Source of the DNA: Haloarcula mannanilytica
GTDB lineage: Archaea; Halobacteriota; Halobacteria; Halobacteriales; Haloarculaceae
Assembly (NCBI RefSeq): GCF_005406125.1
Contig: NZ_BIXZ01000009.1
Location: forward strand, 62,001 to 126,000
DNA length: 64,000 nt
Direction: 5' to 3'
The notes under the pieces were generated by a model. The model made no database searches and had not been told where the DNA came from. It was given only the letters and a program-made list of their open reading frames with translations. Positions 1 through 64,000 of the stretch are shown here, one piece after another; positions within the stretch are counted from its first letter, which is position 1, and every line of letters begins with the position of its first letter. The position numbers and the translations under genes are program-made.

Positions 1-441
1 TCGATCGAGGGTATGTCGACGGCGTCGTTGTACGCGGCTGCTCGACAGCATGGAATGCCACGGCCGCTGACGGAGTTCGCCGATGTCAGCCGTGTCGAGA
101 AAATCAGGATCCAGCGAGCGTACCGATATCTGTCCCGAGAACTTGGGCTGGAGATCGAGCCGGAGGATCCCATGCAATATATCCCACAATTCGCGTCATC
201 GCTTGACGTGAGCGACGAAGCAGAACGGCGCTCTCGAGAACTGCTTGAGGTAGCTACAGATAATGCCGTCCACAGTGGAAAGAGTCCAGCCGGATTGGCG
301 GCTGCCGCTCTGTATGCTGCGACCCACCTCACGAACGAGCAGCTCACACAGGAGACGGTGAGTGAGGTCGCCCACGTGAGTCGAGTCACGATCCGGAATC
401 GATACCAAGAGCTTCTCGAGGTGTACGCGCAGCATGACTGA
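1..441 (+). CDS. tfb: Transcription initiation factor TFB, C-terminal part (cut by window edge)
   Basis: The reading frame is open from base 1, so the ATG at 13 is internal. The first residues (SIEGMSTASLYAAARQ) match the end of the first cyclin repeat of archaeal TFB/TFIIB; the rest covers most of repeat 1 and the whole of repeat 2, ending with a TFIIB-like recognition helix (VSEVAHVSRVTIRNRYQEL). TFB recruits RNA polymerase to TBP-bound TATA boxes. The zinc ribbon and B-reader must lie upstream of the window. It is diverged from the complete TFB at 43817-44740, so the element carries two different TFBs, as haloarchaeal plasmids often do. Confidence 0.93.
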   Translation, partial: SIEGMSTASLYAAARQHGMPRPLTEFADVSRVEKIRIQRAYRYLSRELGLEIEPEDPMQYIPQFASSLDVSDEAERRSRELLEVATDNAVHSGKSPAGLAAAALYAATHLTNEQLTQETVSEVAHVSRVTIRNRYQELLEVYAQHD

Positions 442-500
442 CCGGCCGGCCTTTGCGGGCGAAATACAGCTACGGATATGCCAATGACACGTTATCTACT

Positions 501-728
501 ATGACCGAGTTCTCAATACAGACCGAGGTCGAAGTATTGGAGGTGCTCGTTGACGAGTCACCTTGCCATGTGATGGAGATCACTAATATCGTCGATGGGC
601 ACCCGATCACTATCGACCAAGCGTGTGCTCATCTCCACAGTGAGGGCTGTATTGTTCCGCGCGGGAGGGGTCTCTACGAGATTACCGACGCCGGCGAACA
701 ACGACTCGAAACTCAACAGGAATCATAG
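501..728 (+). CDS. Small winged-helix protein
   Basis: 75-residue protein. I start it at ATG 501 rather than the in-frame TTG at 453 because the domain begins there. The sequence fits a small winged helix: a helix (EVEVLEVLVDE), a turn, a helix ITIDQACAHLHSEGC, then a wing ending in GLYEITDAGEQRLE, typical of PadR/MarR-like haloarchaeal regulators. It follows TFB closely and may be its co-regulator. No ligand-binding residues are evident; target unknown. Confidence 0.6.
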   Translation: MTEFSIQTEVEVLEVLVDESPCHVMEITNIVDGHPITIDQACAHLHSEGCIVPRGRGLYEITDAGEQRLETQQES

Positions 729-878
729 CGTTTCATAACTGTGTCACTATGTTCACCCTCATTGGATGGATCAGCCATCATCACTCCCCAGCCCGGATCC
801 GTAATGAATACGGGGTGCCGATGGACCCTCTCGTCCATAATCGGACTCCATTTCCCGACGAACACGTATTCTCGAATA

Positions 879-1256
879 ATGGGAGATAATTCAGTGTCTT
901 CCGAGGACCCTCCAGGGCTGCAGGATGTCCTCGATGCGCTGGATGATCCCGCGTGTCGGACTATTCTCCGGGAAACTATCGAACCAATGACTGCGAACGA
1001 GCTCCTCGACGCATGTGACATCCCCAAGTCGACGCTGTATCGAAAATTAGAACTCCTCAGTTCCGCTTCCCTCGTTCGAGAACAAGAGACGATCAACCCT
1101 GGAGGTGGACGGGTTACCTACTACGAACGGTCGTTCGAGGATGTCACGATCTCTATGGACGACTCAGGTACGTTTTCAGTGAATGTCGATCGGCCACCGC
1201 AATCTACCGACGAACGGCTTGCAGATATCTGGTCGATGATGGGGGACGAAGTATGA
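879..1256 (+). CDS. ArsR-like winged-helix regulator
   Basis: 125 residues from ATG 879 (MGDNSVSSED); the longer frame from 741 lacks family-like sequence before this Met. Core motif DALDDPACRTILRE followed by MTANELLDACDIPKSTLYRKLELL is a classic haloarchaeal helix-turn-helix of ArsR/TrmB type, with a wing (VTYYERSFEDVTISM) after it. Its last codons overlap the next gene (ATGA), so it is co-transcribed with the membrane protein at 1253 and the arylsulfotransferase-like gene at 1528. This HTH plus small membrane protein arrangement is common in haloarchaea; the regulated signal is unknown. Confidence 0.75.
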   Translation: MGDNSVSSEDPPGLQDVLDALDDPACRTILRETIEPMTANELLDACDIPKSTLYRKLELLSSASLVREQETINPGGGRVTYYERSFEDVTISMDDSGTFSVNVDRPPQSTDERLADIWSMMGDEV

Positions 1257-1531
1257 ACGGCGTCATCACGGCGATTGCAGTCGTCAAGTTCGTAATCCTG
1301 CTTCTCGGTGGCGGGATCACCTACATTGCATTTAAGGCCTATCGGCGTACGGGTGCGGACTCGCTACGTGTCCTTGGTGTCGGGTTCGGTATCATCACAC
1401 TCGGGGCAATCCTGACTGGCGTGGCCAACCAGTTCTTTTCTGTCGGATTGGCACTCGGCGTGCTCATCAACAGCCTGTTCGTCGCGCTTGGTCTCGCGGT
1501 CATCATGTACTCGCTGTATATCCAGAAATGA
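1253..1531 (+). CDS. Small three-TM membrane protein paired with HTH regulator
   Basis: 92 residues, almost entirely hydrophobic: TM segments about residues 5-26, 38-60 and 66-88, with a basic loop AYRRTGADS between the first two. Overlaps both neighbours by 4 bp, so the three genes form a translationally coupled operon. From memory it resembles the haloarchaeal DUF7521 family, which regularly sits after an ArsR-like gene; a role as membrane partner or sensor of the regulator is inference. Confidence 0.7.
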   Translation: MNGVITAIAVVKFVILLLGGGITYIAFKAYRRTGADSLRVLGVGFGIITLGAILTGVANQFFSVGLALGVLINSLFVALGLAVIMYSLYIQK

Positions 1532-2850
1532 ACGCCATTCCGAATGGTGCCGTTCCTGATCTCCGTCGGGGTAGCTACCTAATCCTTTTCGGCGTGGTTC
1601 TGTTCGTTCTCACGCTTGTTAGCAGTGCAATGCTCGCCCCTGCGATTGGGACGGCTTCGGAGACAGACCAGACGTCCCGGACCTTGGTCGGGTCTCAGGG
1701 GGGTGGCCCAGGCTGGCACGAATACGGTAGCGTCTACCTCCTCAACGGTACGAACACTACCTGGCGCGAATCGAGTGCTGATAGCTATTTCGACGTCACA
1801 CAAACGGAGAACGGAACAGTGTTAGCCGGGTTCATGGACAGCGGGTACGCTTCGTGCGGACCGTACGAGTCTCCCTGTACCCGAACGGGATTCCGAGTCA
1901 TTGACCCCGGACAAGACACTCGGGTGCTTTCGGAGTACAGCTTCCCGGTGCGAACGAACAAGAACAGCGAAGTCCACGATGTCGAACGACTCGAATCGGG
2001 AGAATACTTGGTCACCGATATGGAGTACGAGCGTATCTTTACTGTCAAGAACGGCGAAGTCACGTGGCAGTGGAATGCGAGTTCGTTCTACGACGCTCCA
2101 CAAGATCCGACGACGACCGACTGGCTGCACATCAACGACGTGGACGTCATCAGCACCGGGCGCTATCTCGTCTCAGTACGCAATGCCAACCAGCTTCTCG
2201 TCATCGAGCGCGGAGAAGGCGTCGTCGACGTCATCAACGAGGACACGAACGATTCGAACGATGCCAACTGTCGTAAATCAGGCCAGTTAGCCGACTATGA
2301 TGGTGATGGCGATATTCGATGTGGTGACCCCGACGTGCTCAACCACCAGCACAACCCACAGTGGCTCGGAGATGATGCCGTCCTCGTCGCTGACAGCGAG
2401 AACGACCGGGTTGTCGAGCTCCATCGAACGGAGGCCGGTGAGTGGGAGCCAGCGTGGGCCTTAGATCAGGTTGAGGGGGTCGCATTCGATTGGCCTCGGG
2501 ATGCAGATCGGCTCCCGAACGGAAACACGCTCATCACCGACACGCTCAACCGGCGACTCGTCGAGGTCGACGAATCCGGAACTGTCGTCTGGAGCGTTCG
2601 AACAGAGCGTATCCCATACGAAGCCGACCGACTTCCCTACGGTGAGCCTGTTGGAGCCCCGAAGTATACGACTAACGGAAGCGGCGTCGACAGCACTGAC
2701 GCCGGCGTGCCGGGCCTCTCACTACTCCTGGTCGGGCTTCGGGCCGTTGTTCCCTCGACGCCGTTCTGGTTCGGGGAACCACAACTCGGCCTGACGCTTG
2801 TCTCTGCGCTCCTCATTGTCGGCGGCGGAGTTGACCGAATTCGTAACTAA
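1528..2850 (+). CDS. Arylsulfotransferase-like beta-propeller, membrane anchored
   Basis: 440 residues. N-terminal TM about 17-40 (YLILFGVVLFVLTLVSS), a large extracytoplasmic domain and a C-terminal hydrophobic stretch about 395-436. The domain shows propeller-blade motifs seen in arylsulfotransferase (ASST) and NHL-like proteins: HINDVDVISTGRYLVSVRN, NHQHNPQWLGDDAVLVADSE and DRLPNGNTLITDTLNRRLVE with repeated tryptophan-containing blade ends (TWQWN, VVWSV). ASST enzymes transfer sulfate between phenols, but in archaea the substrate is not established. Last gene of the HTH operon; its 3' end overlaps the convergent gene ending at 2847 by 4 bp. Confidence 0.7.
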   Translation: MNAIPNGAVPDLRRGSYLILFGVVLFVLTLVSSAMLAPAIGTASETDQTSRTLVGSQGGGPGWHEYGSVYLLNGTNTTWRESSADSYFDVTQTENGTVLAGFMDSGYASCGPYESPCTRTGFRVIDPGQDTRVLSEYSFPVRTNKNSEVHDVERLESGEYLVTDMEYERIFTVKNGEVTWQWNASSFYDAPQDPTTTDWLHINDVDVISTGRYLVSVRNANQLLVIERGEGVVDVINEDTNDSNDANCRKSGQLADYDGDGDIRCGDPDVLNHQHNPQWLGDDAVLVADSENDRVVELHRTEAGEWEPAWALDQVEGVAFDWPRDADRLPNGNTLITDTLNRRLVEVDESGTVVWSVRTERIPYEADRLPYGEPVGAPKYTTNGSGVDSTDAGVPGLSLLLVGLRAVVPSTPFWFGEPQLGLTLVSALLIVGGGVDRIRN

Positions 2851-3254
2851 ATTTCCTCTCGAAGCCAGCCGAGAGCTTGCTCGCGTTTCTTGCCGTCAAA
2901 ATATCGCATTTCGTTGGGAGCGACTGGCCAGATCGTCCGGATTGCATACCACCAGTCAAACAAGAGTTTCGCCCATCGTGTATCGCCGACTGCGGCGTAC
3001 CGGTCGATATCGAAGTCGGGGCCGTACCGGAGATCGGGAACCACCCCGTGGAGGTGTGTGAGAAACGTCCCGAACGTCCAGTTCGGAACTTCCTCGTACA
3101 CGTGGATATGCCCGTACTGGTCGCTCTTTTCGACGAGGAGCGAGTACAGCTCTTGATAGCCTGTTCGCGTGCCCTTCCCGACGCGAATCGCAATGAGGTT
3201 CTCGTTCGTCTCGTCCAACACTTCGAACATTCGATTGGGTGCTGTGTGGGACAT
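2847..3254 (-). CDS. SpoIIAA-like STAS-fold protein
   Basis: 135 residues. The sequence follows the SpoIIAA-like family: start MFEVLDETNENLIAIRVGKG, centre HIHVYEEVPNWTFGTFLTHL, a helix after DFDIDRYAAVGDTRWAKLLFD and the ending EMRYFDGKKREQALGWLREE. These small proteins are usually cytosolic and of unknown ligand. It is the last gene of the metal-export operon, 2 bp after the CDF transporter stop, so it is probably co-expressed with it. No phosphorylatable serine motif of true anti-anti-sigma factors is evident. Confidence 0.75.
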   Translation of the reverse strand: MSHTAPNRMFEVLDETNENLIAIRVGKGTRTGYQELYSLLVEKSDQYGHIHVYEEVPNWTFGTFLTHLHGVVPDLRYGPDFDIDRYAAVGDTRWAKLLFDWWYAIRTIWPVAPNEMRYFDGKKREQALGWLREEI

Positions 3255-3256
3255 CG

Positions 3257-4192
3257 CTAGTGGGAGTGATTCGTCGTACCGACAGGGTCAGTATCGGGGT
3301 CGGTATGCCCGACGAGCTCGACGGTTGCGTGGTCGATTCCTCGACCCGTGAGATGATCGTGAACCCGTGACTGGATTGTCCGTTGCTCCTCGAGTGTGGT
3401 CGCCGTATCGGTGAGCCGGACGGTTGCGACGGTGAGTTGACTACAGACTTGCCAGACGTGGAGATCCTCGATTTGGTCGACGCCATCGAGTGTCGTCAAT
3501 TCATCCCGGAGTTCTTCGGACGACACCGGGCTCCGTTCCAACAGGATCGAGGTGCTTTCTCGGAGGACGTTCCCAGCCGACGCGAGCACCAGCAGCCCGA
3601 TGAGCACGGCCGCCACGGGGTCTGCGATAGGGAGGTCAAACACTGCGACGGCGGCAGTCGAGACGATTACCGCAACAGATCCCCCGGCGTCACCGAGCAG
3701 GTGGTAGAACGCCCCGCGCTCGTTGAGACTCATCTCACCACCCTGCAACACGTACACGGAGCCGATGTTCACCAGCAGGCCACCCGTCGCGATGATCAGC
3801 GTCAACTCTGGATTGATCGCCACCGGCTCGAGGAACCGCTGGTAGGACTCCCAGACGATGTATCCGACCATCGGGAGGAGCAAGACGCCGTTCAGGAAGG
3901 CCGCAACCGGCTCCAGTCGGTGGAGACCGTACGACCACGCCTCGCCACCCTCGAACCGTTCGGCGGTGTAGCTCGCGCCGAACGCCATCGCGTACGCCAG
4001 CATATCGAACAGCATGTGGAGTGCGTCGCTGATAAGCGCGACCGACCCGAACAGGAGTCCACCAGCCAGTTCGATGACGAATCCAAGGAAATTGACGACC
4101 GCGACGAGCGCAAGCCGACGCGTACTACCACTTGTTTCAGACGGGTGTTCGTGTTCTGCCGTATCCTCTTGTGTGTGTTCATGGAGCGTCAT
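3257..4192 (-). CDS. Cation diffusion facilitator (Zn/Cd-type exporter)
   Basis: 311 residues with six predicted TM segments. The metal-site signatures are visible: ALISDALHMLFD in TM2 and YHLLGDAGGS in TM5, matching the Asp/His quartet of ZitB/CzcD-type Zn2+/H+ antiporters. The C-terminal cytosolic domain ends DLHVWQVCSQLTVATVRL, as in the family's alpha-beta domain. Both ends are His-rich (HEHTQ..HEH; NHSH), consistent with metal buffering. It lies in the minus-strand operon with a Zn/Cd/Pb P-type ATPase, so efflux of soft divalent metals is the likely role. Upstream neighbour ends 22 bp away. Confidence 0.92.
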   Translation of the reverse strand: MTLHEHTQEDTAEHEHPSETSGSTRRLALVAVVNFLGFVIELAGGLLFGSVALISDALHMLFDMLAYAMAFGASYTAERFEGGEAWSYGLHRLEPVAAFLNGVLLLPMVGYIVWESYQRFLEPVAINPELTLIIATGGLLVNIGSVYVLQGGEMSLNERGAFYHLLGDAGGSVAVIVSTAAVAVFDLPIADPVAAVLIGLLVLASAGNVLRESTSILLERSPVSSEELRDELTTLDGVDQIEDLHVWQVCSQLTVATVRLTDTATTLEEQRTIQSRVHDHLTGRGIDHATVELVGHTDPDTDPVGTTNHSH

Positions 4193-4213
4193 ACATTCAC
4201 TTTGGAGGGAGAG

Positions 4214-4651
4214 CTACTTCGAATCCGAGGACTCTGGGGATTCCTGAGTAGACTCCTCCGACCTATCTTCGGTCACCAACGTCGAATCCTCCGCCGAGGA
4301 TTCAGTACGATCCGAGGAGTCAGACTCGCTATCGCGTTCCTCAGCTGCTGTGTCGGACTCTTCCGATTCCTCGGTGAGCGATATATCCTGGGCAGAGGAG
4401 CCACTGAAATCGAGCGGACGAAGCCAGATGAACCAAACGACGAATATGGTTGTACCATAGCCGACGATCCACACGAGATCAGCAACGCCAGAGAGATTCG
4501 CCTGTTCGAGGGTGTATACCAGTAAACCGGGACCGATGAGCCCAACGAGCACAACGAGGACGGCAAACTGCGGAGACGAGAGTCCGAACGGGTATTGCTG
4601 CTGGTCTGCCTCCGTATGGGACGTTGTATTTCCCTCGTTCTCAGCACCCAT
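4214..4651 (-). CDS. Two-TM membrane protein with acidic serine-rich tail
   Basis: 145 residues. Two TM segments (about 27-47 and 57-77) are followed by roughly 65 residues almost wholly Ser, Glu and Asp with a few Thr (SEESDTAAEERDSESDSSD). It begins 1 bp after the P-type ATPase stop and ends 22 bp before the CDF start, so it is a co-translated member of the metal efflux operon. The tail could bind cations or be phosphorylated; that is inference. I do not recognise the family beyond short haloarchaeal membrane proteins found beside metal ATPases. Confidence 0.75.
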   Translation of the reverse strand: MGAENEGNTTSHTEADQQQYPFGLSSPQFAVLVVLVGLIGPGLLVYTLEQANLSGVADLVWIVGYGTTIFVVWFIWLRPLDFSGSSAQDISLTEESEESDTAAEERDSESDSSDRTESSAEDSTLVTEDRSEESTQESPESSDSK

Positions 4652-4652
4652 C

Positions 4653-7337
4653 TTACCCCTCCGAAGCGTTGGTTTCGGTGTCTGTGTCTGGCGTGATTCG
4701 AGAGAGTCGCATCGCGTTCCCGGTAACGGCCGTCGTCATCCCGGCATCCCCAGCGAGGACAGCGAGCCAAATCGGGACGTATCCGAACGGGACTGCGACC
4801 GCCAGCCCGGCTTTGACAGCGAGACTCGACCAGATGTTCTGCCGGATGACACCGTTCGCATCGTTTGCGAGTTCGTAGAGGTACGGAAGCTTCGCGAGGT
4901 CATCACCCATCAGGGCGATGTCCGCGGTCTCCAATGCGGTATCAGTCCCGGCAGCCCCCATCGCCACGCCGACCGTGGCAGTGGCGAGCGCCGGTGCGTC
5001 ATTGATGCCGTCTCCGACCATCGCAACGCCGTCGTACTCCTCGACGAGCTCCTCGATCGCCGTCACCTTGTCCTCGGGGAGTAGTTCGGCCTGGTACTCG
5101 TCGACACCGACCTGGTCGGCGATCGCGCGGGCAGTCCGTTCGTTGTCCCCCGTCAGCATCACGGTTCGGGAGACACCGAGTTGCTTCAGTCGCGTCACCG
5201 TTCGCTTCGCTTCCGGCCGAATCTCGTCGGCGACCGCGATGACGCCCTCGAGTTCGTCTTCGGTCCCAACGAGGACGACGGTCTTGCCTTCAGCCTGGAG
5301 TTCGGGAACGGTCTCCTCGAGGAGATCGAGACAGTTGTTCCGGTCACACATCTGCCGGGCTGTCTGTGTCACGACGCCACCGTCGGTCGTCGCGTGTACG
5401 TGCGAAAGATCGAAATCTAACTCCTCAAACAGACCCGGTTTGCCTGCGAAGTGCGGAGTACCGTCGATATCGGCACGAACACCCTTTCCGGTGATGCTCT
5501 CGAAGTCATCGACCTCGCGCTCGGTGACCCCTGCGCTGCCGGCTTCGGCGACGATTGCCTCGCCGATGGGGTGTTCACTCCGTTGTTCGAGTCCCCGTGC
5601 ACACCGGAGCACGTCCTCCTCCGAGTTCCCGTTTAGGGGAACGACGTCGGTGACGGTGAGCTCACCCTTCGTCAGTGTTCCCGTCTTGTCGAACGCGACG
5701 ACATCGACCGCACCCATCGCTTCGAGGTGATTCCCGCCCTTGATCAGGACGCCGTTCTTCGCGGCGCTCGTAATTCCCGACACCACCGAGACAGGCGTCG
5801 AGATGACAAACGCACATGGACAGGCCAACACCAACAGCGTCAGTCCGTAGACGACGGCCGTGGACCAGGTCGTGCCGAAGATGTACGGGCTTGCTACCGT
5901 CGTCAGGATGGCGAAGCCGACGACGACTGGCGTGTAGTACGTCGAGAAGCGCTCAACGAACTGTTCGCGTTCGGTCTTGTTCGACTGGGCGTCCTCAACC
6001 ATCTCCACGATGCGGGAGAGCGTGTTGTCGCCGGCCTCGGAGGTGACCTCGACCTCGAGATACCCCTCCTCGTTGATAGTGCCGGCGTACACCTCGTCGC
6101 CCGTCGTCTTGTCGACAGGGACGCTTTCACCCGTGATCGGTGCCTGGTTGACGGCGCTCTCACCGTCGATGACGCTTCCGTCCATCGGGATTTTCTCCCC
6201 TGGCTTGACGACGACGATGTCTCCCACGGCGACCTCGTCGACGGGAATCGTCTCCGTGCTCCCGTTCCGCTTGACGGTTGCTTCATCCGGTGAGAGATCC
6301 ATTAGTTCGCGGAGGGAGTTTCGGGCACGGTCCATCGAGTAGCGCTCCAGCAGTTCCGCGATGCTGAACAGGAACGCGAGGGTGGCGGCCTCGAAGTAGA
6401 GTGCCTCACCGAAGACAAGACTCGCAACGAGTGCGCCGAGGATAGCCACCGACATCAGGAAGTCGATATCGAGGTTCAGATTCCGCGCCGAGTAGTAGCC
6501 GTTGCGAAGGATCTCCTGGCCGCCGGTGGCCACTGCAATCAGAAACAGGACGTCAGCGACCAGTAGATCCGTCCCGAGAAGACCTGCGATCTGTATATTC
6601 TGGCCGGTCAGGAAGAACTCGAAGAGTAAGCCGAAGGCGACGAATCCACCGCTCACCCACGTCTTGAGTGCGCGCGAACTTGTCCAGATGCTCTCGCGCT
6701 CTCCGCTCGCTTCCTGACGCCCCGATTCGTCGCCTGTCGTATCCGTGACCTCGTACCCAGCGCTTTCGATCGCGTCGATGACGTCAGCTTCCCCAGCCCG
6801 CGACGAATCGTACGTGACGACGACGGTTCCGGTCGTCGGCTGCGTCTCGTATGTTGTCACTCCACCAACCCGGTCAAGGGCGTTTTCGATTTTGCCCGCA
6901 CACGACGGACAATCCATCTCCGGAACCGTGAATTTCGAGGTGACCTCGCCAGTGTCCTCCACCGTGTACCCGGCCTTTTCAACCCGATTAGCAATCGCGG
7001 TGGCACTCGTTTGCTCGCCGTCGTACGAGACGGTCAACGTCCCTGTCGTCACTTGCGGGTCGACGCTCCGGATTCCGTTTAGCTTTCCGACGCTGTTTTC
7101 GACCTTTCCTGCACAGGATGGGCAGTCCATCTCCGGGACGGAGAACTGTGCAACGTCTCCCTGGTCTATCGATGGGGCAACGTCATCACCATCTTGTCCA
7201 GTGTGATTGTCGTGCTCGTGATCCTTGTGATCGTGGTCATGTGTATGACCCTGCTCGTGAGAATCCGCTCCGTGGTCGTGGGTGTGATCCGGTGGTTCAC
7301 CACTCCCGTCGTGGGATTCCTCGTCAGGTGAGGTCAT
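4653..7337 (-). CDS. P1B-type ATPase, Zn/Cd/Pb exporter with two HMA domains
   Basis: 894 residues. A His/Asp-rich head (residues 9-45) precedes two heavy-metal-associated domains with PEMDCPSCAGK motifs (Cys72/75 and Cys143/146). Then come the TM core, the TGES-type actuator motif (APITGESVPVDKTTG), the transport motif ACPCAFVIS near residue 505, phosphorylation motif FDKTGTLTKGEL (Asp near 549), an HP motif (RSEHPIGEA) and MVGDGINDAPALA. CPC together with the TM7 Lys (LAVKAGLAV) and TM8 Asp (VLAGDAGM) points to the P1B-2 Zn2+/Cd2+/Pb2+ class. The nucleotide domain has an unusual insert with two Cys (QMCDRNNCLDLLEE). First gene of the operon, probably leaderless from the TATA-like box at 7361-7370. 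Confidence 0.95.
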   Translation of the reverse strand: MTSPDEESHDGSGEPPDHTHDHGADSHEQGHTHDHDHKDHEHDNHTGQDGDDVAPSIDQGDVAQFSVPEMDCPSCAGKVENSVGKLNGIRSVDPQVTTGTLTVSYDGEQTSATAIANRVEKAGYTVEDTGEVTSKFTVPEMDCPSCAGKIENALDRVGGVTTYETQPTTGTVVVTYDSSRAGEADVIDAIESAGYEVTDTTGDESGRQEASGERESIWTSSRALKTWVSGGFVAFGLLFEFFLTGQNIQIAGLLGTDLLVADVLFLIAVATGGQEILRNGYYSARNLNLDIDFLMSVAILGALVASLVFGEALYFEAATLAFLFSIAELLERYSMDRARNSLRELMDLSPDEATVKRNGSTETIPVDEVAVGDIVVVKPGEKIPMDGSVIDGESAVNQAPITGESVPVDKTTGDEVYAGTINEEGYLEVEVTSEAGDNTLSRIVEMVEDAQSNKTEREQFVERFSTYYTPVVVGFAILTTVASPYIFGTTWSTAVVYGLTLLVLACPCAFVISTPVSVVSGITSAAKNGVLIKGGNHLEAMGAVDVVAFDKTGTLTKGELTVTDVVPLNGNSEEDVLRCARGLEQRSEHPIGEAIVAEAGSAGVTEREVDDFESITGKGVRADIDGTPHFAGKPGLFEELDFDLSHVHATTDGGVVTQTARQMCDRNNCLDLLEETVPELQAEGKTVVLVGTEDELEGVIAVADEIRPEAKRTVTRLKQLGVSRTVMLTGDNERTARAIADQVGVDEYQAELLPEDKVTAIEELVEEYDGVAMVGDGINDAPALATATVGVAMGAAGTDTALETADIALMGDDLAKLPYLYELANDANGVIRQNIWSSLAVKAGLAVAVPFGYVPIWLAVLAGDAGMTTAVTGNAMRLSRITPDTDTETNASEG

Positions 7338-7360
7338 TACGTCCTGCTAGCTACTACAGA

Positions 7361-7439
7361 CTTATTAAATCGGCTGCTACTAAAACCCCTTATTATGGTA
7401 GTATCTAATAAAGTATTCGGGACGAGTTATTAAATCGGC
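7361..7439 (-). promoter_or_regulatory. Promoter region with duplicated TATA-like box before P1B-ATPase
   Basis: On the minus strand the 13-mer GCCGATTTAATAA occurs twice, at 7362-7374 and 7427-7439, 65 bp apart. The proximal copy is centred about 28 bp before the ATPase ATG, which would give a leaderless transcript. The distal copy may be a second promoter or a metalloregulator-flanked element. Confidence 0.5.
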
Positions 7440-7464
7440 CGATAATCCGTCCCATTCCCCGGAC

Positions 7465-7578
7465 CTAAGTCCGGATTGGTCGATACTCGCCGTGTTTGAT
7501 CTCGAGGAGAAGCGTACGGACTCCACACACGATGAGACCGGCGCTGACCACATCACCATTGGTACTCATCGGACTCAT
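7465..7578 (-). CDS. Possible 37-residue small protein
   Basis: ATG at 7578 opens a 38-codon frame (begins MSPMSTNGDVVSAGLIVCGV, later LLLEIKHGEYRP) with haloarchaeal-like codon use and a hydrophobic middle. Its stop lies in the loop of the CCGGAC/GTCCGG inverted repeat. No homologue is recognised and no clear promoter is visible, so this may be chance. Confidence 0.3.
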   Translation of the reverse strand: MSPMSTNGDVVSAGLIVCGVRTLLLEIKHGEYRPIRT

Positions 7579-7665
7579 TATCGCCCCCTACCGATTCTGA
7601 TGGCAAGTAGAACCACGAACGTGATCTCTCTCTTGTTGTAGCGAATTCTACTGTAGTACGGTCCC

Positions 7666-8070
7666 TCAATCAGATGTTGTTTCCGATGTCTCCGCTGTCG
7701 CTACCGTGGCGCGGGTTTCCCTCCGAACGAAGCCTACCCAGACAAGTGCACCAACGAGACACAGGATTCCAGCGATCGCAATCGATTGACCGCGGATTGT
7801 CGTCCCGGTCTGGTTCTGTGTGATCAACAAGACACCGAGACCGACAAGGATGAGTCCTTGAACACCTGCTGCTTTCGCTGGCTCAGCGATATACTCCGCC
7901 TCTGTGAGAATGCCAGCGACAGATCCGACGAACAACAACAGTCCCGCAACAGAGACAGGCCGAAGCCCGAGGACGACACCGACCTCCGAGAGAGCAAATC
8001 CAATCGCGACGAAGAGTGGCCATGGACTCGATCCGGTGAAGGTTGCGTCCGAGTCAGATGGATCGCTCAT
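7666..8070 (-). CDS. Four-TM protein of the cox-cluster (DUF7541-like) type
   Basis: 134 residues from ATG 8070 (MSDPSDSDATFTG); the longer frame from 8124 crosses the AT-rich promoter (cacgatataataaatcg at 8080-8096), so the internal Met is chosen. Four hydrophobic segments: PWPLFVAIGFALSEVGVVL, SVAGLLLFVGSVAGIL, the QGLILVGLGVLLI stretch and IAIAGILCLVGALVWVGF. The start SPWPLFVA..ALSEVGVVLG resembles small membrane proteins encoded beside haloarchaeal cytochrome oxidase genes (DUF7541 from memory). No oxidase genes are in this window, so a respiratory role here is uncertain. Confidence 0.7.
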   Translation of the reverse strand: MSDPSDSDATFTGSSPWPLFVAIGFALSEVGVVLGLRPVSVAGLLLFVGSVAGILTEAEYIAEPAKAAGVQGLILVGLGVLLITQNQTGTTIRGQSIAIAGILCLVGALVWVGFVRRETRATVATAETSETTSD

Positions 8071-8279
8071 TATCTCGAATTGAGCTTCACGATATAATAA
8101 ATCGTCTGTTATTGATCCCCTCATCGTTAATAGAATATGGCAGTGATTCAGCCGTTAGTTAATATTCGTGCAGTATAACGTCTCACTCTTAACCAGGTAG
8201 TGCTCCATAGTCCCGATTCTCCGCGATAGCCCATCTTCGGTCAAATGGTTTTATAGAGGCGCTCTGACTACTCTTTTCT

Positions 8280-8429
8280 ATGTGCATCTACTGCGACGCC
8301 TACGAAGAAGAGCGAGAAGCGGAGAGTCAGTCCCCGGTCGAGGACAACCACTCTGAACAAAAAGCTACTTCCACGCCGTCAAAGGAAATGTTTGTACAAC
8401 TTCGTTCTTCGTTAGCCGATCTGTTGTAA
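8280..8429 (+). CDS. 49-residue CxxC micropeptide, probably leaderless
   Basis: Starts MCIYCDAYEEEREAESQSPV: a CxxC at residues 2-5, then an acidic linker and a C-terminal amphipathic stretch (KEMFVQLRSSLADLL). A TATA-like box TTTATA (8250-8255) is centred about 27 bp before the ATG, the expected spacing for leaderless haloarchaeal mRNA. Tiny CxxC proteins of this kind are common in haloarchaea and can regulate growth or stress responses; the role of this one is unknown. Confidence 0.6.
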   Translation: MCIYCDAYEEEREAESQSPVEDNHSEQKATSTPSKEMFVQLRSSLADLL

Positions 8430-8548
8430 CCGACCATACGCCCTTGATGTCGCCACGTAAGTCGATATACGAGCGGAGAAGTTCGAACGTCGAACCAGAA
8501 CGGTTTCAACGCTGACTGGCCTACGGCCGATTAACAGCTTTCGAGAGT

Positions 8549-8815
8549 ATGTCATACGAAGGCACTACGGTTCCACGGCGTGACTCACCTGCAGGGGAGT
8601 GTGATTACTGTGGGCATCCGTTCCCAACGACCGACCGCCTCGTCCTCCACAAAGGCTTAGAACATCCCCAAGAGTTGGATGCCGACGAGGAAGACGCATT
8701 CATCTCTGCCAGAGCGGACGAAGAAGACGAGTTACGCACGCTGCGTCTGAAAGCACTTGGAGCCCTTGTGCTCCTGTACTTCGGTTTCTTAATGCTATAT
8801 GCCATCGTCGCCTGA
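8549..8815 (+). CDS. C2H2-like zinc-finger protein with C-terminal TM
   Basis: 88 residues. A finger CDYCGHPFPTTDRLVLHKGLEH (two Cys, two His in C2H2 spacing) is followed by an acidic linker and one TM (about 68-87, ALGALVLLYFGFLMLYAI). This architecture recalls the haloarchaeal DUF7410 group. Its 3' end overlaps the start of the large membrane protein at 8799 by 17 bp, implying coupled expression. The finger probably faces the cytoplasm; DNA, protein and metal-sensing roles are all possible. Confidence 0.7.
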   Translation: MSYEGTTVPRRDSPAGECDYCGHPFPTTDRLVLHKGLEHPQELDADEEDAFISARADEEDELRTLRLKALGALVLLYFGFLMLYAIVA

Positions 8816-10310
8816 CTCAGACACGAACTCTGGAGCACGCAGAGAGGGGCACACAGAGTCAGGGCCAGAGTCGAGGCTCCATAATTGGGTCGTATCGAAC
8901 ACAAAGCTCAGACTCCTGGTTCAGTTTGTAACCTGGGTCTCGGTATTGACGCTGTTTACCGAAACAGTCGCTGCCGGGAACGGAATGACGCTCTCGAAGC
9001 AGCCACGGGATACACTTGCCATTCCCCGATGGCTGTATCTCGCCACTGGCGGCGCTACGATTGGCGCCTCTGCCCTGCTTGCAAGTTTCGTCACTGATCG
9101 GGCGTTTATCCGTTATCTCCACAGCTGGTCGTTTCCTGGTCCAACAATTGATGACTGGCGAACACCTATTGTGTGGATCGGACGTGGACTCGGGATCGTC
9201 GTCCTCGGACTGGCAGTCTACCTCGGAGTGACGGGCCCACAACTCCCGACAGCGAGCTTCACCATCCTCGTCACGTTCGTCGTCGTTCGTGCAGGCTTGC
9301 CGATGCTCACGTATCTCGGAGGCAATCTCTGGCCAGTGCTGAACCCCTGGCGAGGAATCGTCTCGCTACTCCCAACTGGATACCGGACGTATCCAGAAGA
9401 ATTAGCCCGATGGCCAGCTGTTGGTGGCCTATTACTTCTCGTGTGGATTGAGGTGGTTTTCCCTGTCAGCACGATCCCGTCAACTCTTTCGATTGTGATC
9501 CTCGGCTACAGTGTCGTCACAATTGCAGGCGCTGTACTCGTCGGTCCCAACGCATGGTTCGGGAACGCAGATCCGTTATCCGTCCTGTTCCGATTCTTCG
9601 GGGCTGTCGCTCCTGTAAAACGGCGGGATGGGAAGCTCACCGTAAAACTGCCCGGTAGCGACCTGACTGATTCAGACTTAATCACGGACACCTCCGATGT
9701 CGCGTTCGTCATTGCGCTAATCTGGGAGCTCACGTACAGCGGCTTCATCACGACGCAGACGGGCGCAGCAACTATCGAGGCACTCGCCAGCCTCTCTAAT
9801 ATTGGAGTGGGAGCCGTACAGATTCGTGCGATTCTCATCTACACACTCCTTTTCGTCAGTGGCTACGTCGTTTTCTTCGCCGCGTATTGGTATGCTGGTG
9901 TACTCTCTCGGCGACGGACTGGGACATACATTACAGCAAAACGCATCGCCTTTCGGTTTGCACCCTCGCTATTGGCCATCGCAGCGGGATATCACCTCGC
10001 TCACTACACCGGACTGGCCGTATCCCTCAGTCCAGCCCTAGGGATGGCGATTGTCTCCCCACTGTCGCCCCCAGCGAATCCCCTGACATTATCTCCACCT
10101 GGATGGTTCGAGGGCTTGAGTATCGCCTACGTGCTCGTCGGGCATCTCCTCGCTATCTGGGCAGCGCACGCGACCGCCTACGAACTCTTCTCGAGTCGTC
10201 TCGTCGCGATCCGGAGCCAGTACCCGTTCATTATTGTGATGATCGGTTACACCGTCATTAGCCTCTGGATTCTCTCACTTCCCGGAGCGACGCCCCCTTA
10301 TCTACCCTGA
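8799..10310 (+). CDS. Polytopic membrane protein of unknown function
   Basis: 503 residues with about 12 predicted TM segments after a 35-residue hydrophilic N-terminus. Recognisable stretches include LWPVLNPWRGIVSLLPTGYR, VGPNAWFGNADPLSVLFRFF and YHLAHYTG; the conserved-looking NPW, NADPLS and His pairs could line a channel or bind cofactor, but I cannot assign a family. It is coupled to the zinc-finger protein upstream and converges on the P19-like lipoprotein gene at 10373. Context suggests a permease or redox component of the adjoining metal cluster; inference only. Confidence 0.7.
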   Translation: MPSSPDSDTNSGARREGHTESGPESRLHNWVVSNTKLRLLVQFVTWVSVLTLFTETVAAGNGMTLSKQPRDTLAIPRWLYLATGGATIGASALLASFVTDRAFIRYLHSWSFPGPTIDDWRTPIVWIGRGLGIVVLGLAVYLGVTGPQLPTASFTILVTFVVVRAGLPMLTYLGGNLWPVLNPWRGIVSLLPTGYRTYPEELARWPAVGGLLLLVWIEVVFPVSTIPSTLSIVILGYSVVTIAGAVLVGPNAWFGNADPLSVLFRFFGAVAPVKRRDGKLTVKLPGSDLTDSDLITDTSDVAFVIALIWELTYSGFITTQTGAATIEALASLSNIGVGAVQIRAILIYTLLFVSGYVVFFAAYWYAGVLSRRRTGTYITAKRIAFRFAPSLLAIAAGYHLAHYTGLAVSLSPALGMAIVSPLSPPANPLTLSPPGWFEGLSIAYVLVGHLLAIWAAHATAYELFSSRLVAIRSQYPFIIVMIGYTVISLWILSLPGATPPYLP

Positions 10311-10372
10311 TTCTGGTGGTTTCGAGGGGACCACTGGTCGCACACTATGGTCAGAGCTTGACCAGAAAGGGA

Positions 10373-11443
10373 TCACTCGACAGTGAACTCAATCGGCTCC
10401 ATATCGAGGAACGCGGTTTCGTAGCCATCGTGCCGCGCCAGTTGAGGTGGTGTCTCTACGGTGATTCTGACCGTATCGCCCGTCTTGAGTTCATCAAGAC
10501 CCATCCCATAGAAACTCCCGAGGTCGGGATCGAGAGACGCTTGGAGTGTCCCTTGTGTGATTGTGTCTCCTCCTCGGTTGAGTGTTGCTGAAAGAGCCAT
10601 CCTCGGGAGCATCACGCGATTGTAAGGTGTTCGAGGAGAGACGATCAGGAAGGGACCGTCACTATCGCTAAACCGATGGTCACCGTCAACGAGAGCAACG
10701 ACTATCGTCGCATCACCGGATTGCCCTTCATGGAGAAGTCGACCAGGAAGGTCGGATTTTGTCGGTACGACCGGTTCAGGGACCATTTCCATGTCCATTA
10801 GATCGACTGTCCCACGGGTGCCTGCTTTGTCGCCTAACCGGCGAATCTCCAAATTGTACGTCTCATCCGTATCGAACGTGAACTGCATCGTGGCAGACTG
10901 TCCCTCTGTAAATCGCCCGTGGAATGGATTCGTACGAGCTGTCTGCAAGGGGCCGACCTGGAGCGTCACATCGTACTGTCCTTCCCCCGGGAGAGCGATA
11001 TTGTCGCCGTAGTGGAACCCCATATTCGGCGAGATCATCGGCCAGAGGTTGGTTGAGGACACTCGACCGTCGCTGTTACTGATTTCGACAGAGACGTCGA
11101 CCGGGAGGATCGTCTCCGTCTCGGTGTCCCAGACACTCGCCATCAGATGCACCGAATCATCCGACTGAACGACGACTTTCGTCTTTCGTGAGCCAGTGAG
11201 GTTCCAGAAACGGTGCGGGAAGGAATGCATCAGCGCAAATCCGAGATCGCCGGCCGTCGTCGTTCCGTACATTCCCATTCCTTCGATGATGGCAGGATAG
11301 TAGACGGCGTCAGGTCGATCCTCCACGAGCGGAGGATCACGCCATGCAGACTGCGTCTCGAATCCGAGCCGCCCCAGGCAACCAGACAGCACTAGGCCAC
11401 CCGAGAGAGCAGTCCCCTGTTTGAGAAACGTTCTCCGATTCAT
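10373..11443 (-). CDS. P19/Tp34-like iron(copper)-binding Tat lipoprotein, copy 2
   Basis: 356 residues. Tat plus lipobox N-terminus (MNRRTFLKQG...LVLSGCLG) predicts export and lipid anchoring. The body resembles the periplasmic Fe2+ transport protein family (P19/Tp34/FetP): a Met-rich entry (EGMGMYGTT), VHLMASVWDTETE and PNMGFHYGDNIALPGEGQYDV, which supply the Met/His/Glu ligands of the family. A second domain follows (residues about 200-356). From memory it matches the haloarchaeal DUF7350 'iron transporter' group. A paralogue lies at 11673-12734, and the DyP-like gene upstream strengthens the link to Efe/Ftr-type iron handling. Confidence 0.8.
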   Translation of the reverse strand: MNRRTFLKQGTALSGGLVLSGCLGRLGFETQSAWRDPPLVEDRPDAVYYPAIIEGMGMYGTTTAGDLGFALMHSFPHRFWNLTGSRKTKVVVQSDDSVHLMASVWDTETETILPVDVSVEISNSDGRVSSTNLWPMISPNMGFHYGDNIALPGEGQYDVTLQVGPLQTARTNPFHGRFTEGQSATMQFTFDTDETYNLEIRRLGDKAGTRGTVDLMDMEMVPEPVVPTKSDLPGRLLHEGQSGDATIVVALVDGDHRFSDSDGPFLIVSPRTPYNRVMLPRMALSATLNRGGDTITQGTLQASLDPDLGSFYGMGLDELKTGDTVRITVETPPQLARHDGYETAFLDMEPIEFTVE

Positions 11444-11545
11444 ATTCTCCTCTGAGATGGTATGTTTGGTAGATTCATTGAGTCGACCTCGCTGTCGTCA
11501 ACCGGGGGTTTCTGTAACTGTCAGCCTCGGCCATTCTGTGACTGT

Positions 11546-11632
11546 CTACGCCAAGCGAACGACGAATCCAGTGAGTACCAGGAGTGAGACAACGCCAAGT
11601 AACGCCCCCAGTAGAAGGTGCTTCTCTTCCAT
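11546..11632 (-). CDS. 28-residue single-TM micropeptide between the P19-like paralogues
   Basis: ATG at 11632 opens MEEKHLLLGALLGVVSLLVL and continues TGFVVRLA before TAG: a short charged head and one TM. A TTTAGA box lies about 25 bp upstream, so a leaderless transcript is possible. It sits between two tandem genes of one minus-strand cluster, as small accessory subunits of transporters often do. No homologue recognised. Confidence 0.5.
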   Translation of the reverse strand: MEEKHLLLGALLGVVSLLVLTGFVVRLA

Positions 11633-11672
11633 AGGTTTGGCTTCGGTTGGAATTCTAAAGACACCTTTGGAA

Positions 11673-12734
11673 CTACAACGTCACCTGCACATCTGGCATA
11701 TCAACGAAGGCTGTCTCGTATCCTTCATGGCGAGCCGTTTGTGGGGGCGAATCGACTGTAATCGTCAGCTCATCTCCCGTCCGTACATCCGCGACCGTCG
11801 CTCCGTAGTGATAGCGGAGCTCTGGATCGATAGTCGCCTGTAGAATTCCGTCGAACACTGACGTACCGTCACGGTGCAGTGTCCCCGATAGCGACATCAT
11901 CGGCAGCAACGTTCGATTGTAGGGTGTGCGCGGGGAAACAGCGAGATACCTCTGATTCTCGTCCCCACCGAAACGCGACGCGTCTTCGAGGATCGTAACC
12001 ACGAACTTCGCGTCCCCACTCGTCCCCGAGCCACGAACGTCCCCAGGGAGCGCGTCCGGTGTCGGCACTTGCGAACTCGGTAACATCTCCATGTCCATCA
12101 GGTCGACAGCACCCTTCGTGCCTTCTCTGTCGTCGGGGATGTCCGTATACGAGATTTCGTTGAGCGTCGATTCGCTGAATTCGAACTCGAACGTGAACGA
12201 GGCGTTCCCCTGATTCTCGGCCAGCGACCCCGTCCGTCGCGTCGACGGCCCGCCGATACTCACCTCGACAGTGTACGTACCGTCGCCCTTGAGCTGTGCG
12301 TTATCGCCGAAGTGAAACCCCATCGGCTGGGAGAGCATCGGCCACGGTGCGAACTGATCAATCGAATCCCCGCTCTGTGTAATCGTGAGCTGCGGATTGA
12401 TATCGGGTGGGATGATCCCCGTATGTGTCTCCCACACGACCGGCATCAGGTGGATCGAATCCTCGGATTGAATCTCGACCTTCGTGATCCCATTCGGCTT
12501 CATCAGCCAGAACCGGTGCGCATACGAATACGTGAGCGCACACCTGTACCCGCCCTGTTCCTTCATTCCAGGCATTTTCATGCCCTCGTAGTGGGTCGGA
12601 TAGTAGACTGCGTCCGGCCGGTTCTCGGGAAGCGGTGGTGCTTGTGCCGATTGCGTCTCGAACAGGCCGGCACACCCCGCGAGCCCTACGAGTGAACCGC
12701 TCCCGGCCACTCGGAGCACGTCACGACGATTCAT
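11673..12734 (-). CDS. P19/Tp34-like iron(copper)-binding Tat lipoprotein, copy 1
   Basis: 353 residues with Tat/lipobox start (MNRRDVLRVAGSGSLVGLAG, Cys next). Same layout as the paralogue at 10373: Met-rich EGMKMPGMKEQG, IHLMPVVWETHTG and QPMGFHFGDNAQLKGDGTYTV, the last matching the conserved metal-binding hairpin of P19/Tp34. Later motifs VDLMDMEMLPSSQVP and SPRTPYNR are shared nearly verbatim with the paralogue, so the pair arose by duplication. Its start overlaps the DyP-like gene end by 14 bp, indicating one operon: DyP-like, P19-like, micropeptide, P19-like. The difference in Met content may mean different metals or affinities. Confidence 0.82.
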   Translation of the reverse strand: MNRRDVLRVAGSGSLVGLAGCAGLFETQSAQAPPLPENRPDAVYYPTHYEGMKMPGMKEQGGYRCALTYSYAHRFWLMKPNGITKVEIQSEDSIHLMPVVWETHTGIIPPDINPQLTITQSGDSIDQFAPWPMLSQPMGFHFGDNAQLKGDGTYTVEVSIGGPSTRRTGSLAENQGNASFTFEFEFSESTLNEISYTDIPDDREGTKGAVDLMDMEMLPSSQVPTPDALPGDVRGSGTSGDAKFVVTILEDASRFGGDENQRYLAVSPRTPYNRTLLPMMSLSGTLHRDGTSVFDGILQATIDPELRYHYGATVADVRTGDELTITVDSPPQTARHEGYETAFVDMPDVQVTL

Positions 12735-14028
12735 GCGTCACCTCCTGTGCGTCCCCAGTCGGCTGGGCAGGTGGCAGCGCGCGCAACGACCGCGACGGGA
12801 CGAGGAAATTACCGCGACGCTCCGTACGAATGTACTGTAGGATGCCGTTGTTATTCCGCTGACCGACGGCCGACTGCTCGGTGACGTCAGTGCCATTCAT
12901 CGCTTCTCTCGTATCGACGAAATCGGTGATCCGTCGCTGGAGCGCAAGGAAGTGGAGGCTGGCGGCTCCATCGTCGGTAGAATCGAAGTCACGTCGAAGA
13001 ATGAGCGGCGAGTCATCATCGTCGCGAGCGCGGGCAGATTTCTGGGAGTGACCGATGACGCCCATCTCGCGGGCCGTCTCATCCGTTGGCTGACAGTCGT
13101 CGATTTTGCTGCTGGTTCCGAGGTTGTCTCCAGTGCCCTCGACTACGTCGTTCTCGGCGTGGTACGGACAGAACATCTTCGCCTCACGCTGCCAGCGGTC
13201 GTCCTGGTTGTACCACTGGTTGAGGTTCAGTCGGAGCTTGGAGATATGCTGAGTCGTGCCACCGGCGAACGGCCCCGACTGGATCGTCACACGTTCTTCA
13301 CTGGCCTGGTTCTTTTTGAAGCCGGACTTGAATCCCATAAACAGGGGTGCGTCCTCCGGGACTTTGTCGGCCGGAACACCCTCCGCATCGTCTGCATTCT
13401 CCGCCGGGAGTCCATCCCCGATAAATCCAGTTCGCCGGTCGGCGAGTGAGAAGACATCGGTCAGTGCAGCGTCGGGCTGATCGACACCGTTGAGGGTCGA
13501 TTTGTTCCCTTTGAGGGCTTCTTCGGCACCGAGCACCACCTGTGCCGTGTTACTTGCGAGATGGACGACCGCATCGGGCGTATCGAACTCGGGTTCCTCG
13601 AACGGAGCAAGTGCTTCCGGATCGGGGAGGTCAACGTCGTCGGGAAGCGAGTCGTCGAATCGGTCAAAGTATGCCGGAGAATAACTCACCGTGAGCAATA
13701 ACCCGTCCCCGCTTCGCTCGTAGGCGTGTTCGATACCCCGGAGAGCTGTTTCAACTTGGTCGCGGTCGTCTTCGTTCGGTTGCCCGTCTCGTCGGTAATT
13801 CAAATAGAGGAGCACACGATGGCTCGGAGCGATGACGTTCCCATGGTCGTCCCGTGGGAGGACCTCATTCCAAGCGTGTTGACGTTGTGGATACGACGAG
13901 AGATCGTCCGGGCCCGTCGGGACATCGACCTCTTCACGGCCTAGGCAGGCACTAAATGCCGCTGCTCCTCCGATAGCGATGGCCGACTTGAGGAATTCTC
14001 GACGAGGGATACCTCTCTCATCACTCAT
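12721..14028 (-). CDS. DyP/EfeB-like Tat lipoprotein lacking the canonical GxxDG Asp
   Basis: 435 residues. Tat motif RREFLKSAIAIGG and lipobox FSAC predict an exported lipoprotein. The C-terminal half aligns by eye to DyP-type peroxidase EfeB: MGFKSGFKKNQ in place of GFKDG, GGTTQHISKLRLNLNQWY, a possible haem-ligand His in MGVIGHSQKSAR, LILRRDFDS, and FLALQRRITDFVDTREAMNG. The usual catalytic Asp of GxxDG is Ser here, so normal DyP peroxidase chemistry may be lost or altered. Neighbouring P19-like genes fit an Efe-like iron-uptake context. It resembles the haloarchaeal DUF7405 group from memory. Confidence 0.78.
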   Translation of the reverse strand: MSDERGIPRREFLKSAIAIGGAAAFSACLGREEVDVPTGPDDLSSYPQRQHAWNEVLPRDDHGNVIAPSHRVLLYLNYRRDGQPNEDDRDQVETALRGIEHAYERSGDGLLLTVSYSPAYFDRFDDSLPDDVDLPDPEALAPFEEPEFDTPDAVVHLASNTAQVVLGAEEALKGNKSTLNGVDQPDAALTDVFSLADRRTGFIGDGLPAENADDAEGVPADKVPEDAPLFMGFKSGFKKNQASEERVTIQSGPFAGGTTQHISKLRLNLNQWYNQDDRWQREAKMFCPYHAENDVVEGTGDNLGTSSKIDDCQPTDETAREMGVIGHSQKSARARDDDDSPLILRRDFDSTDDGAASLHFLALQRRITDFVDTREAMNGTDVTEQSAVGQRNNNGILQYIRTERRGNFLVPSRSLRALPPAQPTGDAQEVTHESS

Positions 14029-14105
14029 TACCCGGCAGTTAGGAAGTCAACGGAAAAGCGGTTCTGGTAGAGTTCTTGAATCTCCCCCTCAAGGCCGGTA
14101 TCGGA

Positions 14106-14693
14106 CTATCTGGTGAAGAGCTTCTTCACCAAGTTCCACCCGATAAATCGGGGGGTCCGCTTGCGGTATTCATCGTATTCCTGGCCATACTGCTCTCGCA
14201 GCCACGGTTCTTCGGCAAACGGGAACAGTGCGTACACAAGGATGGTCAAGACGCCGTGTACAGCCAGTTTCCTGGAGTTCACTGCGATGATCGCGCCGAC
14301 GATGAACGTAATGAATCCCACGCTCTGTGGGTTGCGCGTGTACTGGTAGATACCGTCCGTCCGAAGCTCCCCTTCTCTTCCACTGCTTTCCATCCACCCG
14401 AGTTCGAAGAGGGCGGAAAGGGCAAATCCCATCCCGAGTGCGGCGATACCGCTACCTGCGAGTTTGCTCCAGCGTTTGGTGAAAATGAATGAATCCCGAT
14501 CAAGCGCGACCAGCACGGGAAACCCAGCGAACACGACGGAGAGCGCTGACCAATTGAACCACCACCGCCAGGAGCTGTCGCCGATGGGCCACACTCGACG
14601 GTCAGGGTGAACCGCACTGATCGCATACCCGAGAATCAGCGTGACATCCGCGACGACTGTCGTCAGTAGCGCGCGATCTGAGGATGCGGACAT
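14106..14693 (-). CDS. ICMT/PEMT-like membrane methyltransferase
   Basis: 195 residues from ATG 14693 (MSASSDRALL); the longer frame to 14786 adds an unrelated tail. Five or so TM segments, then the isoprenylcysteine/phospholipid methyltransferase signature: GIYQYTRNPQSVGFITF, and EEPWLREQYGQEYDEYRKR near the C-terminus. Such enzymes use S-adenosylmethionine to methylate membrane-embedded lipids or cysteines; the archaeal substrate is unknown. It lies 77 bp upstream of the DyP-like gene in the same direction and may be co-transcribed. Confidence 0.78.
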   Translation of the reverse strand: MSASSDRALLTTVVADVTLILGYAISAVHPDRRVWPIGDSSWRWWFNWSALSVVFAGFPVLVALDRDSFIFTKRWSKLAGSGIAALGMGFALSALFELGWMESSGREGELRTDGIYQYTRNPQSVGFITFIVGAIIAVNSRKLAVHGVLTILVYALFPFAEEPWLREQYGQEYDEYRKRTPRFIGWNLVKKLFTR

Positions 14694-14862
14694 ATGCGTA
14701 CGTCCTGATTGTGAAAGACAAAAAGGTGAGTCAATCGTGGTTCCTACATAGAGACTGCTGCCTCTAAAGGGGTTTAGAACCACCAACCACTCTCTACAAT
14801 TCTAACATCCGGGGTGATTTGAATCGACGCTCTCAGGTAACTGCGTTTCAAATTTAACCCAG

Positions 14863-15201
14863 ATGGCGGGATTTGTCCCACTTCATAGTGGGTTCATCGA
14901 TCCGTGGTCCCTTCCGTTGCTCGCGGTGATCACCATCGCAGCTGCTGGTACAGCGGTGCTTCTGGGACTTGCGATCGGCGCGTTCGTTCAGCGCCAATCC
15001 CGTCCATATCTGTTAGTCGTCGCTGCGCTAGCTGCCCTCTTTGGACGCTCTGCAATTGCGGGGATCACCATCGTCGGCCTGTTTTCACAAGCCGAGCATC
15101 ACCTTCTCGAACACGGACTTGATGTCATTCTTGTCGCGCTCGTCATTGCTGCGGTCTATCACTCTCGAACTATTTCGAACGAGACCAATTTGGATACATG
15201 A
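14863..15201 (+). CDS. Small membrane protein paired with winged-helix regulator
   Basis: 112 residues, three hydrophobic segments (about 15-42, 47-70, 84-102), with FSQAEHHLLEHGLD between the last two. The start at 14863 follows AT-rich DNA (caaatttaaccc). The stop overlaps the ATG of the regulator at 15198 by 4 bp. From memory similar pairs are labelled DUF7471 plus HTH in haloarchaea. The conserved-looking His/Glu loop could bind a metal, fitting the surrounding copper genes; inference. Confidence 0.68.
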   Translation: MAGFVPLHSGFIDPWSLPLLAVITIAAAGTAVLLGLAIGAFVQRQSRPYLLVVAALAALFGRSAIAGITIVGLFSQAEHHLLEHGLDVILVALVIAAVYHSRTISNETNLDT

Positions 15202-15716
15202 CACACCAACGTGACCGGATTCACGAGTGTATTGCCACCCACCCTGGAGAACACTTCAACGCACTCACGCGGAGACTAGACCTCGCACCAGGACAGGTAC
15301 AGTACCATCTCAGGGAACTCCAGAATCAAGAGAGAGTAATCGAATTACCTCTCTATGGCCGGACCCACTATTACACACCTGAATATGATGCGTGGGAGCG
15401 GGGAGCAATCGCTGTCATTCGCCGGGAAACAGCACGCGACATTTTATTCTGCGTTCTCGAACAGGGGCCATCCAGACCGGACGCTGTCACAGAGTCTCTC
15501 GGGATTGCTCGGGGGACTCTCGAGTGGCACTTGAATCATTTGACGGAGCAAAATCTCATCGAGAAACACCGAGATGCCAATAATCACGTGACGCTGGTCG
15601 CAGCCGAGCCGACTGAGACCGCTCGTCTCCTCGAAGAGATTACACCCTCGCTGCCCGATCGGATGATCGACCGGTTCACCCGCCTCGTCGATAACCTACT
15701 GGCGGAGGGCTCGTGA
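15198..15716 (+). CDS. Tandem winged-helix transcription regulator
   Basis: 172 residues with two wHTH modules: residues about 1-55 (HPGEHFNALTRRLDLAPGQV then QYHLRELQ) and about 75-130 (QGPSRPDAVTESLGIARGTL then EWHLNHLTEQNLIEK). Each has a recognition helix followed by a wing. The layout matches haloarchaeal regulators coupled to a small membrane protein, here the gene at 14863. It is convergent with the halocyanin gene, so it may control the copper cluster or its own pair; target unknown. Confidence 0.75.
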   Translation: MTHQRDRIHECIATHPGEHFNALTRRLDLAPGQVQYHLRELQNQERVIELPLYGRTHYYTPEYDAWERGAIAVIRRETARDILFCVLEQGPSRPDAVTESLGIARGTLEWHLNHLTEQNLIEKHRDANNHVTLVAAEPTETARLLEEITPSLPDRMIDRFTRLVDNLLAEGS

Positions 15717-15762
15717 CGAGTTTGCGGATGTGTTTCGTCGGAACGAGAACTTGATTGTTCGA

Positions 15763-16185
15763 TTACTTTACTCGAACTGTCCCGACCATCCCAGAACTCT
15801 CGTGTGGGATACAAAAGTACCCGTACGTTCCAGGTTGATCGAACGTGTGCTCGTAGTTCTCGCCCGGAGCGATGAGTCCCTCGGTGACCCGATTCCTCGC
15901 AACACGCTCTGACTCGAAGCCACCACTTGCGAAGTACGCGGCGTCGTCTGGAATCTCGTCTTCATAGGCTGTGACCGTGTGATCGATGTCACTCTCGTTC
16001 GTCCATGTAACCGTCTCACCAGGTTCGATCGTCGCGGTCTTCGGCTCAAATTTGAGATCACCGGGCATCGTGACAGTCTGGGCCGATGATGACTGTCCAC
16101 CTAGACACCCGGCGGTGCTGAGAGTCGCTAGGGTCGCGGTGCTGAGCCGCAATATCGATCGTCGGTTGTAGAACTTCGAGACCAT
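15763..16185 (-). CDS. Halocyanin-like blue-copper protein
   Basis: 140 residues from ATG 16185 (MVSKFYNRRSILRL); the longer frame to 16221 would run into the preceding gene's end. Tat signal NRRSILRLSTA and lipobox TAGC predict a membrane-anchored exported protein. A single cupredoxin domain holds the type-1 copper ligands: His in IDHTVTAY, then Cys, His and Met in YFCIPHESSGMVG. Halocyanins shuttle electrons on the outer face of the haloarchaeal membrane. Directly downstream of the ZIP transporter and multicopper oxidase, for which it may be the redox partner. Confidence 0.88.
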   Translation of the reverse strand: MVSKFYNRRSILRLSTATLATLSTAGCLGGQSSSAQTVTMPGDLKFEPKTATIEPGETVTWTNESDIDHTVTAYEDEIPDDAAYFASGGFESERVARNRVTEGLIAPGENYEHTFDQPGTYGYFCIPHESSGMVGTVRVK

Positions 16186-16210
16186 TGTAACGGAAACGAG
16201 TGTTTTCCTA

Positions 16211-17461
16211 TTAGAGGACAACGAAGAGATCGGTCACGTACATGACGCCGAGTCCGAGCAGGAACGCGAGCAGGTTCGTCGCGCTCGCCACGCGACCGCC
16301 GGCATCGCGAACCATTCGCGCGATCTCCCAGTCGACCTGCAGGATTGCGCCAACCCCGATCGCGAGGAAGAAGGCCCCGATCGTCGGCGAGTATGCAAGA
16401 CTACCGATCCAGCCCCCGAGGATGACGGGTGCGCCGGCGATCACCCCGAGTGCGGCGAAGTGCTTGAGCGAAGGGCGTTCCCCGCGGGCGACCGGCGCGA
16501 CGACAGCCGGACCTTCCGTCACGTTGTGGAGCATGAACCCGATCACGAGGAATGCGCCGAGTGACACGCGCCCGAGTGCGAACGAACTCCCGATAGCAAG
16601 TCCTTCCGCAAGGTTGTGCAGGCCGATCCCTATCGCGACCAGATAGGCGATCCAGAGACCGCTACTCGCCCGACTGTCACCAGCAGCGACACGGCCCTCA
16701 CGCCACGCACTGATCGCCTGGACGAGCAGGAGTGCGCCGAAGATCCCGAAGACGACCAAGAGGTTGCCCTCGTACGCGCCCGGAACTCGTTCGGCGAGTT
16801 CGAACGCTTCGAACCCGGCGTCAAATGCCAAGAAGCCCAGTACGCCGGCCGCGAACAAGAGCACGGCGTGCAGCCACCGATCACTCATCGTCTTGATGTA
16901 GGGGAACCAGAGCATCCCTAATGCGACTGGGATGACGCCGACGAACAGTCCGATGACTGCGAGCGTCCCGAGCAGACTGAGGCTAAACCCGGGCGACTGA
17001 CTCGGCGCGACGATCGTGTTGTGGAACGTCGCTCCGTCAGAGAGCACGAGCGCGACCTCGAGGTCCCACCCCGGATTCCAGTGATACGGAATCACGATCT
17101 CCGCACTTTCCATCGGGGCCAGCGTTTGGTCACCACCGGCTCCTTCGACCCGGAAATCCCAGTACGCCTCGTCGACGAGGACCTGTGATATCGTCACGGA
17201 TTCGGGGCCGTTATTCGTCACGTGCAGGACGACCGTTTCGTCGCTCGGAAGCGTCGTGTGCGTGACCGTTACGTCGGGAAGTGGTTCGCCGCTCTGAACC
17301 CCGGCGAGCGGTGACGTGAACGCAAACACGCCTAAGACGAGTACGAGCAACACGATCGGGAGTAACGCACTGACCCATTTTGGAAGGCCGAGCGGTTGTG
17401 TTATCTCGTTCTCAGCTGGTACACCACCGTCCGTCGTCGTGTCTCGTGTCTTATCCGCCAT
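16211..17461 (-). CDS. ZIP-family metal transporter with extracytoplasmic domain
   Basis: 416 residues. The N-terminus has one TM (about 28-50) and a beta-rich domain (about 60-150: VTVTHTTLPSDETVVLHVTN, WDFRVEGAGG) before a ZIP core of about eight TMs. ZIP signatures are clear: IGLHNLAEGLAIGSSFAL and FMLHNVTEGPAVVAPVA, the paired HNxxEG metal sites of TM4 and TM5. ZIP proteins move Zn2+, Fe2+ or similar cations into the cytoplasm. The fused external domain is unusual and could receive metal from the neighbouring exported copper proteins. Ends 1 bp from the oxidase start side, so co-transcribed with it. Confidence 0.88.
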   Translation of the reverse strand: MADKTRDTTTDGGVPAENEITQPLGLPKWVSALLPIVLLVLVLGVFAFTSPLAGVQSGEPLPDVTVTHTTLPSDETVVLHVTNNGPESVTISQVLVDEAYWDFRVEGAGGDQTLAPMESAEIVIPYHWNPGWDLEVALVLSDGATFHNTIVAPSQSPGFSLSLLGTLAVIGLFVGVIPVALGMLWFPYIKTMSDRWLHAVLLFAAGVLGFLAFDAGFEAFELAERVPGAYEGNLLVVFGIFGALLLVQAISAWREGRVAAGDSRASSGLWIAYLVAIGIGLHNLAEGLAIGSSFALGRVSLGAFLVIGFMLHNVTEGPAVVAPVARGERPSLKHFAALGVIAGAPVILGGWIGSLAYSPTIGAFFLAIGVGAILQVDWEIARMVRDAGGRVASATNLLAFLLGLGVMYVTDLFVVL

Positions 17462-17462
17462 G

Positions 17463-18722
17463 TTAGACCACCTCGAAGAAGCTCATCCAGCCGAGTTCGG
17501 CGAACTCAGACTGGTGGGCGTGGAACATGTACAGGCCCGGCTCATGATCGGAGTAGTCAATCTCGATGATGCCGCGCTGCGCCTGGCATTGCATGATCGT
17601 GTCCACGGTCTTATTCGTCGGCGTCAGCGTCGTCCCGTGGTCGTAGTAGTCGAAGAACTGCGAATGCGTGTGGAACGAGTTGATGAGGTCGAACTCCGTT
17701 GCATTGGAGAGGTACACGCGCTGGCGTTGGTTCTTGTCGATCTGGATGGGGCGTTTCGTCTCGCCCGCCGTCCAGTTGCCCTCGCCGTCGGTGTCACCGA
17801 CTCCGTAGCCGAACGCTCGTGTGTTCGCCGCGTAGACCTCGTTACCGCCGTCGAAGTTGGTGTCGAACGAGTTCATCACCATCACCATCTCGTTGACGGC
17901 GTCGTTTTCAGCGTACTCGTGATTCCGGCTCTTCGCCTCTTCGACGAGCTGCTCTCGGAAGTCATCGGTAATCGGGCCCGGGTAGTTGACGTACTCGCGT
18001 GGATTCTCCCTGACGCGTTCGGGGTCCGGATCGACGATGATCGTGCCGTAGAGTCCGCGGTGGATGTGCTCTTTCAACGGGAGTGAGTGGCAGTGATAGA
18101 AGTGCGTGCCGGCGGGTTGGGCGATCCACTCGTAGGTGAATGACTCGCCCGTATCGAGGACGCCAGGCCCATTCTGGGGGATCCCGTCCATTCTCGGGTT
18201 GAGGTTCTTCAGGTGTGGATGGATCGTGTGTGCGTGTCGTCCCAGATTCGTGAACTTCACGCGAATCAGGTCGCCCTCGACGGCGCGGATCGTCGGCCCC
18301 GGTACTTGGCCGTTGTACGCCCATGCCTGGAACTCAACGCCCGGCGCGATTGCTATCGTGGTGTCGACGGCGGTGAACTCGAACTCCCGCACGGTTCGGC
18401 CATCCTCTTCGTAGACCTGTTGGGGAACGTTATCTTGCCCGCTGTCTCCGGTATTGAATGCAGTGAGGAACTCGTGGGGGTCGAAATCCAAATCCCGGTA
18501 TTCGCCCACCGCACCGAAGTTACCATGTTCAGCCTCATCGTCGTGATCGGAGGCGGCACTTGCCCGAGAACTCCCGAGTCCGACGGCTGCACTCCCGGCA
18601 ACACCGAGACCGCCGAGCACCGTGCGGCGGCTGACGCTCGTCTCACCGGTGAGTGATTCGACCAGCCGCTCTTCAAGTCGTTCTGTGACGTCTGCTGCGC
18701 TACTGTAATCTATCGATGGCAT
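17463..18722 (-). CDS. Two-domain multicopper oxidase, Tat-exported
   Basis: 419 residues. Tat motif SRRTVLGGLGVAG at 31-43, then cupredoxin domain 1 with HAHTIHPH (163-170) and HFYHCHSLPLKEHIHRG (207-223), and domain 2 with FHTHSQFFDYYDH and MFHAHQSEFAELG near the C-terminus. These supply a type-1 site (His-Cys-His) and the His residues of an interdomain type-2/3 centre, as in nitrite-reductase-like or two-domain laccase-type oxidases. Metal oxidation (Cu+ or Fe2+) is plausible given the ZIP and halocyanin neighbours. A strong Shine-Dalgarno (GGAGGAG) lies about 5 nt before the ATG, unusual among the mostly leaderless genes here. Confidence 0.9.
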   Translation of the reverse strand: MPSIDYSSAADVTERLEERLVESLTGETSVSRRTVLGGLGVAGSAAVGLGSSRASAASDHDDEAEHGNFGAVGEYRDLDFDPHEFLTAFNTGDSGQDNVPQQVYEEDGRTVREFEFTAVDTTIAIAPGVEFQAWAYNGQVPGPTIRAVEGDLIRVKFTNLGRHAHTIHPHLKNLNPRMDGIPQNGPGVLDTGESFTYEWIAQPAGTHFYHCHSLPLKEHIHRGLYGTIIVDPDPERVRENPREYVNYPGPITDDFREQLVEEAKSRNHEYAENDAVNEMVMVMNSFDTNFDGGNEVYAANTRAFGYGVGDTDGEGNWTAGETKRPIQIDKNQRQRVYLSNATEFDLINSFHTHSQFFDYYDHGTTLTPTNKTVDTIMQCQAQRGIIEIDYSDHEPGLYMFHAHQSEFAELGWMSFFEVV

Positions 18723-18820
18723 GATCTCCTCCGCTGGTCAAGCCTCTTGATGCCCATAGGAGTCTCTTGAGCTATCCAACGTATATATTTGACTCATCTA
18801 AACTTTGATTGAGTCTAAAC
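18723..18820 (-). promoter_or_regulatory. Promoter and possible DtxR-type sites of the oxidase operon
   Basis: Minus-strand reading gives an AT-rich TATA box (AAATATATAC, about 18781-18790) and, immediately upstream, two half-sites TTTAGAT (18797-18803) and TTTAGAC (18813-18819). TTAGAC also forms half of the inverted repeat before the DtxR-family gene at 19539, suggesting shared metal-responsive control; inference. Confidence 0.4.
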
Positions 18821-18850
18821 TAATCGCTGGCGGACGAGGTTCCGACTCGG

Positions 18851-19528
18851 TTAGCTTGTATCCTCAGACAGAGATTGAGCGGATATAGAGCGGGCAACTT
18901 TCTCGGGAAGTGCAACTGGTTCGTCGCCACCGTCGAGATCGAGTGTCACCATTCCAAATGAGGTGACCTCAACGATTTCCACTTCAGTTCCCGGGTGAAT
19001 CCCGTGTTCGGACAGATATCGGAGTAGATCAGCGTCTTCGTCTGGCACGCGTTCGATTCGAACGCTGTCGCCCACTTGATGATCGGCCAGTGTTTCACCG
19101 CATTTCGGTGCAGAAATATCCAGCTCCGCGGTGGGAATCGGGTCGCCATGTGGGTCAACTGCGGGATCCCCTAACTGCTCTGCTATCCGGTCGGCGAATT
19201 GATTGCTGATGTGGTGTTCGAGGCGATCTGCTTCGTCGTGCACCTCAGCCCAATCGTACTCGAGGTGATCCGTCAGATATCGTTCTAAAAGCCGGTGGTG
19301 GCGAATGATTTCGAGAGCGATAGGAATGCCGGTGTCTGTGAGTTCAACCCCCTTGTAGGGCTCATGATGTACCAAATCACGCTCGGCCAATTTTTTCATC
19401 ATACTGGTGACGGACGGCTGTTCTACACCCATATGCTCAGCGAGCGTCGAGGTCCGCACCCGTTCATCCGTTTCGTCCTGGAGGTAATAGATCGCTTTGA
19501 GATAGTCCTCCATGATGGCGCTCAGCAT
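18851..19528 (-). CDS. DtxR/SirR-family metal-dependent repressor
   Basis: 225 residues from ATG 19528 (MLSAIMEDYLKAIYYLQDE), the standard family start; the longer frame to 19603 crosses the promoter. N-terminal wHTH with recognition region HMGVEQPSVTSMMKKLAERD, dimerisation domain with metal-site residues (HHRLLERYLTDHL, DEADRLEHHIS), and a C-terminal FeoA/SH3-like domain (VGDSVRIERVPDEDADLLRY, TEVEIVEVTSFGMV). Members use Fe2+ or Mn2+ as corepressor. It is immediately upstream, same strand, of the oxidase-ZIP-halocyanin operon, a likely target. Confidence 0.9.
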   Translation of the reverse strand: MLSAIMEDYLKAIYYLQDETDERVRTSTLAEHMGVEQPSVTSMMKKLAERDLVHHEPYKGVELTDTGIPIALEIIRHHRLLERYLTDHLEYDWAEVHDEADRLEHHISNQFADRIAEQLGDPAVDPHGDPIPTAELDISAPKCGETLADHQVGDSVRIERVPDEDADLLRYLSEHGIHPGTEVEIVEVTSFGMVTLDLDGGDEPVALPEKVARSISAQSLSEDTS

Positions 19529-19538
19529 TAGAACGAAA

Positions 19539-19552
19539 TTAGACGAGACTAA
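19539..19552. promoter_or_regulatory. Candidate autoregulatory operator of the DtxR-family gene
   Basis: TTAGACGAGACTAA is a near-palindrome with TTAG/CTAA ends like the DtxR consensus. It lies between the TATA-like box (CTATAAAC at 19553-19560 on the minus strand) and the start codon at 19528, a position where a bound repressor would block initiation. Confidence 0.5.
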
Positions 19553-19716
19553 GTTTATAGTTTTCTGCGTGTCGGCTTGTAGAGTCACCAGCTGTGGGTG
19601 CAATTCTGATGTCCGTGAGTCCGGTTATCGCCACGGTCAACACTGGCATCGATTTTTCGGAGCTTCTTGGTGTGTTTCCAACTGACACCCAGAATGGCAA
19701 AACCGAGAGTTCGAAC

Positions 19717-19730
19717 CTTTATAATATAGA
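19717..19730 (+). promoter_or_regulatory. TATA box of histone-fold gene
   Basis: CTTTATAATATAG, the clearest TATA element in the window, is centred about 27 bp before the ATG at 19751, implying a leaderless or nearly leaderless strong transcript. Confidence 0.65.
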
Positions 19731-19750
19731 CAATAGAAGTCCGCGTTGGA

Positions 19751-19918
19751 ATGTCTGACCTAATCGTCAAAGCAGCCGTGAAGGATGCACTCTCGGACCA
19801 CAACGTCTCGGCAGATTTCTACGACGCCCTCAACGAAGAGGTCGCCGAACTACTCGAGGACGCCGCAGAGCGTGCCGAGGCCAACGACCGGAAGACGGTC
19901 CAGCCCCGCGATCTGTAG
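19751..19918 (+). CDS. Histone-fold (CBF/NF-Y-like, DUF1931-type) small protein
   Basis: 55 residues: MSDLIVKAAVKDALSDHNVS, then ADFYDALNEEVAELLEDAAE and a conserved ending DRKTVQPRDL. The alternating helix pattern and final KTVxPRDL (compare KTVxxxDV of histones) indicate a single histone fold, here very acidic. Family members may act as transcription or chromatin factors, or have lost DNA binding. Strong TATA box upstream and a terminator-like hairpin directly after the stop mark it as a monocistronic unit. Too short for many gene finders. Confidence 0.85.
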   Translation: MSDLIVKAAVKDALSDHNVSADFYDALNEEVAELLEDAAERAEANDRKTVQPRDL

Positions 19919-19920
19919 GC

Positions 19921-19965
19921 CTGCGTAACGCAGCCAACCCCGTCACTCGAACGTAGCTTTTTGAT
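19921..19965 (+). terminator. Hairpin and T-run after the histone-fold gene
   Basis: CTGCG-taa-CGCAG (19921-19933) immediately after the stop, followed by a T5 tract near 19961. Archaeal termination needs mainly the T-run; the stem may stabilise the 3' end. Confidence 0.5.
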
Positions 19966-19993
19966 GTTCCTGTTCAGAAGTTAGGAAACGGAG

Positions 19994-21046
19994 ATGGCGG
20001 ACGCACCGGATACCGAACGGCAGGCGGTCGAACCCGATGCAAAAGAGGTTCTCAGCGTGTCACAGCTGAACGACCGGATTGCGTCGGTCGTCCAGAACGC
20101 GCCTGCCCTCAACGGCGTCCGCTGTATCGGCGAGATCACCGACCTCCACCAGAACAGTACGGCGCTTTACTTCACGCTCACCGACGGCGACGCCGAGCTC
20201 CCCTGTATGATCTGGGCGAACCGCTACCGGGAGATGAAGGCCGACCTCGAGGACGGCACCGAGGTCATCCTCGAGGGTGATATCGACTACTGGGTCGAAG
20301 GTGGGAAAATCGACCTCAAACCGTGGGAGGTGATCGTCGTCGGCGACGGCGATCAAGCAGCTGCCGTCGAGCGACTACGAAGCGAACTCGAAGAGCGTGG
20401 CTGGTTCGACGACGAGCAGAAACAGCGCCCGCCGGCGTTCCCAGAGCGGGTTGGGGTCGTAACCTCCCTCCGTGGCGATGCCCGTTATGACATCCAGAAC
20501 GCGATCCACGAACAGGACCCTACCGTCGACATCCTAGTGAAGGACGCCACCGTCCAAGGGTCGGAGGCGCCCACGTCCATCGCGAACGGCATCCACCATC
20601 TGGACCGCTCCGAGGAGGTCGACTCGATCATCGTCGGCCGGGGTGGTGGGAGCGATTCGAACCTCCAGGCGTTCAACACCGAGCGGGTCGCAGAGGCTAT
20701 CTTCACCACGAACACCCCGACCGTCACGGCGATCGGGCATACTGACGACCGGGTAATCGCAGAACAGGTGGCGGATGTCGCAACGATCACGCCGACGGCC
20801 GCCGGCGAGTATATCGCGAATTCGCGTGAGGAGTTCCTCGCGAGCGAGGTCAAGCCGCTGGCACAGCAACTCGACGCCGTGTACGAAACCTTCCAGCAAG
20901 AGCATGAACATGAACGGGAGCTTGCCGAAGCAGTCGACGAGGCGGCCGCACCCGAGGGCCTCTCGCCGGTCTACTACAAGGCCGCAATCGCTGTGCTGTT
21001 GTTGCTGTTGTTGGCCATCACTGGGCTTTGGTTGGGGATGATCTAA
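19994..21046 (+). CDS. xseA: Exodeoxyribonuclease VII large subunit with C-terminal membrane anchor
   Basis: 350 residues, shorter than the roughly 450 of bacterial XseA. N-terminal OB-fold (about 18-115: LSVSQLNDRIASVVQNAPAL, CIGEITDLHQNSTALYFTLT) binds ssDNA; catalytic domain (about 120-285) contains RVGVVTSLRGDARYDI, SIIVGRGGGSDSNLQAFN and AIGHTDDRVIAEQVAD. The long coiled-coil of bacteria is reduced to a short helix (EVKPLAQQLDAVYETFQ). Unexpectedly the protein ends in a TM helix (AVLLLLLLAITGLWLGMI), which would tether the nuclease to the membrane. Followed by the small subunit, xseB. The next operon is conjugation-like, so it may process transferred DNA. Confidence 0.9.
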   Translation: MADAPDTERQAVEPDAKEVLSVSQLNDRIASVVQNAPALNGVRCIGEITDLHQNSTALYFTLTDGDAELPCMIWANRYREMKADLEDGTEVILEGDIDYWVEGGKIDLKPWEVIVVGDGDQAAAVERLRSELEERGWFDDEQKQRPPAFPERVGVVTSLRGDARYDIQNAIHEQDPTVDILVKDATVQGSEAPTSIANGIHHLDRSEEVDSIIVGRGGGSDSNLQAFNTERVAEAIFTTNTPTVTAIGHTDDRVIAEQVADVATITPTAAGEYIANSREEFLASEVKPLAQQLDAVYETFQQEHEHERELAEAVDEAAAPEGLSPVYYKAAIAVLLLLLLAITGLWLGMI

Positions 21047-21048
21047 GC

Positions 21049-21231
21049 GTGGCAAACGACAAAGAGATCCACGACCGGCTGACCCGTGTCGAAGAAATCA
21101 TTGAGCAGCTCGATGCGGACGAGTGTGACCTCGATGAAGGGACAAGGCTCCACGAGGAAGGTCAGGAGCTCTTGGCCGAAGTGAGGCAAATTCTCGACAA
21201 CGGGCGTGGAGAGGTCGTAGAACTCGAGTAG
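21049..21231 (+). CDS. xseB: Exodeoxyribonuclease VII small subunit
   Basis: 60 residues from GTG 21049, 2 bp after the xseA stop; an in-frame TTG at 21028 lies inside xseA and is less likely. Helical sequence RLTRVEEIIEQLDADECDLD then EGTRLHEEGQELLAEVRQIL matches XseB, including the family pattern of a leucine-rich helix, an EGxxLxxEG turn and a second helix. XseB subunits decorate XseA and are required for activity. Confidence 0.88.
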   Translation: MANDKEIHDRLTRVEEIIEQLDADECDLDEGTRLHEEGQELLAEVRQILDNGRGEVVELE

Positions 21232-21246
21232 AGCGCCATTCTAATC

Positions 21247-21286
21247 TTAACCAACAGTCAACGGAATCTAACCTATTGTTGGTTAA
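21247..21286. repeat. Interrupted palindrome PAL copy 1 (TTAACCAACA...TGTTGGTTAA)
   Basis: Arms TTAACCAACA (21247-21256) and TGTTGGTTAA (21277-21286) are perfect inverted repeats around 20 bp. It lies 15 bp after xseB and about 150 bp before the conjugation-like operon. Same family as copies at 45742, 55793, 57289, 59892, 61497 and 62527. Confidence 0.9.
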
Positions 21287-21335
21287 CGGTACCTTTGCGA
21301 GGTGAACGAACTCTCCGGTTATAATTTACTTTAGA

Positions 21336-21358
21336 TTTTTGCGCCAGTTGGTGGCCAG
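21336..21358 (+). promoter_or_regulatory. Possible degenerate GC-hairpin leader element before the conjugation operon
   Basis: TTTTTGCGCCAGTTGGTGGCC: a T5 tract followed by a GGCCA/TGGCC-like stem and GGTGG loop core. It is similar to, but weaker than, the 16 elements in 35-62 kb. Confidence 0.3.
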
Positions 21359-21433
21359 AAAGCATATACCGATCTTCTAGCTATCGCACCACCATGGACC
21401 GGGGTTCAACCGGTGCATACCCACCCCGCACAT

Positions 21434-21682
21434 ATGATCACACGGGCAGTCACCATCGAAGACATCGATGATCTGTACCTGACGTGGAACAGCCATATCA
21501 ACGGGTCCGCCCTCTATCGCCGCGCCCTCCGAGATGAGATGGAGCTTCGCGACGTCGACCCCGACGAGCTTCGAGATCTCTTCGAACGGGCCCGCGAACA
21601 GGGCTACACGAAAGACGAGATCGTCGACGAGACCAACCGCTACGCTGATCTGAAAGCACTCGTCGACGACGCAGAGGAGTAA
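21434..21682 (+). CDS. Small conserved protein at head of the conjugation-like operon
   Basis: 82 residues from ATG 21434 (MITRAVTIEDIDDLYLTWNS); an upstream in-frame GTG at 21413 is possible. Predominantly helical and acidic with DVDPDELRDLFERAREQGYT and a final helix. No known domain recognised. It precedes the pilin candidate by 6 bp, so it is the first gene of the operon that follows the PAL element; a regulatory or chaperone role is inference. Confidence 0.65.
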   Translation: MITRAVTIEDIDDLYLTWNSHINGSALYRRALRDEMELRDVDPDELRDLFERAREQGYTKDEIVDETNRYADLKALVDDAEE

Positions 21683-21688
21683 CCCGCT

Positions 21689-22111
21689 ATGTCACAGGAC
21701 AATACGCCCTCCGAGACGGCTTCGAATCGCCCCGACAGCCAGTCCACGGCATCGAGTAGGCTTCCCAGGCAAGCTATGTTTATCGTCGTCGCCCTGAGCC
21801 TGTTCGCTGTGGAACCCGCCGCCGCACAGACGAATGCCGTCTGTAGTGCGGACAACCTTCCCAGCATGATCGAGGGCTTCTTCCAGCTTACCACGGCGCT
21901 GGGCATTGTCGGCCTCGCAGTCGTGTGGCAGGCCGACTCCCTTATCGAGATGTTCACGATCACGCCCGACCAAAAGAAGGGCCTCAAGCGCCACAAGCGC
22001 TCCGCGATGAAGTCCGCGGTCGTCCTCGTCGCCCTCGGGCCACTCTACACCGTCGCTGGGTCGATGATGAACCTCCCGCTGGCGCAGTGCGTCGACCTCG
22101 CCCCCTGGTAG
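21689..22111 (+). CDS. VirB2/TrbC-like pilin candidate
   Basis: 140 residues. A hydrophilic N-terminus is followed by a signal-like segment (AMFIVVALSLFAVEPAAAQT), then two TM helices (about 64-82 and 106-126) separated by a basic loop TPDQKKGLKRHKRSAMK, with one Cys before and one after (NAVCSADN, AQCVDLAPW). Size, signal and two-TM hairpin resemble cyclised or linear VirB2/TrbC pilins of type IV secretion systems. The assignment rests on topology and operon position, not sequence identity. Confidence 0.55.
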   Translation: MSQDNTPSETASNRPDSQSTASSRLPRQAMFIVVALSLFAVEPAAAQTNAVCSADNLPSMIEGFFQLTTALGIVGLAVVWQADSLIEMFTITPDQKKGLKRHKRSAMKSAVVLVALGPLYTVAGSMMNLPLAQCVDLAPW

Positions 22112-22139
22112 GTGACTACCACCCCCGTCGCGAGCCCCC

Positions 22140-23876
22140 ATGAAACAACGAGAGCTCTCCGTGCTAATGGCCGCCCTGTTCGTGACGAGCCTAGTCACGG
22201 GTCTCGTTACTGCAAGCCCGCCACGGCCAGGCACGGAGGGGAATGGGCTCACTGAGAATGAATCAGCGACGCTGTGGTCTCGCGACGCGGACAACTACAT
22301 CAGCCAGGAGGAGTATCAGCAGCGGTACGGCGAGAGCCGGACCGCGATGCACCAACTCGCAAACGGGACGGACATCACGTTCAAGCGCCCGCCGGCGACC
22401 GCGGCAACGTGGACCCGGAACGACTTCGAGGACCTCAACGCCGGTGGGGCAGAGACGTCCGTGCATCCACCACACGCTGACCTCAAGGACGGCGTCTTCA
22501 TCGAAGATGCCCACGCCACGATCTTCGCGGTCCAGCCCTCCACACGCGGGCATCTCGAGTCCAGAGAGACCGCACTCTACATCGCGCCGAACGGGACGCT
22601 GCGGGGCTTCGTCGACTATCGCGTTCGGGTTCCGAACGGGAGTTCCTCCGAGAACACGACCATCGAGTGGTCGCTCACGAGCAACGAGGTCGAGGAGGTT
22701 CGATTGAAGAAGAATGGCGAAACCATCGTCGAGCGTGACGGCTCGCACACGCCGGCCCTCGACTACCAGATCGAGGATGACTGGAGTGCAAACCTCACGC
22801 TTGAAGCCGAGATCAGCGTCCGGTTGAAGAAGACCACGCGAATCGACCGAGGCGACGAGACCGATGTCGAGGTCACGTATCGTACCGAGTCGCTCAACGT
22901 CTCGGACTCGATCGCCGTCGAGATCTACGACCTCTCGGCGTACCCCTACTACGCCGAGTATCCCAATGGTGACGCCGGTGTGGCTATCTTCCAGTCCAGA
23001 CCGTGGCAGGGGTACACGCTCACGGAGAATGGAAGCGCACGAGTCCGTGGCGTCTGGCGGTTCTACACCGCGCGGAACACCAACTGGGACACGCTCGTTC
23101 GGTCGAATCGGACCGACAGCGCCACCGTCGAGTCTGACGCGATTCCGGTCTATGTTCACGCGTATCCGTCGCGAATCGGCCCCCGTGCCGAACCAGTTCG
23201 CGATGGCCCAGAGATCATCGACACCTGGGGTACTGACCGACCGTCTCCGGACGGCACTCTCGGTGAGAACATCAACATCGACATCGTCAACCAGTCGTAC
23301 ACGACGACGTACGGTGTTGCGGTTCGCGCGGAGAACGTCGACCGCGACGCGCTCCAAGTAGCGGGGATCGTGCGGGGTGTGAACGCCTCGATTGTGGCAC
23401 CTGACGCTGGCTCCGAGCGGCAGCTCCGGCGCAGTAATCTGACAGTCGAGGTTCTCCAGCAGAACGAAAGCCAGGCCACACTCCGCATCGAACTCCGTGA
23501 CAACGAAACCGGCGCACCAATCGTGCTCAGCGATCCTGACCGACGATATCCAATCGGTGGAAGCACTCGCAACGGCTACATCACCGTCGCGGAGCAGCGT
23601 GTCCAGACCAACGCCTCCGGGGTGGCGATTGTGACGATCGACGAGCCGGGTATCTACACGGCTCGGTACCACCCAGGCTCGTGGCTCGGGCACAACCCCG
23701 CATATGTGAGTGCGACGGCTACTGCTCGGTGGCATCCGCTCGGCACCATCGACGGTTGGTTCGCGTTTATTTTCGAGGTCGGCTGGCAGCTCATCCCGTT
23801 TATTGTGATGTTCTACGCAGGCAAGCGGCTCCTCCGAATGCTCGGTCCAGAAGACATCTTCCAACGGAACCCATAG
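22140..23876 (+). CDS. Large surface protein anchored by a C-terminal TM, in T4SS-like operon
   Basis: 578 residues. Signal segment at 5-26 (LSVLMAALFVTSLVTGLVTA), an ectodomain of about 500 residues and one C-terminal TM (WFAFIFEVGWQLIPFIVMFY) with a short cytosolic tail ending EDIFQRNP. At least ten N-x-S/T sequons (for example NGT, NES, NTT) suggest an N-glycosylated exterior. Beta-rich stretches around 140-260 and an Ig-like or carboxypeptidase-like region near the end (GVAIVTIDEPGIYTARYHPG) suggest an adhesin or mating-pair component. No homologue recognised with certainty. Confidence 0.65.
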   Translation: MKQRELSVLMAALFVTSLVTGLVTASPPRPGTEGNGLTENESATLWSRDADNYISQEEYQQRYGESRTAMHQLANGTDITFKRPPATAATWTRNDFEDLNAGGAETSVHPPHADLKDGVFIEDAHATIFAVQPSTRGHLESRETALYIAPNGTLRGFVDYRVRVPNGSSSENTTIEWSLTSNEVEEVRLKKNGETIVERDGSHTPALDYQIEDDWSANLTLEAEISVRLKKTTRIDRGDETDVEVTYRTESLNVSDSIAVEIYDLSAYPYYAEYPNGDAGVAIFQSRPWQGYTLTENGSARVRGVWRFYTARNTNWDTLVRSNRTDSATVESDAIPVYVHAYPSRIGPRAEPVRDGPEIIDTWGTDRPSPDGTLGENINIDIVNQSYTTTYGVAVRAENVDRDALQVAGIVRGVNASIVAPDAGSERQLRRSNLTVEVLQQNESQATLRIELRDNETGAPIVLSDPDRRYPIGGSTRNGYITVAEQRVQTNASGVAIVTIDEPGIYTARYHPGSWLGHNPAYVSATATARWHPLGTIDGWFAFIFEVGWQLIPFIVMFYAGKRLLRMLGPEDIFQRNP

Positions 23877-23879
23877 TCC

Positions 23880-24716
23880 ATGACTAGAAACCACCCACAC
23901 ATCAGTCGGCGAACCGCCCTCCGAACAGTCGCCAGCGCTGCGCTCGCAGGCGTCGCTGGTTGTCTGAACGACAATGGCGGTTCTGGGACGCCTAGTGACG
24001 GAACGACTTCTCCAGATGGCAAAGGCCCACTTACGCGAGTCGCTGTCGAGGGGACTACACTCGTCGTCGAACTCTCCGAAGAGGCCGACGTCGACCAAGT
24101 CAACCTCATCCAACCGAACGGCGAGCTATTCGGGAAGCGTGACGTAGCCGCAGGTGCTCAGCAGGTCTCATTCGAGATTGGTACCGCGTATGCGTCTGGT
24201 GAGTACCGCGTACTCGCGTTGAAAGGCGAGGAGACAGTAGTTGAGACCACGACTGAACTCCGTCCAGAGATTCAGATACAGGATGTTGGACTCTATCGAA
24301 ATAATCCAGATAAGCCGTGGGACGAAGTCTATGGCGAGAGCGAGACGGACCGGATCAAGAATGGCGAGGCATTCGTCACGGTAGAGAACACAGGGAGTGG
24401 TCCAGAAGCGATAACTGAACTGATCTTCTCCGGGGACGTTCCCAATCCAATTGAGAACCCCAGAGGCAGTGGAATGCACGAAACCGACCAGGTAGTAGTC
24501 TCCCCTGGCGAGACGGCCGACCTGTTCAGTAATTCGTTCCCGTTCGGTTCAGAGAGTGAGGACGGAATGGGGTGTTCCCCAGATGGTAACAGCGGCCAGT
24601 TCACGGTTATCGTCGAGACCCGAGTCAGTGGCAATCGAGTCACGAGTACCTATGATGTCCAGTACACCGGGTCTGACGAGATGACTGACTGTGAGGTCAC
24701 GATCACGGAGACCTGA
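23880..24716 (+). CDS. Tat lipoprotein in T4SS-like operon
   Basis: 278 residues. Tat/lipobox start: SRRTALRTVASAALAGVAGC, then a Ser/Gly linker. The mature part has two beta-sandwich-like segments (LTRVAVEGTTLVVELSEEAD; EAFVTVENTGSGPEAITELI) and Cys residues at MGCSPDGNSG and TDCEVTIT that may form a disulfide. It lies 3 bp after the surface protein and 2 bp before the VirB6-like gene, so it is part of the same machine; by position it could be a VirB7/VirB9-like surface component. Confidence 0.65.
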   Translation: MTRNHPHISRRTALRTVASAALAGVAGCLNDNGGSGTPSDGTTSPDGKGPLTRVAVEGTTLVVELSEEADVDQVNLIQPNGELFGKRDVAAGAQQVSFEIGTAYASGEYRVLALKGEETVVETTTELRPEIQIQDVGLYRNNPDKPWDEVYGESETDRIKNGEAFVTVENTGSGPEAITELIFSGDVPNPIENPRGSGMHETDQVVVSPGETADLFSNSFPFGSESEDGMGCSPDGNSGQFTVIVETRVSGNRVTSTYDVQYTGSDEMTDCEVTITET

Positions 24717-24718
24717 CG

Positions 24719-25834
24719 ATGGTTGATCTCATTGACGTCGTCCTTGAGGGCATCAAGGGCGTCGTTGAGTGGTTCATCGGGCTGTTCATGGACGGTCTCA
24801 GGTCGGGGTATGAGACTCTGACTGAGGGAATGTTCGGAACCCCGACCCCAGAGACGAACGGAGCCTTTGTCTTCGGTGAACCGACCAATGCACCCTGGCC
24901 AGCGATTCACGATGCTCTCATCGGCGGCGAAATCATGCTGATTGCCCTGTTGCTCCTTGTAATGAGTGTTCAGGGCCGTCACACGGTTCGGATCTTCAAT
25001 ATTGGAAGTGCCTACGAAGCCCGAAAAACGAAGAAGACGGCCTGGGTCGGTGCTTTTCTAATCATTACGTGGTATTGGGTTGGAACTCTCGCACTCTACC
25101 TCGTCGACGGGTTCACCATTGCACTAATGCCGGAGCTTTCCTCGGTAGCCTCGGCAATGCTTCAGTTCTTGGGAGCAGCCATCACAAACCCTGGACTGGG
25201 GCTATTGTTCGCCGTGATTGGTGGAATCTCAATGTGGGCTCTGGAGGCGCTGTTCTACATCCGGATGATCCTGCTCTATGTCTACCTGTACGGAATGCCG
25301 ATCGCTATTGCACTGGCCTACGGAAACATTCCGGTCGTATCCGATATCGCAATGGGGTTCTGCAAACGGTTTGTCCCGTTGGCTGTCCTCCCGCTCCCGG
25401 CAGCGATGGTCCTCAAGGGGTACGACTTGATCTACGGCGGTGGGACGCTCACGCCAGGAACAGCGTTCCTCAAATATCTCGTCGCGGCGTCCCTCCCACT
25501 GGTCGCTCTCTACATCACGTGGAAGACGTTCAAATACGCGACTCCGCTGACGGCCAAAGTCGTCGGCGGTGCGACCAAAGGCGCAGCACTCGTTGGCGGT
25601 GTCGCCGCTGGAGCCTACGTCGGTGGCGCCGGCGTCGCGACGACTGCCGCTCGGTGGGGGCCGAAGGCCGCCGCTGGCCACGCCGTCGCGCAAAAAGCGG
25701 CTGCCCGCGGTGGACATGGAGGAAACGATGGCGGCACGCCGTCGTACCGTCGAACAGAGAATGATCCTGGTGGAGCGACAGCGGAATCGGCGAGTGATGA
25801 CAGCGGGATGGAGTTTGATCGAGGAATCCACTAA
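24719..25834 (+). CDS. VirB6/TrbL-like polytopic membrane protein
   Basis: 371 residues. An amphipathic N-terminal helix (VDLIDVVLEGIKGVVEWFIG) precedes about six or seven TM segments (roughly 70-280), including LEALFYIRMILLYVYLYGMP and FLKYLVAASLPLVALYI. The C-terminal 90 residues are Gly/Ala-rich and then hydrophilic (KVVGGATKGAALVGGVAAGA). Topology and position just before VirB4-like genes match VirB6/TrbL inner-membrane channel proteins, whose sequences vary too much for direct recognition. Confidence 0.6.
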   Translation: MVDLIDVVLEGIKGVVEWFIGLFMDGLRSGYETLTEGMFGTPTPETNGAFVFGEPTNAPWPAIHDALIGGEIMLIALLLLVMSVQGRHTVRIFNIGSAYEARKTKKTAWVGAFLIITWYWVGTLALYLVDGFTIALMPELSSVASAMLQFLGAAITNPGLGLLFAVIGGISMWALEALFYIRMILLYVYLYGMPIAIALAYGNIPVVSDIAMGFCKRFVPLAVLPLPAAMVLKGYDLIYGGGTLTPGTAFLKYLVAASLPLVALYITWKTFKYATPLTAKVVGGATKGAALVGGVAAGAYVGGAGVATTAARWGPKAAAGHAVAQKAAARGGHGGNDGGTPSYRRTENDPGGATAESASDDSGMEFDRGIH

Positions 25835-25836
25835 CA

Positions 25837-26958
25837 ATGTCAGCAGATCAAGACGCGGCAGCACGGCGCATCATGGATCAGTTCGGCGAGGAGAGCCGCA
25901 TCCCGTATCTCAATATCGAGGAAGGGGACGTCGGCATGCTCATCGCCTTCCCCATTATTGGGCTGTTTATCGCGGGCCTCACCGGGATCGAATCACTGGC
26001 CCTCCCGTTCGTTGCTGGCGGGCTTGGCTTTGGCGTCGCCGTCATCTACGTCTCACCAACCCATCTGAACGCCTGGACGTGGACAAAAGACGTCTATCGG
26101 TACCTCAAACGGCCTCAGGTCACGTTCAGTGCGCCCGCCGACGCCGACACCAGTACCAACGAGTCAGAGCGCAACGAGGGCGGACTCGCGAACTACACGC
26201 CGTTCAAGCCGGACGAGCGAACGCAGGACCTCACGAACATCAAGCGGGCGTGGCCGGGCGCTGGTGCCATCCAGCGTGAAGACGGCGCGATGGAGGCGTT
26301 CATCGAGATCGATCCAGCCAACATGGACTTCGCGATGTCCGACGACTGGGCGCAGCTGCAAGACGCTGGCGAAGAGTTCGCCAACAAAGAACTGGACTCG
26401 AAGCTCAAACTCCACGCCACAACCCGTTCCTTCCCAGTCGAGCAGATCACCGAGACCATCGAAGATCGACTCACTGACGAAGACGTCACAGAGAACCCGA
26501 TCTTCAAAGAACTCCTCGAGGAGTACCGGGAGACACGGCCGAAGGAGATGCGTGACCGGGGCATCCAGCAGGTTCGGTACTACATCGGCGTTGAAGTCAG
26601 CCCGATAGAGGTCTACGACCGCTTCCGCGACGAGGGGACTCCCGCCGAGAAGCTGACCCAGTTCCCGGTCATCGGCTTCCTGTTCAACCCGTTCGTCACC
26701 CGCCGCGAGGACCTCACCGACGTCGAACGCCGTGCCAAGATGTTCGAGAAACTCGACAGCCGCGTCAACGACGTGCGCGCCGAGTTCATCCAGCAAGCGT
26801 CGGGGTGGTCCGCACGCCGGCTCAGCACGGTCGAGCTGTTCGTCCTGAATATGGACTTCTGGAACGGCCGCGAACACGACTACGACGAGGCGGAGCGTGT
26901 CGTTCGCGACCAATCGATCATCGGCCACTCGCGCCGGGAGGACCCACACGATGCGTAA
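25837..26958 (+). CDS. PrgI/VirB3-like TM domain fused to VirB4-N-like domain
   Basis: 373 residues. After a soluble start (IPYLNIEEGDVGM) come two TM helices (about 37-75: LIAFPIIGLFIAGLTGIESL, LPFVAGGLGFGVAVIYVSP), the layout of PrgI/VirB3 proteins. The remaining 280 residues (for example REDGAMEAFIEIDPANMDF, IQQVRYYIGVEVSP) resemble the N-terminal, non-ATPase domain of VirB4 proteins. In many Gram-positive and archaeal systems these pieces are separate or fused in various ways. The stop overlaps the VirB4 ATPase start by 8 bp. Confidence 0.68.
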   Translation: MSADQDAAARRIMDQFGEESRIPYLNIEEGDVGMLIAFPIIGLFIAGLTGIESLALPFVAGGLGFGVAVIYVSPTHLNAWTWTKDVYRYLKRPQVTFSAPADADTSTNESERNEGGLANYTPFKPDERTQDLTNIKRAWPGAGAIQREDGAMEAFIEIDPANMDFAMSDDWAQLQDAGEEFANKELDSKLKLHATTRSFPVEQITETIEDRLTDEDVTENPIFKELLEEYRETRPKEMRDRGIQQVRYYIGVEVSPIEVYDRFRDEGTPAEKLTQFPVIGFLFNPFVTRREDLTDVERRAKMFEKLDSRVNDVRAEFIQQASGWSARRLSTVELFVLNMDFWNGREHDYDEAERVVRDQSIIGHSRREDPHDA

Positions 26959-29158
26959 CGTGATCCTCCAGACTGGTGGTGGCGCGCTTGGCTCCGTCGC
27001 CGGGTGGCTCCAGAATCTGACGCCAGCAGAGAGTGCAGTACTTGCCCTTGCAATGGGTCTCGTCCTTGGCGTCGGCAGTAAGTACCTCTGGGACCGCTCC
27101 ACTGCGGATGATCAACCAGACGTGGACTTCACCGATGTCCTCGACGAGGAGACACTCGAAGAAGGTGAGGCTGAACGCCAGCTCCTCGACGACATCTCCG
27201 AGTCACACAAGACGGTGACCGCGCCGGCAGCGATCGAGTGGGAGACGCGAGCCGCACGGGTCGGCGAGCAGTGGACGACGACGCTATATATCGCGAACTA
27301 TGCCGACTATCCCAACGACGGGTATCTGAGCGACCTCTTCGAGATGACCGACGTCCAGTTCGATCTGACGGCCCATATCACGCCGAAGAATCAGGAGCGG
27401 GCCCGGAACGAACTGCAGGACATCGCGGACGACCTCCAGGTCGATGCTGACCTCGAACAGAGTATCCGGAGTGCCTACCTGCAGGAACGCGCCAACGAAG
27501 CCGCAGCGACGTACAAGGCCGTCGAGAACGGCGCGAACGTCTTCGATCAGGGGATGTTCATCACCGTGCGGGCCGACGAGAAAGACGAGCTCAGAGATGC
27601 CGTCCAGACGGTCAAGAGTGCGCTCCGGGACGACCCGGCGAACCTCACGCCGAAGACCGCCATCTGCCGGCAGGACCTCGCCCTCCAGTCCGCCGCGCCC
27701 ATCGGCGACAACGAGTTCGGCCGGACATCGATCGCGCTCGGTGGCGCCGTCGGCGCGTTACTGTCCTCGCCGCACAACGCGACGATCCTCGAGGAGGGCG
27801 GCGTCGAGTTCGGCATTCACAAAGACAACCAGAGCCCCGTCGTCATCGACCCATTCTCCCGAGATAACGGCTACGCGATGTTCACGGTCGGCGACACGGG
27901 CTCCGGGAAGTCGTTCAGCTCCAAGCAGAACTTCATCCGCTCTATCGAGCAGAGCAAGGACCGCATCGGCATCATCCTCGAACCGCTCAACAACTGGGCA
28001 GGCGTCTCCGAAGCACTCGACGCCAAGCGGATCACTGTCGGCGGGACACTCGGACTCAATCCGCTGGAGATCCGGGAGACCCCGGAGCACGTCCAGCGGG
28101 CGATGGGTGAGGACGCGAGTCCGTTCAACGAGAAGCTCGACGACGCGATGAGCTTCCTCACGAACTTCTTCGCCCTCCGTGGTATCTCACTGGGAGACCG
28201 CCGCACCACGCTCGAACTCGCCCTCAAACGTGCCTATAAGCGCAAGGGCATCACCGACGACATCTCGACACACGACAACCCGAGCCCGACCATCCGAGAC
28301 ATGATGGACGTCTTCGAGGACATGGTCGACGACCCTGAGGAGTTCGTCGTTCGTTCCGACGAGGAGGCCGGGAAGATTCGCGAGGACGCGACGTGGCTTC
28401 TGGACCAGCTTCGCCCCTTCGAAGGGGAGGGTCGCCACGCCAACCTCGGTCAAGCGTCGGACTTTGACATCCGGGACGAGAAGGTCATCTACCTCGATCT
28501 GGCCCAGCAGGAGGGGAGCGTCGACAGCAGCACGGCGCTGACGATGCAGTTGCTCATTTCGCTAGTCTACGAGCGGGCGAAGGTCTCGGACAAGGAGGTC
28601 GTGTTCTACATCGACGAGGCGCGCTACATCATGCAGGACGCCGCGAGCCTGGCGTTCCTCGAAACGGTGTTCCGCCACCACCGCCACCACAATCTCTCGA
28701 TTCGGCTGGTCACGCAGACCGTCGACGAGTTCTTCGAGCACGCCGAATCCGAGGCGATCCTCGACCAGTGTGCGGTCAAACAGTTCCATCGTCTCGATGG
28801 GATGGACGAGGAATGGGCCGATGAATTCGGGCTGAACTACGCGCAGATGCGGTTCGTCCAGGACGCTGTCCCCGGCAACGAAGACGCCGGCTTCTCCGAG
28901 GCTCTGGTGGGCGTCGACGGCGAGTGGCGCGGCATCCAGGTCAAAGCGATGCCCAAGGAGAAGCAAGTCATCGACTTCGAGCCAACCGAGCAACGGCGAT
29001 CCTCACTCCCCGGGACTGGCGAGAATGCTGTGGACGCGGACGTGCAGGCGTTCCAGGACGATATTGAAAGCCGAGCGACCAACAACGGACAACTCCCACC
29101 TGAGCGGACGCCAACAGAGACTGATGGTGGCGCAACGGGAGGTGACGACGATGCGTGA
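26951..29158 (+). CDS. VirB4-family conjugation ATPase
   Basis: 735 residues from ATG 26951 (MRNVILQTGGG), overlapping the previous stop; the upstream in-frame codons belong to the neighbouring gene. A hydrophobic helix near 15-38 may anchor it. Walker A FTVGDTGSGKSFSSKQNF (about 311-328), Walker B VVFYIDEARYIMQ (about 549-561) and the RecA-like sensor stretch NLSIRLVTQTVDEFFEH place it in the VirB4/TraC/HerA-like group. It powers pilus assembly and substrate transfer in T4SS. Acidic C-terminal tail. The coupling protein starts within its stop codon region. Confidence 0.88.
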   Translation: MRNVILQTGGGALGSVAGWLQNLTPAESAVLALAMGLVLGVGSKYLWDRSTADDQPDVDFTDVLDEETLEEGEAERQLLDDISESHKTVTAPAAIEWETRAARVGEQWTTTLYIANYADYPNDGYLSDLFEMTDVQFDLTAHITPKNQERARNELQDIADDLQVDADLEQSIRSAYLQERANEAAATYKAVENGANVFDQGMFITVRADEKDELRDAVQTVKSALRDDPANLTPKTAICRQDLALQSAAPIGDNEFGRTSIALGGAVGALLSSPHNATILEEGGVEFGIHKDNQSPVVIDPFSRDNGYAMFTVGDTGSGKSFSSKQNFIRSIEQSKDRIGIILEPLNNWAGVSEALDAKRITVGGTLGLNPLEIRETPEHVQRAMGEDASPFNEKLDDAMSFLTNFFALRGISLGDRRTTLELALKRAYKRKGITDDISTHDNPSPTIRDMMDVFEDMVDDPEEFVVRSDEEAGKIREDATWLLDQLRPFEGEGRHANLGQASDFDIRDEKVIYLDLAQQEGSVDSSTALTMQLLISLVYERAKVSDKEVVFYIDEARYIMQDAASLAFLETVFRHHRHHNLSIRLVTQTVDEFFEHAESEAILDQCAVKQFHRLDGMDEEWADEFGLNYAQMRFVQDAVPGNEDAGFSEALVGVDGEWRGIQVKAMPKEKQVIDFEPTEQRRSSLPGTGENAVDADVQAFQDDIESRATNNGQLPPERTPTETDGGATGGDDDA

Positions 29159-32100
29159 GTTCCTCCGCGTGACGCCAACCTCCGAACGCCTCAATCCGGA
29201 GCGTCTACCGCAGGCACTGGAAAGTCTTCACAAACTGACCTCAGCGGACTCAGCAGGGCTAGTTGACAAACTCAATCCGCTACATAGCGACACACCGATA
29301 CGATTCGAATTTCTCGCGCTGAGCGAGGGGGCAGACGACCCCGTCGAATTCTACTACGGTGCTGACGACCATCTGGATACCCTGGAGAAACGGCTCCGGT
29401 CGGTCTATCCCGAGACGTTCGACATCGAGCGTACCGAGGTCGACATCGCATCGCGACTCGTGCAGCCTGTCGAATTCGACCGAGAGACATTCGTCGAGCA
29501 CTATGAGTCGGGCGAGCTAACGTACGAGTTCGGTCCTGACGAGCAATACGAACGTGGCACTGACGACAACGGTCAAGCGAGGCCAGCAGACGCCGAATCA
29601 GTCGCGGATGGAGGAGCAGATGCCGATCCGTCTGCCGACCACATCATCGAAGTTGGAGACACGGCCCTCGAACTCGCACCACCAGATGCGATTCCCGAGG
29701 ATGAGCCACTCACGACGCTTGGCAAACCAACGGTAACATCGGAGGGGACGATACTCGCGCGGCCAGCGACCGAATCCGTCTCCCCACTCGGCGTGCGGTG
29801 GCAAGGGTCGGCAACTCGGAAGCAGGACTGGATGACCTCACTGTCGCCATTCACCGACGACGACGAAGCAGAACTTTCAGCCGTCGATCAGCCAGGGGGT
29901 GCGCTCGCGTCGCTCGTCGACCATCTGATGGAGGCGACAGCACCAGTGGCGTTCCAGGTCGTCTTCCAGCGACGCGCGAGCTGGCAGTCTGATGCCGATC
30001 TTCGCAAGGAGGACGTCATCGACGGGCGGGACACACTCGCCCAGGAGATTATTGGCTCCCTCTTCGAACTCGACGATCAGTCGGAGAGCCGGGATAGAAA
30101 CCAGCTTAGCGACGCGGTTGCAAAACGCATCGAGGCAATCGAGGCGAAAAATCCGAAGCGGTCGTTCACCGCGAACATCCGAGCCATCGGGATTCCAGCC
30201 GGTGACGAGGGTCGCGATGATCTCGATGAGCGGATGCAATCACTTGTCCCGGTATTCGACCCGCTTGACGGGCCGTACTACGAGGTTACGGCCGAACGGT
30301 TGCGCGACAGCGGCTTTCGGGCAGCCACGAAAGAACGAAACGCCCGAGCGGCGCTTCAGCGGCTCTTGGATCGTGAGATCATGACCGGCCGTGGGAAGAC
30401 CCGACCGGAGTTCGTCGTGAGTGGCCGAGAACTCGCGAACTTCGTACTCGTACCCTCCTCGGAACAGCTTACTGTCGAGGGGACACGTGGGACGCGTGCG
30501 GAACAGCAGAGTCGGAATCCGTTGCCCCGTCCCCACCAGGACCTCATGAGTGAGTTCCGAGACGGGATGGCAATCGGGTACGCCCTCAAAGACACCGGCG
30601 AGGCCGAAGACGTGCCGACACACATTCCACCCGGACTGCTGCCCACTCATTACGGCCGGTTCGGAACAACCGGCTCTGGGAAGTCGAAAGCCCTCATCAA
30701 CGATATGCTGTCGCTGTACGACAACACAGAGGGGCCGACGATCCTCATCATCCCGAAGAACGACGACATGGCCCAGAATTATATGCGGGCTCACGCGCGT
30801 CGGTTCGGAATGACCGACCTCGAAGAGAACGTCGTCCACTTCCCGATTCCGGACGTACTCCCTGGGTTCTCGTTTTTCGACCTCGAACCGTCGATGGAGA
30901 GCGGACGACGGCGCGAAGACGCCGTCCAGCGGAAGGCCGACCACTACGAAGAGATTTTGAAGCTCGTGATGGGGACCGACCGCTACGAGCGGGCAACTGT
31001 GGCCCCGACTCTCATCAAGACGCTCATCAAGACACTGTTCGACGAGGAATACGGGCGTGAGAACGGGCTGTACCGAGCGTCGACAGACTACTTTGCCCAC
31101 CGACAGCTCGAACACGCCGTCGACCAGCTCTGGGAGGCCGGGCCACCGAACGAGAACATCGGCGACGCCCCGCGATCGAGCGACGAGGAAGTCACTCGGA
31201 CGATTCGACGGCAGCTCCAGTTAGATTCGAATACTTTCGCGAACGTGATGGGCGGTGTCGGAAACCGTCTTGCGTACATTTCACAGGATACGCACCTGCG
31301 TCAGATCTTCAATAATACCGAGAACCAGTTCGACTTCCGGGATCTCCTCGACGAGGATACGGTCATCCTCTTCGACCTCGGCGACCTCCGCGACGACGCT
31401 GCCCGGATTATGACCGGTGTGATCCTGACCAATCTCGATGCAGCCCTCAAAGATCGCAAACAGGCGCTCTCCGAGCACCCGGACGACTACGTCGTGAACT
31501 TGCTCGTCGACGAGGCCGCGTCGGTCGTGGTCTCCGACATCATGAACGATCTGCTTGAGAAAGGGCGGGGATTCCGGCTCTCTGTCGGCCTGTCGATGCA
31601 GTTCCCCGAACAGATGGAGGCCGAAGGCGGGCGGAAAATCTACCTGAACGCCCTGAACAACATCGGCAGTTCGCTCATCGGGAAAATCAACGTCGACCGA
31701 GAACTGGCCAGAGCGATGGCCCACGAGGAGATGGATCCCGCGGATTTCGCCAATCGGATTCGTTCGTTGCCGCGCGGAGAGTGGATCGCCAGCCTGCCGA
31801 GCCCGACGTTCGGTGAAACGGGGCCATATCCGTTCAGTCTCGAACCACTCCCGATCCCACCGGGCCACCCAGAGAGCAAGTCTCCCCTCACAGCGCGTGA
31901 AGAAGAGCAGTTCACTGAGACGCTCTCCTCGATGCACGAACACATCAGTGACAGACACGGTGTGCCGGCTGAGCCAGACACCTCAACAACGAGAACACCT
32001 GCCGACGTACACGAGGTCCTCGATATCGCGAGCGATGACCTGGACGGTGCGATTGCGAAGGTGGTTCGGAGTCTCCAACTTCGAGCGGGATGCCGTGAGG

Positions 32101-33461
32101 AGAACGGCTGGGTGGCTGTCGAAGCAGTTGACGACGAACTCAGACGACTCTTCGACGACGTCGACGCCGAACCGCCATCGTATGATGCACTCGCGGATAT
32201 TCGAGAACGATCACGATACCTCGATACGACCGTCGATATCGACGCCGACGAGCTCCGCATCCGGCTCACTGAAGCCGGAGAGGATGTCTCGACACCCGAT
32301 ACTGGTAGCGTGCAGGCCGCTGGTGGGAGTGTCCACGACGCAGCACTCCGCCAGATCGAAGAAGAGCTCACCGCACTCGGCTTCACTGTCTCGATCCTCG
32401 CACAGGATGGCAGCGAGAAACCTGACGCGAGGGCGAGTCACCCCGACGTTGCCGACCGATTCGCCATCGAAGTCGAAACGACGACACCCGAGAATCCCGC
32501 AAAGGTGCTCACGAATCTCCGGAAAGCCCAAGAAGCAGGGGATATCCCGCTGTTTGTCGTTCGCCCAGGAAACGACGAAACTGAGTGGGCCGAGCGTGTC
32601 GACGGCATTCTCACACCACCCGTCCGTACCCTCCAGAATGGTGAGACGCGGTTCTACACGACTGACTCGAATCTCACGTTCAACGGTGGAGCGACCGAAG
32701 AAGGTGGAGTGACGGCCGTGCGACCGGCGACCGACGACGAGAACGGGACCCAGAACATCTGGCAGCGTGATGGCGACGAGATCGTCCTTCGTGATACCAG
32801 CGGGACGGAACACATCCGCCTCCCGTCGCTTGGAACACTCTCGAAAGATCGTGTTCCAGCCATCTACAGCTACGACCACGCTGCCGACGAGTACGTCGTA
32901 TACGAGCACGGTGAGCAACACATCTACGAGACGAAATCGGCGTTCGAGGACGACTGGGTACGTGTCAAGAAGCCATTCGTCCCCGAAGCCGACCTCCCCG
33001 TACCAGACTACACACGTTCGACGTACGGCATCCTTATCCTTCACGATGAGGCGAAATCGGTCGTGTATGAAGACGGTGAGAAGCGGCCACTCTCGGCAAT
33101 CACTGACGGGGCACTCCGTCCCGCATCGCCTGAATCAGCGGCCGCTGACGAACCACCCAGTCAGACCGACCAGGCCGATGAGAAAGTCGAGGAAGACCAA
33201 TCGCCACCGTCGTTCGAAGCGTTTGTCGACGAATATCTCGTCGAAGACGCGGATGAAGCCGTGCCGAAAGACGATGTATTCGGTCTCTACAACGACTGGG
33301 CAGAGGCACACGGCATCGACGATCCGCTGAATAAGAGTTGGTTCACCCGGAAGCTCAACACCCACATCAAGGTGGACTCCACGAAGAAGCGAATCGACGG
33401 GGAACCCGTCCCGCATTACACTGGTGTCCGCATCCGGTCTGAAGAGGACTTTCAGCCATGA
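29151..33461 (+). CDS. VirD4/TraG-like coupling protein fused to nuclease-like and primase-type wHTH domains
   Basis: 1436 residues from ATG 29151, overlapping the virB4-like stop by 8 bp; the upstream frame is a shadow of that gene. The ATPase region holds Walker A GRFGTTGSGKSKALINDML (about 503-521) and Walker B VVNLLVDEAASVVV (about 781-794), as in T4SS coupling proteins. Around 1065-1140, ALRQIEEELTALGFTVSILA followed by KPDARA and FAIEVETTTPENPAKVL fits a PD-(D/E)xK-like fold (Asp, Glu-x-Glu, Lys). The last 80 residues (FEAFVDEYLVEDADEAVPKD, VFGLYNDWAEAHG, WFTRKLNTHIKV) match the wHTH at the C-terminus of P4/D5-type plasmid primases. This three-part fusion is unusual and may replace a separate relaxase. 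Confidence 0.8.
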   Translation: MREFLRVTPTSERLNPERLPQALESLHKLTSADSAGLVDKLNPLHSDTPIRFEFLALSEGADDPVEFYYGADDHLDTLEKRLRSVYPETFDIERTEVDIASRLVQPVEFDRETFVEHYESGELTYEFGPDEQYERGTDDNGQARPADAESVADGGADADPSADHIIEVGDTALELAPPDAIPEDEPLTTLGKPTVTSEGTILARPATESVSPLGVRWQGSATRKQDWMTSLSPFTDDDEAELSAVDQPGGALASLVDHLMEATAPVAFQVVFQRRASWQSDADLRKEDVIDGRDTLAQEIIGSLFELDDQSESRDRNQLSDAVAKRIEAIEAKNPKRSFTANIRAIGIPAGDEGRDDLDERMQSLVPVFDPLDGPYYEVTAERLRDSGFRAATKERNARAALQRLLDREIMTGRGKTRPEFVVSGRELANFVLVPSSEQLTVEGTRGTRAEQQSRNPLPRPHQDLMSEFRDGMAIGYALKDTGEAEDVPTHIPPGLLPTHYGRFGTTGSGKSKALINDMLSLYDNTEGPTILIIPKNDDMAQNYMRAHARRFGMTDLEENVVHFPIPDVLPGFSFFDLEPSMESGRRREDAVQRKADHYEEILKLVMGTDRYERATVAPTLIKTLIKTLFDEEYGRENGLYRASTDYFAHRQLEHAVDQLWEAGPPNENIGDAPRSSDEEVTRTIRRQLQLDSNTFANVMGGVGNRLAYISQDTHLRQIFNNTENQFDFRDLLDEDTVILFDLGDLRDDAARIMTGVILTNLDAALKDRKQALSEHPDDYVVNLLVDEAASVVVSDIMNDLLEKGRGFRLSVGLSMQFPEQMEAEGGRKIYLNALNNIGSSLIGKINVDRELARAMAHEEMDPADFANRIRSLPRGEWIASLPSPTFGETGPYPFSLEPLPIPPGHPESKSPLTAREEEQFTETLSSMHEHISDRHGVPAEPDTSTTRTPADVHEVLDIASDDLDGAIAKVVRSLQLRAGCREENGWVAVEAVDDELRRLFDDVDAEPPSYDALADIRERSRYLDTTVDIDADELRIRLTEAGEDVSTPDTGSVQAAGGSVHDAALRQIEEELTALGFTVSILAQDGSEKPDARASHPDVADRFAIEVETTTPENPAKVLTNLRKAQEAGDIPLFVVRPGNDETEWAERVDGILTPPVRTLQNGETRFYTTDSNLTFNGGATEEGGVTAVRPATDDENGTQNIWQRDGDEIVLRDTSGTEHIRLPSLGTLSKDRVPAIYSYDHAADEYVVYEHGEQHIYETKSAFEDDWVRVKKPFVPEADLPVPDYTRSTYGILILHDEAKSVVYEDGEKRPLSAITDGALRPASPESAAADEPPSQTDQADEKVEEDQSPPSFEAFVDEYLVEDADEAVPKDDVFGLYNDWAEAHGIDDPLNKSWFTRKLNTHIKVDSTKKRIDGEPVPHYTGVRIRSEEDFQP

Positions 33462-33812
33462 AATGGACGTACACGGTCCAATTCCCGATATCATCGGGAC
33501 TTCTTGAGACCTGTTCCACCCAAGCTGAATCATGACCTCATCCAATCAAACTCGAATGTCGGAAATCACCCGACTGCGGCATGTTCCACCCAAATCTTCA
33601 ATGGGTGGAACAGCTACGAAACGGCCGAAATGGGTGGAACACGCTCACGTCCAGCGATTTTTAACCTGCTATAGCGGGTGTTCCACCCAACAACCAACTA
33701 GGATAGAACGGGGGGTCCCCGTTGGGACCAAGGGATTGGATCGCGACGTACAGCAGAGAGCGTTCTGTGCTGGCTCAGAGCCAGTGAGAGCCATGCGAGG
33801 TGCTACGTGAGG
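33462..33812. other. Intergenic candidate origin/regulatory region
   Basis: 351 bp with the five TGTTCCACCCA repeats, a short T-rich stretch CGATTTTTAACC (33655-33666) and a GGGGTCCCC palindrome near 33714. An open frame from 33532 runs through the repeats but has no family resemblance and is not called. Confidence 0.6.
33512..33689. repeat. Five 11-bp TGTTCCACCCA repeats (iteron-like)
   Basis: Exact copies of TGTTCCACCCA at 33512-33522, 33582-33592 and 33679-33689 (plus) and of its complement TGGGTGGAACA at 33602-33612 and 33631-33641. Copies two and three form a perfect 11-bp inverted repeat around 9 bp. The array lies between the coupling-protein gene and a primase-like gene, where a plasmid origin, an oriT or an operator would be expected. 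No other exact copy was seen in the window. Confidence 0.85.
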
Positions 33813-35075
33813 ATGAGTGACCCTATCGTCAACGAGCCGGAGGCGATTCCGGAGACGTTACGCGAACGCGACCAGTGGGTGTGCTGGCGGGAAGAGAACC
33901 GAGACGGTAAACCGACGAAGATTCCGGTGACGCCGGGGGCTGGGGGGTTCGCGTCAGCAACAGCGTCGGAGACCTGGGCGAGTTTCGAGGCAGCACTCGA
34001 CTACACCGAGACGGAGCACGCCGATGGCATTGGGTTCGTGTTTACTAACGACGATCCCATCGTCGGCGTCGATCTAGACGACTGCCGCGATCCCGAGACA
34101 GACGACGTCGACGACGCAGCGTTGGACATCATCAAGCGACTCGACTCCTATACGGAGGTGTCGCCGTCCGGTACCGGCTATCACGTCCTGATCACCGGCA
34201 CACTCCCCGACGGGCGGAACCGTCGCGGGAGCGTCGAACTGTACGACACGGCACGTTTTTTCACCGTCACTGGCGATCACGTCGAGCGGACACCCACTCG
34301 CGTTGCACGCCGGCAGGACGCACTCACAGCGATTCACCGCGAGTACGTCCAAGACATCGAGCGTGACACAGCATCCGAGTCCGAGCAGCGTGGTGACGCT
34401 GCCGCCCGGTCACCGATGACCGGTGTAGCCGACGTCGACGTCGACCTCGAAGACGAGGACCTCCTCGAGAAAGCGCGAAACGCATCGAACGGCGAGAAAT
34501 TCGAGCGGCTCTGGAACGGGAATACGGTCGGCTACGACAGCCAGTCCGAGGCCGACATGGCGTTGTGCTGTTTGCTGGCGTTCTGGACCGGTGGTGACCG
34601 GACCCAAATGGAGCAGCTGTTCCGCCAGTCGGGATTGATGCGGGAGAAGTGGGACGAGGTCCACTACGCTGACGGGTCGACGTACGGCGAGAAGACCATC
34701 GAGCGAGCGATTGCGACCACGTCGGAGTTCTACGACCCGGACGCCGGCGGCGATACCGAAGATCCCCACGGCACACCTGACAGGGTCGCAACTGGCGGGA
34801 CGCCTGACGAGGTAGACCGGAGTCGTGCGTATCTGGCGGAGAAAAACCGCTTGTTGAGCGAGCGCGTCGACGAACTCGAGGCAACACTCGAACAGAAGAC
34901 TGAGCGGATCGAGGCCCTCGAAACAGAGATCGAGCGCCTCACCGACGAACTCGCAACCCGTGATCAGGAGACTACGCAATCCCACAAGGAAGACTCCAGT
35001 ACTGCGATCGAGACCGGTGATGACTCAGAGCCAGCCTCCATGTTGCGTCGATTCTTCGGTGGTCGGTCTGAGTAG
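33813..35075 (+). CDS. AEP (archaeo-eukaryotic primase)-like replication protein with coiled coil
   Basis: 420 residues from ATG 33813 (MSDPIVNEPEAIPETLRERD). The first 180 residues match plasmid/phage primase-polymerase domains (NrS-1-like): WVCWREENRDGKPTKIPVTP, catalytic DDPIVGVDLDDC (metal-binding acidic pair), PSGTGYHVLITGTLP and RRGSVELYDTARFFTVTGDH. A helical domain (about 215-310) follows, then a coiled coil (about 325-390: LLSERVDELEATLEQKTERI). No helicase motifs are present. With the iteron-like array just upstream it is the best replication-initiator candidate in the window. Confidence 0.78.
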   Translation: MSDPIVNEPEAIPETLRERDQWVCWREENRDGKPTKIPVTPGAGGFASATASETWASFEAALDYTETEHADGIGFVFTNDDPIVGVDLDDCRDPETDDVDDAALDIIKRLDSYTEVSPSGTGYHVLITGTLPDGRNRRGSVELYDTARFFTVTGDHVERTPTRVARRQDALTAIHREYVQDIERDTASESEQRGDAAARSPMTGVADVDVDLEDEDLLEKARNASNGEKFERLWNGNTVGYDSQSEADMALCCLLAFWTGGDRTQMEQLFRQSGLMREKWDEVHYADGSTYGEKTIERAIATTSEFYDPDAGGDTEDPHGTPDRVATGGTPDEVDRSRAYLAEKNRLLSERVDELEATLEQKTERIEALETEIERLTDELATRDQETTQSHKEDSSTAIETGDDSEPASMLRRFFGGRSE

Positions 35076-35435
35076 CAGCGGGGACTGAAACGTCAGGACA
35101 ATCATCCCTGTCTGAGGAAACTACTTCCAGAGCCCTGGTTCCGTGAACGGAGGCGGATTACCCAATGGGCTCGTTATATCGTGCTCCATCCCCCACCCAC
35201 CGCCCCCGACGCCCGGTGACGATGACTCCTGCCGGTCGATCATCGTGATATCCTGCGACTCGGTCTCGACGAGGCCGAAGAGTGGATCGCAGAACTATGT
35301 ACGAGTAGACAATTCCTCCGCAGTAGCGTTTATCGCGCCGACCAAGGGTGACGGCGCTCAGCGCGATGGGCACCACCACGAGAGCCGCCGTGGTGTCCAG
35401 TCTGGTGTCAGCTGAGTGCAGTCACAGGTGAATCC
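35076..35435. other. Intergenic region with GC-hairpin element and a startless open stretch
   Basis: 360 bp. Holds the GC-hairpin leader element at 35328-35357. A short plus-strand frame ending in LRLGLDEAEEWIAELCTSRQ and FLRSSVYRADQG (stop near 35350) looks protein-like but has no start codon and is only about 38 codons, perhaps a gene remnant. Confidence 0.4.
35328..35357 (+). promoter_or_regulatory. GC-hairpin leader element (GHL) copy 1
   Basis: GTTTATC tract, stem GCGCC (35335-35339) / GGCGC (35353-35357), loop containing AAGGGTGA. Lies 78 nt before the gene at 35436. Confidence 0.55.
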
Positions 35436-35924
35436 ATGTCTACGTTCAGTAACTCCGAGGCAGCCAGTGCATCGCCGTCAGAAAATCACACGAGTCCATC
35501 GAGAGATACGGAGGATACAGATTCGCAGCCATCGTGGTCAGACGATGCAAGCAGCGAGGATGGAACGCCAACGCTCCGAATGAACCAATGTCCGGAGTGC
35601 GGAGCCCGTCGCTTCGTCTCAAAACTTCTCGTGTACGAGGTTACAGGCTACGACGAGGGCGGCAAGCAAGAGTTTCGCCGCCAGCACGTCCGGGCAGAGT
35701 TCGAATACACCTGCAGCGAGTGCCAGACGACACTCCGGACGCTTCCCGCAGATCGCCGTGACTACTACGACGAAGTCGCGGTCCTCGAAACGGAACGGCG
35801 GGCAGCCCTCCGTGATCAACTCCGCCAGCTGGGGCGGCGGTTCTGGCGGCGTCTCGCAGCGCGGACAACGTGGCTGGCACTCGCACTCGTTACACTCGTG
35901 ACCGGGCTCGTGATCGCACTCTAA
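35436..35924 (+). CDS. Zinc-ribbon protein with C-terminal TM
   Basis: 162 residues. Disordered Ser/Asp-rich N-terminus (about 1-48), then a zinc ribbon with CPECGARRFVSKLLVYE and, about 40 residues later, CSECQTTLRTLP; a basic helix (RQLGRRFWRRLAARTTW) leads into a C-terminal TM (LALALVTLVTGLVIAL). Probably a membrane-tethered metal-stabilised adaptor. Preceded by GHL copy 1, no known family. Confidence 0.7.
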   Translation: MSTFSNSEAASASPSENHTSPSRDTEDTDSQPSWSDDASSEDGTPTLRMNQCPECGARRFVSKLLVYEVTGYDEGGKQEFRRQHVRAEFEYTCSECQTTLRTLPADRRDYYDEVAVLETERRAALRDQLRQLGRRFWRRLAARTTWLALALVTLVTGLVIAL

Positions 35925-36100
35925 CAGCCCGAAGGAAGAGAGCTTCCTCGCTATCGACTCTTGCAATCCACCGGAATACGTAGGGTGCCATCGGCGGTGG
36001 AGAGCTAGCCCATCAGCAGCAGGAAAGGTACGGGTTCGGCGTACGTGCTCAGGAAGAGCAGGGCCCAAACGGCCGGGCGAACTAACTGTCCGTGATCGTC

Positions 36101-36128
36101 GTTCGCGCCCGCAAAGGGGCGAGGCGCG
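36101..36128 (+). promoter_or_regulatory. GC-hairpin leader element (GHL) copy 2
   Basis: CGTTC then stem GCGCC (36106-36110) / GGCGC (36124-36128) around CGCAAAGGGGCGA; 29 nt before the gene at 36158. T-tract is weak in this copy. Confidence 0.5.
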
Positions 36129-36157
36129 CTCGAAGCGCGTCCAGAGCGTGAGTTTTC

Positions 36158-36448
36158 ATGACTGGACCTGATATCCTCGACGACACGACGGACGACTACG
36201 AACGACTCGAAACCGAACTCGTTGCCCAGGACCGGGATGCGGCCCGGGTCTCGACGGCGGACGTCGACGAGCGGAGTGCCCGCCGTCTCGTTGATGAACT
36301 CATTGAGGACGATGTGGTGACGCCAATCCCTGACCACCGCATTCTCGTCCACGAGCCCAGTAGCAAGCCCTTCGACTCGATCACCCAACTCGCCGTGTTC
36401 CATCGCGGCTGGCAGGCCGCCACCGACGCCGACGCGGAGGACGACTGA
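36158..36448 (+). CDS. Small acidic protein, coupled to zinc-finger protein
   Basis: 96 residues. Helix-rich with DVDERSARRLVDELIEDDVV and a beta-like VTPIPDHRILVHEPSS, which could be a degenerate winged helix. Its stop overlaps the ATG of the next gene (ATGA). Found behind GHL copy 2. No known domain; likely a plasmid-encoded conserved haloarchaeal protein. Confidence 0.6.
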   Translation: MTGPDILDDTTDDYERLETELVAQDRDAARVSTADVDERSARRLVDELIEDDVVTPIPDHRILVHEPSSKPFDSITQLAVFHRGWQAATDADAEDD

Positions 36449-36783
36449 TGCAACAGACGCTTTCCGGGTGTGCGTTCTGCGATTCACCGCCTGGGTCAGA
36501 GATGGGCGAGGCGCATACGTGGGGGAAAGACGAACGGGTGACACACCCAATCTGTGTCGACTGTGCCGTCCAAGAGCGGCCGGATCCCGAGGAGCGCGAC
36601 CACCACACCTGCGACGGGTGTGGGCTCGTCGTCGACGCCCTCGCAGCGCTCACGCGCTTCCGTGTAGAACTCGGCCATCTCGAGGGGCCGCTGCAATTTT
36701 GCGAGCGATGTAGTCCCGGCGGACTTGCAACGTACTGGACGCGCGACCTCGAGGAGCATCTTGTCCAAGAGGTCAGCAAATAA
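36448..36783 (+). CDS. Multi-zinc-finger protein
   Basis: 111 residues with four CxxC pairs: GCAFCDSPP, ICVDCAVQ, CDGCGLVVDAL and FCERCSPGG, enough for two zinc sites arranged as a cross-braced or tandem ribbon. An acidic, otherwise globular protein; no TM. From memory it resembles haloarchaeal DUF7558. Translationally coupled to the small gene at 36158. Could bind nucleic acid or act as a partner in protein complexes. Confidence 0.7.
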   Translation: MQQTLSGCAFCDSPPGSEMGEAHTWGKDERVTHPICVDCAVQERPDPEERDHHTCDGCGLVVDALAALTRFRVELGHLEGPLQFCERCSPGGLATYWTRDLEEHLVQEVSK

Positions 36784-36855
36784 AGAGGAGAGCGATGTCC
36801 GTACGTCACCCCCCGGAACAAGGGCTGAGCCCGTCATTTAAATATTTGTAGCACG

Positions 36856-36868
36856 ATGGTACTACCAT
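36856..36868. promoter_or_regulatory. VapB operator palindrome overlapping the start codon
   Basis: ATGGTA-C-TACCAT is a perfect 13-bp palindrome overlapping the antitoxin ATG (36867). A TATA-like TTTAAATATTT (36837-36847) lies about 25 bp upstream. The arrangement suits autorepression by a ribbon-helix-helix dimer. Confidence 0.65.
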
Positions 36869-37199
36869 GAAATACGCGAGTGTCAGCGTCAAGTTCCCGG
36901 TCGAACTCGACACCGAAATCGAGCGATTCCTCGATGAAACGGGGATCTACACGAATAAGAGCGAGTTCATCAAGGAGGCATGTCGGTCCCATCTCCGAGA
37001 ACTCAATGACGACACGGCGATCGCCGCGCTTCGGCTAGAGCAACTGCTGGCGCAGGCCGAACAGAGCCGCCAGTCCGATAGCGATATCGACGCAGAGCTC
37101 TCGGCACTCGGGGAGAAAGTCGATGCGGACGACCTCGAACAGGCCGTCGAAGAGGCACGAAAGGAGACATCCGAGCAGGTGTACGGGTCTGACGCGTGA
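36867..37199 (+). CDS. vapB: VapB-like ribbon-helix-helix antitoxin
   Basis: 110 residues. N-terminal RHH fold: KYASVSVKFPVELDTEIERF forms the beta strand and first helix, NKSEFIKEACRSHLREL the second. A long acidic C-terminal helix (about 60-105) would cover the toxin. The last 4 bp overlap the PIN-domain gene, the typical antitoxin-toxin order. Leaderless, with the operator palindrome at its own start, so autoregulation is likely. Its role would be plasmid maintenance. Confidence 0.85.
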   Translation: MKYASVSVKFPVELDTEIERFLDETGIYTNKSEFIKEACRSHLRELNDDTAIAALRLEQLLAQAEQSRQSDSDIDAELSALGEKVDADDLEQAVEEARKETSEQVYGSDA

Positions 37200-37663
37200 A
37201 GATCCTCGATACGAATTTGTGGGTCTTCGGGACACTGCGAACCAACGAGCAGGCCGCTGAATTGCTTGCTGAAATCGACCGCGGTGAGACAACGTCTGCT
37301 ATCAACGCGTACATGGTCCAAGAAGCGCTGGCCGCATTCGACCGGACACAGAGTCTCTCTGCGGCGGACCGTGATACCGTCAAAACGAGGTTTCTGACGC
37401 GACTGACGCGAATGACAGGGCTCATCGAGGCGCCGTCGAGTCGTGATGTGAGCGACGCACTCCTGCGAGAGCAGCGATCAGCTCCGACCGTGCAGACGCT
37501 CGCTCGCGTCTGTGAGATCCAGCCGAAGGACGTTCCAATCCTCGTGCTAGCGTTTGAGCACCGTGACCGCGACCCGACGATTCTCACAAACGACAAATCC
37601 TTCGCCGAGCTGGAGCCAGCAGCGCACTCACTCCCTGAAATCACCATCGAACACGTTTCCTGA
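37196..37663 (+). CDS. vapC: VapC-like PIN-domain ribonuclease toxin
   Basis: 155 residues from GTG 37196 (reads MKILDTNLWVFGTLRTN). PIN motifs: first acidic residue in ILDTN, second in YMVQEALAAFD, and a C-terminal acidic cluster QPKDVPILVLAFEHRDRDPT with ILTNDKSFAEL, where the family has DxxIxxxA and TxDxxF. PIN toxins cleave tRNA or mRNA with Mg2+. Overlaps the antitoxin gene by 4 bp. An inverted repeat AGGCGC/GCGCCT just after the stop (about 37666-37710) may aid termination. Confidence 0.83.
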   Translation: MKILDTNLWVFGTLRTNEQAAELLAEIDRGETTSAINAYMVQEALAAFDRTQSLSAADRDTVKTRFLTRLTRMTGLIEAPSSRDVSDALLREQRSAPTVQTLARVCEIQPKDVPILVLAFEHRDRDPTILTNDKSFAELEPAAHSLPEITIEHVS

Positions 37664-37762
37664 AGGCGCCCAATCTCGCTACGGCAGCGCCTCTTCGACG
37701 ACCATGTGATTGTTTGACTCGGACGCCATATATTGAAAGCGACGGCGGTATTCGGTATCGAT

Positions 37763-38119
37763 ATGGAGTGCCCTACGTGTGGCGGCCCTGTCACGATGGA
37801 AGTGGGGCCAGACCATCCACTCTCAGCATCAGTGGCGGATGCACTGCTTGCTGCTGACAAAGACGAGCAGTTCGTCGTCGCCCGAAATTGCTGGGCGTGT
37901 GGATGGAGTGAGGAGCGGTCGGTGTCCATCGACTCGATCGAGACAACCGAGGGAGACACCCACGCTGTCGAGCGAGCCGCGCTTCTCGACGACATTATGA
38001 GCGAGGCGACGGCGATTGACGACCTCACGACGCTCAAAGACGCCCTCGCTGAGGTTCGCCGTCAGCGTCGTCTCACGACTGATGGGGCCGACTTAACTGA
38101 CAACGTCGACAGTGGATAG
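37763..38119 (+). CDS. Zinc-ribbon protein
   Basis: 118 residues from ATG 37763 (MECPTCGGPVTMEVGPDHPL); an in-frame TTG at 37733 lies within a TATA-like region. Zinc ribbon formed by CPTCGGP and CWACGWSEERS about 40 residues apart, followed by a helical acidic tail (AALLDDIMSEATAIDDLTTL). No TM. Followed within 9 bp by the gene at 38129, so probably co-transcribed. Function unknown. Confidence 0.7.
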   Translation: MECPTCGGPVTMEVGPDHPLSASVADALLAADKDEQFVVARNCWACGWSEERSVSIDSIETTEGDTHAVERAALLDDIMSEATAIDDLTTLKDALAEVRRQRRLTTDGADLTDNVDSG

Positions 38120-38128
38120 GTACTACCC

Positions 38129-38458
38129 ATGACCGAGACCGACGCGCTCTACGAGGTTCGAGAACAGACGGGGAATCCAGCCTACGCGTCGGTCGACGAC
38201 GTGATCACACTTGTCCTTGAGCGAGCACGGGACCCGCGTGAGAACCACCACAACGCACACTTCGACGAGGCGATGGCTGCTGTCGTTGATCGATATGGTG
38301 CAGAGGCGGTCAGAACTGTCATCCATCGTGTGCTCGTTGAGCACTATCCGTTTCGGACAGCCACGGTCAACCTCGATATGCGCAATTTCGATGGTGTTCG
38401 GATCGGCACGACGGCTGTCTGGACCCTTCGGGAGTTGAACGCGCAGGGAGACGACTGA
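38129..38458 (+). CDS. Small conserved alpha-helical protein
   Basis: 109 residues: VDDVITLVLERARDPRENHH, HFDEAMAAVVDRYGAEAVRT and VIHRVLVEHYPFRTATVNLD. A His pair and conserved-looking acidic residues are present but no catalytic motif is recognised. Lies 9 bp after the zinc-ribbon gene. Next on the plus strand comes a long hairpin-rich non-coding tract, so it probably ends this operon. Confidence 0.6.
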   Translation: MTETDALYEVREQTGNPAYASVDDVITLVLERARDPRENHHNAHFDEAMAAVVDRYGAEAVRTVIHRVLVEHYPFRTATVNLDMRNFDGVRIGTTAVWTLRELNAQGDD

Positions 38459-38971
38459 GACGCGTCTCGTGAAAGCCCTCGGCCGCTCGGCATCCCGCGC
38501 CCCACGCTGCGCTCCTCGTTCCTCCGGTGCTAGCGGGGTCGGGGGACGACCGAGGCGGCCTCGCCCTTTCTGAGTCCGCCAGGATGTCGGCTGTGTCACT
38601 AACCGTCGGTCCCGGTTGACCAGTGGTTCTCTCCGGCTCGCCCCCCGCGCCGCGTTCCGCCCTCCGCGTCGCTCGCGACCGACCATTCCGGGCGTGCGGG
38701 CGCTCTCCGCACCGCCCGCGCCCGTTCCGGGCTAAAATGGATGTGCCCTCGGCGCCAGCGGGTATCCCCGTCGGTTGCGCCCCTTGCGGGCTTTCGCGTT
38801 CCAGGGCTTGGTGCCGCCTGCGCTGTCGCGCGCCACACCACGGCGCGCGTTCTCGGCGACAGTCGCCCTGGACACGGACCCGCACATCGGGCCGGACACG
38901 AGCGGGCATATCCCGCTGGCCGCTCGCTCCGGGCGGGTCGGCGCGCGGTGCTGGATGGTCGTCCGCCTCGG

Positions 38972-39026
38972 GCGCGCTCTCGCTCGCGCCCACAGGGCGC
39001 TCGCGAAGGCGCGAGCGAGAGCGCGC
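38972..39026. repeat. Perfect 19-bp inverted repeat
   Basis: Arms GCGCGCTCTCGCTCGCGCC (38972-38990) and its exact complement (39008-39026) flank 17 bp. It would fold into a very stable hairpin in RNA or extrude as a cruciform in DNA. It ends 96 bp before the OB-fold gene. Confidence 0.9.
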
Positions 39027-39060
39027 AGACGAGTCTGTCGGTCGTTGTCGTCGAGGAAAT

Positions 39061-39082
39061 CCGCGATGTTGTAGCATCGCGG
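39061..39082. repeat. 8-bp hairpin CCGCGATG-N6-CATCGCGG
   Basis: Perfect inverted repeat with loop TTGTAG, 40 nt before the ATG at 39122, in the same GC-rich tract. Confidence 0.7.
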
Positions 39083-39121
39083 TGTCGGGCGCGTGAGCGC
39101 CTTCAGGTCTACGTGAGACCA

Positions 39122-39988
39122 ATGTCAAGTAACAACGCCACCAGTAATGTAGTTTCGGTCGATGAACAGGCTTTCGAGAAACACGAAGAAACGCAGGTCG
39201 ACGAGGACGGATTCGAGGTCGTCGACGAGACGCCGGAGTTCCGGGCGACGGTCGACATGGAAGTGCAGGCAAAAGTCGATTCCAACCACCCAGATGCGCG
39301 GGTCGAAGAAGGCCCGGATCACCTGTACGGGAAGACCCTCGAACAGGAAGAGCGCATCGAGGCACGGGAGGCCGAGTTGGAGCACATCAGTGCCCAGGCG
39401 GAACTCAGTGAGCAGGAGGGACGCGCGAAGCGGACGCGGGAGGTCGTCGTCGAGCAGTGTGGCCGAGACAAGCCCGAACCGGTGGAGCGCACAGATCCCC
39501 GAGAGAAGCTGACGCAGGAGGAACTCGCGGCGGTCAACGAGCAAGCAATGCGGATCAGCGACGAAGTGCAGGGTGGCTGGTCGAGAGCAGTTGTCGCGAA
39601 GCAGCTGGCCGAGAAGGTGCAGCGCGGCCAGGACGTGACGAAGGCGGTGCTGGAGACGTTGGAGGAGCAGAAGGCGGTCCCCGGTGCAATCGTGCCCATC
39701 GCGGATGTGCCGGACATCCCGGTCGGTGAGGTGACGGTCCAGGGTGAAATCACTGAGCTCTGGACTCCAAGTGACAACTCAATTCAACAAGTCGGGCTCA
39801 TCGAAGACGAGAGCGGGCGAACGAAATTCACGGTCTGGGAGAAGAGCGGGAAAACGGTGGTTCGAGAGGGGCAGACGGTCAGATTCAGAGCGGTCAAGAA
39901 GAACTGGTACCAAGGTCGGTGCAGTCTCGCCATCACGGGCTGGAGCAGGATCGAGTTCCCGGAGCGCGGTCGGTGGTGGGAAGAATAG
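39122..39988 (+). CDS. OB-fold (RPA-like) single-stranded DNA-binding protein
   Basis: 288 residues from ATG 39122 (MSSNNATSNVVSVDEQAF); the frame is open far upstream but that sequence is random-looking and GC-rich. A long charged helical region (about 60-190) precedes a C-terminal OB-fold: VGEVTVQGEITELWTPSDNS, GLIEDESGRTKFTVWEKSGK, EGQTVRFRAVKKNWYQGRC, typical of archaeal RPA/SSB modules. Likely coats ssDNA during plasmid replication or transfer. A T6 run (40007-40012) after the stop marks termination. Confidence 0.78.
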   Translation: MSSNNATSNVVSVDEQAFEKHEETQVDEDGFEVVDETPEFRATVDMEVQAKVDSNHPDARVEEGPDHLYGKTLEQEERIEAREAELEHISAQAELSEQEGRAKRTREVVVEQCGRDKPEPVERTDPREKLTQEELAAVNEQAMRISDEVQGGWSRAVVAKQLAEKVQRGQDVTKAVLETLEEQKAVPGAIVPIADVPDIPVGEVTVQGEITELWTPSDNSIQQVGLIEDESGRTKFTVWEKSGKTVVREGQTVRFRAVKKNWYQGRCSLAITGWSRIEFPERGRWWEE

Positions 39989-40006
39989 CCAGTTAGCGCA
40001 GCCTTC

Positions 40007-40012
40007 TTTTTT
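40007..40012 (+). terminator. T-run after OB-fold gene
   Basis: TTCTTTTTT 19 nt after the stop, the usual archaeal intrinsic termination signal. Confidence 0.5.
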
Positions 40013-40207
40013 GCTGTGTGCCGGACCGACCCAGACCCCGCCACCCCACCCTCCGCTCCCGGCCTCCCGCTGGTCGGCCGGCAGCCACGACCGGGCTCCC
40101 ACGCTTGAGAGGAGCGCAGTGAGACGGCTGTCCAGGGTTGAGAGAGAGGGGGTTTGTGTGTACCCAGAGGGGCAGGGGGGGACACAGACAACGTGCCCTG
40201 AGCAACG

Positions 40208-40690
40208 ATGTCCAAGGAACATACTTTCACAGCCCGCGAACGGCTTCGCATTCACCTCCGCGAAGCTCACCGGACGACCGGCTCACCGATCGTCGAAGTA
40301 CAGTTAGCCGCCGCACTGGACGCCTGGAAAGACCTACCGCCGATGCACCTGCAGGAGGGGATCTCGGTCAGAGACTACGCAGGACACCTAACACCACCAG
40401 ACACTGAATGGGCTCGACGGGTCGGGACACAGGAGATGCACAACGTCTCCGAACGCGCCCATAACGGTCCCGAGCGTTCCGGTGAGGACCAAGAGGGCAA
40501 GCAAGACCAAAAACGGCCACAGTTCGTCGGCCATCTCAGTCTCGAAGGTGGGAGTCTTCGACCCGGACCAGTTGGAGGGACGGGAACGGTGCGAAGGGAA
40601 TTTTCTCCTCAACGAGGTCTTCGAGTGGGATTGCAGCTTCCCGGTCGCCCCATCTCGGGATGTGCTGTTCGAGCACATCGAGTGGAGTAA
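40208..40690 (+). CDS. Hypothetical protein, 3' part antisense to other genes
   Basis: 160 residues. The first 80 (MSKEHTFTARERLRIHLREA, VQLAAALDAWKDLPPMHL) have normal haloarchaeal codon use and look genuine; the rest lies opposite the minus-strand genes ending at 40388 and 40536 and reads as low-complexity Gly/Pro/Arg. Either the true protein is shorter (a frameshift or later rearrangement) or the tail is an accident. No known domain. Confidence 0.4.
   Translation: MSKEHTFTARERLRIHLREAHRTTGSPIVEVQLAAALDAWKDLPPMHLQEGISVRDYAGHLTPPDTEWARRVGTQEMHNVSERAHNGPERSGEDQEGKQDQKRPQFVGHLSLEGGSLRPGPVGGTGTVRREFSPQRGLRVGLQLPGRPISGCAVRAHRVE
40388..40534 (-). CDS. Possible 48-residue single-TM protein
   Basis: ATG at 40534, 1 bp after the preceding minus-strand stop, reads MADELWPFLVLLALLVLTGT and on through LLCPDPSSPFSVWWC. 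One strong TM and a Cys/Trp-rich tail. Its tight spacing after the gene at 40536 favours an operon member, but it overlaps the plus-strand hypothetical gene, so only one may be real. Confidence 0.4.
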   Translation of the reverse strand: MADELWPFLVLLALLVLTGTLGTVMGAFGDVVHLLCPDPSSPFSVWWC

Positions 40691-40994
40691 CTACGATGAT
40701 CTCGTCGTCATCCGGGTACTTCGGAGTCTTGTCGGCCAGCGTGTCCCCGTCCTCAAACTCCCACTCGTCGAGTTCGAGTCCAGGAATGTTTATGACGACC
40801 AAGGCGATCGGTTCGTCGGCCTCAGTATCGTGGACGATATCGCCGTAGATGAAATCCGGGTCTTCCTCCTCATCGTCCAGTTCAAGTTCCAAGGCCATAT
40901 CGAGTGACCGTTGGAGTGGTTCCTCGCGTCCCGGAGGCTGCCATTGTTCTTCGTCGGTACGTCCGTCAGGTGGTCCGCCGCCTTTGCGTGGCAT
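40536..40994 (-). CDS. Acidic hypothetical protein
   Basis: 152 residues. Hydrophilic N-terminus (GRTDEEQWQPPGREEPLQRS) then a globular acidic part: LALELDDEEED-like stretch, DTEADEPIALVVINIPGLEL, DEIIVVTPLDVLEQHIPRWG and VEEKIPFAPFPSLQLVRVED. No domain recognised. Its start overlaps the stop of the 262-residue gene by 1 bp (TAATG), so the two are translationally coupled. Function unknown; the pair diverges from the CARF-like regulator at 41989. Confidence 0.65.
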   Translation of the reverse strand: MPRKGGGPPDGRTDEEQWQPPGREEPLQRSLDMALELELDDEEEDPDFIYGDIVHDTEADEPIALVVINIPGLELDEWEFEDGDTLADKTPKYPDDDEIIVVTPLDVLEQHIPRWGDREAAIPLEDLVEEKIPFAPFPSLQLVRVEDSHLRD

Positions 40995-41782
40995 TAGTTG
41001 GTCACCATGAATTCGTCAAGAGCAGTTTGCGAGCTGTGCAGGGCCTCGATCCTCCAGTTGATGGTCTCGGTCAACCGCTCGGCATCGTGTTCCCCGTTCG
41101 GTTGCCTGCTCTCGTCCAAGATCGACGTCTTCCCGGAGAAGGCAACAACCTCGTCTGGGGCGTGGAGGAGATGTTCGTGTGAGACCCGACCGTTGAGGTA
41201 AATCCGATCCGGGCCGAGTGTTTCGACCAGGGCCTCTAGGTCATCCCAGAGGTTGAACTTCGAGTTGTACTCGGTCCCGTCAAACGCACACGACTTCGTG
41301 CCGAAGACCTCGAGCAGCTCCCGGCAGTGCTCGTAGTGCCACGGTTCCCACCCCACGATGATGGGATAGAGTTCGACGTCGAGTTCGGCATCCTCAACCA
41401 TACGGTAGAGCGCCTTCTGCCCCTCGACCGATCGCTCAATCTCGCTCAGGAGTTCGCGACGGTCCATATCGTCGCTGTCCATGACCCAGCGGTCGCCTGG
41501 GAAGTAGACGTCGACGATCCCGTCCAGTTCCTGTAGCCGCTCGAACTCGTCCTCAGGAGTACGACCGACCAGGAACTCGTTCTGCTCCATCGAGTTGATG
41601 ATGAGCATCTGGTCGGGATGCATGAACGCCTCTCGTGGTTGGTTTACGAACCAAATCGACCGGCGGAACGGTGCTTGGAGGGCCGGGAACTCCTCGACGT
41701 TGTAGCCGAAGAGGCGTCTATCGGTGGAAGCTCCAGGTTTGGTCTTCGGTACGAACTCGTGCGGGAATCGGTCGCCGGGCAT
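40994..41782 (-). CDS. Hypothetical protein, possible TIM-barrel enzyme
   Basis: 262 residues. Alternating strand-helix pattern (QMLIINSMEQNEFLVGRTPE, IVDVYFPGDRWVMDSDDMDR, VELYPIIVGWEPWHYEHCRE, GPDRIYLNGRVSHEHLLHAP) suggests an alpha/beta barrel of the kind seen in tRNA-guanine-transglycosylase-like or DUF6610-like proteins; the gene at 57401 has the same flavour. No catalytic signature can be named. It is first in a minus-strand operon diverging from the CARF-like regulator, separated by about 200 bp containing the promoters. Confidence 0.6.
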   Translation of the reverse strand: MPGDRFPHEFVPKTKPGASTDRRLFGYNVEEFPALQAPFRRSIWFVNQPREAFMHPDQMLIINSMEQNEFLVGRTPEDEFERLQELDGIVDVYFPGDRWVMDSDDMDRRELLSEIERSVEGQKALYRMVEDAELDVELYPIIVGWEPWHYEHCRELLEVFGTKSCAFDGTEYNSKFNLWDDLEALVETLGPDRIYLNGRVSHEHLLHAPDEVVAFSGKTSILDESRQPNGEHDAERLTETINWRIEALHSSQTALDEFMVTN

Positions 41783-41988
41783 GTCGGATCTCTCAGGCGC
41801 GGTTGTGTCTCGGTGGCGCCTGTCGTGACACTACTCACCGCACAGGGATAAGTCTTGTTTGCTTTTATTCGCACAATATCTATTTCTTAGGCTTGCCAAA
41901 ACACATACTGCCCAAAGGGATTATAATTCGTCCCACATTCGAAGCGTATAACGAAGGTCTTTAGCCTAAACCGCAGACAGAGGGAACT

Positions 41989-42897
41989 ATGACCGAACGA
42001 GTCCATATTATCCCAGTTGGATTCGACTTCGAGCGTCTCATCTACCCAATTTCGCAGGGACAGATGGAGGCCGACCGAGTCGTGCTCATCACGCACGAAG
42101 GCGATCCAGACGATGAGGCAACGAGTAAGGCCGCGCAACTCGCATCGAATATGACTCGCCGATTGGAAGATTCGTTCAAACTGATTGACGTCGAGGTCCA
42201 GCGCGAATCCATCGAAATCGAGGGCATGTTTGACTATGAGACCCTCTATCCGATGGCGTACGACTACATCCTCGACGAACTGAAGGCTGATAACGAGGTT
42301 TTTGTCAACATCTCTTCGATGCCTCGCACGGTCGCCTTCGCCTTCGCTACTGCGGCCGACTCGATAATCGCCGAGTTCCAGGAGGATATGGATGAGATTC
42401 GAGACCGGCTCCACACCTACTACGTCTCGCCGGAGGAATATCTCGTGCACCGGATGATGGAGGTTCTGGAGAACGCCGCGGACACGCTCGATGATCTGAA
42501 GCAGTACGAGGATCTGACCGTGCACAGCCAGTACGAGGAGATCGTGCAGCTTCTCGACCGAATCAACGAAAGCGGTGTGACGGAGGGTGCCCGAGACCTC
42601 GACGGGCAGATGTACGTCGAGTTCCCGTCGTCGCCTGGCAGTGACGTTGAGGATTTCGAGAAAACCATTCTGAACTTCCTTTTTGGGAAGGATCCGATTG
42701 CGTCGACATCTGCGCTCGCCGAACAGCTGGCTGAAGAAGAGGGTGAGGAGTACGACGAGTCGTTCCGCAGCCGCGTCCAGTACAACGTCTCGAAACTCGA
42801 CGAAAAGGGGTATGTGGACCGCGAGAAGGTCGGAAATAGTCTTGAAACGCAGCTCTCGACGATGGGGCGGATGTGGGTGGAAACTCACCGAGGATGA
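41989..42897 (+). CDS. CARF-like ligand-binding transcription regulator (HFX_2341/DUF6293-like)
   Basis: 302 residues. N-terminal Rossmann-like domain: VHIIPVGFDFERLIYPISQG, RVVLITHEGDPDD and NEVFVNISSMPRTVAFAFAT, the last resembling the conserved NxSSxxR-type loop of CARF domains that bind cyclic oligonucleotides. The C-terminus has a winged helix (ILNFLFGKDPIASTSALAEQ, RSRVQYNVSKLDEKGYVDRE). From memory it is the HFX_2341/DUF6293 family. No CRISPR array or Cas gene is nearby, so its ligand and targets are open. It diverges from the two-gene operon at 40536-41782, a likely target. Confidence 0.75.
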   Translation: MTERVHIIPVGFDFERLIYPISQGQMEADRVVLITHEGDPDDEATSKAAQLASNMTRRLEDSFKLIDVEVQRESIEIEGMFDYETLYPMAYDYILDELKADNEVFVNISSMPRTVAFAFATAADSIIAEFQEDMDEIRDRLHTYYVSPEEYLVHRMMEVLENAADTLDDLKQYEDLTVHSQYEEIVQLLDRINESGVTEGARDLDGQMYVEFPSSPGSDVEDFEKTILNFLFGKDPIASTSALAEQLAEEEGEEYDESFRSRVQYNVSKLDEKGYVDREKVGNSLETQLSTMGRMWVETHRG

Positions 42898-43034
42898 ACT
42901 GGCTCCTCGCATAATGGACACTCCGCGTAGACCGCTCGGTGGTCGTCCTTCTCGTACTCGATGAGGAGCATACCTGCGGGTATCTCGGTGTCGCAAGCCG
43001 GACAGGTTCCGAGGATCGATTGTTCCGACGACAT
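42885..43034 (-). CDS. 49-residue zinc-binding protein
   Basis: ATG 43034 reads MSSEQSILGTCPACDTEIPA and includes a second pair (ECPLCEEPVHPR): two CxxC motifs about 30 residues apart form a mini zinc ribbon. From memory, similar to haloarchaeal DUF7837. The longer frame to 43145 crosses the neighbouring promoter. Its 3' end overlaps the CARF-like gene's end by 13 bp in antisense, a compact convergent arrangement. Confidence 0.65.
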   Translation of the reverse strand: MSSEQSILGTCPACDTEIPAGMLLIEYEKDDHRAVYAECPLCEEPVHPR

Positions 43035-43123
43035 GGGGGATGGAGCGCTGGAGCGTGTGACACTGTATTCCAGGCTCCAAGTGTAATAACGGAGTATACG
43101 TTCAAAAGTTCGATCCAAGCGAA

Positions 43124-43582
43124 GTGAAAGTGGAACCCGGAACAAGACCTATGCTGGAACGGTCTGATTATCCGACAGTGTTCGACGACCTCCATCAGAC
43201 CATCAACAAGATCCGAGGTGACTTCTCCGGTAACAAAGACACCTCGATCGCTGTGGGTCGGGAGGCCGTTCTAGAGAACCTCGAATGGATCTACAGTGGC
43301 GTGTGCCTGCTACTCCTCTTTGGCGTGCTGAAGTTCAAGGACGCCGTCCTGCTCGCCGTCTACGGTGGCACACCATTCGTTCTCGACTCAGGCCTCTTCC
43401 TGCAATCCGTCCCGTTGCTCAGTCGTGTGCTGCCGCGTGTGACGATGTTGATAGAGCTCGGGATGGAGTTCGGGGCTGTAACCGTCGGGATCTCCCTTGG
43501 CGCCGTCTACGGCATCTACAGACTCATTGGCGCGGTGAGGATGGGCGTGCCGTACTACGCAGCACTGAAGCGGGACGATTAG
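43124..43582 (+). CDS. Membrane protein with four TM segments
   Basis: 152 residues from GTG 43124, which lies about 26 bp after a TATA-like GTATACG (43095-43101); ATG 43151 is the alternative start. TM segments at about 53-72, 75-92, 105-125 and 122-145 (IYSGVCLLLLFGVLKF, FGAVTVGISLGAVYGIYRLI). N-terminal soluble helix LHQTINKIRGDFSGNKD. Function unknown. Confidence 0.6.
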   Translation: MKVEPGTRPMLERSDYPTVFDDLHQTINKIRGDFSGNKDTSIAVGREAVLENLEWIYSGVCLLLLFGVLKFKDAVLLAVYGGTPFVLDSGLFLQSVPLLSRVLPRVTMLIELGMEFGAVTVGISLGAVYGIYRLIGAVRMGVPYYAALKRDD

Positions 43583-43599
43583 TCCTGTCCTATCATGTC

Positions 43600-43713
43600 C
43601 TATAGGAAAGGACTCGATCTGATGTACAGGAGGTTTAGTGACATTTCGTCGTAGCCCCAGTCGAGGACCTCGTTCCACTTCTTGCCGTTCTTACGGCAGG
43701 TGTCGAAGTTCAC
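43600..43713 (-). CDS. 37-residue ORF, perhaps a gene remnant
   Basis: GTG 43713 opens a frame VNFDTCRKNGKKWNEVLDWG then YDEMSLNLLYIRSSPFL. Composition is protein-like (unlike other frames here) but no domain, promoter or ribosome-binding site is visible, and a GCCGT-tctt-ACGGC hairpin lies in it (43684-43697). Confidence 0.3.
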   Translation of the reverse strand: MNFDTCRKNGKKWNEVLDWGYDEMSLNLLYIRSSPFL

Positions 43714-43751
43714 CCGACTCCCTGTGTAGGCACTTCAGTTCTGCATAGAGT

Positions 43752-43777
43752 CTATTGTCCCCTCAATGGGTGAGGGG
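43752..43777 (+). promoter_or_regulatory. GC-hairpin leader element (GHL) copy 3
   Basis: TCTATTG tract, perfect 7-bp stem CCCCTCA (43759-43765) / TGAGGGG (43771-43777) around ATGGG; 39 nt before the TFB start. Contains the GGGTGAGGGG core. Confidence 0.55.
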
Positions 43778-43816
43778 CTCGCTGTACTGGCGAGTATCCT
43801 GAACACGGTGAGAACG

Positions 43817-44740
43817 ATGGCAATCAGAGACATCTACGAAACTGACTTCGATGAGGACGTCCAGACGGAGTCGAGTGCGAACCAGTGTCCCGAGTGCGAC
43901 GGCCGGGTCACCACCAACGCAGTCGAAACCATCTGCGAGGACTGCGGCCTCGTCATCGACGAGCAACGGATCGATCACGGGCCAGAGTGGCGAGGGTTCG
44001 ACGACGAGCGCGAACGGACTGGCGCTCCGTTGACCGCGGCGCGGCACGATCGTGGGTTGTCGACGGAGATCGGCCGCGGGACCGATGCGAACGGGAACGA
44101 ACTCTCAGGACAGAAGCGACGGCGGCTCACTCGGATGCGGCGTGAACAGACCCGTGGGCGGTTTCAGTCGAAAGCTGAACGCAACCTCGCACACGGGCTT
44201 AGTGAAGTCCGCCGGATCAGTAGTGCGCTCGAACTATCCGAGACGATCCGTGACCAGGCCTGCCAGCTATTCCGCAGCGCTCAGAACGAGGACCTCCTCC
44301 AGGGCCGGTCGATCGAGGCGATGGCCGCCGCGAGTGTCTACGGGGCGTGTCGGTGTAACGGGCGGCCGCGAACGCTCGACGACATCACCGAGTCGGCGCG
44401 CGTCGAGCAATCGCGGGTGACGAACGCATACACGACGCTGAATACGGAACTTGGCTTGCCAGCCCAACCCGTGACGCCGAGTACGTTCGTTCCGCGGTTG
44501 GCCTCGGAGCTCGACGTCTCCGATCAGATCCGGCAGCGGGCTCGGCAGTTGGCGAAAGAATCCGAATCGACCGGAGCAACCACGGGGGTTCGACCATCCG
44601 GGTTCGCCGCAGCCTGTCTGTACAAGGCCGGACGCGAAGACGGACGGTGGCTCACCCAGTCGGACGTCGCTGACGTTGCGAACGTCTCGGTGGTCACCGT
44701 GCGGACCCACCGCGACGCGCTGGACGAACTGGCTGTCTAA
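43817..44740 (+). CDS. tfb: Transcription initiation factor TFB
   Basis: 307 residues from ATG 43817 (MAIRDIYETDFDEDVQ); upstream in-frame codons cross GHL copy 3. Zinc ribbon with Cys24/27 (CPECDGRV) and Cys40/43 (CEDCGLVID), B-reader region with RGFDDERERTGAPLTAARHD, and two cyclin repeats (about 110-200 and 205-300) ending in VADVANVSVVTVRTHRDALD. A full-length general factor that recruits RNA polymerase; plasmid-borne paralogues are thought to redirect transcription to particular promoter sets. Possibly tuned to the element's own genes. Confidence 0.95.
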   Translation: MAIRDIYETDFDEDVQTESSANQCPECDGRVTTNAVETICEDCGLVIDEQRIDHGPEWRGFDDERERTGAPLTAARHDRGLSTEIGRGTDANGNELSGQKRRRLTRMRREQTRGRFQSKAERNLAHGLSEVRRISSALELSETIRDQACQLFRSAQNEDLLQGRSIEAMAAASVYGACRCNGRPRTLDDITESARVEQSRVTNAYTTLNTELGLPAQPVTPSTFVPRLASELDVSDQIRQRARQLAKESESTGATTGVRPSGFAAACLYKAGREDGRWLTQSDVADVANVSVVTVRTHRDALDELAV

Positions 44741-44840
44741 CGCCCACACTGCTGATTTTCGATTGTATGTCTGTAGGCTGATTGATGTGAGAGCCATTAT
44801 TTAAACCCGAAGACGAAGCATGATACGGCCAGATCACTCT

Positions 44841-45728
44841 ATGACCGACCAGTACGCCGACTACGAAGCCCTCCGACCGCTCGGCGAAGCGACCCACGTT
44901 CCCGACGATCAACTCGCCAGTAGTAGTGGCGAGCCCCGGCGGCAACGCTCTGGTGGCGTCGACGCGGGCTATCCAGACGACCCGACAGAAGGTGAGACCG
45001 AGTGCGATTCCTGTGGAGCGTCGATCCCCGCTGGCCAGTCGAAGTGCCGGTTCTGTCTCACGAACCATCTCGAAGCAGCCGACGATCAGGACACATCGAC
45101 TGCCGAACAGACTCTCCTCCATATCATCCACATAGTCGTTGAGGCGTCGACGTTCTACGGCGCCGTCGGGAAGGGATCTGCTGCGGCCACCCTCCTCGCG
45201 AAGGCAGACGATGACCCAGTAGTCGATGACTGCAAGCTAATCTATGATCTCGACGAGGAACCGGCCCCACGGCTTGTCGATCAGTGGCCCTCGCTCCCCT
45301 CGGCGACACGGGTCACGTCTGAATGTGGTAATCAGCTGCTCGCGGCTGCTCGTGAGCGGACGGCGTGGACAGAGACGACGCAGTCCTGTCACGACGGCGA
45401 GCACACGACGTTCCTCTACGACGAAACCGGGAGCGAGGTTCGCACCGAAGCTCGTCTTGCAAGCCTACGTGAGGACGCAGACAACGACCTCTGGCTGGTG
45501 CCAGCGATTGCGCTCCAGAAATCCGTTGACAAGACCGATACCGAACAGCCACGACGCGAGCGCCCAAACAGAACTCACCTCGAGTGTCGAGAGTGTGATC
45601 GGGAGACTAAGCATCGATTCCGCGAATTCGAGGCTGTCCCCGATGACGAGTGGACCGGGCAGCCAATGTGGGGCTGTCAGCGGTGCGGCACGCCACGCTA
45701 CGGGCCCGAACCCGAAGCCGATCAGTAA
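44841..45728 (+). CDS. Zinc-ribbon-containing hypothetical protein
   Basis: 295 residues from ATG 44841 (MTDQYADYEALRPLGEATHV); ATG 44820 is an alternative. A TATA-like TTATTTAAAC at 44795-44804 supports initiation near here. Two zinc ribbons: CDSCGASIPAGQSKCRFC near residue 60, and CRECDRETKHRFREFEAVPD with CQRCGTPRYGPE at the C-terminus. Between them is a globular domain (EASTFYGAVGKGSAAATLLA, DNDLWLVPAIALQKS). PAL copy 2 follows its stop. Function unknown. Confidence 0.7.
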   Translation: MTDQYADYEALRPLGEATHVPDDQLASSSGEPRRQRSGGVDAGYPDDPTEGETECDSCGASIPAGQSKCRFCLTNHLEAADDQDTSTAEQTLLHIIHIVVEASTFYGAVGKGSAAATLLAKADDDPVVDDCKLIYDLDEEPAPRLVDQWPSLPSATRVTSECGNQLLAAARERTAWTETTQSCHDGEHTTFLYDETGSEVRTEARLASLREDADNDLWLVPAIALQKSVDKTDTEQPRRERPNRTHLECRECDRETKHRFREFEAVPDDEWTGQPMWGCQRCGTPRYGPEPEADQ

Positions 45729-45741
45729 AGACGACGTCAAA

Positions 45742-45782
45742 TTAACCAACAATTCTGGTGTCGGCTCGGAGTTGTTGGTTAA
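45742..45782. repeat. Interrupted palindrome PAL copy 2
   Basis: TTAACCAACAA (45742-45752) and TTGTTGGTTAA (45772-45782), 11-bp perfect arms. 14 bp after one stop and about 90 bp before the gene at 45873. Confidence 0.9.
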
Positions 45783-45839
45783 CAGAAGCCAGCTCGCGAC
45801 CACCCGACGATACCACACCTGCTGACTGCCCGCCGGTGT

Positions 45840-45869
45840 TTTTCGGCGCCGAGAATTGGCGGAGGCGCA
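45840..45869 (+). promoter_or_regulatory. GC-hairpin leader element (GHL) copy 4
   Basis: TTTTTCG, stem GCGCC (45847-45851) / GGCGC (45865-45869), loop GAGAATTGGCGGA. Ends 3 nt before the ATG at 45873, so the start would be within or just after the structure. Confidence 0.55.
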
Positions 45870-45872
45870 CAC

Positions 45873-46061
45873 ATGGATCCACGAGACACCCCCGGCTATC
45901 GACTCCACCGCGCGCTCAGTAGCCTCACCAGTATCGACAGCGACCAATTGGAGCCCGCTGATCGAGAGCGAATTAGCACCGCGACGACGCTCCTCGAGCA
46001 GGTAGATTTTCTCACCCAACCGAATACGACGAGGGACGGTGACATCAACAGAGAATCCTGA
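45873..46061 (+). CDS. 62-residue hypothetical protein
   Basis: MDPRDTPGYRLHRALSSLTS then two helices around SDQLEPADRERISTATTLLE. Acidic and soluble, without motifs. Codon use fits the host. It follows PAL copy 2 and GHL copy 4 directly, which supports it being expressed. Confidence 0.55.
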   Translation: MDPRDTPGYRLHRALSSLTSIDSDQLEPADRERISTATTLLEQVDFLTQPNTTRDGDINRES

Positions 46062-46112
46062 CAGCTCGACGCATCGGCAGCGCAACGTCATGTGGCCGTC
46101 ACAGCGTGAGCA

Positions 46113-46142
46113 GTTGCTCGCCCCCTGAAAGGGTGCGGGGGC
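46113..46142 (+). promoter_or_regulatory. GC-hairpin leader element (GHL) copy 5
   Basis: TTGCT tract, perfect 7-bp stem CGCCCCC (46118-46124) / GGGGGCG (46136-46142), loop TGAAAGGGTGC. 25 nt before ATG 46168. Confidence 0.6.
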
Positions 46143-46167
46143 GCGAGACCGCTCCCGAGAACAATCC

Positions 46168-46548
46168 ATGGCAACATTGCAAGCCGCAACGACATCGACC
46201 GGCGCGCTCGTATCGGATCCACAGGCAGTCCGCGAGCTCTGTGAGAACCACTGCTTCGGGACGCTCAACTGGGAAGTGGACGACGACGGCGAACTCGTTA
46301 TCTGGGGCTACGACAGCTTCGAAGTGTACGAGGCCCGTGAGAACGGTCTTCCTGACTACGACGGTGGCATCGTCACTCACGAGTTCCTCCGGTCGCTCGC
46401 GGAGTATCTCGAACCGAACGAAGAATTCGACATCCAGACAGCCGGATTTACCAAGTGCCGGTTTCCCGTGCTGGCGAAACGGTACGTCGTTCGCGACGGC
46501 GAAGTCCTCCACGCGGACCTCAGTTCCCCCGACCCGATCGACGAGTAG
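46168..46548 (+). CDS. Conserved hypothetical acidic protein
   Basis: 126 residues: CFGTLNWEVDDDGELVIWGY, DSFEVYEARENGLPDYDGGI and EFLRSLAEYLEPNEEFDIQT. Mixed alpha/beta, soluble, no motif recognised. Flanked by GHL copies on both sides, each gene having its own leader. Probably a small element-encoded accessory protein. Confidence 0.6.
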   Translation: MATLQAATTSTGALVSDPQAVRELCENHCFGTLNWEVDDDGELVIWGYDSFEVYEARENGLPDYDGGIVTHEFLRSLAEYLEPNEEFDIQTAGFTKCRFPVLAKRYVVRDGEVLHADLSSPDPIDE

Positions 46549-46550
46549 CG

Positions 46551-46580
46551 TTGTTCGTCCCCCGGGAGGGGTGCGGGGCG
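46551..46580 (+). promoter_or_regulatory. GC-hairpin leader element (GHL) copy 6
   Basis: TTGTTCG then CCCCC (46559-46563) pairing with GGGG (46575-46578) or with the inner GGGG; loop core GAGGGGTGC. Begins 2 nt after the previous stop and ends 36 nt before ATG 46617. Confidence 0.55.
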
Positions 46581-46616
46581 ATCCAGTCGTGGGTCGTCCT
46601 GCAAGGAGATTGTTCA

Positions 46617-47279
46617 ATGGGCCACCGCGCACTCGTTGCGTACGAACGCACAGACGGACAGTACACGCTCCACTACTCTCATTGGGGTGCAGCGAATCTC
46701 AAGCTCAAGCACCGAATCTCGGCCGAAACACCGTTCGGTGGCGACGACACCGACTCGAAGTGGGCGAAACAGCTGCTGGCGGAACTGGCCGATGGCCTCG
46801 AAGCAGATGGCGTCGACGGCTACCTCGCCGGCGAGGATCGTCCGTCGTCGGTCGTCAAGCCGAAGCCCCGTGCCACCGGGCTCACCCTCGACGAGATCGT
46901 CGCTGACCACCTCGACTATCTCCACCACGAGGCGATCTTCGTGGTGTCACCCACCTTCGAGGTGACCGCCTATCGGACGCTGTGGTTCGGGCTGCAGTAC
47001 GACTCGGAGACGGTCGAACAGGGAGAGACCGTCGGGAACGGCGCGCTCGCGACGGTGCGCTGGTACGACGGCAAGCCGGTCGGCGACGGCCACCTACAGG
47101 GACAGTTCGCGGCCCTCAAAGACGTCGTCGGCGACATGCTCGATAAGGGCGTCTTCACGCCGTCAACGGCGATACAGTATCTGAAACGGAAGCTCGCTGA
47201 GCGGGTCGGAGACCGACAGGAGCTGCTCATTCCGACCGGAGAATCACCCTTCGAGACAGCGAGTCTCGGCAAGCCGTAA
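46617..47279 (+). CDS. DUF6735-like conserved protein
   Basis: 220 residues from ATG 46617 (MGHRALVAYERTDGQYTLHY), a start I recall for the haloarchaeal DUF6735 family; the upstream frame crosses GHL copy 6. Features: HWGAANLKLKHRISAETPFG, DEIVADHLDYLHHEAIFVVS and ATVRWYDGKPVGDGHLQGQF. Mixed alpha/beta soluble protein without recognised catalytic residues. Frequently plasmid-borne in haloarchaea; function unknown. Confidence 0.7.
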   Translation: MGHRALVAYERTDGQYTLHYSHWGAANLKLKHRISAETPFGGDDTDSKWAKQLLAELADGLEADGVDGYLAGEDRPSSVVKPKPRATGLTLDEIVADHLDYLHHEAIFVVSPTFEVTAYRTLWFGLQYDSETVEQGETVGNGALATVRWYDGKPVGDGHLQGQFAALKDVVGDMLDKGVFTPSTAIQYLKRKLAERVGDRQELLIPTGESPFETASLGKP

Positions 47280-47316
47280 CACCAATCCCTTAGTGGATAT
47301 CGGGGGACGTCTAAGT

Positions 47317-47601
47317 ATGTCAAATCAGTCTGAAGATGACGTTCGTGTTTGGCTTGTCGAACGGACGTACTCCGATGACGAGCAGAACCTGATCATCCTC
47401 ACCTACGCAACACCCGATGGAGAACAGTACTATCGGAAGGAACGCGCACTCACGTCCTTCACCGACGTCCGAGATACGACAGCAGCAGTCGATGCTGAAC
47501 CCGGCAATCTTGGCATGGTCGATGACCCCGACCTCCAGGAGCAATACGCGGCCGAAGCACAGCGAATGCAGGAGGTTCACGACCCGGACGACGTGATCTG
47601 A
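47317..47601 (+). CDS. Small hypothetical protein
   Basis: 94 residues from ATG 47317 (MSNQSEDDVRVWLVERTYSD); an in-frame GTG at 47293 is less likely. A beta-rich start (NLIILTYATPDGEQYYRKER) is followed by an acidic helical tail. No motif. It stands between the DUF6735-like gene and the HTH regulator without a GHL element. Confidence 0.55.
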   Translation: MSNQSEDDVRVWLVERTYSDDEQNLIILTYATPDGEQYYRKERALTSFTDVRDTTAAVDAEPGNLGMVDDPDLQEQYAAEAQRMQEVHDPDDVI

Positions 47602-47662
47602 TACCCGCCAGTAGACATCGCCCCAAGCCATGGGTTATGTCGTGGCAGGCCTTAGTCGGGGT

Positions 47663-48412
47663 ATGCGCGAACTCGTCTTCGCTCTCGAATACGAGCCCGG
47701 CTGCAACAGGGTGGCGGACGCCCTCGCAGACCACCCCGACGCTCGCGTTCGTTCACTCTCGCTGCACGCCACTGCCGACCAGCTCTGGCGAGTCGACCAT
47801 GCCACCGGCACTCCGGACGCACTCGACGCCATCGAGGACGCGTTTCGCAACAGCGACTACTACGCCGACTGTCTCGCCACCGAGGACTGCGGCGCAACCC
47901 AGACCACCCGTGTCCTCGACCGCACGGACGACACGCTCATCCTCTACTCCGACTGGGAGCGGACCCCTGCCTGTGCCTCAGTCCCCCACATCGCCCGCGA
48001 CCACCTCGGCGACGGTGTGCTGTTCGAGACCCGTCACGAGGGCCGCCACTACACGTGGCGGCTCATTCACTCCGACGAGGGCGATGTGGCGGCGTTCTTC
48101 GATTCCCTCGGGGTTGCCGTCGGGGAATGCGCCCAGATGGAGATGCTCCGCACCGCGGATACGACGACATCAGCTGGGGGAGGCGACGGGACACCGAGCG
48201 GCCTGCCGCCAGCACAGGAGGCCGCACTCCAGGCCGCTGTCGAACACGGCTACTACGAGTCACCCCGCGAGGTCGACGTCGGCGAACTCGCCGAGCATCT
48301 CGACGTGCCACGGTCAACACTCACCTACCGACTCCGTCGGGCGGAAGAACATTTGGCGAAGCAACATGTCGCCGGCGAGCGGGTAGCGGAAGAACGGCTG
48401 GCATCGCACTGA
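47663..48412 (+). CDS. Bat-type HTH_10 transcription regulator
   Basis: 249 residues from ATG 47663 (MRELVFALEYEPGCNRVADA). An N-terminal sensor-like domain of about 155 residues with several Cys (YADCLATEDCGATQ, PACASVP, GECAQME) precedes a C-terminal bacterioopsin-activator HTH_10 domain: LPPAQEAALQAAVEHGYYES, DVGELAEHLDVPRSTLTYRL then RRAEEHL. The clustered Cys residues could bind metal. It lies 60 bp before the P1B-ATPase gene on the same strand and may activate it, perhaps through the palindrome at 48421. Confidence 0.8.
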   Translation: MRELVFALEYEPGCNRVADALADHPDARVRSLSLHATADQLWRVDHATGTPDALDAIEDAFRNSDYYADCLATEDCGATQTTRVLDRTDDTLILYSDWERTPACASVPHIARDHLGDGVLFETRHEGRHYTWRLIHSDEGDVAAFFDSLGVAVGECAQMEMLRTADTTTSAGGGDGTPSGLPPAQEAALQAAVEHGYYESPREVDVGELAEHLDVPRSTLTYRLRRAEEHLAKQHVAGERVAEERLASH

Positions 48413-48420
48413 GGGCCGCA

Positions 48421-48436
48421 GTTGGAATATTCCAAC
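48421..48436. promoter_or_regulatory. 16-bp perfect palindrome upstream of P1B-ATPase gene
   Basis: GTTGGAATATTCCAAC is identical to its complement. It starts 8 bp after the regulator stop and ends 36 bp before the ATPase ATG, a likely operator. The GTTGG end echoes the PAL arms but the sequence is otherwise different. Confidence 0.65.
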
Positions 48437-48472
48437 AAAGACATATGGAACTCCCACTCCTACCGTGAGGTA

Positions 48473-50845
48473 ATGACAGAGAATCCGGACGCAGCAGGAG
48501 AAACGAGCGGCGGCGGACAGCGACGTGAGCTGACCGCCCGCCTCGCCGTTCCCGAGATGGACTGTCCCTCTTGCGCCCAAAAGGTGGACAAGAGCCTCCA
48601 GCGTGTCGACGGCATTACTGACGCCACGCTCCAGCCGACCACCGGCACGGCCAACGTCACGTACGACCCTGATCGGACTAGCGAAGCCGACGTAATCAAG
48701 GCGATTGAAGGCGCCGGCTACGAGGTCGTCGGGGGCTCGGACGCTGAGGGCGATGATGAGGACAACCAGGCGACCGACGGCGTCGACATCGCGCCACCAT
48801 CGGAGGTCTGGACGAGTCCTCGCGCGAAGAAGACGTGGCTCGGCGCGGCGTTCGTCACGCTCGGCCTCCTCTTCGAATTCCTCCTCACCGGACAGAACGT
48901 CACGGTGGCGAGCGTCCTCGAGTACCCGCTCCACATCGCAGATGTCCTGTTCCTCGGCGCCGTCGCCGCCAGCGGCATCCCCGTCGTCCGTAGCGGGTAC
49001 TACTCCGCGAAGAACCGAAGCCTCGACATCGACCTGCTGATGGGGACGGCGATCATCGCGGCGACCGGTATCGGCTACTTCGTCGAGGCCGCCACGCTGG
49101 CCGTCCTATTCAGCATCGCCGAGCTGCTCGAGGACTACGCGATGGACAGGGCACGGGACTCCCTGCGCGAGCTGATGGAACTCTCGCCCGACGAGGCGAC
49201 CGTCCTTCGCGATGGTGAGGAAGTGACCGTTCCCGCCGAGGAGGTCGACGTTGGCGAGACCGTCGTCGTCCGCCCCGGCGACAAGATTCCGCTCGACGGA
49301 ACGGTCATCGACGGCGAGAGTGCAGTCGACCAGTCGCCGATCACGGGCGAGAGCGTCCCCGTCGACAAGACTGCCGGCGACGAGGTCTACGCCGGCGCGA
49401 TCAACGAAGAGGGGTACCTCGAGGTAGAGGTCACCTCGACCGCTGGCGATTCGACGCTCTCGCGCATCATCGAGATGGTACAGGGCGCACAGGCGAAGAA
49501 GACCGAGTCTGAGCAGTTCGTCGACCGCTTCTCCGGCTACTACACACCCCTCGTCGTCGTGCTGGCAATCCTGACCGCCGCTATCCCGCCGCTGGTTATC
49601 GCCGACCCCATCTCGGTGGACGTGGCCGGGTACGGGTTCACTTTCGCCGGCGACTGGCAGACCTGGTTCATCCGCGGGCTCACCCTGCTGGTAATCGCCT
49701 GCCCCTGTGCGTTCGTCATCTCCACACCCGTCTCGGTGGTGTCGGGCATCACCAGCGCCGCGAAGAACGGCGTCCTGATCAAGGGCGGCAACTACCTCGA
49801 AGCGATGGGCGAAGTCGATGCCGTCGCGCTCGACAAGACGGGGACGCTCACGAAGGGCGAACTCGCCGTCACCGATGTCGTCCCGGTCGGCGACACCACT
49901 GAGGATGATCTGCTCCGTCGCGCCGCCGGGCTGGAGCGGCGCAGTGAGCACCCCATCGCTGCGGCGATTCTCGCCCGTGCTGAGGAGGCGGGCGTGGGCG
50001 ACCTGCCCGACCCGAGTGGCTTCGAGAGCCTCACGGGGAAGGGCATCCGGGGCGAGATCGACGGCGAGACGTACTATGCGGGCAAGCCCGCGCTCTTCGA
50101 GGAGCTGGGCTTCGACCTCGCTCGAGCACGCCGCGAGACAGACGGCGGCGTCGTGGCGGAAGAGGCGACCGAGGCCGACGACGGGGCGTTCGCCGAGGAC
50201 GCGCTCACCTCACTGGAGCGGGAGGGCAAGACGGTCGTTATCGTCGGGACGGAGTCGGAACTGCTGGGTGCAATCGCCATCGCCGACGAGGTGCGCCCGG
50301 CCTCGAAGCGGGCTGTCGAACGCCTGCACGAGCTGGGCGTCGAGCGCGTGGTGATGCTGACCGGGGACAACGAGGGCACCGCCCGCGCCATCGCCGAGCA
50401 GGTCGGTGTCGATGAATATCGCGCCGAACTCCTACCCGACGAGAAGGTCGACGCAGTCGAGGAGTTACAGGCGGAGTACGGGGAGGTCGCGATGGTCGGC
50501 GACGGCATCAATGACGCCCCCGCGCTGGCCACTGCGGAGGTCGGCATCGCGATGGGCGCGGCGGGCACCGACACCGCCCTCGAAACGGCTGATATTGCGT
50601 TGATGGGCGACGACATCGGGAAACTCCCGTACCTGTACGACCTGTCGCATACGGCCAACGGCGTGATCCGGCAGAACATCTGGGCGAGCCTCGGCGTGAA
50701 GCTTCTGCTCGCGTTAGGCGTGCCGCTGGGCCTGGTCAGCGTTGCGCTGGCAGTCGTTGTCGGAGATATGGGGATGAGCCTCGGCGTCACCGGGAACGCG
50801 ATGCGGTTGTCACGAATCGAGCCCGATCGAATCATCGACGCCTGA
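48473..50845 (+). CDS. P1B-type ATPase, Zn/Cd/Pb class, one HMA domain
   Basis: 790 residues from ATG 48473 (MTENPDAAGETSGGG), with a GAGGT ribosome-binding site just upstream; the ATG at 48422 lies inside the palindrome. HMA domain with PEMDCPSCAQK (Cys31/34), actuator SPITGESVPVDKTAG, transport motif ACPCAFVIS (about 409), phosphorylation DKTGTLTKGEL (about 453), RSEHPIAAA and MVGDGINDAPALA. TM7 Lys (LGVKLLLALG) and TM8 Asp (VVVGDMGM) indicate the P1B-2 soft-divalent class, like the ATPase at 4653. It lacks the His-rich head and second HMA of that paralogue, so specificity or affinity may differ. Confidence 0.95.
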   Translation: MTENPDAAGETSGGGQRRELTARLAVPEMDCPSCAQKVDKSLQRVDGITDATLQPTTGTANVTYDPDRTSEADVIKAIEGAGYEVVGGSDAEGDDEDNQATDGVDIAPPSEVWTSPRAKKTWLGAAFVTLGLLFEFLLTGQNVTVASVLEYPLHIADVLFLGAVAASGIPVVRSGYYSAKNRSLDIDLLMGTAIIAATGIGYFVEAATLAVLFSIAELLEDYAMDRARDSLRELMELSPDEATVLRDGEEVTVPAEEVDVGETVVVRPGDKIPLDGTVIDGESAVDQSPITGESVPVDKTAGDEVYAGAINEEGYLEVEVTSTAGDSTLSRIIEMVQGAQAKKTESEQFVDRFSGYYTPLVVVLAILTAAIPPLVIADPISVDVAGYGFTFAGDWQTWFIRGLTLLVIACPCAFVISTPVSVVSGITSAAKNGVLIKGGNYLEAMGEVDAVALDKTGTLTKGELAVTDVVPVGDTTEDDLLRRAAGLERRSEHPIAAAILARAEEAGVGDLPDPSGFESLTGKGIRGEIDGETYYAGKPALFEELGFDLARARRETDGGVVAEEATEADDGAFAEDALTSLEREGKTVVIVGTESELLGAIAIADEVRPASKRAVERLHELGVERVVMLTGDNEGTARAIAEQVGVDEYRAELLPDEKVDAVEELQAEYGEVAMVGDGINDAPALATAEVGIAMGAAGTDTALETADIALMGDDIGKLPYLYDLSHTANGVIRQNIWASLGVKLLLALGVPLGLVSVALAVVVGDMGMSLGVTGNAMRLSRIEPDRIIDA

Positions 50846-50966
50846 TTCTGCGGCGGGAAGTGCGGGCAGGACGCTCTTCTTTCGGGACTTACCTCCGCTA
50901 CATCGAGACTAGTTGTGGTTTGTCTGGGGCAGAAAGGACTGAGCCCCACCGTTGGCTCGTGATTTG

Positions 50967-51389
50967 ATGCCCGAGAATTCAGACGACGATCCATTCCACG
51001 ATTGCGAGTTAGATCCCGACGCAGTCCTCGGGACGCGCACCTTCCACGATGTCCTGTTCACCGATGAGACGGAGACACCGGTGAACGTGCTCACTGGCGA
51101 GACGCCCGCACATTCACAGGCGACCGTCGAGGAAGCGAAGGAGTTCGCTGCGAGTATTGACACCGACACGCCACAGATTGCACTTCCGGCGTCAGTTGAG
51201 ACGCAAATCGAGACGCAGAGTAAGCCCTACACGTCGGCTGCGTTCTTCCACTTCAAGGCGACGGGCTCGCTAAGGCGTCACCGCGCCTACCACGCCGCAT
51301 ATGACTCGGATGCGTTCACCGTCGACTTCGAAGCTGACTACGAGTCCGGAAACCTGACCATCACAGTCGATCGAACGAACGAGTCCTAA
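50967..51389 (+). CDS. Conserved hypothetical protein
   Basis: 140 residues from ATG 50967 (MPENSDDDPFHDCELDPDAV); an in-frame TTG at 50952 is possible. Contains VLGTRTFHDVLFTDETETPV, EEAKEFAASIDTDTPQIALP and SAAFFHFKATGSLRRHRAYH. Soluble, acidic, no TM. No domain recognised. About 120 bp separate it from the ATPase, with a TGGGGC/GCCCCA inverted repeat near 50929-50952. Confidence 0.6.
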   Translation: MPENSDDDPFHDCELDPDAVLGTRTFHDVLFTDETETPVNVLTGETPAHSQATVEEAKEFAASIDTDTPQIALPASVETQIETQSKPYTSAAFFHFKATGSLRRHRAYHAAYDSDAFTVDFEADYESGNLTITVDRTNES

Positions 51390-51410
51390 GAATCGACCGC
51401 TAGATCAGGG

Positions 51411-51441
51411 TTTTTCGAGCGCCGGCGATGGGTGCCGGCGC
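51411..51441 (+). promoter_or_regulatory. GC-hairpin leader element (GHL) copy 7
   Basis: TTTTTCG, perfect 8-bp stem GCGCCGGC (51419-51426) / GCCGGCGC (51434-51441), loop GATGGGT. 55 nt before ATG 51497. Confidence 0.6.
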
Positions 51442-51496
51442 AGCAGGAGCGAACGATCAACCACTCCCGGTGCGTCGGCGTTTCGAGGTGTTCGAG

Positions 51497-51988
51497 ATGC
51501 ACATGGTAATTTACGCTCTGGTAGAAGAATCGACCCACGACGACGCACTGGCCAGCGGAAAGTCGGTGTTCGACCGCCTGGTCGGCGCGGACCCACACGC
51601 CGGCGCAGTCTTCGACTACCACGTGACGTTCGATGAGGAGGACACGTCCGTTGCGGGGAAGGCGCGATGGGGTGAATTGCCGACTGCAGCCCCCGTCGAC
51701 TCCGATGCCGGCCAAGACCTGCTTGAGCGTGGCTGGGAGGCGACGAAAGAGGAGTTCGAGCGGAATCTCGACCGGGTGAAAGAGGCCATCGACGAGCTCT
51801 CCGATGAGGAGATCATGCGCGACGAAGATCTCGCTCGGCACGCCTTCCACCAGGTTGGCGCCTACGACGGGCCAACGATCTTCCTGTACAACGAATATGC
51901 GAACGGGATCCGTCACCGTGAGCAGCTGGATCGAGTGCTGGAGGAGAGCGAGGAGCTCTGGATCGTGCCCGCCGACGTCCACTTCTAA
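51497..51988 (+). CDS. Conserved hypothetical protein
   Basis: 163 residues from ATG 51497 (MHMVIYALVEESTHDDALAS); the frame upstream to 51428 crosses GHL copy 7. A strand-helix start, DRLVGADPHAGAVFDYHVTF, a long charged helix (EATKEEFERNLDRVKEAIDE) and an ending FLYNEYANGIRHREQLDRVL, WIVPADVHF. Possibly a ferredoxin-like alpha/beta fold. Spaced 3 bp from the next gene, so co-translated. Function unknown. Confidence 0.65.
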   Translation: MHMVIYALVEESTHDDALASGKSVFDRLVGADPHAGAVFDYHVTFDEEDTSVAGKARWGELPTAAPVDSDAGQDLLERGWEATKEEFERNLDRVKEAIDELSDEEIMRDEDLARHAFHQVGAYDGPTIFLYNEYANGIRHREQLDRVLEESEELWIVPADVHF

Positions 51989-51991
51989 CAG

Positions 51992-52357
51992 ATGTCCCGG
52001 ATCACAAACTGGAAGCGCGAGAGCCGCACGCCCACACTCGCATACCGGAATACCGAGACCGGCGCTCGGGCGGTCTTACACCGAGCGCCGGATTCATACC
52101 GCTACAAGTGGCGTGGCGTAATCCTCGTCGACGGCTACCCAGTGTGGTCGCGGGGGTACGAGACGAAGGACGCGAAATCGTTCCGTGACGAGCTCCGTGA
52201 CCGGCCAGCGCCCGAACTGAGTTGTCCCGAGTGTCCGAACAGCGATATAGCAATCGGTGGGAAAACGGCTGACGGTGCGAAGGTTCAGCGCTGGGTCGAG
52301 TGTCGGAACTGTGGGTACGAAACATCCTCGCGAATCGTGTACGGCGCCGAGCGCTGA
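51992..52357 (+). CDS. Zinc-ribbon protein (DUF7568-like)
   Basis: 121 residues. N-terminal beta-rich part (PTLAYRNTETGARAVLHRAP, YKWRGVILVDGYPVWSRGYE) and a C-terminal zinc ribbon CPECPNSDIAIGG ... CRNCGYETSS resembling TFIIS-type ribbons. From memory like haloarchaeal DUF7568. Overlap-free 3 bp after the previous gene. May bind nucleic acid. Confidence 0.65.
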   Translation: MSRITNWKRESRTPTLAYRNTETGARAVLHRAPDSYRYKWRGVILVDGYPVWSRGYETKDAKSFRDELRDRPAPELSCPECPNSDIAIGGKTADGAKVQRWVECRNCGYETSSRIVYGAER

Positions 52358-52383
52358 TTGATAGGAGCGTATCTGCGGTGACG

Positions 52384-52410
52384 TTTATTTTGGGCCGGAA
52401 TGGGTGGCCC
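52384..52410 (+). promoter_or_regulatory. GC-hairpin leader element (GHL) copy 8
   Basis: TTTATTTT, perfect 5-bp stem GGGCC (52392-52396) / GGCCC (52406-52410), loop GGAATGGGT. Stem composition is swapped relative to other copies. 24 nt before ATG 52435. Confidence 0.5.
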
Positions 52411-52434
52411 GTCTCAATCGGGCCAGATTCACAG

Positions 52435-52830
52435 ATGAGTCTGGAAGTCATCGACCGCCACAGCGAAGCACTGTTCGAGTTCCTCTGGTGTCCCGTCTGC
52501 GGGCACGAGATATTCAGTCACATTCCGTTCGAAGGTGTGTTCTGCAAGAACTGCAACACACAGGTCGAACTCCAAGAATCCCGAGAGACACGCGGCTACG
52601 AGGAGGCCGTGCTCGCCTGCTTCGACACCCACTCAACGTGGAACCTCCACGTCGACGAAAAGCTCCGTCGCGATCTACCCGATGGGTCGGCACGGGTGAA
52701 GATCCTCGGCGCACCGGGTGCCTACGAGGTCGACTGGTGGAGTCCAGCACCCGGCGATGACTGGCAGCCGGTCGAGCGTGGTGAATTCGATGAGGTCGAC
52801 GAACCAGCCGATATCTCCCATCTCGCGTAG
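52435..52830 (+). CDS. Zinc-ribbon protein (DUF7567-like)
   Basis: 131 residues from ATG 52435 (MSLEVIDRHSEALFEFLWCP). Zinc ribbon CPVCGHEIFSHIPFEGVFC-KNC near residues 19-40, followed by CFDTHSTWNLHVDEKLRRDL, KILGAPGAYEVDWWSPAPGD and an acidic end. The frame upstream of this Met crosses GHL copy 8. From memory resembles haloarchaeal DUF7567. Function unknown. Confidence 0.68.
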   Translation: MSLEVIDRHSEALFEFLWCPVCGHEIFSHIPFEGVFCKNCNTQVELQESRETRGYEEAVLACFDTHSTWNLHVDEKLRRDLPDGSARVKILGAPGAYEVDWWSPAPGDDWQPVERGEFDEVDEPADISHLA

Positions 52831-52852
52831 GGGCAAGCAGTCCCTGTGACTG

Positions 52853-52881
52853 TTTTTCACCCCCTGAGGGGTGCGGGGGTG
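52853..52881 (+). promoter_or_regulatory. GC-hairpin leader element (GHL) copy 9
   Basis: TTTTT, perfect 7-bp stem CACCCCC (52858-52864) / GGGGGTG (52875-52881), loop TGAGGGGTGC. The 5' CCCC can instead pair with the loop GGGG (CCCC-tga-GGGG). 28 nt before ATG 52910. Confidence 0.65.
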
Positions 52882-52909
52882 CTCGAACGAGTAGCTCCCG
52901 AACAGACCA

Positions 52910-53311
52910 ATGAGTAGACCTAGCGACACACACTCGATTGAACAGACACACCCAGCGAGCGACTGCGACATCGCCTACGTCGGGTATCGGCAGAGCGGGC
53001 AGGCTATCGTTGAGAAACGTCCCGGCCAAGAACGGCTCACACCAGAGCGGAGTCTCGCGCTGGTGAATCACAGTCCCTCGGGATTCGAATGGGGATATGG
53101 TGGTAGTGGTCCGGCACAACTCGCGCTCGCACTCCTCCTCGACTACACAGGTGACGAAGCGTTCGCCCTCGACCACTACCAGGCATTCAAAACCGAGGTC
53201 GTGAGCCAACTGGACTGTGCTGGGTCTGCTGGACGCTGGCGACTCACCGGGGCCGAGATCGACGCAATCCTTCACGAAACACCCGGCGAGCCGGCCGCAC
53301 CGTCCATCTGA
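52910..53311 (+). CDS. DUF6166-like protein, copy 1
   Basis: 133 residues. Core motif CDIAYVGYRQSGQAIVEKRP, LVNHSPSGFEWGYGGSGPAQ, LALALLLDYTGDEAFALDHY and FKTEVVSQLDC matches the DUF6166 family as I recall it, which is common on mobile elements. The conserved GFxWGYxGSGPAQLA signature is shared with the gene at 54378. Biochemical role unknown. Own GHL leader upstream. Confidence 0.78.
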   Translation: MSRPSDTHSIEQTHPASDCDIAYVGYRQSGQAIVEKRPGQERLTPERSLALVNHSPSGFEWGYGGSGPAQLALALLLDYTGDEAFALDHYQAFKTEVVSQLDCAGSAGRWRLTGAEIDAILHETPGEPAAPSI

Positions 53312-53334
53312 ATATCAATCACCGAAGGTAACCC

Positions 53335-53613
53335 ATGTCAGAACATACCCAACCATCTCGTGCGGATGACGAATCGACCGCAGCCAGTGAACAGACGACA
53401 CGAACGGAGTACGTCGAACGCAGTGACGTCGGCGTCTCCCTCACCGTGAAGCTTACTCGCGGGACGGGCACCCGCGATCAGGACAAAATCGTGGCCAAAG
53501 CGAAAGGCAAGACTCTCGAAGACGCTCGCGAGGACATGGAGATTCTTCGGGAGTACATCCACGATCTCGCTGAGGACGCCCGCCAGATCCAACCCGAGGA
53601 AGAAGACGAGTAA
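53335..53613 (+). CDS. Small acidic protein (DUF7389-like)
   Basis: 92 residues. Disordered N-terminus, then TEYVERSDVGVSLTVKLTRG, TRDQDKIVAKAKGKTLEDAR and a helix REDMEILREYIHDLAEDARQ. Beta-hairpin plus helix arrangement resembles haloarchaeal DUF7389 as remembered. 23 bp after the DUF6166-like gene, likely the same transcript. Function unknown. Confidence 0.62.
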   Translation: MSEHTQPSRADDESTAASEQTTRTEYVERSDVGVSLTVKLTRGTGTRDQDKIVAKAKGKTLEDAREDMEILREYIHDLAEDARQIQPEEEDE

Positions 53614-53625
53614 CGGCGGGGGCTG

Positions 53626-53656
53626 TTTTTTGTCGCCTCAGCAGTGACGGAGGCGA
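53626..53656 (+). promoter_or_regulatory. GC-hairpin leader element (GHL) copy 10
   Basis: TTTTTTG, perfect 7-bp stem TCGCCTC (53633-53639) / GAGGCGA (53650-53656), loop AGCAGTGACG. Loop core is diverged but stem and T-tract are kept. 6 nt before the GTG at 53663. Confidence 0.5.
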
Positions 53657-53662
53657 TCATCA

Positions 53663-53884
53663 GTGAGCAATCCAGACGGTCAAACAACAGACGCAAGCGA
53701 TCTTTCGCCAGAACAACGGCTCGAGCCATCGAATACGCGACTCATCAACGCTGGTATCGTGACGATCAACAATATGGAGACGCTGCGAGCCTGCGTCGCC
53801 TACGAGAACGCGAATCAGCAACGGGTCCAGATCCTCCGCCAGCTTGAACAGCGGGCCAGCGAACTCCGCGCACAAGACGATTGA
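53663..53884 (+). CDS. Small hypothetical protein
   Basis: 73 residues from GTG 53663. LEPSNTRLINAGIVTINNME, then a helix TLRACVAYENANQQRVQILR continuing QLEQRASELR, a probable coiled coil. Overlaps the next frame at its stop codon (TTGA). Function unknown. Confidence 0.55.
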   Translation: MSNPDGQTTDASDLSPEQRLEPSNTRLINAGIVTINNMETLRACVAYENANQQRVQILRQLEQRASELRAQDD

Positions 53885-53937
53885 CCCAACGCCCGGAGGT
53901 GTCTGTCGGAGCCTCGGTGGGTGGAGGCTCAATCCAG

Positions 53938-54237
53938 ATGAGCGATCGACCAGAGATCGAGATTCAACGACAGACCGCATTCGGTGACGATGGCCAACTC
54001 GAAGTAACCGAAACAAGCGTCGAGACCTCGCTTGAGGACTTCGGCGCTGACGTGGATCATCGTGACCGGGATTCACGTCTTGATCAGCCCGAGGCGTGTG
54101 AGTTCGGCGTCGACGATCGACCCGAAGTTGAGCAAACATCCGAGGGAGATCAGTCAACACTCTTCGCTGATACGGACGAGGATCAGCAGACCCTCGCTGG
54201 CGACGATGCAGCCGCTCGCTGTCTCTTCGAAGAATAG
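53938..54237 (+). CDS. Acidic low-complexity hypothetical protein
   Basis: 99 residues from ATG 53938 (MSDRPEIEIQRQTAFGDDGQ); a TTG at 53881 overlapping the previous stop would add 19 residues and give translational coupling. Very acidic, with EVTETSVETSLEDFGADVDH and a repeated DQQTL/DQSTL pattern towards the end. No fold recognised; start uncertain. Confidence 0.5.
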   Translation: MSDRPEIEIQRQTAFGDDGQLEVTETSVETSLEDFGADVDHRDRDSRLDQPEACEFGVDDRPEVEQTSEGDQSTLFADTDEDQQTLAGDDAAARCLFEE

Positions 54238-54325
54238 GCTTGCCTCTATCAGTTGGTTGTCTGATGAATTGTTATACTGAATTCTAACTTTGAAGCGACG
54301 TTGAGGGTCTAATAGCCGGTGGTGG

Positions 54326-54353
54326 TTTTTCGACCCCCAGCAGGGGTGCGGGG
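54326..54353 (+). promoter_or_regulatory. GC-hairpin leader element (GHL) copy 11
   Basis: TTTTTCGA, CCCCC (54334-54338), loop AGCAGGGGTGC, GGGG (54350-54353); inner alternative CCCC-agca-GGGG. 24 nt before ATG 54378. Confidence 0.6.
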
Positions 54354-54377
54354 AATCCGAACGCCCGCATTCAACCG

Positions 54378-55064
54378 ATGGAGACGAATTCGACTACCGA
54401 CCCACGAGCAGTCGTACAGGATACGGATGAGCGATGTCAGGCGAGTACAGACCGCGTCGAGTACGTCGGGATGCGTGTCGACGGAACGCCAGTTGTCCTG
54501 AACCTCACCGCACACGAACGCCTCTCCCCCCATCAAAGTCTCGGTCTCGTGCGGCATAGCCCGGCGGGATTCGACTGGGGCTACGTCGGGAGCGGACCGG
54601 CACAGCTCGCCTGTGCGCTCCTCCTCGATTATACCGACGACGAAACTGTCGCCCAGCATCACTACATCCAGTTCCGCAACGACGTGGTCAGTCAGCTGGT
54701 GTGTGATGGCCCGGCCGACTGCTGGCACCTCACCGGGGAGGATATCGAGGCGGCACTCGCTGAATTCGAAGAGTACCGAGCACTCACGCCAGATGGTGGG
54801 ACGCCGTCATCGTCACTACCGGCGAACTGGAGTGCGGTGAGCCGGACAGATCGGACAGTCTTCCAACGTCGGGATATCGACCACTACGTCGTCCTCGCCG
54901 AAGGGAGCGAGGAGTGGTTGATCATACTTTGTGCGCAGGGGGACCGGGCGTATCCCGCCCCACTCGACCATCGAACACTTCCGGTCGAGAACAATCCTGC
55001 TTCAACCGTGCAGGCACTCGTCGCTGAGAGTAACGATCTCGTCGAGCCAGAGGAGGACATCTGA
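54378..55064 (+). CDS. DUF6166-like protein with extra C-terminal domain, copy 2
   Basis: 228 residues. Residues about 25-130 repeat the DUF6166 signature of the gene at 52910 (RVEYVGMRVDGTPVVLNLTA, VRHSPAGFDWGYVGSGPAQL, ALLLDYTDDETVAQHHYIQF). A second domain follows (SRTDRTVFQRRDIDHYVVLA, EWLIILCAQGDRAYPAPLDH). The two copies are diverged and differ in length, so an old duplication or separate acquisitions. Coupled to the next gene by TGATG overlap. Confidence 0.75.
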   Translation: METNSTTDPRAVVQDTDERCQASTDRVEYVGMRVDGTPVVLNLTAHERLSPHQSLGLVRHSPAGFDWGYVGSGPAQLACALLLDYTDDETVAQHHYIQFRNDVVSQLVCDGPADCWHLTGEDIEAALAEFEEYRALTPDGGTPSSSLPANWSAVSRTDRTVFQRRDIDHYVVLAEGSEEWLIILCAQGDRAYPAPLDHRTLPVENNPASTVQALVAESNDLVEPEEDI

Positions 55065-55219
55065 TGGAGAACATCCGACTCTCGCGGGCCACGTACCAAC
55101 TCATCGAACGCGCCGTCACGGCGCTGGAGTGCATCGGCCGAGAACTCGAGCGATACAACGACCGGCATGAGCGAACAGCTGGGAAAGACACAGATGAGAC
55201 GAATCCCAGCGAATCATGA
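55064..55219 (+). CDS. 51-residue hypothetical protein
   Basis: ATG overlaps the previous stop (TGATG) and the gene ends overlapping the next start (ATGA), so it is coupled on both sides. Sequence MENIRLSRATYQLIERAVTA, LECIGRELERYNDRHERTAG: one long amphipathic helix, perhaps a dimerising coiled coil. The double coupling is strong evidence that this short gene is real. Confidence 0.68.
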   Translation: MENIRLSRATYQLIERAVTALECIGRELERYNDRHERTAGKDTDETNPSES

Positions 55220-55752
55220 CTGACGAAGCGACGCTTGACTACTTCGAGGGCGAGAATTCAGCCGGTGAGTCTCGCTCGCTCACGCTGGAAGAGCGACTCC
55301 TCGCCCCGATATCCCCGTCCATCGGTCTGCGGGTGATTCCCGGTCGCGAGGATCCGCTCTATCTCCAAAATCGGGGAACAGAACGGTATCTTTTCCGCGA
55401 CGATCACGACCGGTGGTTCATCCTTCAACCCTCGGCGAAGGACTCAGAAGAGGCGTTCGTCCGCTGGGTGTATCTCCCAGCAGACCGGCCCGAACGGCTG
55501 GCACAGTCAGCGCTTCGTCGACGGACAGTGACCGGCTATGATTATGTTCAGCGGTCGGCCGCACCAGATCCAGTCAGGTCGACGGTGACGGCGATGTTCG
55601 TCACGGAACGCTGGCCTGAGACCGCCTACGAGTGTGGGTCGTGTGAGACGCTGTTCGACACGTCACGAGAGCACGCCCTCCACTGCTGGGACGACCATCC
55701 GTGGGTGCCAAATCCTGAACAGGTGCGCCGTCGACGCGAAGCCGACGAGTGA
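55216..55752 (+). CDS. Hypothetical protein with C2H2-like finger
   Basis: 178 residues. N-terminal globular part (LTLEERLLAPISPSIGLRVI, RYLFRDDHDRWFILQPSAKD, FVRWVYLPADRPERLAQSAL) and a C-terminal finger YECGSCETLFDTSREHALHC with WDDHPW following (two Cys, then Cys/His). Third gene of the coupled group 54378-55752. May bind nucleic acid through the finger. No known family. Confidence 0.65.
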   Translation: MTDEATLDYFEGENSAGESRSLTLEERLLAPISPSIGLRVIPGREDPLYLQNRGTERYLFRDDHDRWFILQPSAKDSEEAFVRWVYLPADRPERLAQSALRRRTVTGYDYVQRSAAPDPVRSTVTAMFVTERWPETAYECGSCETLFDTSREHALHCWDDHPWVPNPEQVRRRREADE

Positions 55753-55792
55753 ATTGAAGAGCCGAAGCCAGGTGTCGGGACCGTCCAGATGA

Positions 55793-55833
55793 TTAACCAA
55801 CAGTACTGGATTTTTGGGTAGAATGTTGGTTAA
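55793..55833. repeat. Interrupted palindrome PAL copy 3
   Basis: TTAACCAACA (55793-55802) and TGTTGGTTAA (55824-55833), perfect 10-bp arms, 21-bp spacer; followed 7 bp later by GHL copy 12. Confidence 0.9.
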
Positions 55834-55840
55834 GAGGTTG

Positions 55841-55871
55841 TTTTTGCGCCCGTGAGAGGGGCGCAGGGCGC
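55841..55871 (+). promoter_or_regulatory. GC-hairpin leader element (GHL) copy 12
   Basis: TTTTT, perfect 6-bp stem GCGCCC (55846-55851) / GGGCGC (55866-55871), loop GTGAGAGGGGCGCA. 49 nt before ATG 55921, with GAGGAG ribosome-binding site nearer the start. Confidence 0.6.
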
Positions 55872-55920
55872 GTGATGAGAGCGCTGTCGCGGGTGACGAA
55901 TTCAATTTCGAGGAGACAAG

Positions 55921-57081
55921 ATGAAAGACCCAGAATCCAGAACCGTGTTCGCCGGCGTCGACGGACGAACCGATACAGAACTACCCGACTGGTACCGCCG
56001 GAAGAAAACGGTCGACGAACCGAAGTCCTTCGCCGAGACGATTCGTGACCTCCCCCAGGCCGTCGAGACGACAGTCGCATACCGGAATCCCTACTCCGAC
56101 GAGTGGGTCGAAACGGATCGCTTCAACGCCTTAGTCGAGCCGACGAGAGCGCGCGACCACGCGACAGACGATGAGCCCGGCGCAGACCCATTATTTCACG
56201 TCCCCACGGACAGTTACGCGATCATCAACCCGGTGGACGTGTACAGGCCCTTGGAAGAGGTCCTTCGCGAGGAGACCATCGACGGGACGCCGCTGGATGA
56301 CGTGATGTTCGGCGAAATCCGGCGCTACCGGGGCGGTGGCGAGGTCCATATGGACGTGATGTTCGACGGCCTCGAAGTCCGGCTTCCCGGCCGGGCGGAC
56401 CCGATCACGATGGCCGTGACCTCCGGCTACGACTTCTTCGGTGAGCACGCAGTCTACGTAGAGGGATTCGCTCAGGACGGGTACTGCTCGAATTCGATGC
56501 GCTCGCTCACCGATAAGGAGGTCATCAAGCACGTCGGGGACGTTCGGGACTTCCGGACCTGGTGGGAAGAGATTCTCGCACAGGTCGAGCTCGTCGCTGA
56601 CGATCTCTTCGAGTTCATCCGAGATGCGCAGGAGATTGATCTCGAGTTCTCCGAGCTCCCGTTCACCGTCACCGAATTTTACAGCCTGCTGGGATTCCCG
56701 GACTATCTCGCAGAGCGTGCTGCCGAGGACGCCGAAGCGAACGCAGCGTCGCCGTTTGCAATCGATATGTGGACGCTGCACTCCGGCGCGACATACGCGC
56801 TCACCCACTTTTTCCAGGGGAAAGAGGGCACGTCCCTCGACCAGTACGTCCGCGTTGCGAACGACATCCTGTTCAACCCGGAGGGCACCATCGAGCGCGT
56901 CGAACGAGCCTACGAGGAGCAGCTGGAGGCGGACGGCGACGACGGGTCGCAGGCGTCGCTCGCCGGCGAGCGGGCGCTCGCGAGCATCGAGCGTGTGAAC
57001 GAAGACCTGCAGGCCAACGTCGAGCAGTTCGAAGCACGTGAAGAGGCGCTTCGCGAGCGGTTCCAGCAGGTGACGAACTAG
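55921..57081 (+). CDS. DUF932-like plasmid/phage protein
   Basis: 386 residues. Sequence order suggests the DUF932 ('phage/plasmid-like TIGR03299') family: VAYRNPYSDEWVETDRFNAL, YAIINPVDVYRPLEEVLREE, GGGEVHMDVMFDGLEVRLPG, then MAVTSGYDFFGEHAVYVEGF and YCSNSMRSL, followed by helical segments and a C-terminal coiled coil (about 345-386). The family is nearly always on mobile elements, function unknown. Ribosome-binding site GAGGAGAC precedes the ATG. PAL copy 3 and GHL copy 12 lie upstream. Confidence 0.7.
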   Translation: MKDPESRTVFAGVDGRTDTELPDWYRRKKTVDEPKSFAETIRDLPQAVETTVAYRNPYSDEWVETDRFNALVEPTRARDHATDDEPGADPLFHVPTDSYAIINPVDVYRPLEEVLREETIDGTPLDDVMFGEIRRYRGGGEVHMDVMFDGLEVRLPGRADPITMAVTSGYDFFGEHAVYVEGFAQDGYCSNSMRSLTDKEVIKHVGDVRDFRTWWEEILAQVELVADDLFEFIRDAQEIDLEFSELPFTVTEFYSLLGFPDYLAERAAEDAEANAASPFAIDMWTLHSGATYALTHFFQGKEGTSLDQYVRVANDILFNPEGTIERVERAYEEQLEADGDDGSQASLAGERALASIERVNEDLQANVEQFEAREEALRERFQQVTN

Positions 57082-57108
57082 CGCAGTCATCCGTTTTCGC
57101 GTTTCCAT

Positions 57109-57240
57109 ATGGCAAACGAAAACGCCCACCAGCAGTGTCCGGTCTGTGATCGCCGAATCGCGAGCGTGACAATCGTCGGGCCGAGTGAAGCAGTGGTCAC
57201 GCCGTGCGGGCATCGTATCGTTCCCCACCGACTCGACTGA
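57109..57240 (+). CDS. 43-residue zinc-finger micropeptide
   Basis: MANENAHQQCPVCDRRIASV then PCGHRIVPHRLD. CxxC plus Cys and two His (CPVCD...CGHRIVPH) fit a single zinc knuckle. Located 27 bp after the DUF932-like gene. Haloarchaea encode many such zinc micropeptides. Confidence 0.6.
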   Translation: MANENAHQQCPVCDRRIASVTIVGPSEAVVTPCGHRIVPHRLD

Positions 57241-57288
57241 AGGCCTGACTCACCGTTGAGCGGACACGGTGGCTACGTCGTCTCTATA

Positions 57289-57330
57289 TTAACCAACGAT
57301 GTGCGGGTTCTGGAGACTAGTGTTGGTTAA
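57289..57330. repeat. Interrupted palindrome PAL copy 4
   Basis: TTAACCAAC (57289-57297) and GTTGGTTAA (57322-57330), 9-bp arms, 24-bp spacer; followed by GHL copy 13. Confidence 0.9.
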
Positions 57331-57348
57331 TAGCGGACTGCGGCTCCG

Positions 57349-57378
57349 TTTATTGCCCCTCAGAGAGGGTGCAGGGCG
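57349..57378 (+). promoter_or_regulatory. GC-hairpin leader element (GHL) copy 13
   Basis: GTTTATTG, stem GCCC (57355-57358) / GGGC (57374-57377), loop with GAGAGGGTGCA. 22 nt before ATG 57401. Confidence 0.55.
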
Positions 57379-57400
57379 GCTGGATTCGCCCTCGCAGCCC

Positions 57401-58408
57401 ATGTTCATGTCGCTCGAAATCAACTCCAGCAGCAGTACTGATCGCGACATCACCGCTGCCAGACAAGCCGACGTCGTGGCGTTCCTCCATCGAGCGCCGT
57501 TCGCTCTGGATGCGTATCGGCTCGGATTCTTGCCTGGGTTCCGAGAAGACTGTGGGTACCAGCAGACCCAGTATCAGGACCTGAACATCCCCGTCGGGAT
57601 GCTCGATAACGACTTTCGGAATCCCGATCTGGATCGGTACGTCGCCCGATTTTTCGAATACGAACCCAAGGTTGGCGTGATCGGAGATGTGTACGAGGGA
57701 GACGACGTCGACGAGTACGTGGCCGCTGCCCGCGAAGTTCAGGCGAGTTATCCCGACGCAGAACTCATCATCGTCCCAAAGTGTCGCGAGGTGATCGACA
57801 CGATCCCGAACGACCTCGTGCTCGGTTACTCGCGGGGGTACGCCGACCGATTGGCGCACGAGTTCTCCGAGCCGACCGACTGGCGTGGCCGTCGTGTTCA
57901 CATCTTGGGGGGCAGCCCACCGAAACAGTGGGACGTCATCCAGCAGTTGACCCGACCGACACTCACGGACGACCCACCGGCCGACATCGTCGGCCTCGAC
58001 TGGAACGGGCTGCATCGCGGCGCGCAGTTCGGGGAGTTCTGGACGGCTGACGGCTGGGATGATAGCGGTCGTGACGCCTCCCACGTCACAGTTCGGAAGA
58101 CAGTCCGACACAGTCTCGCCCGCATCAAGGCCTTCTGGCAGTCTCACGGCGTCTGGCCCGACTCAACGCCACATAGCGACATCCTCGAAATCGAGTACGA
58201 GGGTCCGTCACCGACCAATCTCGATAGCGCTGTGTGTACCGAATGCGAAGCGAACGTCTGGACGACTCGACGCGGTCCCTTCATCGCTGAGTATGATACC
58301 GGCGTGCTCTGTGGCTACTGCAGCTACGAGTGCTACTTCTCACATCGCCATCGGAACAACCTGGAGGAGATCGCCAGCGAGCAGAGCGTGTACATTCCAC
58401 CGGCGTGA
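57401..58408 (+). CDS. DUF6610-like protein with C-terminal zinc ribbon
   Basis: 335 residues from ATG 57401 (MFMSLEINSSSSTDRDITAA); ATG 57407 is equally possible. Barrel-like alternation: PFALDAYRLGFLPGFREDCG, FFEYEPKVGVIGDVYEGDDV, AELIIVPKCREVIDTIPNDL, RVHILGGSPPKQWDVIQQLT and IVGLDWNGLHRGAQFGEFWT resemble the TIM barrel of tRNA-guanine transglycosylases. The C-terminus has a zinc ribbon CTECEANVWTTRRG ... LCGYCSYECYFSH. From memory this is DUF6610. The gene at 40994 may be a distant relative. A nucleobase-related role is inference. Confidence 0.72.
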   Translation: MFMSLEINSSSSTDRDITAARQADVVAFLHRAPFALDAYRLGFLPGFREDCGYQQTQYQDLNIPVGMLDNDFRNPDLDRYVARFFEYEPKVGVIGDVYEGDDVDEYVAAAREVQASYPDAELIIVPKCREVIDTIPNDLVLGYSRGYADRLAHEFSEPTDWRGRRVHILGGSPPKQWDVIQQLTRPTLTDDPPADIVGLDWNGLHRGAQFGEFWTADGWDDSGRDASHVTVRKTVRHSLARIKAFWQSHGVWPDSTPHSDILEIEYEGPSPTNLDSAVCTECEANVWTTRRGPFIAEYDTGVLCGYCSYECYFSHRHRNNLEEIASEQSVYIPPA

Positions 58409-58420
58409 CGCTACGAGTGG

Positions 58421-58448
58421 TTTTTCGCGCCCCGGAGGGGGCGAGGGC
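58421..58448 (+). promoter_or_regulatory. GC-hairpin leader element (GHL) copy 14
   Basis: TTTTTCG then either CGCCCC (58428-58433) / GGGGCG (58438-58443) around GGAG, or GCCC with the outer GGGC (58445-58448). Two exclusive hairpins share the C strand. 35 nt before GTG 58484. Confidence 0.6.
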
Positions 58449-58483
58449 TCGATCCAAAAAGTCCTCCGAGAAGGTGATTTTCC

Positions 58484-58831
58484 GTGAGTCAACAACAGCG
58501 TCCGAACGATGTCTCGATTGACGACATTCCAGTCGACGTATCGAACACCCAATCAGGCGAGGTCGACCCCGCCGAGGTACCCGAGGAGATTCGGTCGATC
58601 ACTCGTGGACTCGCAAGCGAGCAACCGCCGACGAATCCGCTCGTCGTCCTGAAGGCCGCCCGCTGGTGGTATATACATGGTAAGGGCGGGACCGATCCTG
58701 CGTTCCAGTGGGCCATCGAGTGGGCACGACACCTCGCGACGGACACGCCGAGCGATGTCGACCAGTTCGACGCGTTCCTTGAGTACCTCGTCACGGTCGG
58801 CTTCGCTGACGAGAAAGCAGCGCTCCGATAG
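58484..58831 (+). CDS. Small conserved hypothetical protein
   Basis: 115 residues from GTG 58484. Disordered acidic start, then helices EEIRSITRGLASEQPPTNPL, VVLKAARWWYIHGKGGTDPA and FQWAIEWARHLATDTPSDVD, with aromatic-rich WWYIHGKGG. Soluble. No domain recognised. GHL copies lie both before it and after it. Confidence 0.62.
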   Translation: MSQQQRPNDVSIDDIPVDVSNTQSGEVDPAEVPEEIRSITRGLASEQPPTNPLVVLKAARWWYIHGKGGTDPAFQWAIEWARHLATDTPSDVDQFDAFLEYLVTVGFADEKAALR

Positions 58832-58866
58832 CAGCTCCGATCTAAACCCCCCGAAGTCGCGCCGAT

Positions 58867-58897
58867 GTTTATCGTGCGCCCCCGAGGGGTGCGGCGC
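58867..58897 (+). promoter_or_regulatory. GC-hairpin leader element (GHL) copy 15
   Basis: GTTTATCG, outer stem GCGCC (58876-58880) / GGCGC (58893-58897), inner alternative CCCC-ga-GGGG; loop core GAGGGGTGC. 37 nt before ATG 58935. Confidence 0.65.
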
Positions 58898-58934
58898 GTC
58901 CTGACTTCTCGGAGACGTCGTCGTACTCGATGTG

Positions 58935-59873
58935 ATGCAATCCATGATGACAGCCAGTGAGTCGGGGGTCTCGTTCGAGGAGACCGACACCCGACACGAC
59001 AAGATGCACAGTACGATCGAAGACTGGATCGACGATCTCGTCGCAGACGTCGACGAGGCAAAAGCCAGCCAACAGTTCCAGGAGTGGCTCGATGTCCAGT
59101 CCCGATTCCACGACTATTCTCATCGTAACACCCTCCTGATCAAACTCCAGTGTCCCGAGGCGACCCGCGTGGCGGGCTACAATACGTGGAGATCGGAGTT
59201 CGACCGGCACGTCCAAGAGGGCGAACAGGCGATCTGGATCTGGGCACCCATTATTACGAAGCAGTGCCCCGAGTGCGAGAACTCACCGAGCTACCACGAG
59301 CAAAGCGACTGTGACTATGACGAGACATCGCCCGAGGAGTGGTCGAAAGGACTGGTTGGATTCAAACCAACGGCAGTCTTCGACGTGTCTCAAACCGAGG
59401 GCGAACCGCTACCCGAGCTGGAAACCGAGGCAGCTGGTGACGCCGACGACCTGGTGCCAGCGCTCCTCCATGCGGCAACTACTCTCGATATCGACGTCCG
59501 TGTCGTCGACGCTGCCGAGTGGGAGCATGGCGACGCGAAAGGCGTCTGCAAACACCGGACTCTCCACGAGGGCCAGCCCGTCGTCGAAGCGAAAGCCCGC
59601 TCAAATCAGGCCGATCTCGCGGTGACATTGGTTCACGAGTACGCCCACGCGCTGCTTCATTTCGATGGCGACGACGAGCCCGAGCGCGCAAAACGCGAGG
59701 TCGAAGCGGAAGCCGTTGCGTACATCGTCGGGCGGTATTTCAACCTGGATACGAGCGGGTCAGCGTTCTATCTTGCCGCGTGGCAGGACGACGATGCGGA
59801 GAGTATTCAGGAGCGTCTCGGCCGGATCAGTTCGACCGCTCAGGAAATCATCGACACAGTTGTAGAGGGCTGA
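58935..59873 (+). CDS. ArdC-like anti-restriction protein with zinc metallopeptidase domain
   Basis: 312 residues from ATG 58935 (GTG 58932, ATG 58944 and 58947 also possible). N-terminal ArdC/LtrC-type ssDNA-binding region: QFQEWLDVQSRFHDYSHRNT, CPEATRVAGYNTWRSEF and WIWAPIITKQCPECENSPSY, with a Cys-rich insert (ECENS..CDYD) probably binding zinc. The C-terminal half has the gluzincin motif LVHEYAHALLHF (HExxH) followed by EVEAEAVAYIVGRYF, as in M78/ImmA-like peptidases. ArdC proteins protect incoming plasmid DNA from restriction in bacteria; a role during conjugative entry here is inference but fits the window. Confidence 0.82.
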   Translation: MQSMMTASESGVSFEETDTRHDKMHSTIEDWIDDLVADVDEAKASQQFQEWLDVQSRFHDYSHRNTLLIKLQCPEATRVAGYNTWRSEFDRHVQEGEQAIWIWAPIITKQCPECENSPSYHEQSDCDYDETSPEEWSKGLVGFKPTAVFDVSQTEGEPLPELETEAAGDADDLVPALLHAATTLDIDVRVVDAAEWEHGDAKGVCKHRTLHEGQPVVEAKARSNQADLAVTLVHEYAHALLHFDGDDEPERAKREVEAEAVAYIVGRYFNLDTSGSAFYLAAWQDDDAESIQERLGRISSTAQEIIDTVVEG

Positions 59874-59891
59874 ACACCCCCTTCCCGGCTG

Positions 59892-59933
59892 TTAACCAAC
59901 GCCGGAGGGTACTCTGTCGACATTGTTGGTTAA
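59892..59933. repeat. Interrupted palindrome PAL copy 5
   Basis: TTAACCAAC (59892-59900) and GTTGGTTAA (59925-59933), 24-bp spacer. The only copy between convergent genes, so it cannot be a simple promoter element there. Confidence 0.9.
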
Positions 59934-59998
59934 TTCGTTCGGCATCCCGACCCCGTGTGTTTCGATCGGTCCCGAGACATACCCATCGACAGTCGATG

Positions 59999-60694
59999 TT
60001 ATCGTTCAGAATCGATTCGGCGCTGCTGGTCACGAAGGAACTCAACGACGGCATCGATATCCTGTTCGGGAACCGTTTGCTGTTCGAAGACTCCTTTGAA
60101 TGCATCTGCGAAATCCTCCGACGTGAGGCGGTTGAGGACAGTCTCGATGCGACCAGCGAGCTTCTCGGATTCTCCGCGATGCAGATGAGTCGCGATCCGG
60201 TCGAAATCCGCGCCAGCAGCCAGCACCACCAGATCCCGGGAGTCTGCCTTGCGGCCACTGTGAAGTTTCACGGCAAACAGCAACTCCCGTTCCGGAATCC
60301 TGGCTGTTACCGGGCGCCCGGTTCGCAGTTCCTGGGTGACGGAGTGCTGGGTCAGATAGCGATACGACCATTCAGCTTCCGTCTGGCGACAGCCCAACGC
60401 GTCGACCATCGCGTCGAACCGAACCGGATTCCCGATGTCCTTCTCAAACCGGATGGTACGGCCCTCGTAGAGCTCGTTTCGCTCGACATCGGCCGTTTTC
60501 TCGTAGCCGCGGTCGGTGAGAAGGTCCGTGTAGTCGTCGACCGCTTGGGCCGGAATGACGACGTCGACGTCCGTGGTGAAGCGCTGATTGAACGCCGCGA
60601 TCGCCCACCCACCGACGAGGACGTATGGCAGGTCAGCGTCAATGACGGCCTCCAGCGTATCCAGCAGCTCGTCTTCGCGTTCACCGAGACTCAT
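59999..60694 (-). CDS. AbiEii-like nucleotidyltransferase toxin
   Basis: 231 residues. Nucleotidyltransferase core LPYVLVGGWAIAAFNQRFTT followed by DVDVVI: the GG and DxD motifs of the DNA polymerase beta-like fold. Later KLHSGRKADSRDLVVLAAGA is typical of AbiEii/DUF6036-like toxins. Such enzymes add nucleotides to tRNA or modify proteins. Translationally coupled to the wHTH gene upstream (ATGA overlap), matching the antitoxin-toxin order of type IV AbiE systems. Confidence 0.8.
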   Translation of the reverse strand: MSLGEREDELLDTLEAVIDADLPYVLVGGWAIAAFNQRFTTDVDVVIPAQAVDDYTDLLTDRGYEKTADVERNELYEGRTIRFEKDIGNPVRFDAMVDALGCRQTEAEWSYRYLTQHSVTQELRTGRPVTARIPERELLFAVKLHSGRKADSRDLVVLAAGADFDRIATHLHRGESEKLAGRIETVLNRLTSEDFADAFKGVFEQQTVPEQDIDAVVEFLRDQQRRIDSER

Positions 60695-61365
60695 GCGTTC
60701 AAACGCGGATCCTCGTGGGACGCGTCAATATCGCGGTCGTACTCGTCAGCGATCATCTCCAACGCCGGCTCGTAGTTCACCCGGTACTCCAACATGTGCT
60801 CGATTGCATCGTCCAACGGAATGACCGGATTGCCGTCGACCCACTCGCGAGTGATGCCCCCACTCGTCGGGAACAACACGTACGAGACGGTCGCGTCGTA
60901 GTCGCTCGCATCCGGCCGCTCTTCGATCCGGCTCGGAATCCCGAACTCATCAAAGAATGCCGTCCACTGCTCAACATCCCGGTCGGCGACCTGGATGAAG
61001 ATCGGATAATCGTCGTGGCCCCGGGCGATCTGATAGCCGCCGTGGGTCCAGACGTAGACGCCGTCGATTTTCGTGTACGCAAAGGGCATCCCGGCGAAGT
61101 GCGGAATGACGTAGCCGTCGTCGATCGAGGGGGGAACAGCGCGAGAAATAGCGGCGACGAGATCGTAGTAGCGATCCCTGACAGCGTAATTCTCGATGTA
61201 GACGCCGTCCTCACGCCGGATGAAGCCTGCGTCCTCCAACCGCTCGATCCAGTCGTAGACCCAGGAGTAGGAGCCGTCGATCTTCTGGGCGATTCGACGG
61301 ATCGAGTCGCCCGGCCGGGCCGCGACCATGATCTTCGCCGCGGTCTCGTCGACGTACTCCATCAT
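60691..61365 (-). CDS. AbiEi-like winged-helix antitoxin/regulator
   Basis: 224 residues. N-terminal wHTH: DETAAKIMVAARPGDSIRRI, QKIDGSYSWVYDWIERLEDA and GFIRREDGVYIEN. A larger C-terminal domain (HFAGMPFAYTKIDGVYVWTH, YPIFIQVADRDVEQWTAFFD) follows. Precedes the nucleotidyltransferase with a 4-bp overlap, so an antitoxin and autorepressor is likely. The promoter region upstream has a 7-bp inverted repeat at 61419-61436 suited to a dimer of this protein. Confidence 0.75.
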   Translation of the reverse strand: MMEYVDETAAKIMVAARPGDSIRRIAQKIDGSYSWVYDWIERLEDAGFIRREDGVYIENYAVRDRYYDLVAAISRAVPPSIDDGYVIPHFAGMPFAYTKIDGVYVWTHGGYQIARGHDDYPIFIQVADRDVEQWTAFFDEFGIPSRIEERPDASDYDATVSYVLFPTSGGITREWVDGNPVIPLDDAIEHMLEYRVNYEPALEMIADEYDRDIDASHEDPRLNA

Positions 61366-61418
61366 TGCTAGTTATCGGTATCGCATCTAACGGTATTAGT
61401 CTTGTCCCCCGTATTTCC

Positions 61419-61436
61419 TATAGAGTTATCTCTATA
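61419..61436. promoter_or_regulatory. Candidate operator of the AbiE-like operon
   Basis: TATAGAG-ttat-CTCTATA, a perfect inverted repeat in AT-rich DNA 54 bp upstream of the antitoxin start (minus strand), overlapping possible TATA boxes for both directions (ATATATAATTC at 61439-61449). Confidence 0.55.
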
Positions 61437-61496
61437 CAGATATATAATTCTTGGCTCCGGTAGTCCGATCCGGCGCAGCATTCGAGCAGAAATGAA

Positions 61497-61538
61497 TTAA
61501 CCAACAGAGGATACGACTGATCGCTATTTGTTGGTTAA
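61497..61538. repeat. Interrupted palindrome PAL copy 6
   Basis: TTAACCAAC (61497-61505) and GTTGGTTAA (61530-61538), 24-bp spacer; GHL copy 16 begins 3 bp after it. Confidence 0.9.
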
Positions 61539-61541
61539 GTC

Positions 61542-61570
61542 TATCAGCGCCCGCCGAGGGGCGGAGGCGC
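61542..61570 (+). promoter_or_regulatory. GC-hairpin leader element (GHL) copy 16
   Basis: Outer stem GCGCC (61547-61551) / GGCGC (61566-61570); inner alternative CCGCC-gagg-GGCGG. T-tract replaced by TATCA. 19 nt before ATG 61590. Confidence 0.55.
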
Positions 61571-61589
61571 AGTCCCGTCTCCACGAACT

Positions 61590-62408
61590 ATGACCGACCG
61601 ATATCTAACGACCGTTCTCGACGAGGCAGAGCGAGTCGCAGAGCACCACGAGCAGGTCGCCCAATCATCAGACCATCCGGAACACGAGTATCTCCGGTAC
61701 GCCGTCCTTCGGCTGCTCGAAGACGAGGCTGACGACACATCGGTGGAGGTACCGCAGATTGACGGCGTGACTGTCGGCTACGGAGAGGACGACGCGATGT
61801 GCAACAGCTGGGACGACGACGTCGAGTGGTGGGAGACGGTTCCGCCGCAGGAGGCATGTACTCGCTTCCGGGTATTCTACCCCGACGAATACGACGCTGT
61901 TCCGCGAGTCATCGTCGACGTGATGGCAGCACTCGGGGCGTGGCGTGTCTGGATCGGGAGCGCTGCCGCCTGTGGCTCCTACGACCATCGCGAGCGGCGG
62001 GAAGTCCACTATCTGTGGCCGGAGGGGCATCCGGTCGAGGCCCTGGTTGCGAATCGGCTCCAGGATCCCGAAGCTGCGGTTGCCCCAGACGGCGGCCGCT
62101 CCGGCGACGTGCGCGATCGGATGGTCGTCACGGAGCACTCGCCCCAGCACGACGACCTCGAGCCGCGAACCAGCCGTGCCGTCGACGAATCGATGGCCGT
62201 CTCGCTGCTCGAAAAGGGTGGCCTCTATGAGGTCCGATCGGCGTCCGGAAACTGGTATGAAGTCGACGTGATCAGCGAGTCGTGTACGTGTCCAGACTGG
62301 CGGAAGCGTACGCCCGATGGCGGCTGTAAACACCTCCGGCGAGTCGATCAGGAGATCAAGCAGGGGCGGGTCCCACGACCTGATGGGCGTCTCCCCTCGA
62401 ACTCGTAG
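61590..62408 (+). CDS. SWIM zinc-finger protein
   Basis: 272 residues. N-terminal helical region (LTTVLDEAERVAEHHEQVAQ), a middle globular domain (VTVGYGEDDAMCNSWDDDVE, VIVDVMAALGAWRVWIGSAA) and a C-terminal SWIM finger CTCPDWRKRTPDGGCKHLRR (CxC...CxH). SWIM modules bind DNA or proteins and occur in transposases and recombination factors. Haloarchaeal plasmids carry many. A hairpin at 62454-62478 follows its stop. Confidence 0.75.
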   Translation: MTDRYLTTVLDEAERVAEHHEQVAQSSDHPEHEYLRYAVLRLLEDEADDTSVEVPQIDGVTVGYGEDDAMCNSWDDDVEWWETVPPQEACTRFRVFYPDEYDAVPRVIVDVMAALGAWRVWIGSAAACGSYDHRERREVHYLWPEGHPVEALVANRLQDPEAAVAPDGGRSGDVRDRMVVTEHSPQHDDLEPRTSRAVDESMAVSLLEKGGLYEVRSASGNWYEVDVISESCTCPDWRKRTPDGGCKHLRRVDQEIKQGRVPRPDGRLPSNS

Positions 62409-62453
62409 GATCGCCCAGCGTTCGAGATCTCCCGAGGCTACTGTAACATCAGA

Positions 62454-62478
62454 CGAAACTCCTTGATGGAGAGTTTCG
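62454..62478. terminator. Hairpin after SWIM protein gene
   Basis: CGAAACTC-cttgatgga-GAGTTTCG, perfect 8-bp stem 46 nt after the stop; a possible terminator or RNA-processing site, though no T-run follows. Confidence 0.4.
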
Positions 62479-62526
62479 AGTAGTGAGACGGCTGCTGGAG
62501 AACCGGTGAGAACAGTTGGCAGCAAC

Positions 62527-62567
62527 TTAACCAACAAAACTATGCAGTTTGCGCCTGTGTTGGTTAA
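62527..62567. repeat. Interrupted palindrome PAL copy 7
   Basis: TTAACCAAC (62527-62535) and GTTGGTTAA (62559-62567), 23-bp spacer; ends only 13 bp before the next ATG, the closest of all copies to a start. Confidence 0.9.
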
Positions 62568-62580
62568 CACAGATCGGCCC

Positions 62581-62904
62581 ATGTCCTACGAGCCACCGAC
62601 GCCCCCAGCGGACCTCCCCACCGACGTCATCGACACACTCAACGGCTATTCACCCGAGCTGCTCCGAGACGTTGCCCACTATGCCGAGGACCTCGCCGAG
62701 CATCGCGAGCGCGAGGCCCGCCTTGCCGAAGCGGAGGAGGAAGACGAGATCGACGAGCGACCCGATGACCTCCCCGATGATGTCCCGACGAAGGCGACGA
62801 TCACGATCAAGGAGATCAACGACAACCGCTACTACTACTGGCAGTGGCGAGAAGGAGATCGCGTCAAATCAAAGTACAAATCCCCAGTGAATCCGGACGA
62901 GTAG
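62581..62904 (+). CDS. Small acidic protein with basic C-terminus
   Basis: 107 residues from ATG 62581 (MSYEPPTPPADLPTDVIDTL); the frame continues upstream through PAL copy 7, which is why the internal Met is chosen. Helix YSPELLRDVAHYAEDLAEHR, acidic linker, then KATITIKEINDNRYYYWQWR and EGDRVKSKYKSP, reminiscent of small DUF6788-like DNA-binding modules (YYYWQWREGD). Possibly a plasmid regulator acting at the adjacent PAL; inference. Confidence 0.65.
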   Translation: MSYEPPTPPADLPTDVIDTLNGYSPELLRDVAHYAEDLAEHREREARLAEAEEEDEIDERPDDLPDDVPTKATITIKEINDNRYYYWQWREGDRVKSKYKSPVNPDE

Positions 62905-62997
62905 ACGAACTAGTACCTCAGTCGGATGGCCAGCTGTTCGGGGAGACACCCCGTCTGCGAAGTGAAAGACGCAGGGTACGGGAGAAGTCCCGAGTTG

Positions 62998-63593
62998 ATG
63001 AGTGAGGATCCAGTCACTGTCGACGAACTCGCCGAGAAAGCCGACGAGTATCTGCACGAAGCCTCACTCACACCGGAAGAATACGAAGCCCTGAAACAGA
63101 GTGTTGCGGAGCTCACGCCGATCTTCTCAGCTAAGAATTCGCACTTTGTCCTCGGCAGCTACGGGAAACATGAAATCCGTCGTCTCCAGCTCGTAAAAGA
63201 TCGTCTCAACCGACAGCCCGGTGCGTACGCGTTTCTGATGGTCGACATTCGAAGCGAGTTGACGAATACCTACCTCAAGTTCCGGCTGCTCGCCGATCAC
63301 ACAGACGTCATCGTGGGCGTCACCGAACACGCTCAGGGCTGCTTCCTCGTCGAGCAGGGCTACTTCACAGCCCTAGAGGAGTACTTCGCGAAGACGCACG
63401 TGTTCAAACGCGAGTACAACACGATAGATGCGGACGCGATCGACACGAACGTAGCCGTCGAGAGTCCTACAGTGGAATGCAGACCGCGATCTTCGAGATG
63501 CTCAACGATGCTAGGCGTCTCTGCCGGTGGACGACTGAGAACGACCTCGTCGAGTGTACCGAGGCTCTCGTGAGTGATCAGGAATACCCGTAG
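62998..63593 (+). pseudogene. Frameshifted haloarchaeal protein (DUF7509-like)
   Basis: ATG 62998 reads MSEDPVTVDELAEKADEYLH and continues with FVLGSYGKHEIRRLQLVKDR, AFLMVDIRSELTNTYLKFRL and DVIVGVTEHAQGCFLVEQGY, a nucleoside-deoxyribosyltransferase-like or TIR-like alpha/beta pattern (DUF7509-like from memory). Near 63467 the frame turns into Arg/Ser-rich noise, while another frame continues plausibly with YSGMQTAIFEMLNDARRLCR, WTTENDLVECTEALVSD to TAG at 63591-63593. A one-base frameshift, real or sequencing error, is the simplest reading; no slippery heptamer is evident. Confidence 0.6.
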
Positions 63594-64000
63594 ACAGAGA
63601 CGAATCGGTTACTCCCACCCCCGACGTTTCTGTCGTTTCTCCACGAAATCCTGTTCACCGATGGCCCAGACAACGAATGAACTCGAACAGGAAGACATCC
63701 CCCGTTTTCGAGTAGTAAGTGCGGGGTGAATCCGTGCAAGATTGGGTCTTCGAACCACGAACCCTTACGCGATAAGTAGCCCACTGAAGAGCGATTGCAA
63801 ATGCTCGTAAATGAAATTTCGTTTAAATGCTGTCAGACACTCCACTATTGCCAGTAAAATCGGAGGACAAGACGCTATTTGATGAAATTGGCAACGGTGG
63901 TCCTGATAGTAACTAGTCGGATTGATTAGAACAAGGAAGTTACTGGCAACACCGGAGAGGGTACTGGAGAAACTGGCACTGACGGTTGCGCGGTTACTGG
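63594..64000. other. Right-edge region without a credible gene
   Basis: 407 bp with no complete gene. AT-rich DNA at 63795-63835 has a repeated AAATGCT (about 63800 and 63825) and GAAATTTC. TTGCCAGTAA (63848-63857) and TTACTGGCAA (63940-63949) form a 10-bp inverted repeat. The last 60 bp repeat ACTGG several times; on the minus strand this is an open Pro/Val-rich frame (VTAQPSVPVSPVPSPVLPVT) that may be the end of a gene lying outside the window. Confidence 0.4.

Follow-up and report, generated by a model that had tools for sequence, protein, structure and literature searches.

Three described systems come close to the element reported here. On conjugative plasmids of the Bacillus pLS20 family, ardC and other establishment genes are preceded by repeated, related upstream sequences, EGeRS1 and EGeRS2 (PMC8708921). 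According to that account, EGeRS1 lies directly 5' of likely ribosome binding sites, contains many inverted repeats and occurs on pLS20 as five copies of 420 to 751 bp before operons, with mutual identities of 62 to 95%; EGeRS1-B, the sole one tested there, had no constitutive promoter (PMC8708921). In F-like leading regions, the Frpo/ssi single-stranded DNA (ssDNA) promoters are likewise folded and lie 5' of genes carried on one strand, such as ssb and anti-defence genes (PMC11541004). The third system comprises translational riboswitches and bistable leaders (attenuators), in which exclusive helices with a common arm form beside the start codon. To our knowledge, very few natural RNA switches have been shown experimentally in archaea. 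According to a 2021 paper, just one natural archaeal riboswitch, that for fluoride in Thermococcus kodakarensis, had been determined experimentally (PMC8241225).

Results

We analyzed a 64-kb stretch of Haloarcula mannanilytica DNA (here, the window), in which a sequence-only reading had claimed 16 plus-strand copies of a short hairpin element. A covariance model (R2), built on an alignment of 88 rows to which the window contributed 9, was run unfiltered on both strands. Its top ranks were exactly those 16 copies, all on the plus strand, with E values from 1.1e-9 to 0.0087; a 17th copy followed at 50918-50950 (E 0.033), and the next-ranked match reached only E 0.76. Seven of the 16 copies (35328, 36098, 43750, 45838, 51411, 52383, and 61539) were absent from the R2 rows; relatives of 61539 were included. 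Raw-copy MAFFT alignments put the arms in the wrong place, and four copies with equal loops were used instead. No copy was found at 1-19 kb of the window at E ≤ 5, upholding at that threshold the claim that the metal island there is copy-free.

A profile of the primary sequence alone gave 12 window matches of at least 10 bits versus none in 30 dinucleotide shuffles combined. Across 1.99 Mb of fetched DNA, which takes in the window and the training rows, this profile found 460 matches at E ≤ 10 versus 0 in reversed DNA, and 529 versus 10 at E ≤ 100. A cruder regular expression (T tract plus stem) returned 19 rows on the plus strand, including 8 of the 16 copies, and 9 on the minus strand, compared with 3 to 12 rows in each of six Markov sequences; it is too blunt, so the case for the element stands on the profile models. 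The plasmid is GC-rich, and the elements might be chance palindromes, as the minus-strand count within the Markov range would allow. The excess of plus-strand rows speaks against this explanation, and the reversed-DNA and shuffle controls refute it, leaving it practically no probability.

The element consists, in order, of a GUUUUUC tract, arm A, a core B (RAGGGYGM), and arm C, followed by arm D, which the sequence-only reading had missed and which mostly lies immediately 5' of the start codon. The 17 putative leader copies, all R2 matches, are as follows in window coordinates.

Copy 1, 35328..35419, + (element 35328-35359): A GCGCCG / C CGGCGC, distant D 35411-35419; precedes ORF 35436-35924
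Copy 2, 36098..36141, + (element 36098-36130): D 36135-36141; precedes ORF 36158-36448
Copy 3, 43750..43812, + (element 43750-43781): CCCCTCA/TGAGGGG, D 43806-43812; precedes plasmid TFB gene (TFIIB Pfam match), ATG ~43817
Copy 4, 45838..45871, +: without D arm; start codon immediately 3' of arm C
Copy 5, 46113..46157, + (element 46113-46144): CGCCCCC/GGGGGCG, D 46150-46157; ORF 46168-46548
Copy 6, 46550..46603, + (element 46550-46582): D 46590-46603, C:D helix of 14 positions including G-U; DUF6735 gene from 46617
Copy 7, 50918..50958, +: new relative to the earlier 16; A TGGGGC / C GCCCCA, D GGCTC 50954-50958 (assigned by eye); ORF from 50967
Copy 8, 51411..51480, + (element 51411-51444): GCGCCGGC/GCCGGCGC, D 51466-51480; ORF ~51497-51988
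Copy 9, 52383..52425, + (element 52383-52414): GGGCC/GGCCC, D 52419-52425; DUF7567 gene 52435-52830
Copy 10, 52852..52898, + (element 52852-52882): CACCCCC/GGGGGTG, D 52888-52898; DUF6166 gene 52910-53311
Copy 11, 53626..53658, +: without D arm; GTG start 4 nt past element
Copy 12, 54325..54370, + (element 54325-54357): D 54364-54370; DUF6166 gene 54378-55064
Copy 13, 55840..55885, + (element 55840-55872): weak D 55881-55885; ORF 55921-57081; TTAACCAAC palindrome 6 nt 5'
Copy 14, 57348..57392, + (element 57348-57380): D 57387-57392; DUF6610 gene ~57401-58408; palindrome 17 nt 5'
Copy 15, 58420..58466, + (element 58420-58452): D 58460-58466; GTG start 58484
Copy 16, 58867..58926, + (element 58867-58900): D 58919-58926; ArdC-like gene ~58944-59873 (ArdcN and Peptidase_M78 matches)
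Copy 17, 61539..61582, + (element 61539-61573): weak D 61579-61582; ORF 61590-62408; palindrome ending at 61538

Among clusters with at least five distinct sequences, a 15-member cluster (L062:12158) resembles copy 7.

Pairing statistics were computed over 81 sequence clusters, 446 of the 460 nhmmer matches having sufficient flank. A:C complementarity was copy-specific (z -8.0), and so, independently of it, was C:D complementarity (z -9.7). Two pairings were weaker (A:loop, z -1.6; A:D, z -2.0), and the remaining pairings tested in these clusters were null, including that of the T tract with the loop (z 0.0), which rejects an H-type pseudoknot. When six-base slices were compared with arm D, the only partners were those starting from -12 to -6, that is, in arm C (z -3.3, -7.0, -7.1, and -3.1). 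In 41 clusters picked for strong C:D pairing, A:C was likewise specific (z -6.8), and A:B and A:D were not. Because A:C and C:D are both specific within the same clusters, the two helices are mutually exclusive, an arrangement with a common arm such as riboswitch expression platforms have. The hairpin originally described (A:C) is only half of the device.

That the stems differ while pairing is kept was confirmed: 90.5% of A:C cells were paired versus 66.2% after shuffling, in an alignment itself fitted to structure. Copy-specific pairing was also seen with the first 90 of 132 R1 matches. Copy-specific, covarying helices of this kind are expected of a structured RNA leader and support the compensatory pattern that had been proposed, with few such changes inside gene families (C:D, 2 of 33 clusters; A:C, 2 of 35). 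Plain mismatches were also present (68 C:D cells across 14 clusters). The fold favored in silico was A:B plus C:D, with a median advantage of 14 kcal/mol over A:C, so that A:C would require help or co-transcriptional kinetics.

In the window, start codons lie approximately 1 to 76 nt 3' of the element, which bears out its placement before start codons and corrects the distance of 4 to 80 nt given earlier. Of the 81 clusters, 74 had a start codon with at least 60 open codons no more than 120 nt away (median, +20), and 445 of 446 matches lay on the majority strand of their own locus. In 53 of 81 clusters, one forward frame had no stop between -60 and +10, so that the element may be read through. 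Starts were assigned in 73 of 81 clusters for analyses related to the Shine-Dalgarno (SD) sequence. The end of D lay a median of 8 nt from the start codon (81% at 6 to 11 nt), barely distinguishable from permuted C arms (median 9 nt, 63%), so that a C:D hairpin bridging the SD is unsupported and was rejected as an established mechanism. In the short-spaced class, SD-like matches exceeded shuffles in just 3 of 11 cases with an assumed anti-SD, the 16S 3'-end pattern giving 0 matches in the own genome. Hfx. volcanii 5' untranslated regions are described as working without SD use (PMC3986360).

One alternative is an attC-like recombination site, each gene being a mobile cassette; it was weighed on anatomy only. 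Such a site could account for one hairpin with variable arms ahead of many single genes in the same orientation. However, the distance is bound to the start codon, and the element stays linked to the downstream DUF6735 gene at 47 to 52% protein identity (leader kept in 3 of 3 homologue records), making a cassette site extremely improbable.

A second alternative is mRNA processing. Archaeal termination and FttA/aCPSF1 work at U-rich tracts. The U tract could end or cleave the upstream message and the hairpins could insulate, stabilize, and shield the new 5' end, giving one mRNA per gene. The order of U tract then hairpin between codirectional genes fits, a same-strand ORF ending 1 to 77 nt upstream in 50 of 81 clusters. 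In Hfx. volcanii, distal operon genes are reported largely to overlap or almost abut (PMC3986360); gaps holding the element are therefore unusual, which counts for processing. Yet protection alone leaves unexplained both the pairing of C with two partners and the conserved core B, and we judge this account unlikely.

In 46 strong C:D helices, G-U pairs outnumbered A-C pairs by 59 to 17; within clusters, C:D cells gave 108 versus 33, yet clusters showing any numbered only 16 versus 11. A:C had no consistent strand preference, and the antisense strand also scored well (A:C, z -9.0; C:D, z -7.8). The G-U excess suggests, though not strongly, coding-strand RNA. It disfavors the DNA cruciform raised by the sequence-only reading, for which the antisense scores and the strand neutrality of A:C still speak.

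Another possibility is an operator or promoter in double-stranded DNA, in which the T tract would serve as a TATA-like box. The tract is T-rich, and palindromic operators lie close by. However, no conserved BRE/TATA-like sequence was found in the T tract or 5' of it. Where a promoter has a purine-rich BRE, positions -6 to -3 were just mildly enriched in G, and some copies tolerate G or C at inner tract positions; the T tract was rejected as a TATA box. Moreover, arms on one plasmid differ among copies but remain complementary, which a single DNA-binding protein fails to explain. We regard such an operator as very unlikely. The TTAACCAAC palindrome occurs near 72 of 446 matches; its variable gap (0 to 102 nt) rejects it as a component of the same element. 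In 8 of the 57 distinct cases listed, a gap of 0 or 1 separates it from the element, and no promoter is visible there.

The element might instead work as ssDNA, as a Frpo/ssi-like promoter or a primer site; folding on the strand transferred in conjugation, it would lead to early establishment-gene expression. In leading regions of bacterial plasmids, anti-defence genes share one strand, and Frpo promoters precede some of them (PMC11541004). The one-strand array here adjoins a conjugation-like module, recognized by a strong match to TrbL/VirB6 and weak ones of TraG-like and HerA-like type, and includes ArdC and a weak SSB-like match, and 4 of 6 relatives typed as MPF_T. Against this, MOB-suite typed 116 of 116 related plasmids as non-mobilizable, coding-strand C:D helices favor G-U over A-C, location follows the start codon, and no BRE/TATA-like sequence is conserved, a point of uncertain weight for an archaeal ssDNA promoter. 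An ssDNA site seems to us distinctly improbable.

The genome search that had been proposed as a check indicated a widespread element. Matches at E ≤ 0.1 occurred in 218 of 292 sampled haloarchaeal genomes, with up to 24 candidates scored per genome, and all 55 stretches matched by an exact-pattern scan of an 84,980-species collection were haloarchaeal by name. Natural carriers include Haloarcula marismortui (pNG600) and Natrinema sp. J7-2 (pJ7-1); a pattern scan of viral contigs gave 0 matches. In the own genome, where 150 of 1,373 candidates were scored, 21 of 24 matches at E ≤ 0.03 fell on contigs C9 (10) and C10 (11), with 2 on C1 and 1 on C13. Together with the other genomes and stretches, these four contigs make the proposal that the element marks one genetic element too narrow. 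Rfam gave no family at gathering score in the whole window and none at E ≤ 1 in 43000-62500. In line with this and with the open-access literature, where no described haloarchaeal motif like it was found, the element is apparently undescribed.

Discussion

Taking these comparisons together, we propose that the element is probably a 5' or intercistronic mRNA leader acting as a bistable translational switch for plasmid accessory genes. Counted for this are the exclusive copy-specific pairings, start-codon position, strand constancy, retention of the DUF6735 leader, the C:D G-U excess, and the lack of a conserved BRE/TATA-like sequence 5' of the tract; counted against it are the fold gap, the few compensatory changes, the mismatches, the antisense scores, the open frames, the spacing null, and the absence of a visible promoter where palindromes abut the element.

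In the proposed switch, the element would be transcribed within the mRNA of the downstream gene. Pairing of C upstream with A would form a hairpin whose loop displays the core next to the GUUUUUC tract, whereas pairing of C downstream with D would form a hairpin ending close to the start codon and free A to pair with B. In the A:C form, the U tract and core could be read by a common trans factor or ligand that shifts the equilibrium, a TRAM-domain protein being one candidate factor. Many accessory ("establishment") genes of the plasmids, including those for ArdC and TFB, would thereby be switched jointly, presumably at translation. We lean slightly toward A:C as the OFF form, because it must overlay the initiation region in clusters whose start lies 2 to 4 nt past the element.

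Across many genera of haloarchaea, the element stands before numerous genes of each plasmid; most of these genes are uncharacterized, and ArdC and TFB genes occur beside them. A broader and more doubtful idea, offered tentatively, is a plasmid-wide archaeal RNA regulon: one plasmid or host trans factor would recognize the U-tract/RAGGGYGM hairpin at 12 or more genes per conjugative haloarchaeal plasmid, flip the bistable leader, and time establishment and counter-defence genes. If the element works as a switch in the way proposed, the establishment regulon of haloarchaeal plasmids would be defined in a single step, DUF6166, DUF6610, DUF6735, and DUF7567 would gain a role by association, and archaeal genetics would gain a usable switch.

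Set against the known systems, the element shares its exclusive helices with riboswitches but matches no Rfam family, and we do not class it as one. Frpo/ssi folds are described as containing -35/-10 promoter sequences (PMC11541004), whereas the haloarchaeal element shows no conserved promoter sequence and its G-U bias points toward RNA. In contrast to EGeRS1, it is archaeal and short (about 33 nt plus arm D), is present in 17 copies in the window, and conserves pairing rather than arm sequence. Should the regulon exist, it would be an RNA-based archaeal counterpart to the Frpo and EGeRS systems.

Copies and anatomy of the leader element

The leader element consists of a GUUUUUC tract, an arm A, a core B (RAGGGYGM) and an arm C, with an arm D downstream, usually near the start codon. 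A covariance model was seeded with four copies and retrained on 88 aligned copies. Run unfiltered, its 16 top matches in the window (E = 1.1e-9 to 0.0087), all on the plus strand, were exactly the 16 copies listed by the sequence-only reading; nine window copies were among the training rows and seven were not. A 17th copy was detected at 50918 (E = 0.033), after which the next window match reached only E = 0.76. Across 1.99 Mb of fetched DNA, a sequence-only profile gave 460 matches at E ≤ 10, versus none when that DNA was reversed. An initial regular-expression count had returned 19 rows on the plus strand and 9 on the minus strand of the window, with 3 to 12 in six Markov sequences. The window is the 62001-126000 section of a 144-kb contig, C9, of a genome whose relatives were haloarchaea in plasmid-record and species-collection searches.

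We grouped 446 matches with their flanks into 81 sequence clusters. Conserved letters were, in order, G-T-T-T-T-T-(C), the C-rich arm A, the core RAGGGYGM and the G-rich arm C, with only a mild G excess upstream of the tract. In 74 of the 81 clusters, an ORF of 60 codons or more began within 120 nt downstream (median start codon position, 20 nt past the element), and 445 of the 446 matches agreed with the majority strand of their own locus. One forward frame happens to be open through the element in 53 of the 81 clusters.

Arm C has two pairing partners

We compared the duplex energy of each copy's own segments with that of segments exchanged between clusters, taking D as the next 45 nt. Across the 81 clusters, A:C pairing scored z = −8.0, a value in which a slight bias remains because the hit-collecting profile, which scores letters and not pairs, drew its seed rows from a pair-aware model; C:D pairing, with D part of no model, scored z = −9.7. 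Other combinations were weaker (A:loop, z = −1.6; A:D, z = −2.0; tract:loop, z = 0.0), and upstream and far-downstream control segments were null. An earlier set of 37 gave z = −6.8 for A:C and −4.0 to −7.5 for C:D. The partner of D mapped to arm C: six-base slices starting at −12, −10, −8 and −6 gave z = −3.3, −7.0, −7.1 and −3.1, respectively, and slices elsewhere were no stronger than −1.9 with D.

In 41 clusters picked for strong C:D pairing, A:C was also specific (z = −6.8, p < 0.0002), and A:B and A:D were not; the same molecules thus offer arm C two partners. In the remaining 40 clusters, A:C scored z = −5.8 and A:B z = −3.1, with C:D null. In silico, A:B plus C:D was favored by a median of 14 kcal/mol, and A:C by itself had a median of −7.1. 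The sequence-only reading had seen in the stems the compensatory pattern of a structured RNA. Copy-specific A:C pairing between families supports this, but compensatory changes within families were rare (two clusters per helix for A:C and C:D), so that the case for structure rests on the between-family comparison.

Two layouts were seen at the start codon. Where the C:D score was at least 14 and no Shine-Dalgarno (SD)-like sequence followed D (32 clusters), D ended a median of 8 nt before the start; this spacing is no evidence, since swapped C arms gave a median of 9. An SD-like sequence sits between D and the start in ten more clusters. In 11 clusters the start codon falls 2 to 4 nt past the element, leaving D no room before it; arm C is GGAGG in several of these, and the SD match was better than shuffles in 3 of the 11. 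Short-spaced copies in the window are as follows:

45838, short-spaced leader copy
53626, short-spaced leader copy

A DNA-cruciform-type site had been offered as the alternative to RNA, and G-U and A-C pairs bear on the choice. Strong C:D helices (46 of 81 clusters) held 59 G-U and 17 A-C pairs; over all clusters, own arms gave 87 versus 35 and permuted arms about 77 versus 47. Within clusters, C:D showed 108 G-U versus 33 A-C cells (16 versus 11 clusters), with 68 cells being other mismatches. Scored on the antisense strand, A:C gave z = −9.0 and C:D z = −7.8. For A:C, 19 G-U versus 27 A-C pairs in one count and 46 versus 28 cells (11 versus 13 clusters) within clusters revealed no consistent strand preference. 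Judged from these sequence counts, C:D pairing favors coding-strand RNA, though not overwhelmingly.

Distribution across haloarchaea

Contigs C9 and C10, together 250.7 kb of the 4.22-Mb genome, hold 21 of its 24 matches at E ≤ 0.03. Two copies on the large contig C1 place the element outside these contigs as well:

L047:4252-6094, minus strand, two leader copies in a fetched locus of contig C1

The suggestion that the element marks one genetic element is thus not upheld, with copies on C9, C10 and C1 and matches in 218 of 292 haloarchaeal genomes (63 of 77 genera) at E ≤ 0.1, a threshold at which single weak matches will include chance ones. Many of these genomes had 10 to 24 matches, with up to 24 candidates scored per genome. 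The exact pattern occurred in 10 of 98 genomes, this genome itself counted, and in 55 stretches of an 84,980-species collection, with haloarchaeal names throughout; a pattern scan of viral contigs gave no match. Relatives of window positions 51200-62200 are held by 116 plasmid records, and the element is present on pNG600 and pJ7-1. Rfam gave no match at the gathering score across the whole window and none at E ≤ 1 in 43000-62500, and paper searches of an open-access library listed no description of the element.

Gene context

Family scans assigned the genes behind window leaders to TFB, DUF6735, DUF7567, DUF6166 (two genes), DUF6610 and an ArdC-like protein; the other leader-bearing genes had no family above cut-off in these scans, and the region also has genes without a copy. 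In DUF6735 homologues of 47 to 52% identity, the leader was kept in all three records read. Neighboring features are as follows:

24719-33461, conjugation-like module shortly before the leader-bearing genes (TrbL/VirB6 match strong, TraG-like and HerA-like matches weak)
38480-39100, long GC-rich stretch surrounding the point where the SSB-like ORF starts
38741-39985, ORF whose Ssb-like OB-fold match is weak and below cut-off, not preceded by a leader copy
43817-44740, plasmid-borne TFB gene with a leader, one of the leader genes recovered most frequently
59999-61365, minus strand, nucleotidyltransferase/HTH pair breaking the plus-strand array
L228:99-530 and L230:644-1054, on two divergent plasmids, genes for TRAM-domain (RNA-binding) proteins close to the DUF6735 gene

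The plasmid TFB could drive plasmid promoters, and the TRAM-domain proteins are a candidate trans factor. In PLSDB, MPF_T typing was found on 4 of 6 relatives read, but all 116 matching plasmids were called non-mobilizable; conjugation of these plasmids is therefore only plausible. The SSB-like ORF resembles, by its weak match, leading-region SSB genes; the GC-rich stretch is a possible origin or transfer site, and the nucleotidyltransferase/HTH pair could represent an insertion of toxin-antitoxin-like type.

A second repeated DNA element is a palindrome, TTAACCAAC-N22-25-GTTGGTTAA:

21247-21286, palindrome
45742-45782, palindrome
55793-55833, palindrome
57289-57330, palindrome
59892-59933, palindrome
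61497-61538, palindrome
62527-62567, palindrome

It occurs at 18 places in the genome (contigs C9, C10, C12 and C15) and 147 times across 101 fetched loci, and lies 0 to 102 nt upstream of 72 of the 446 leaders. Its half-sites stand about three helical turns apart, which suggests an operator of a plasmid regulator.

Proposed mechanism and comparison with known systems

We propose that the leader is a bistable switch gating translation, in which a factor would recognize the tract together with the core when A and C are paired; on the direction of switching we lean slightly towards A:C as the off state. Excerpts of one study describe distal operon genes in Hfx. volcanii as tightly packed and proposed to reinitiate (PMC3986360); given such packing, structure in the gap ahead of a gene suggests that the gene is controlled separately. 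In Haloferax, a synthetic switch hiding the SD and AUG works (PMC8241225), so the principle of translational gating appears feasible. In role, the leader element comes closest to the EGeRS sequences found on pLS20-family plasmids (PMC8708921) and to the Frpo promoters that F-like plasmids carry (PMC11541004), both of which differ from it in size and anatomy.
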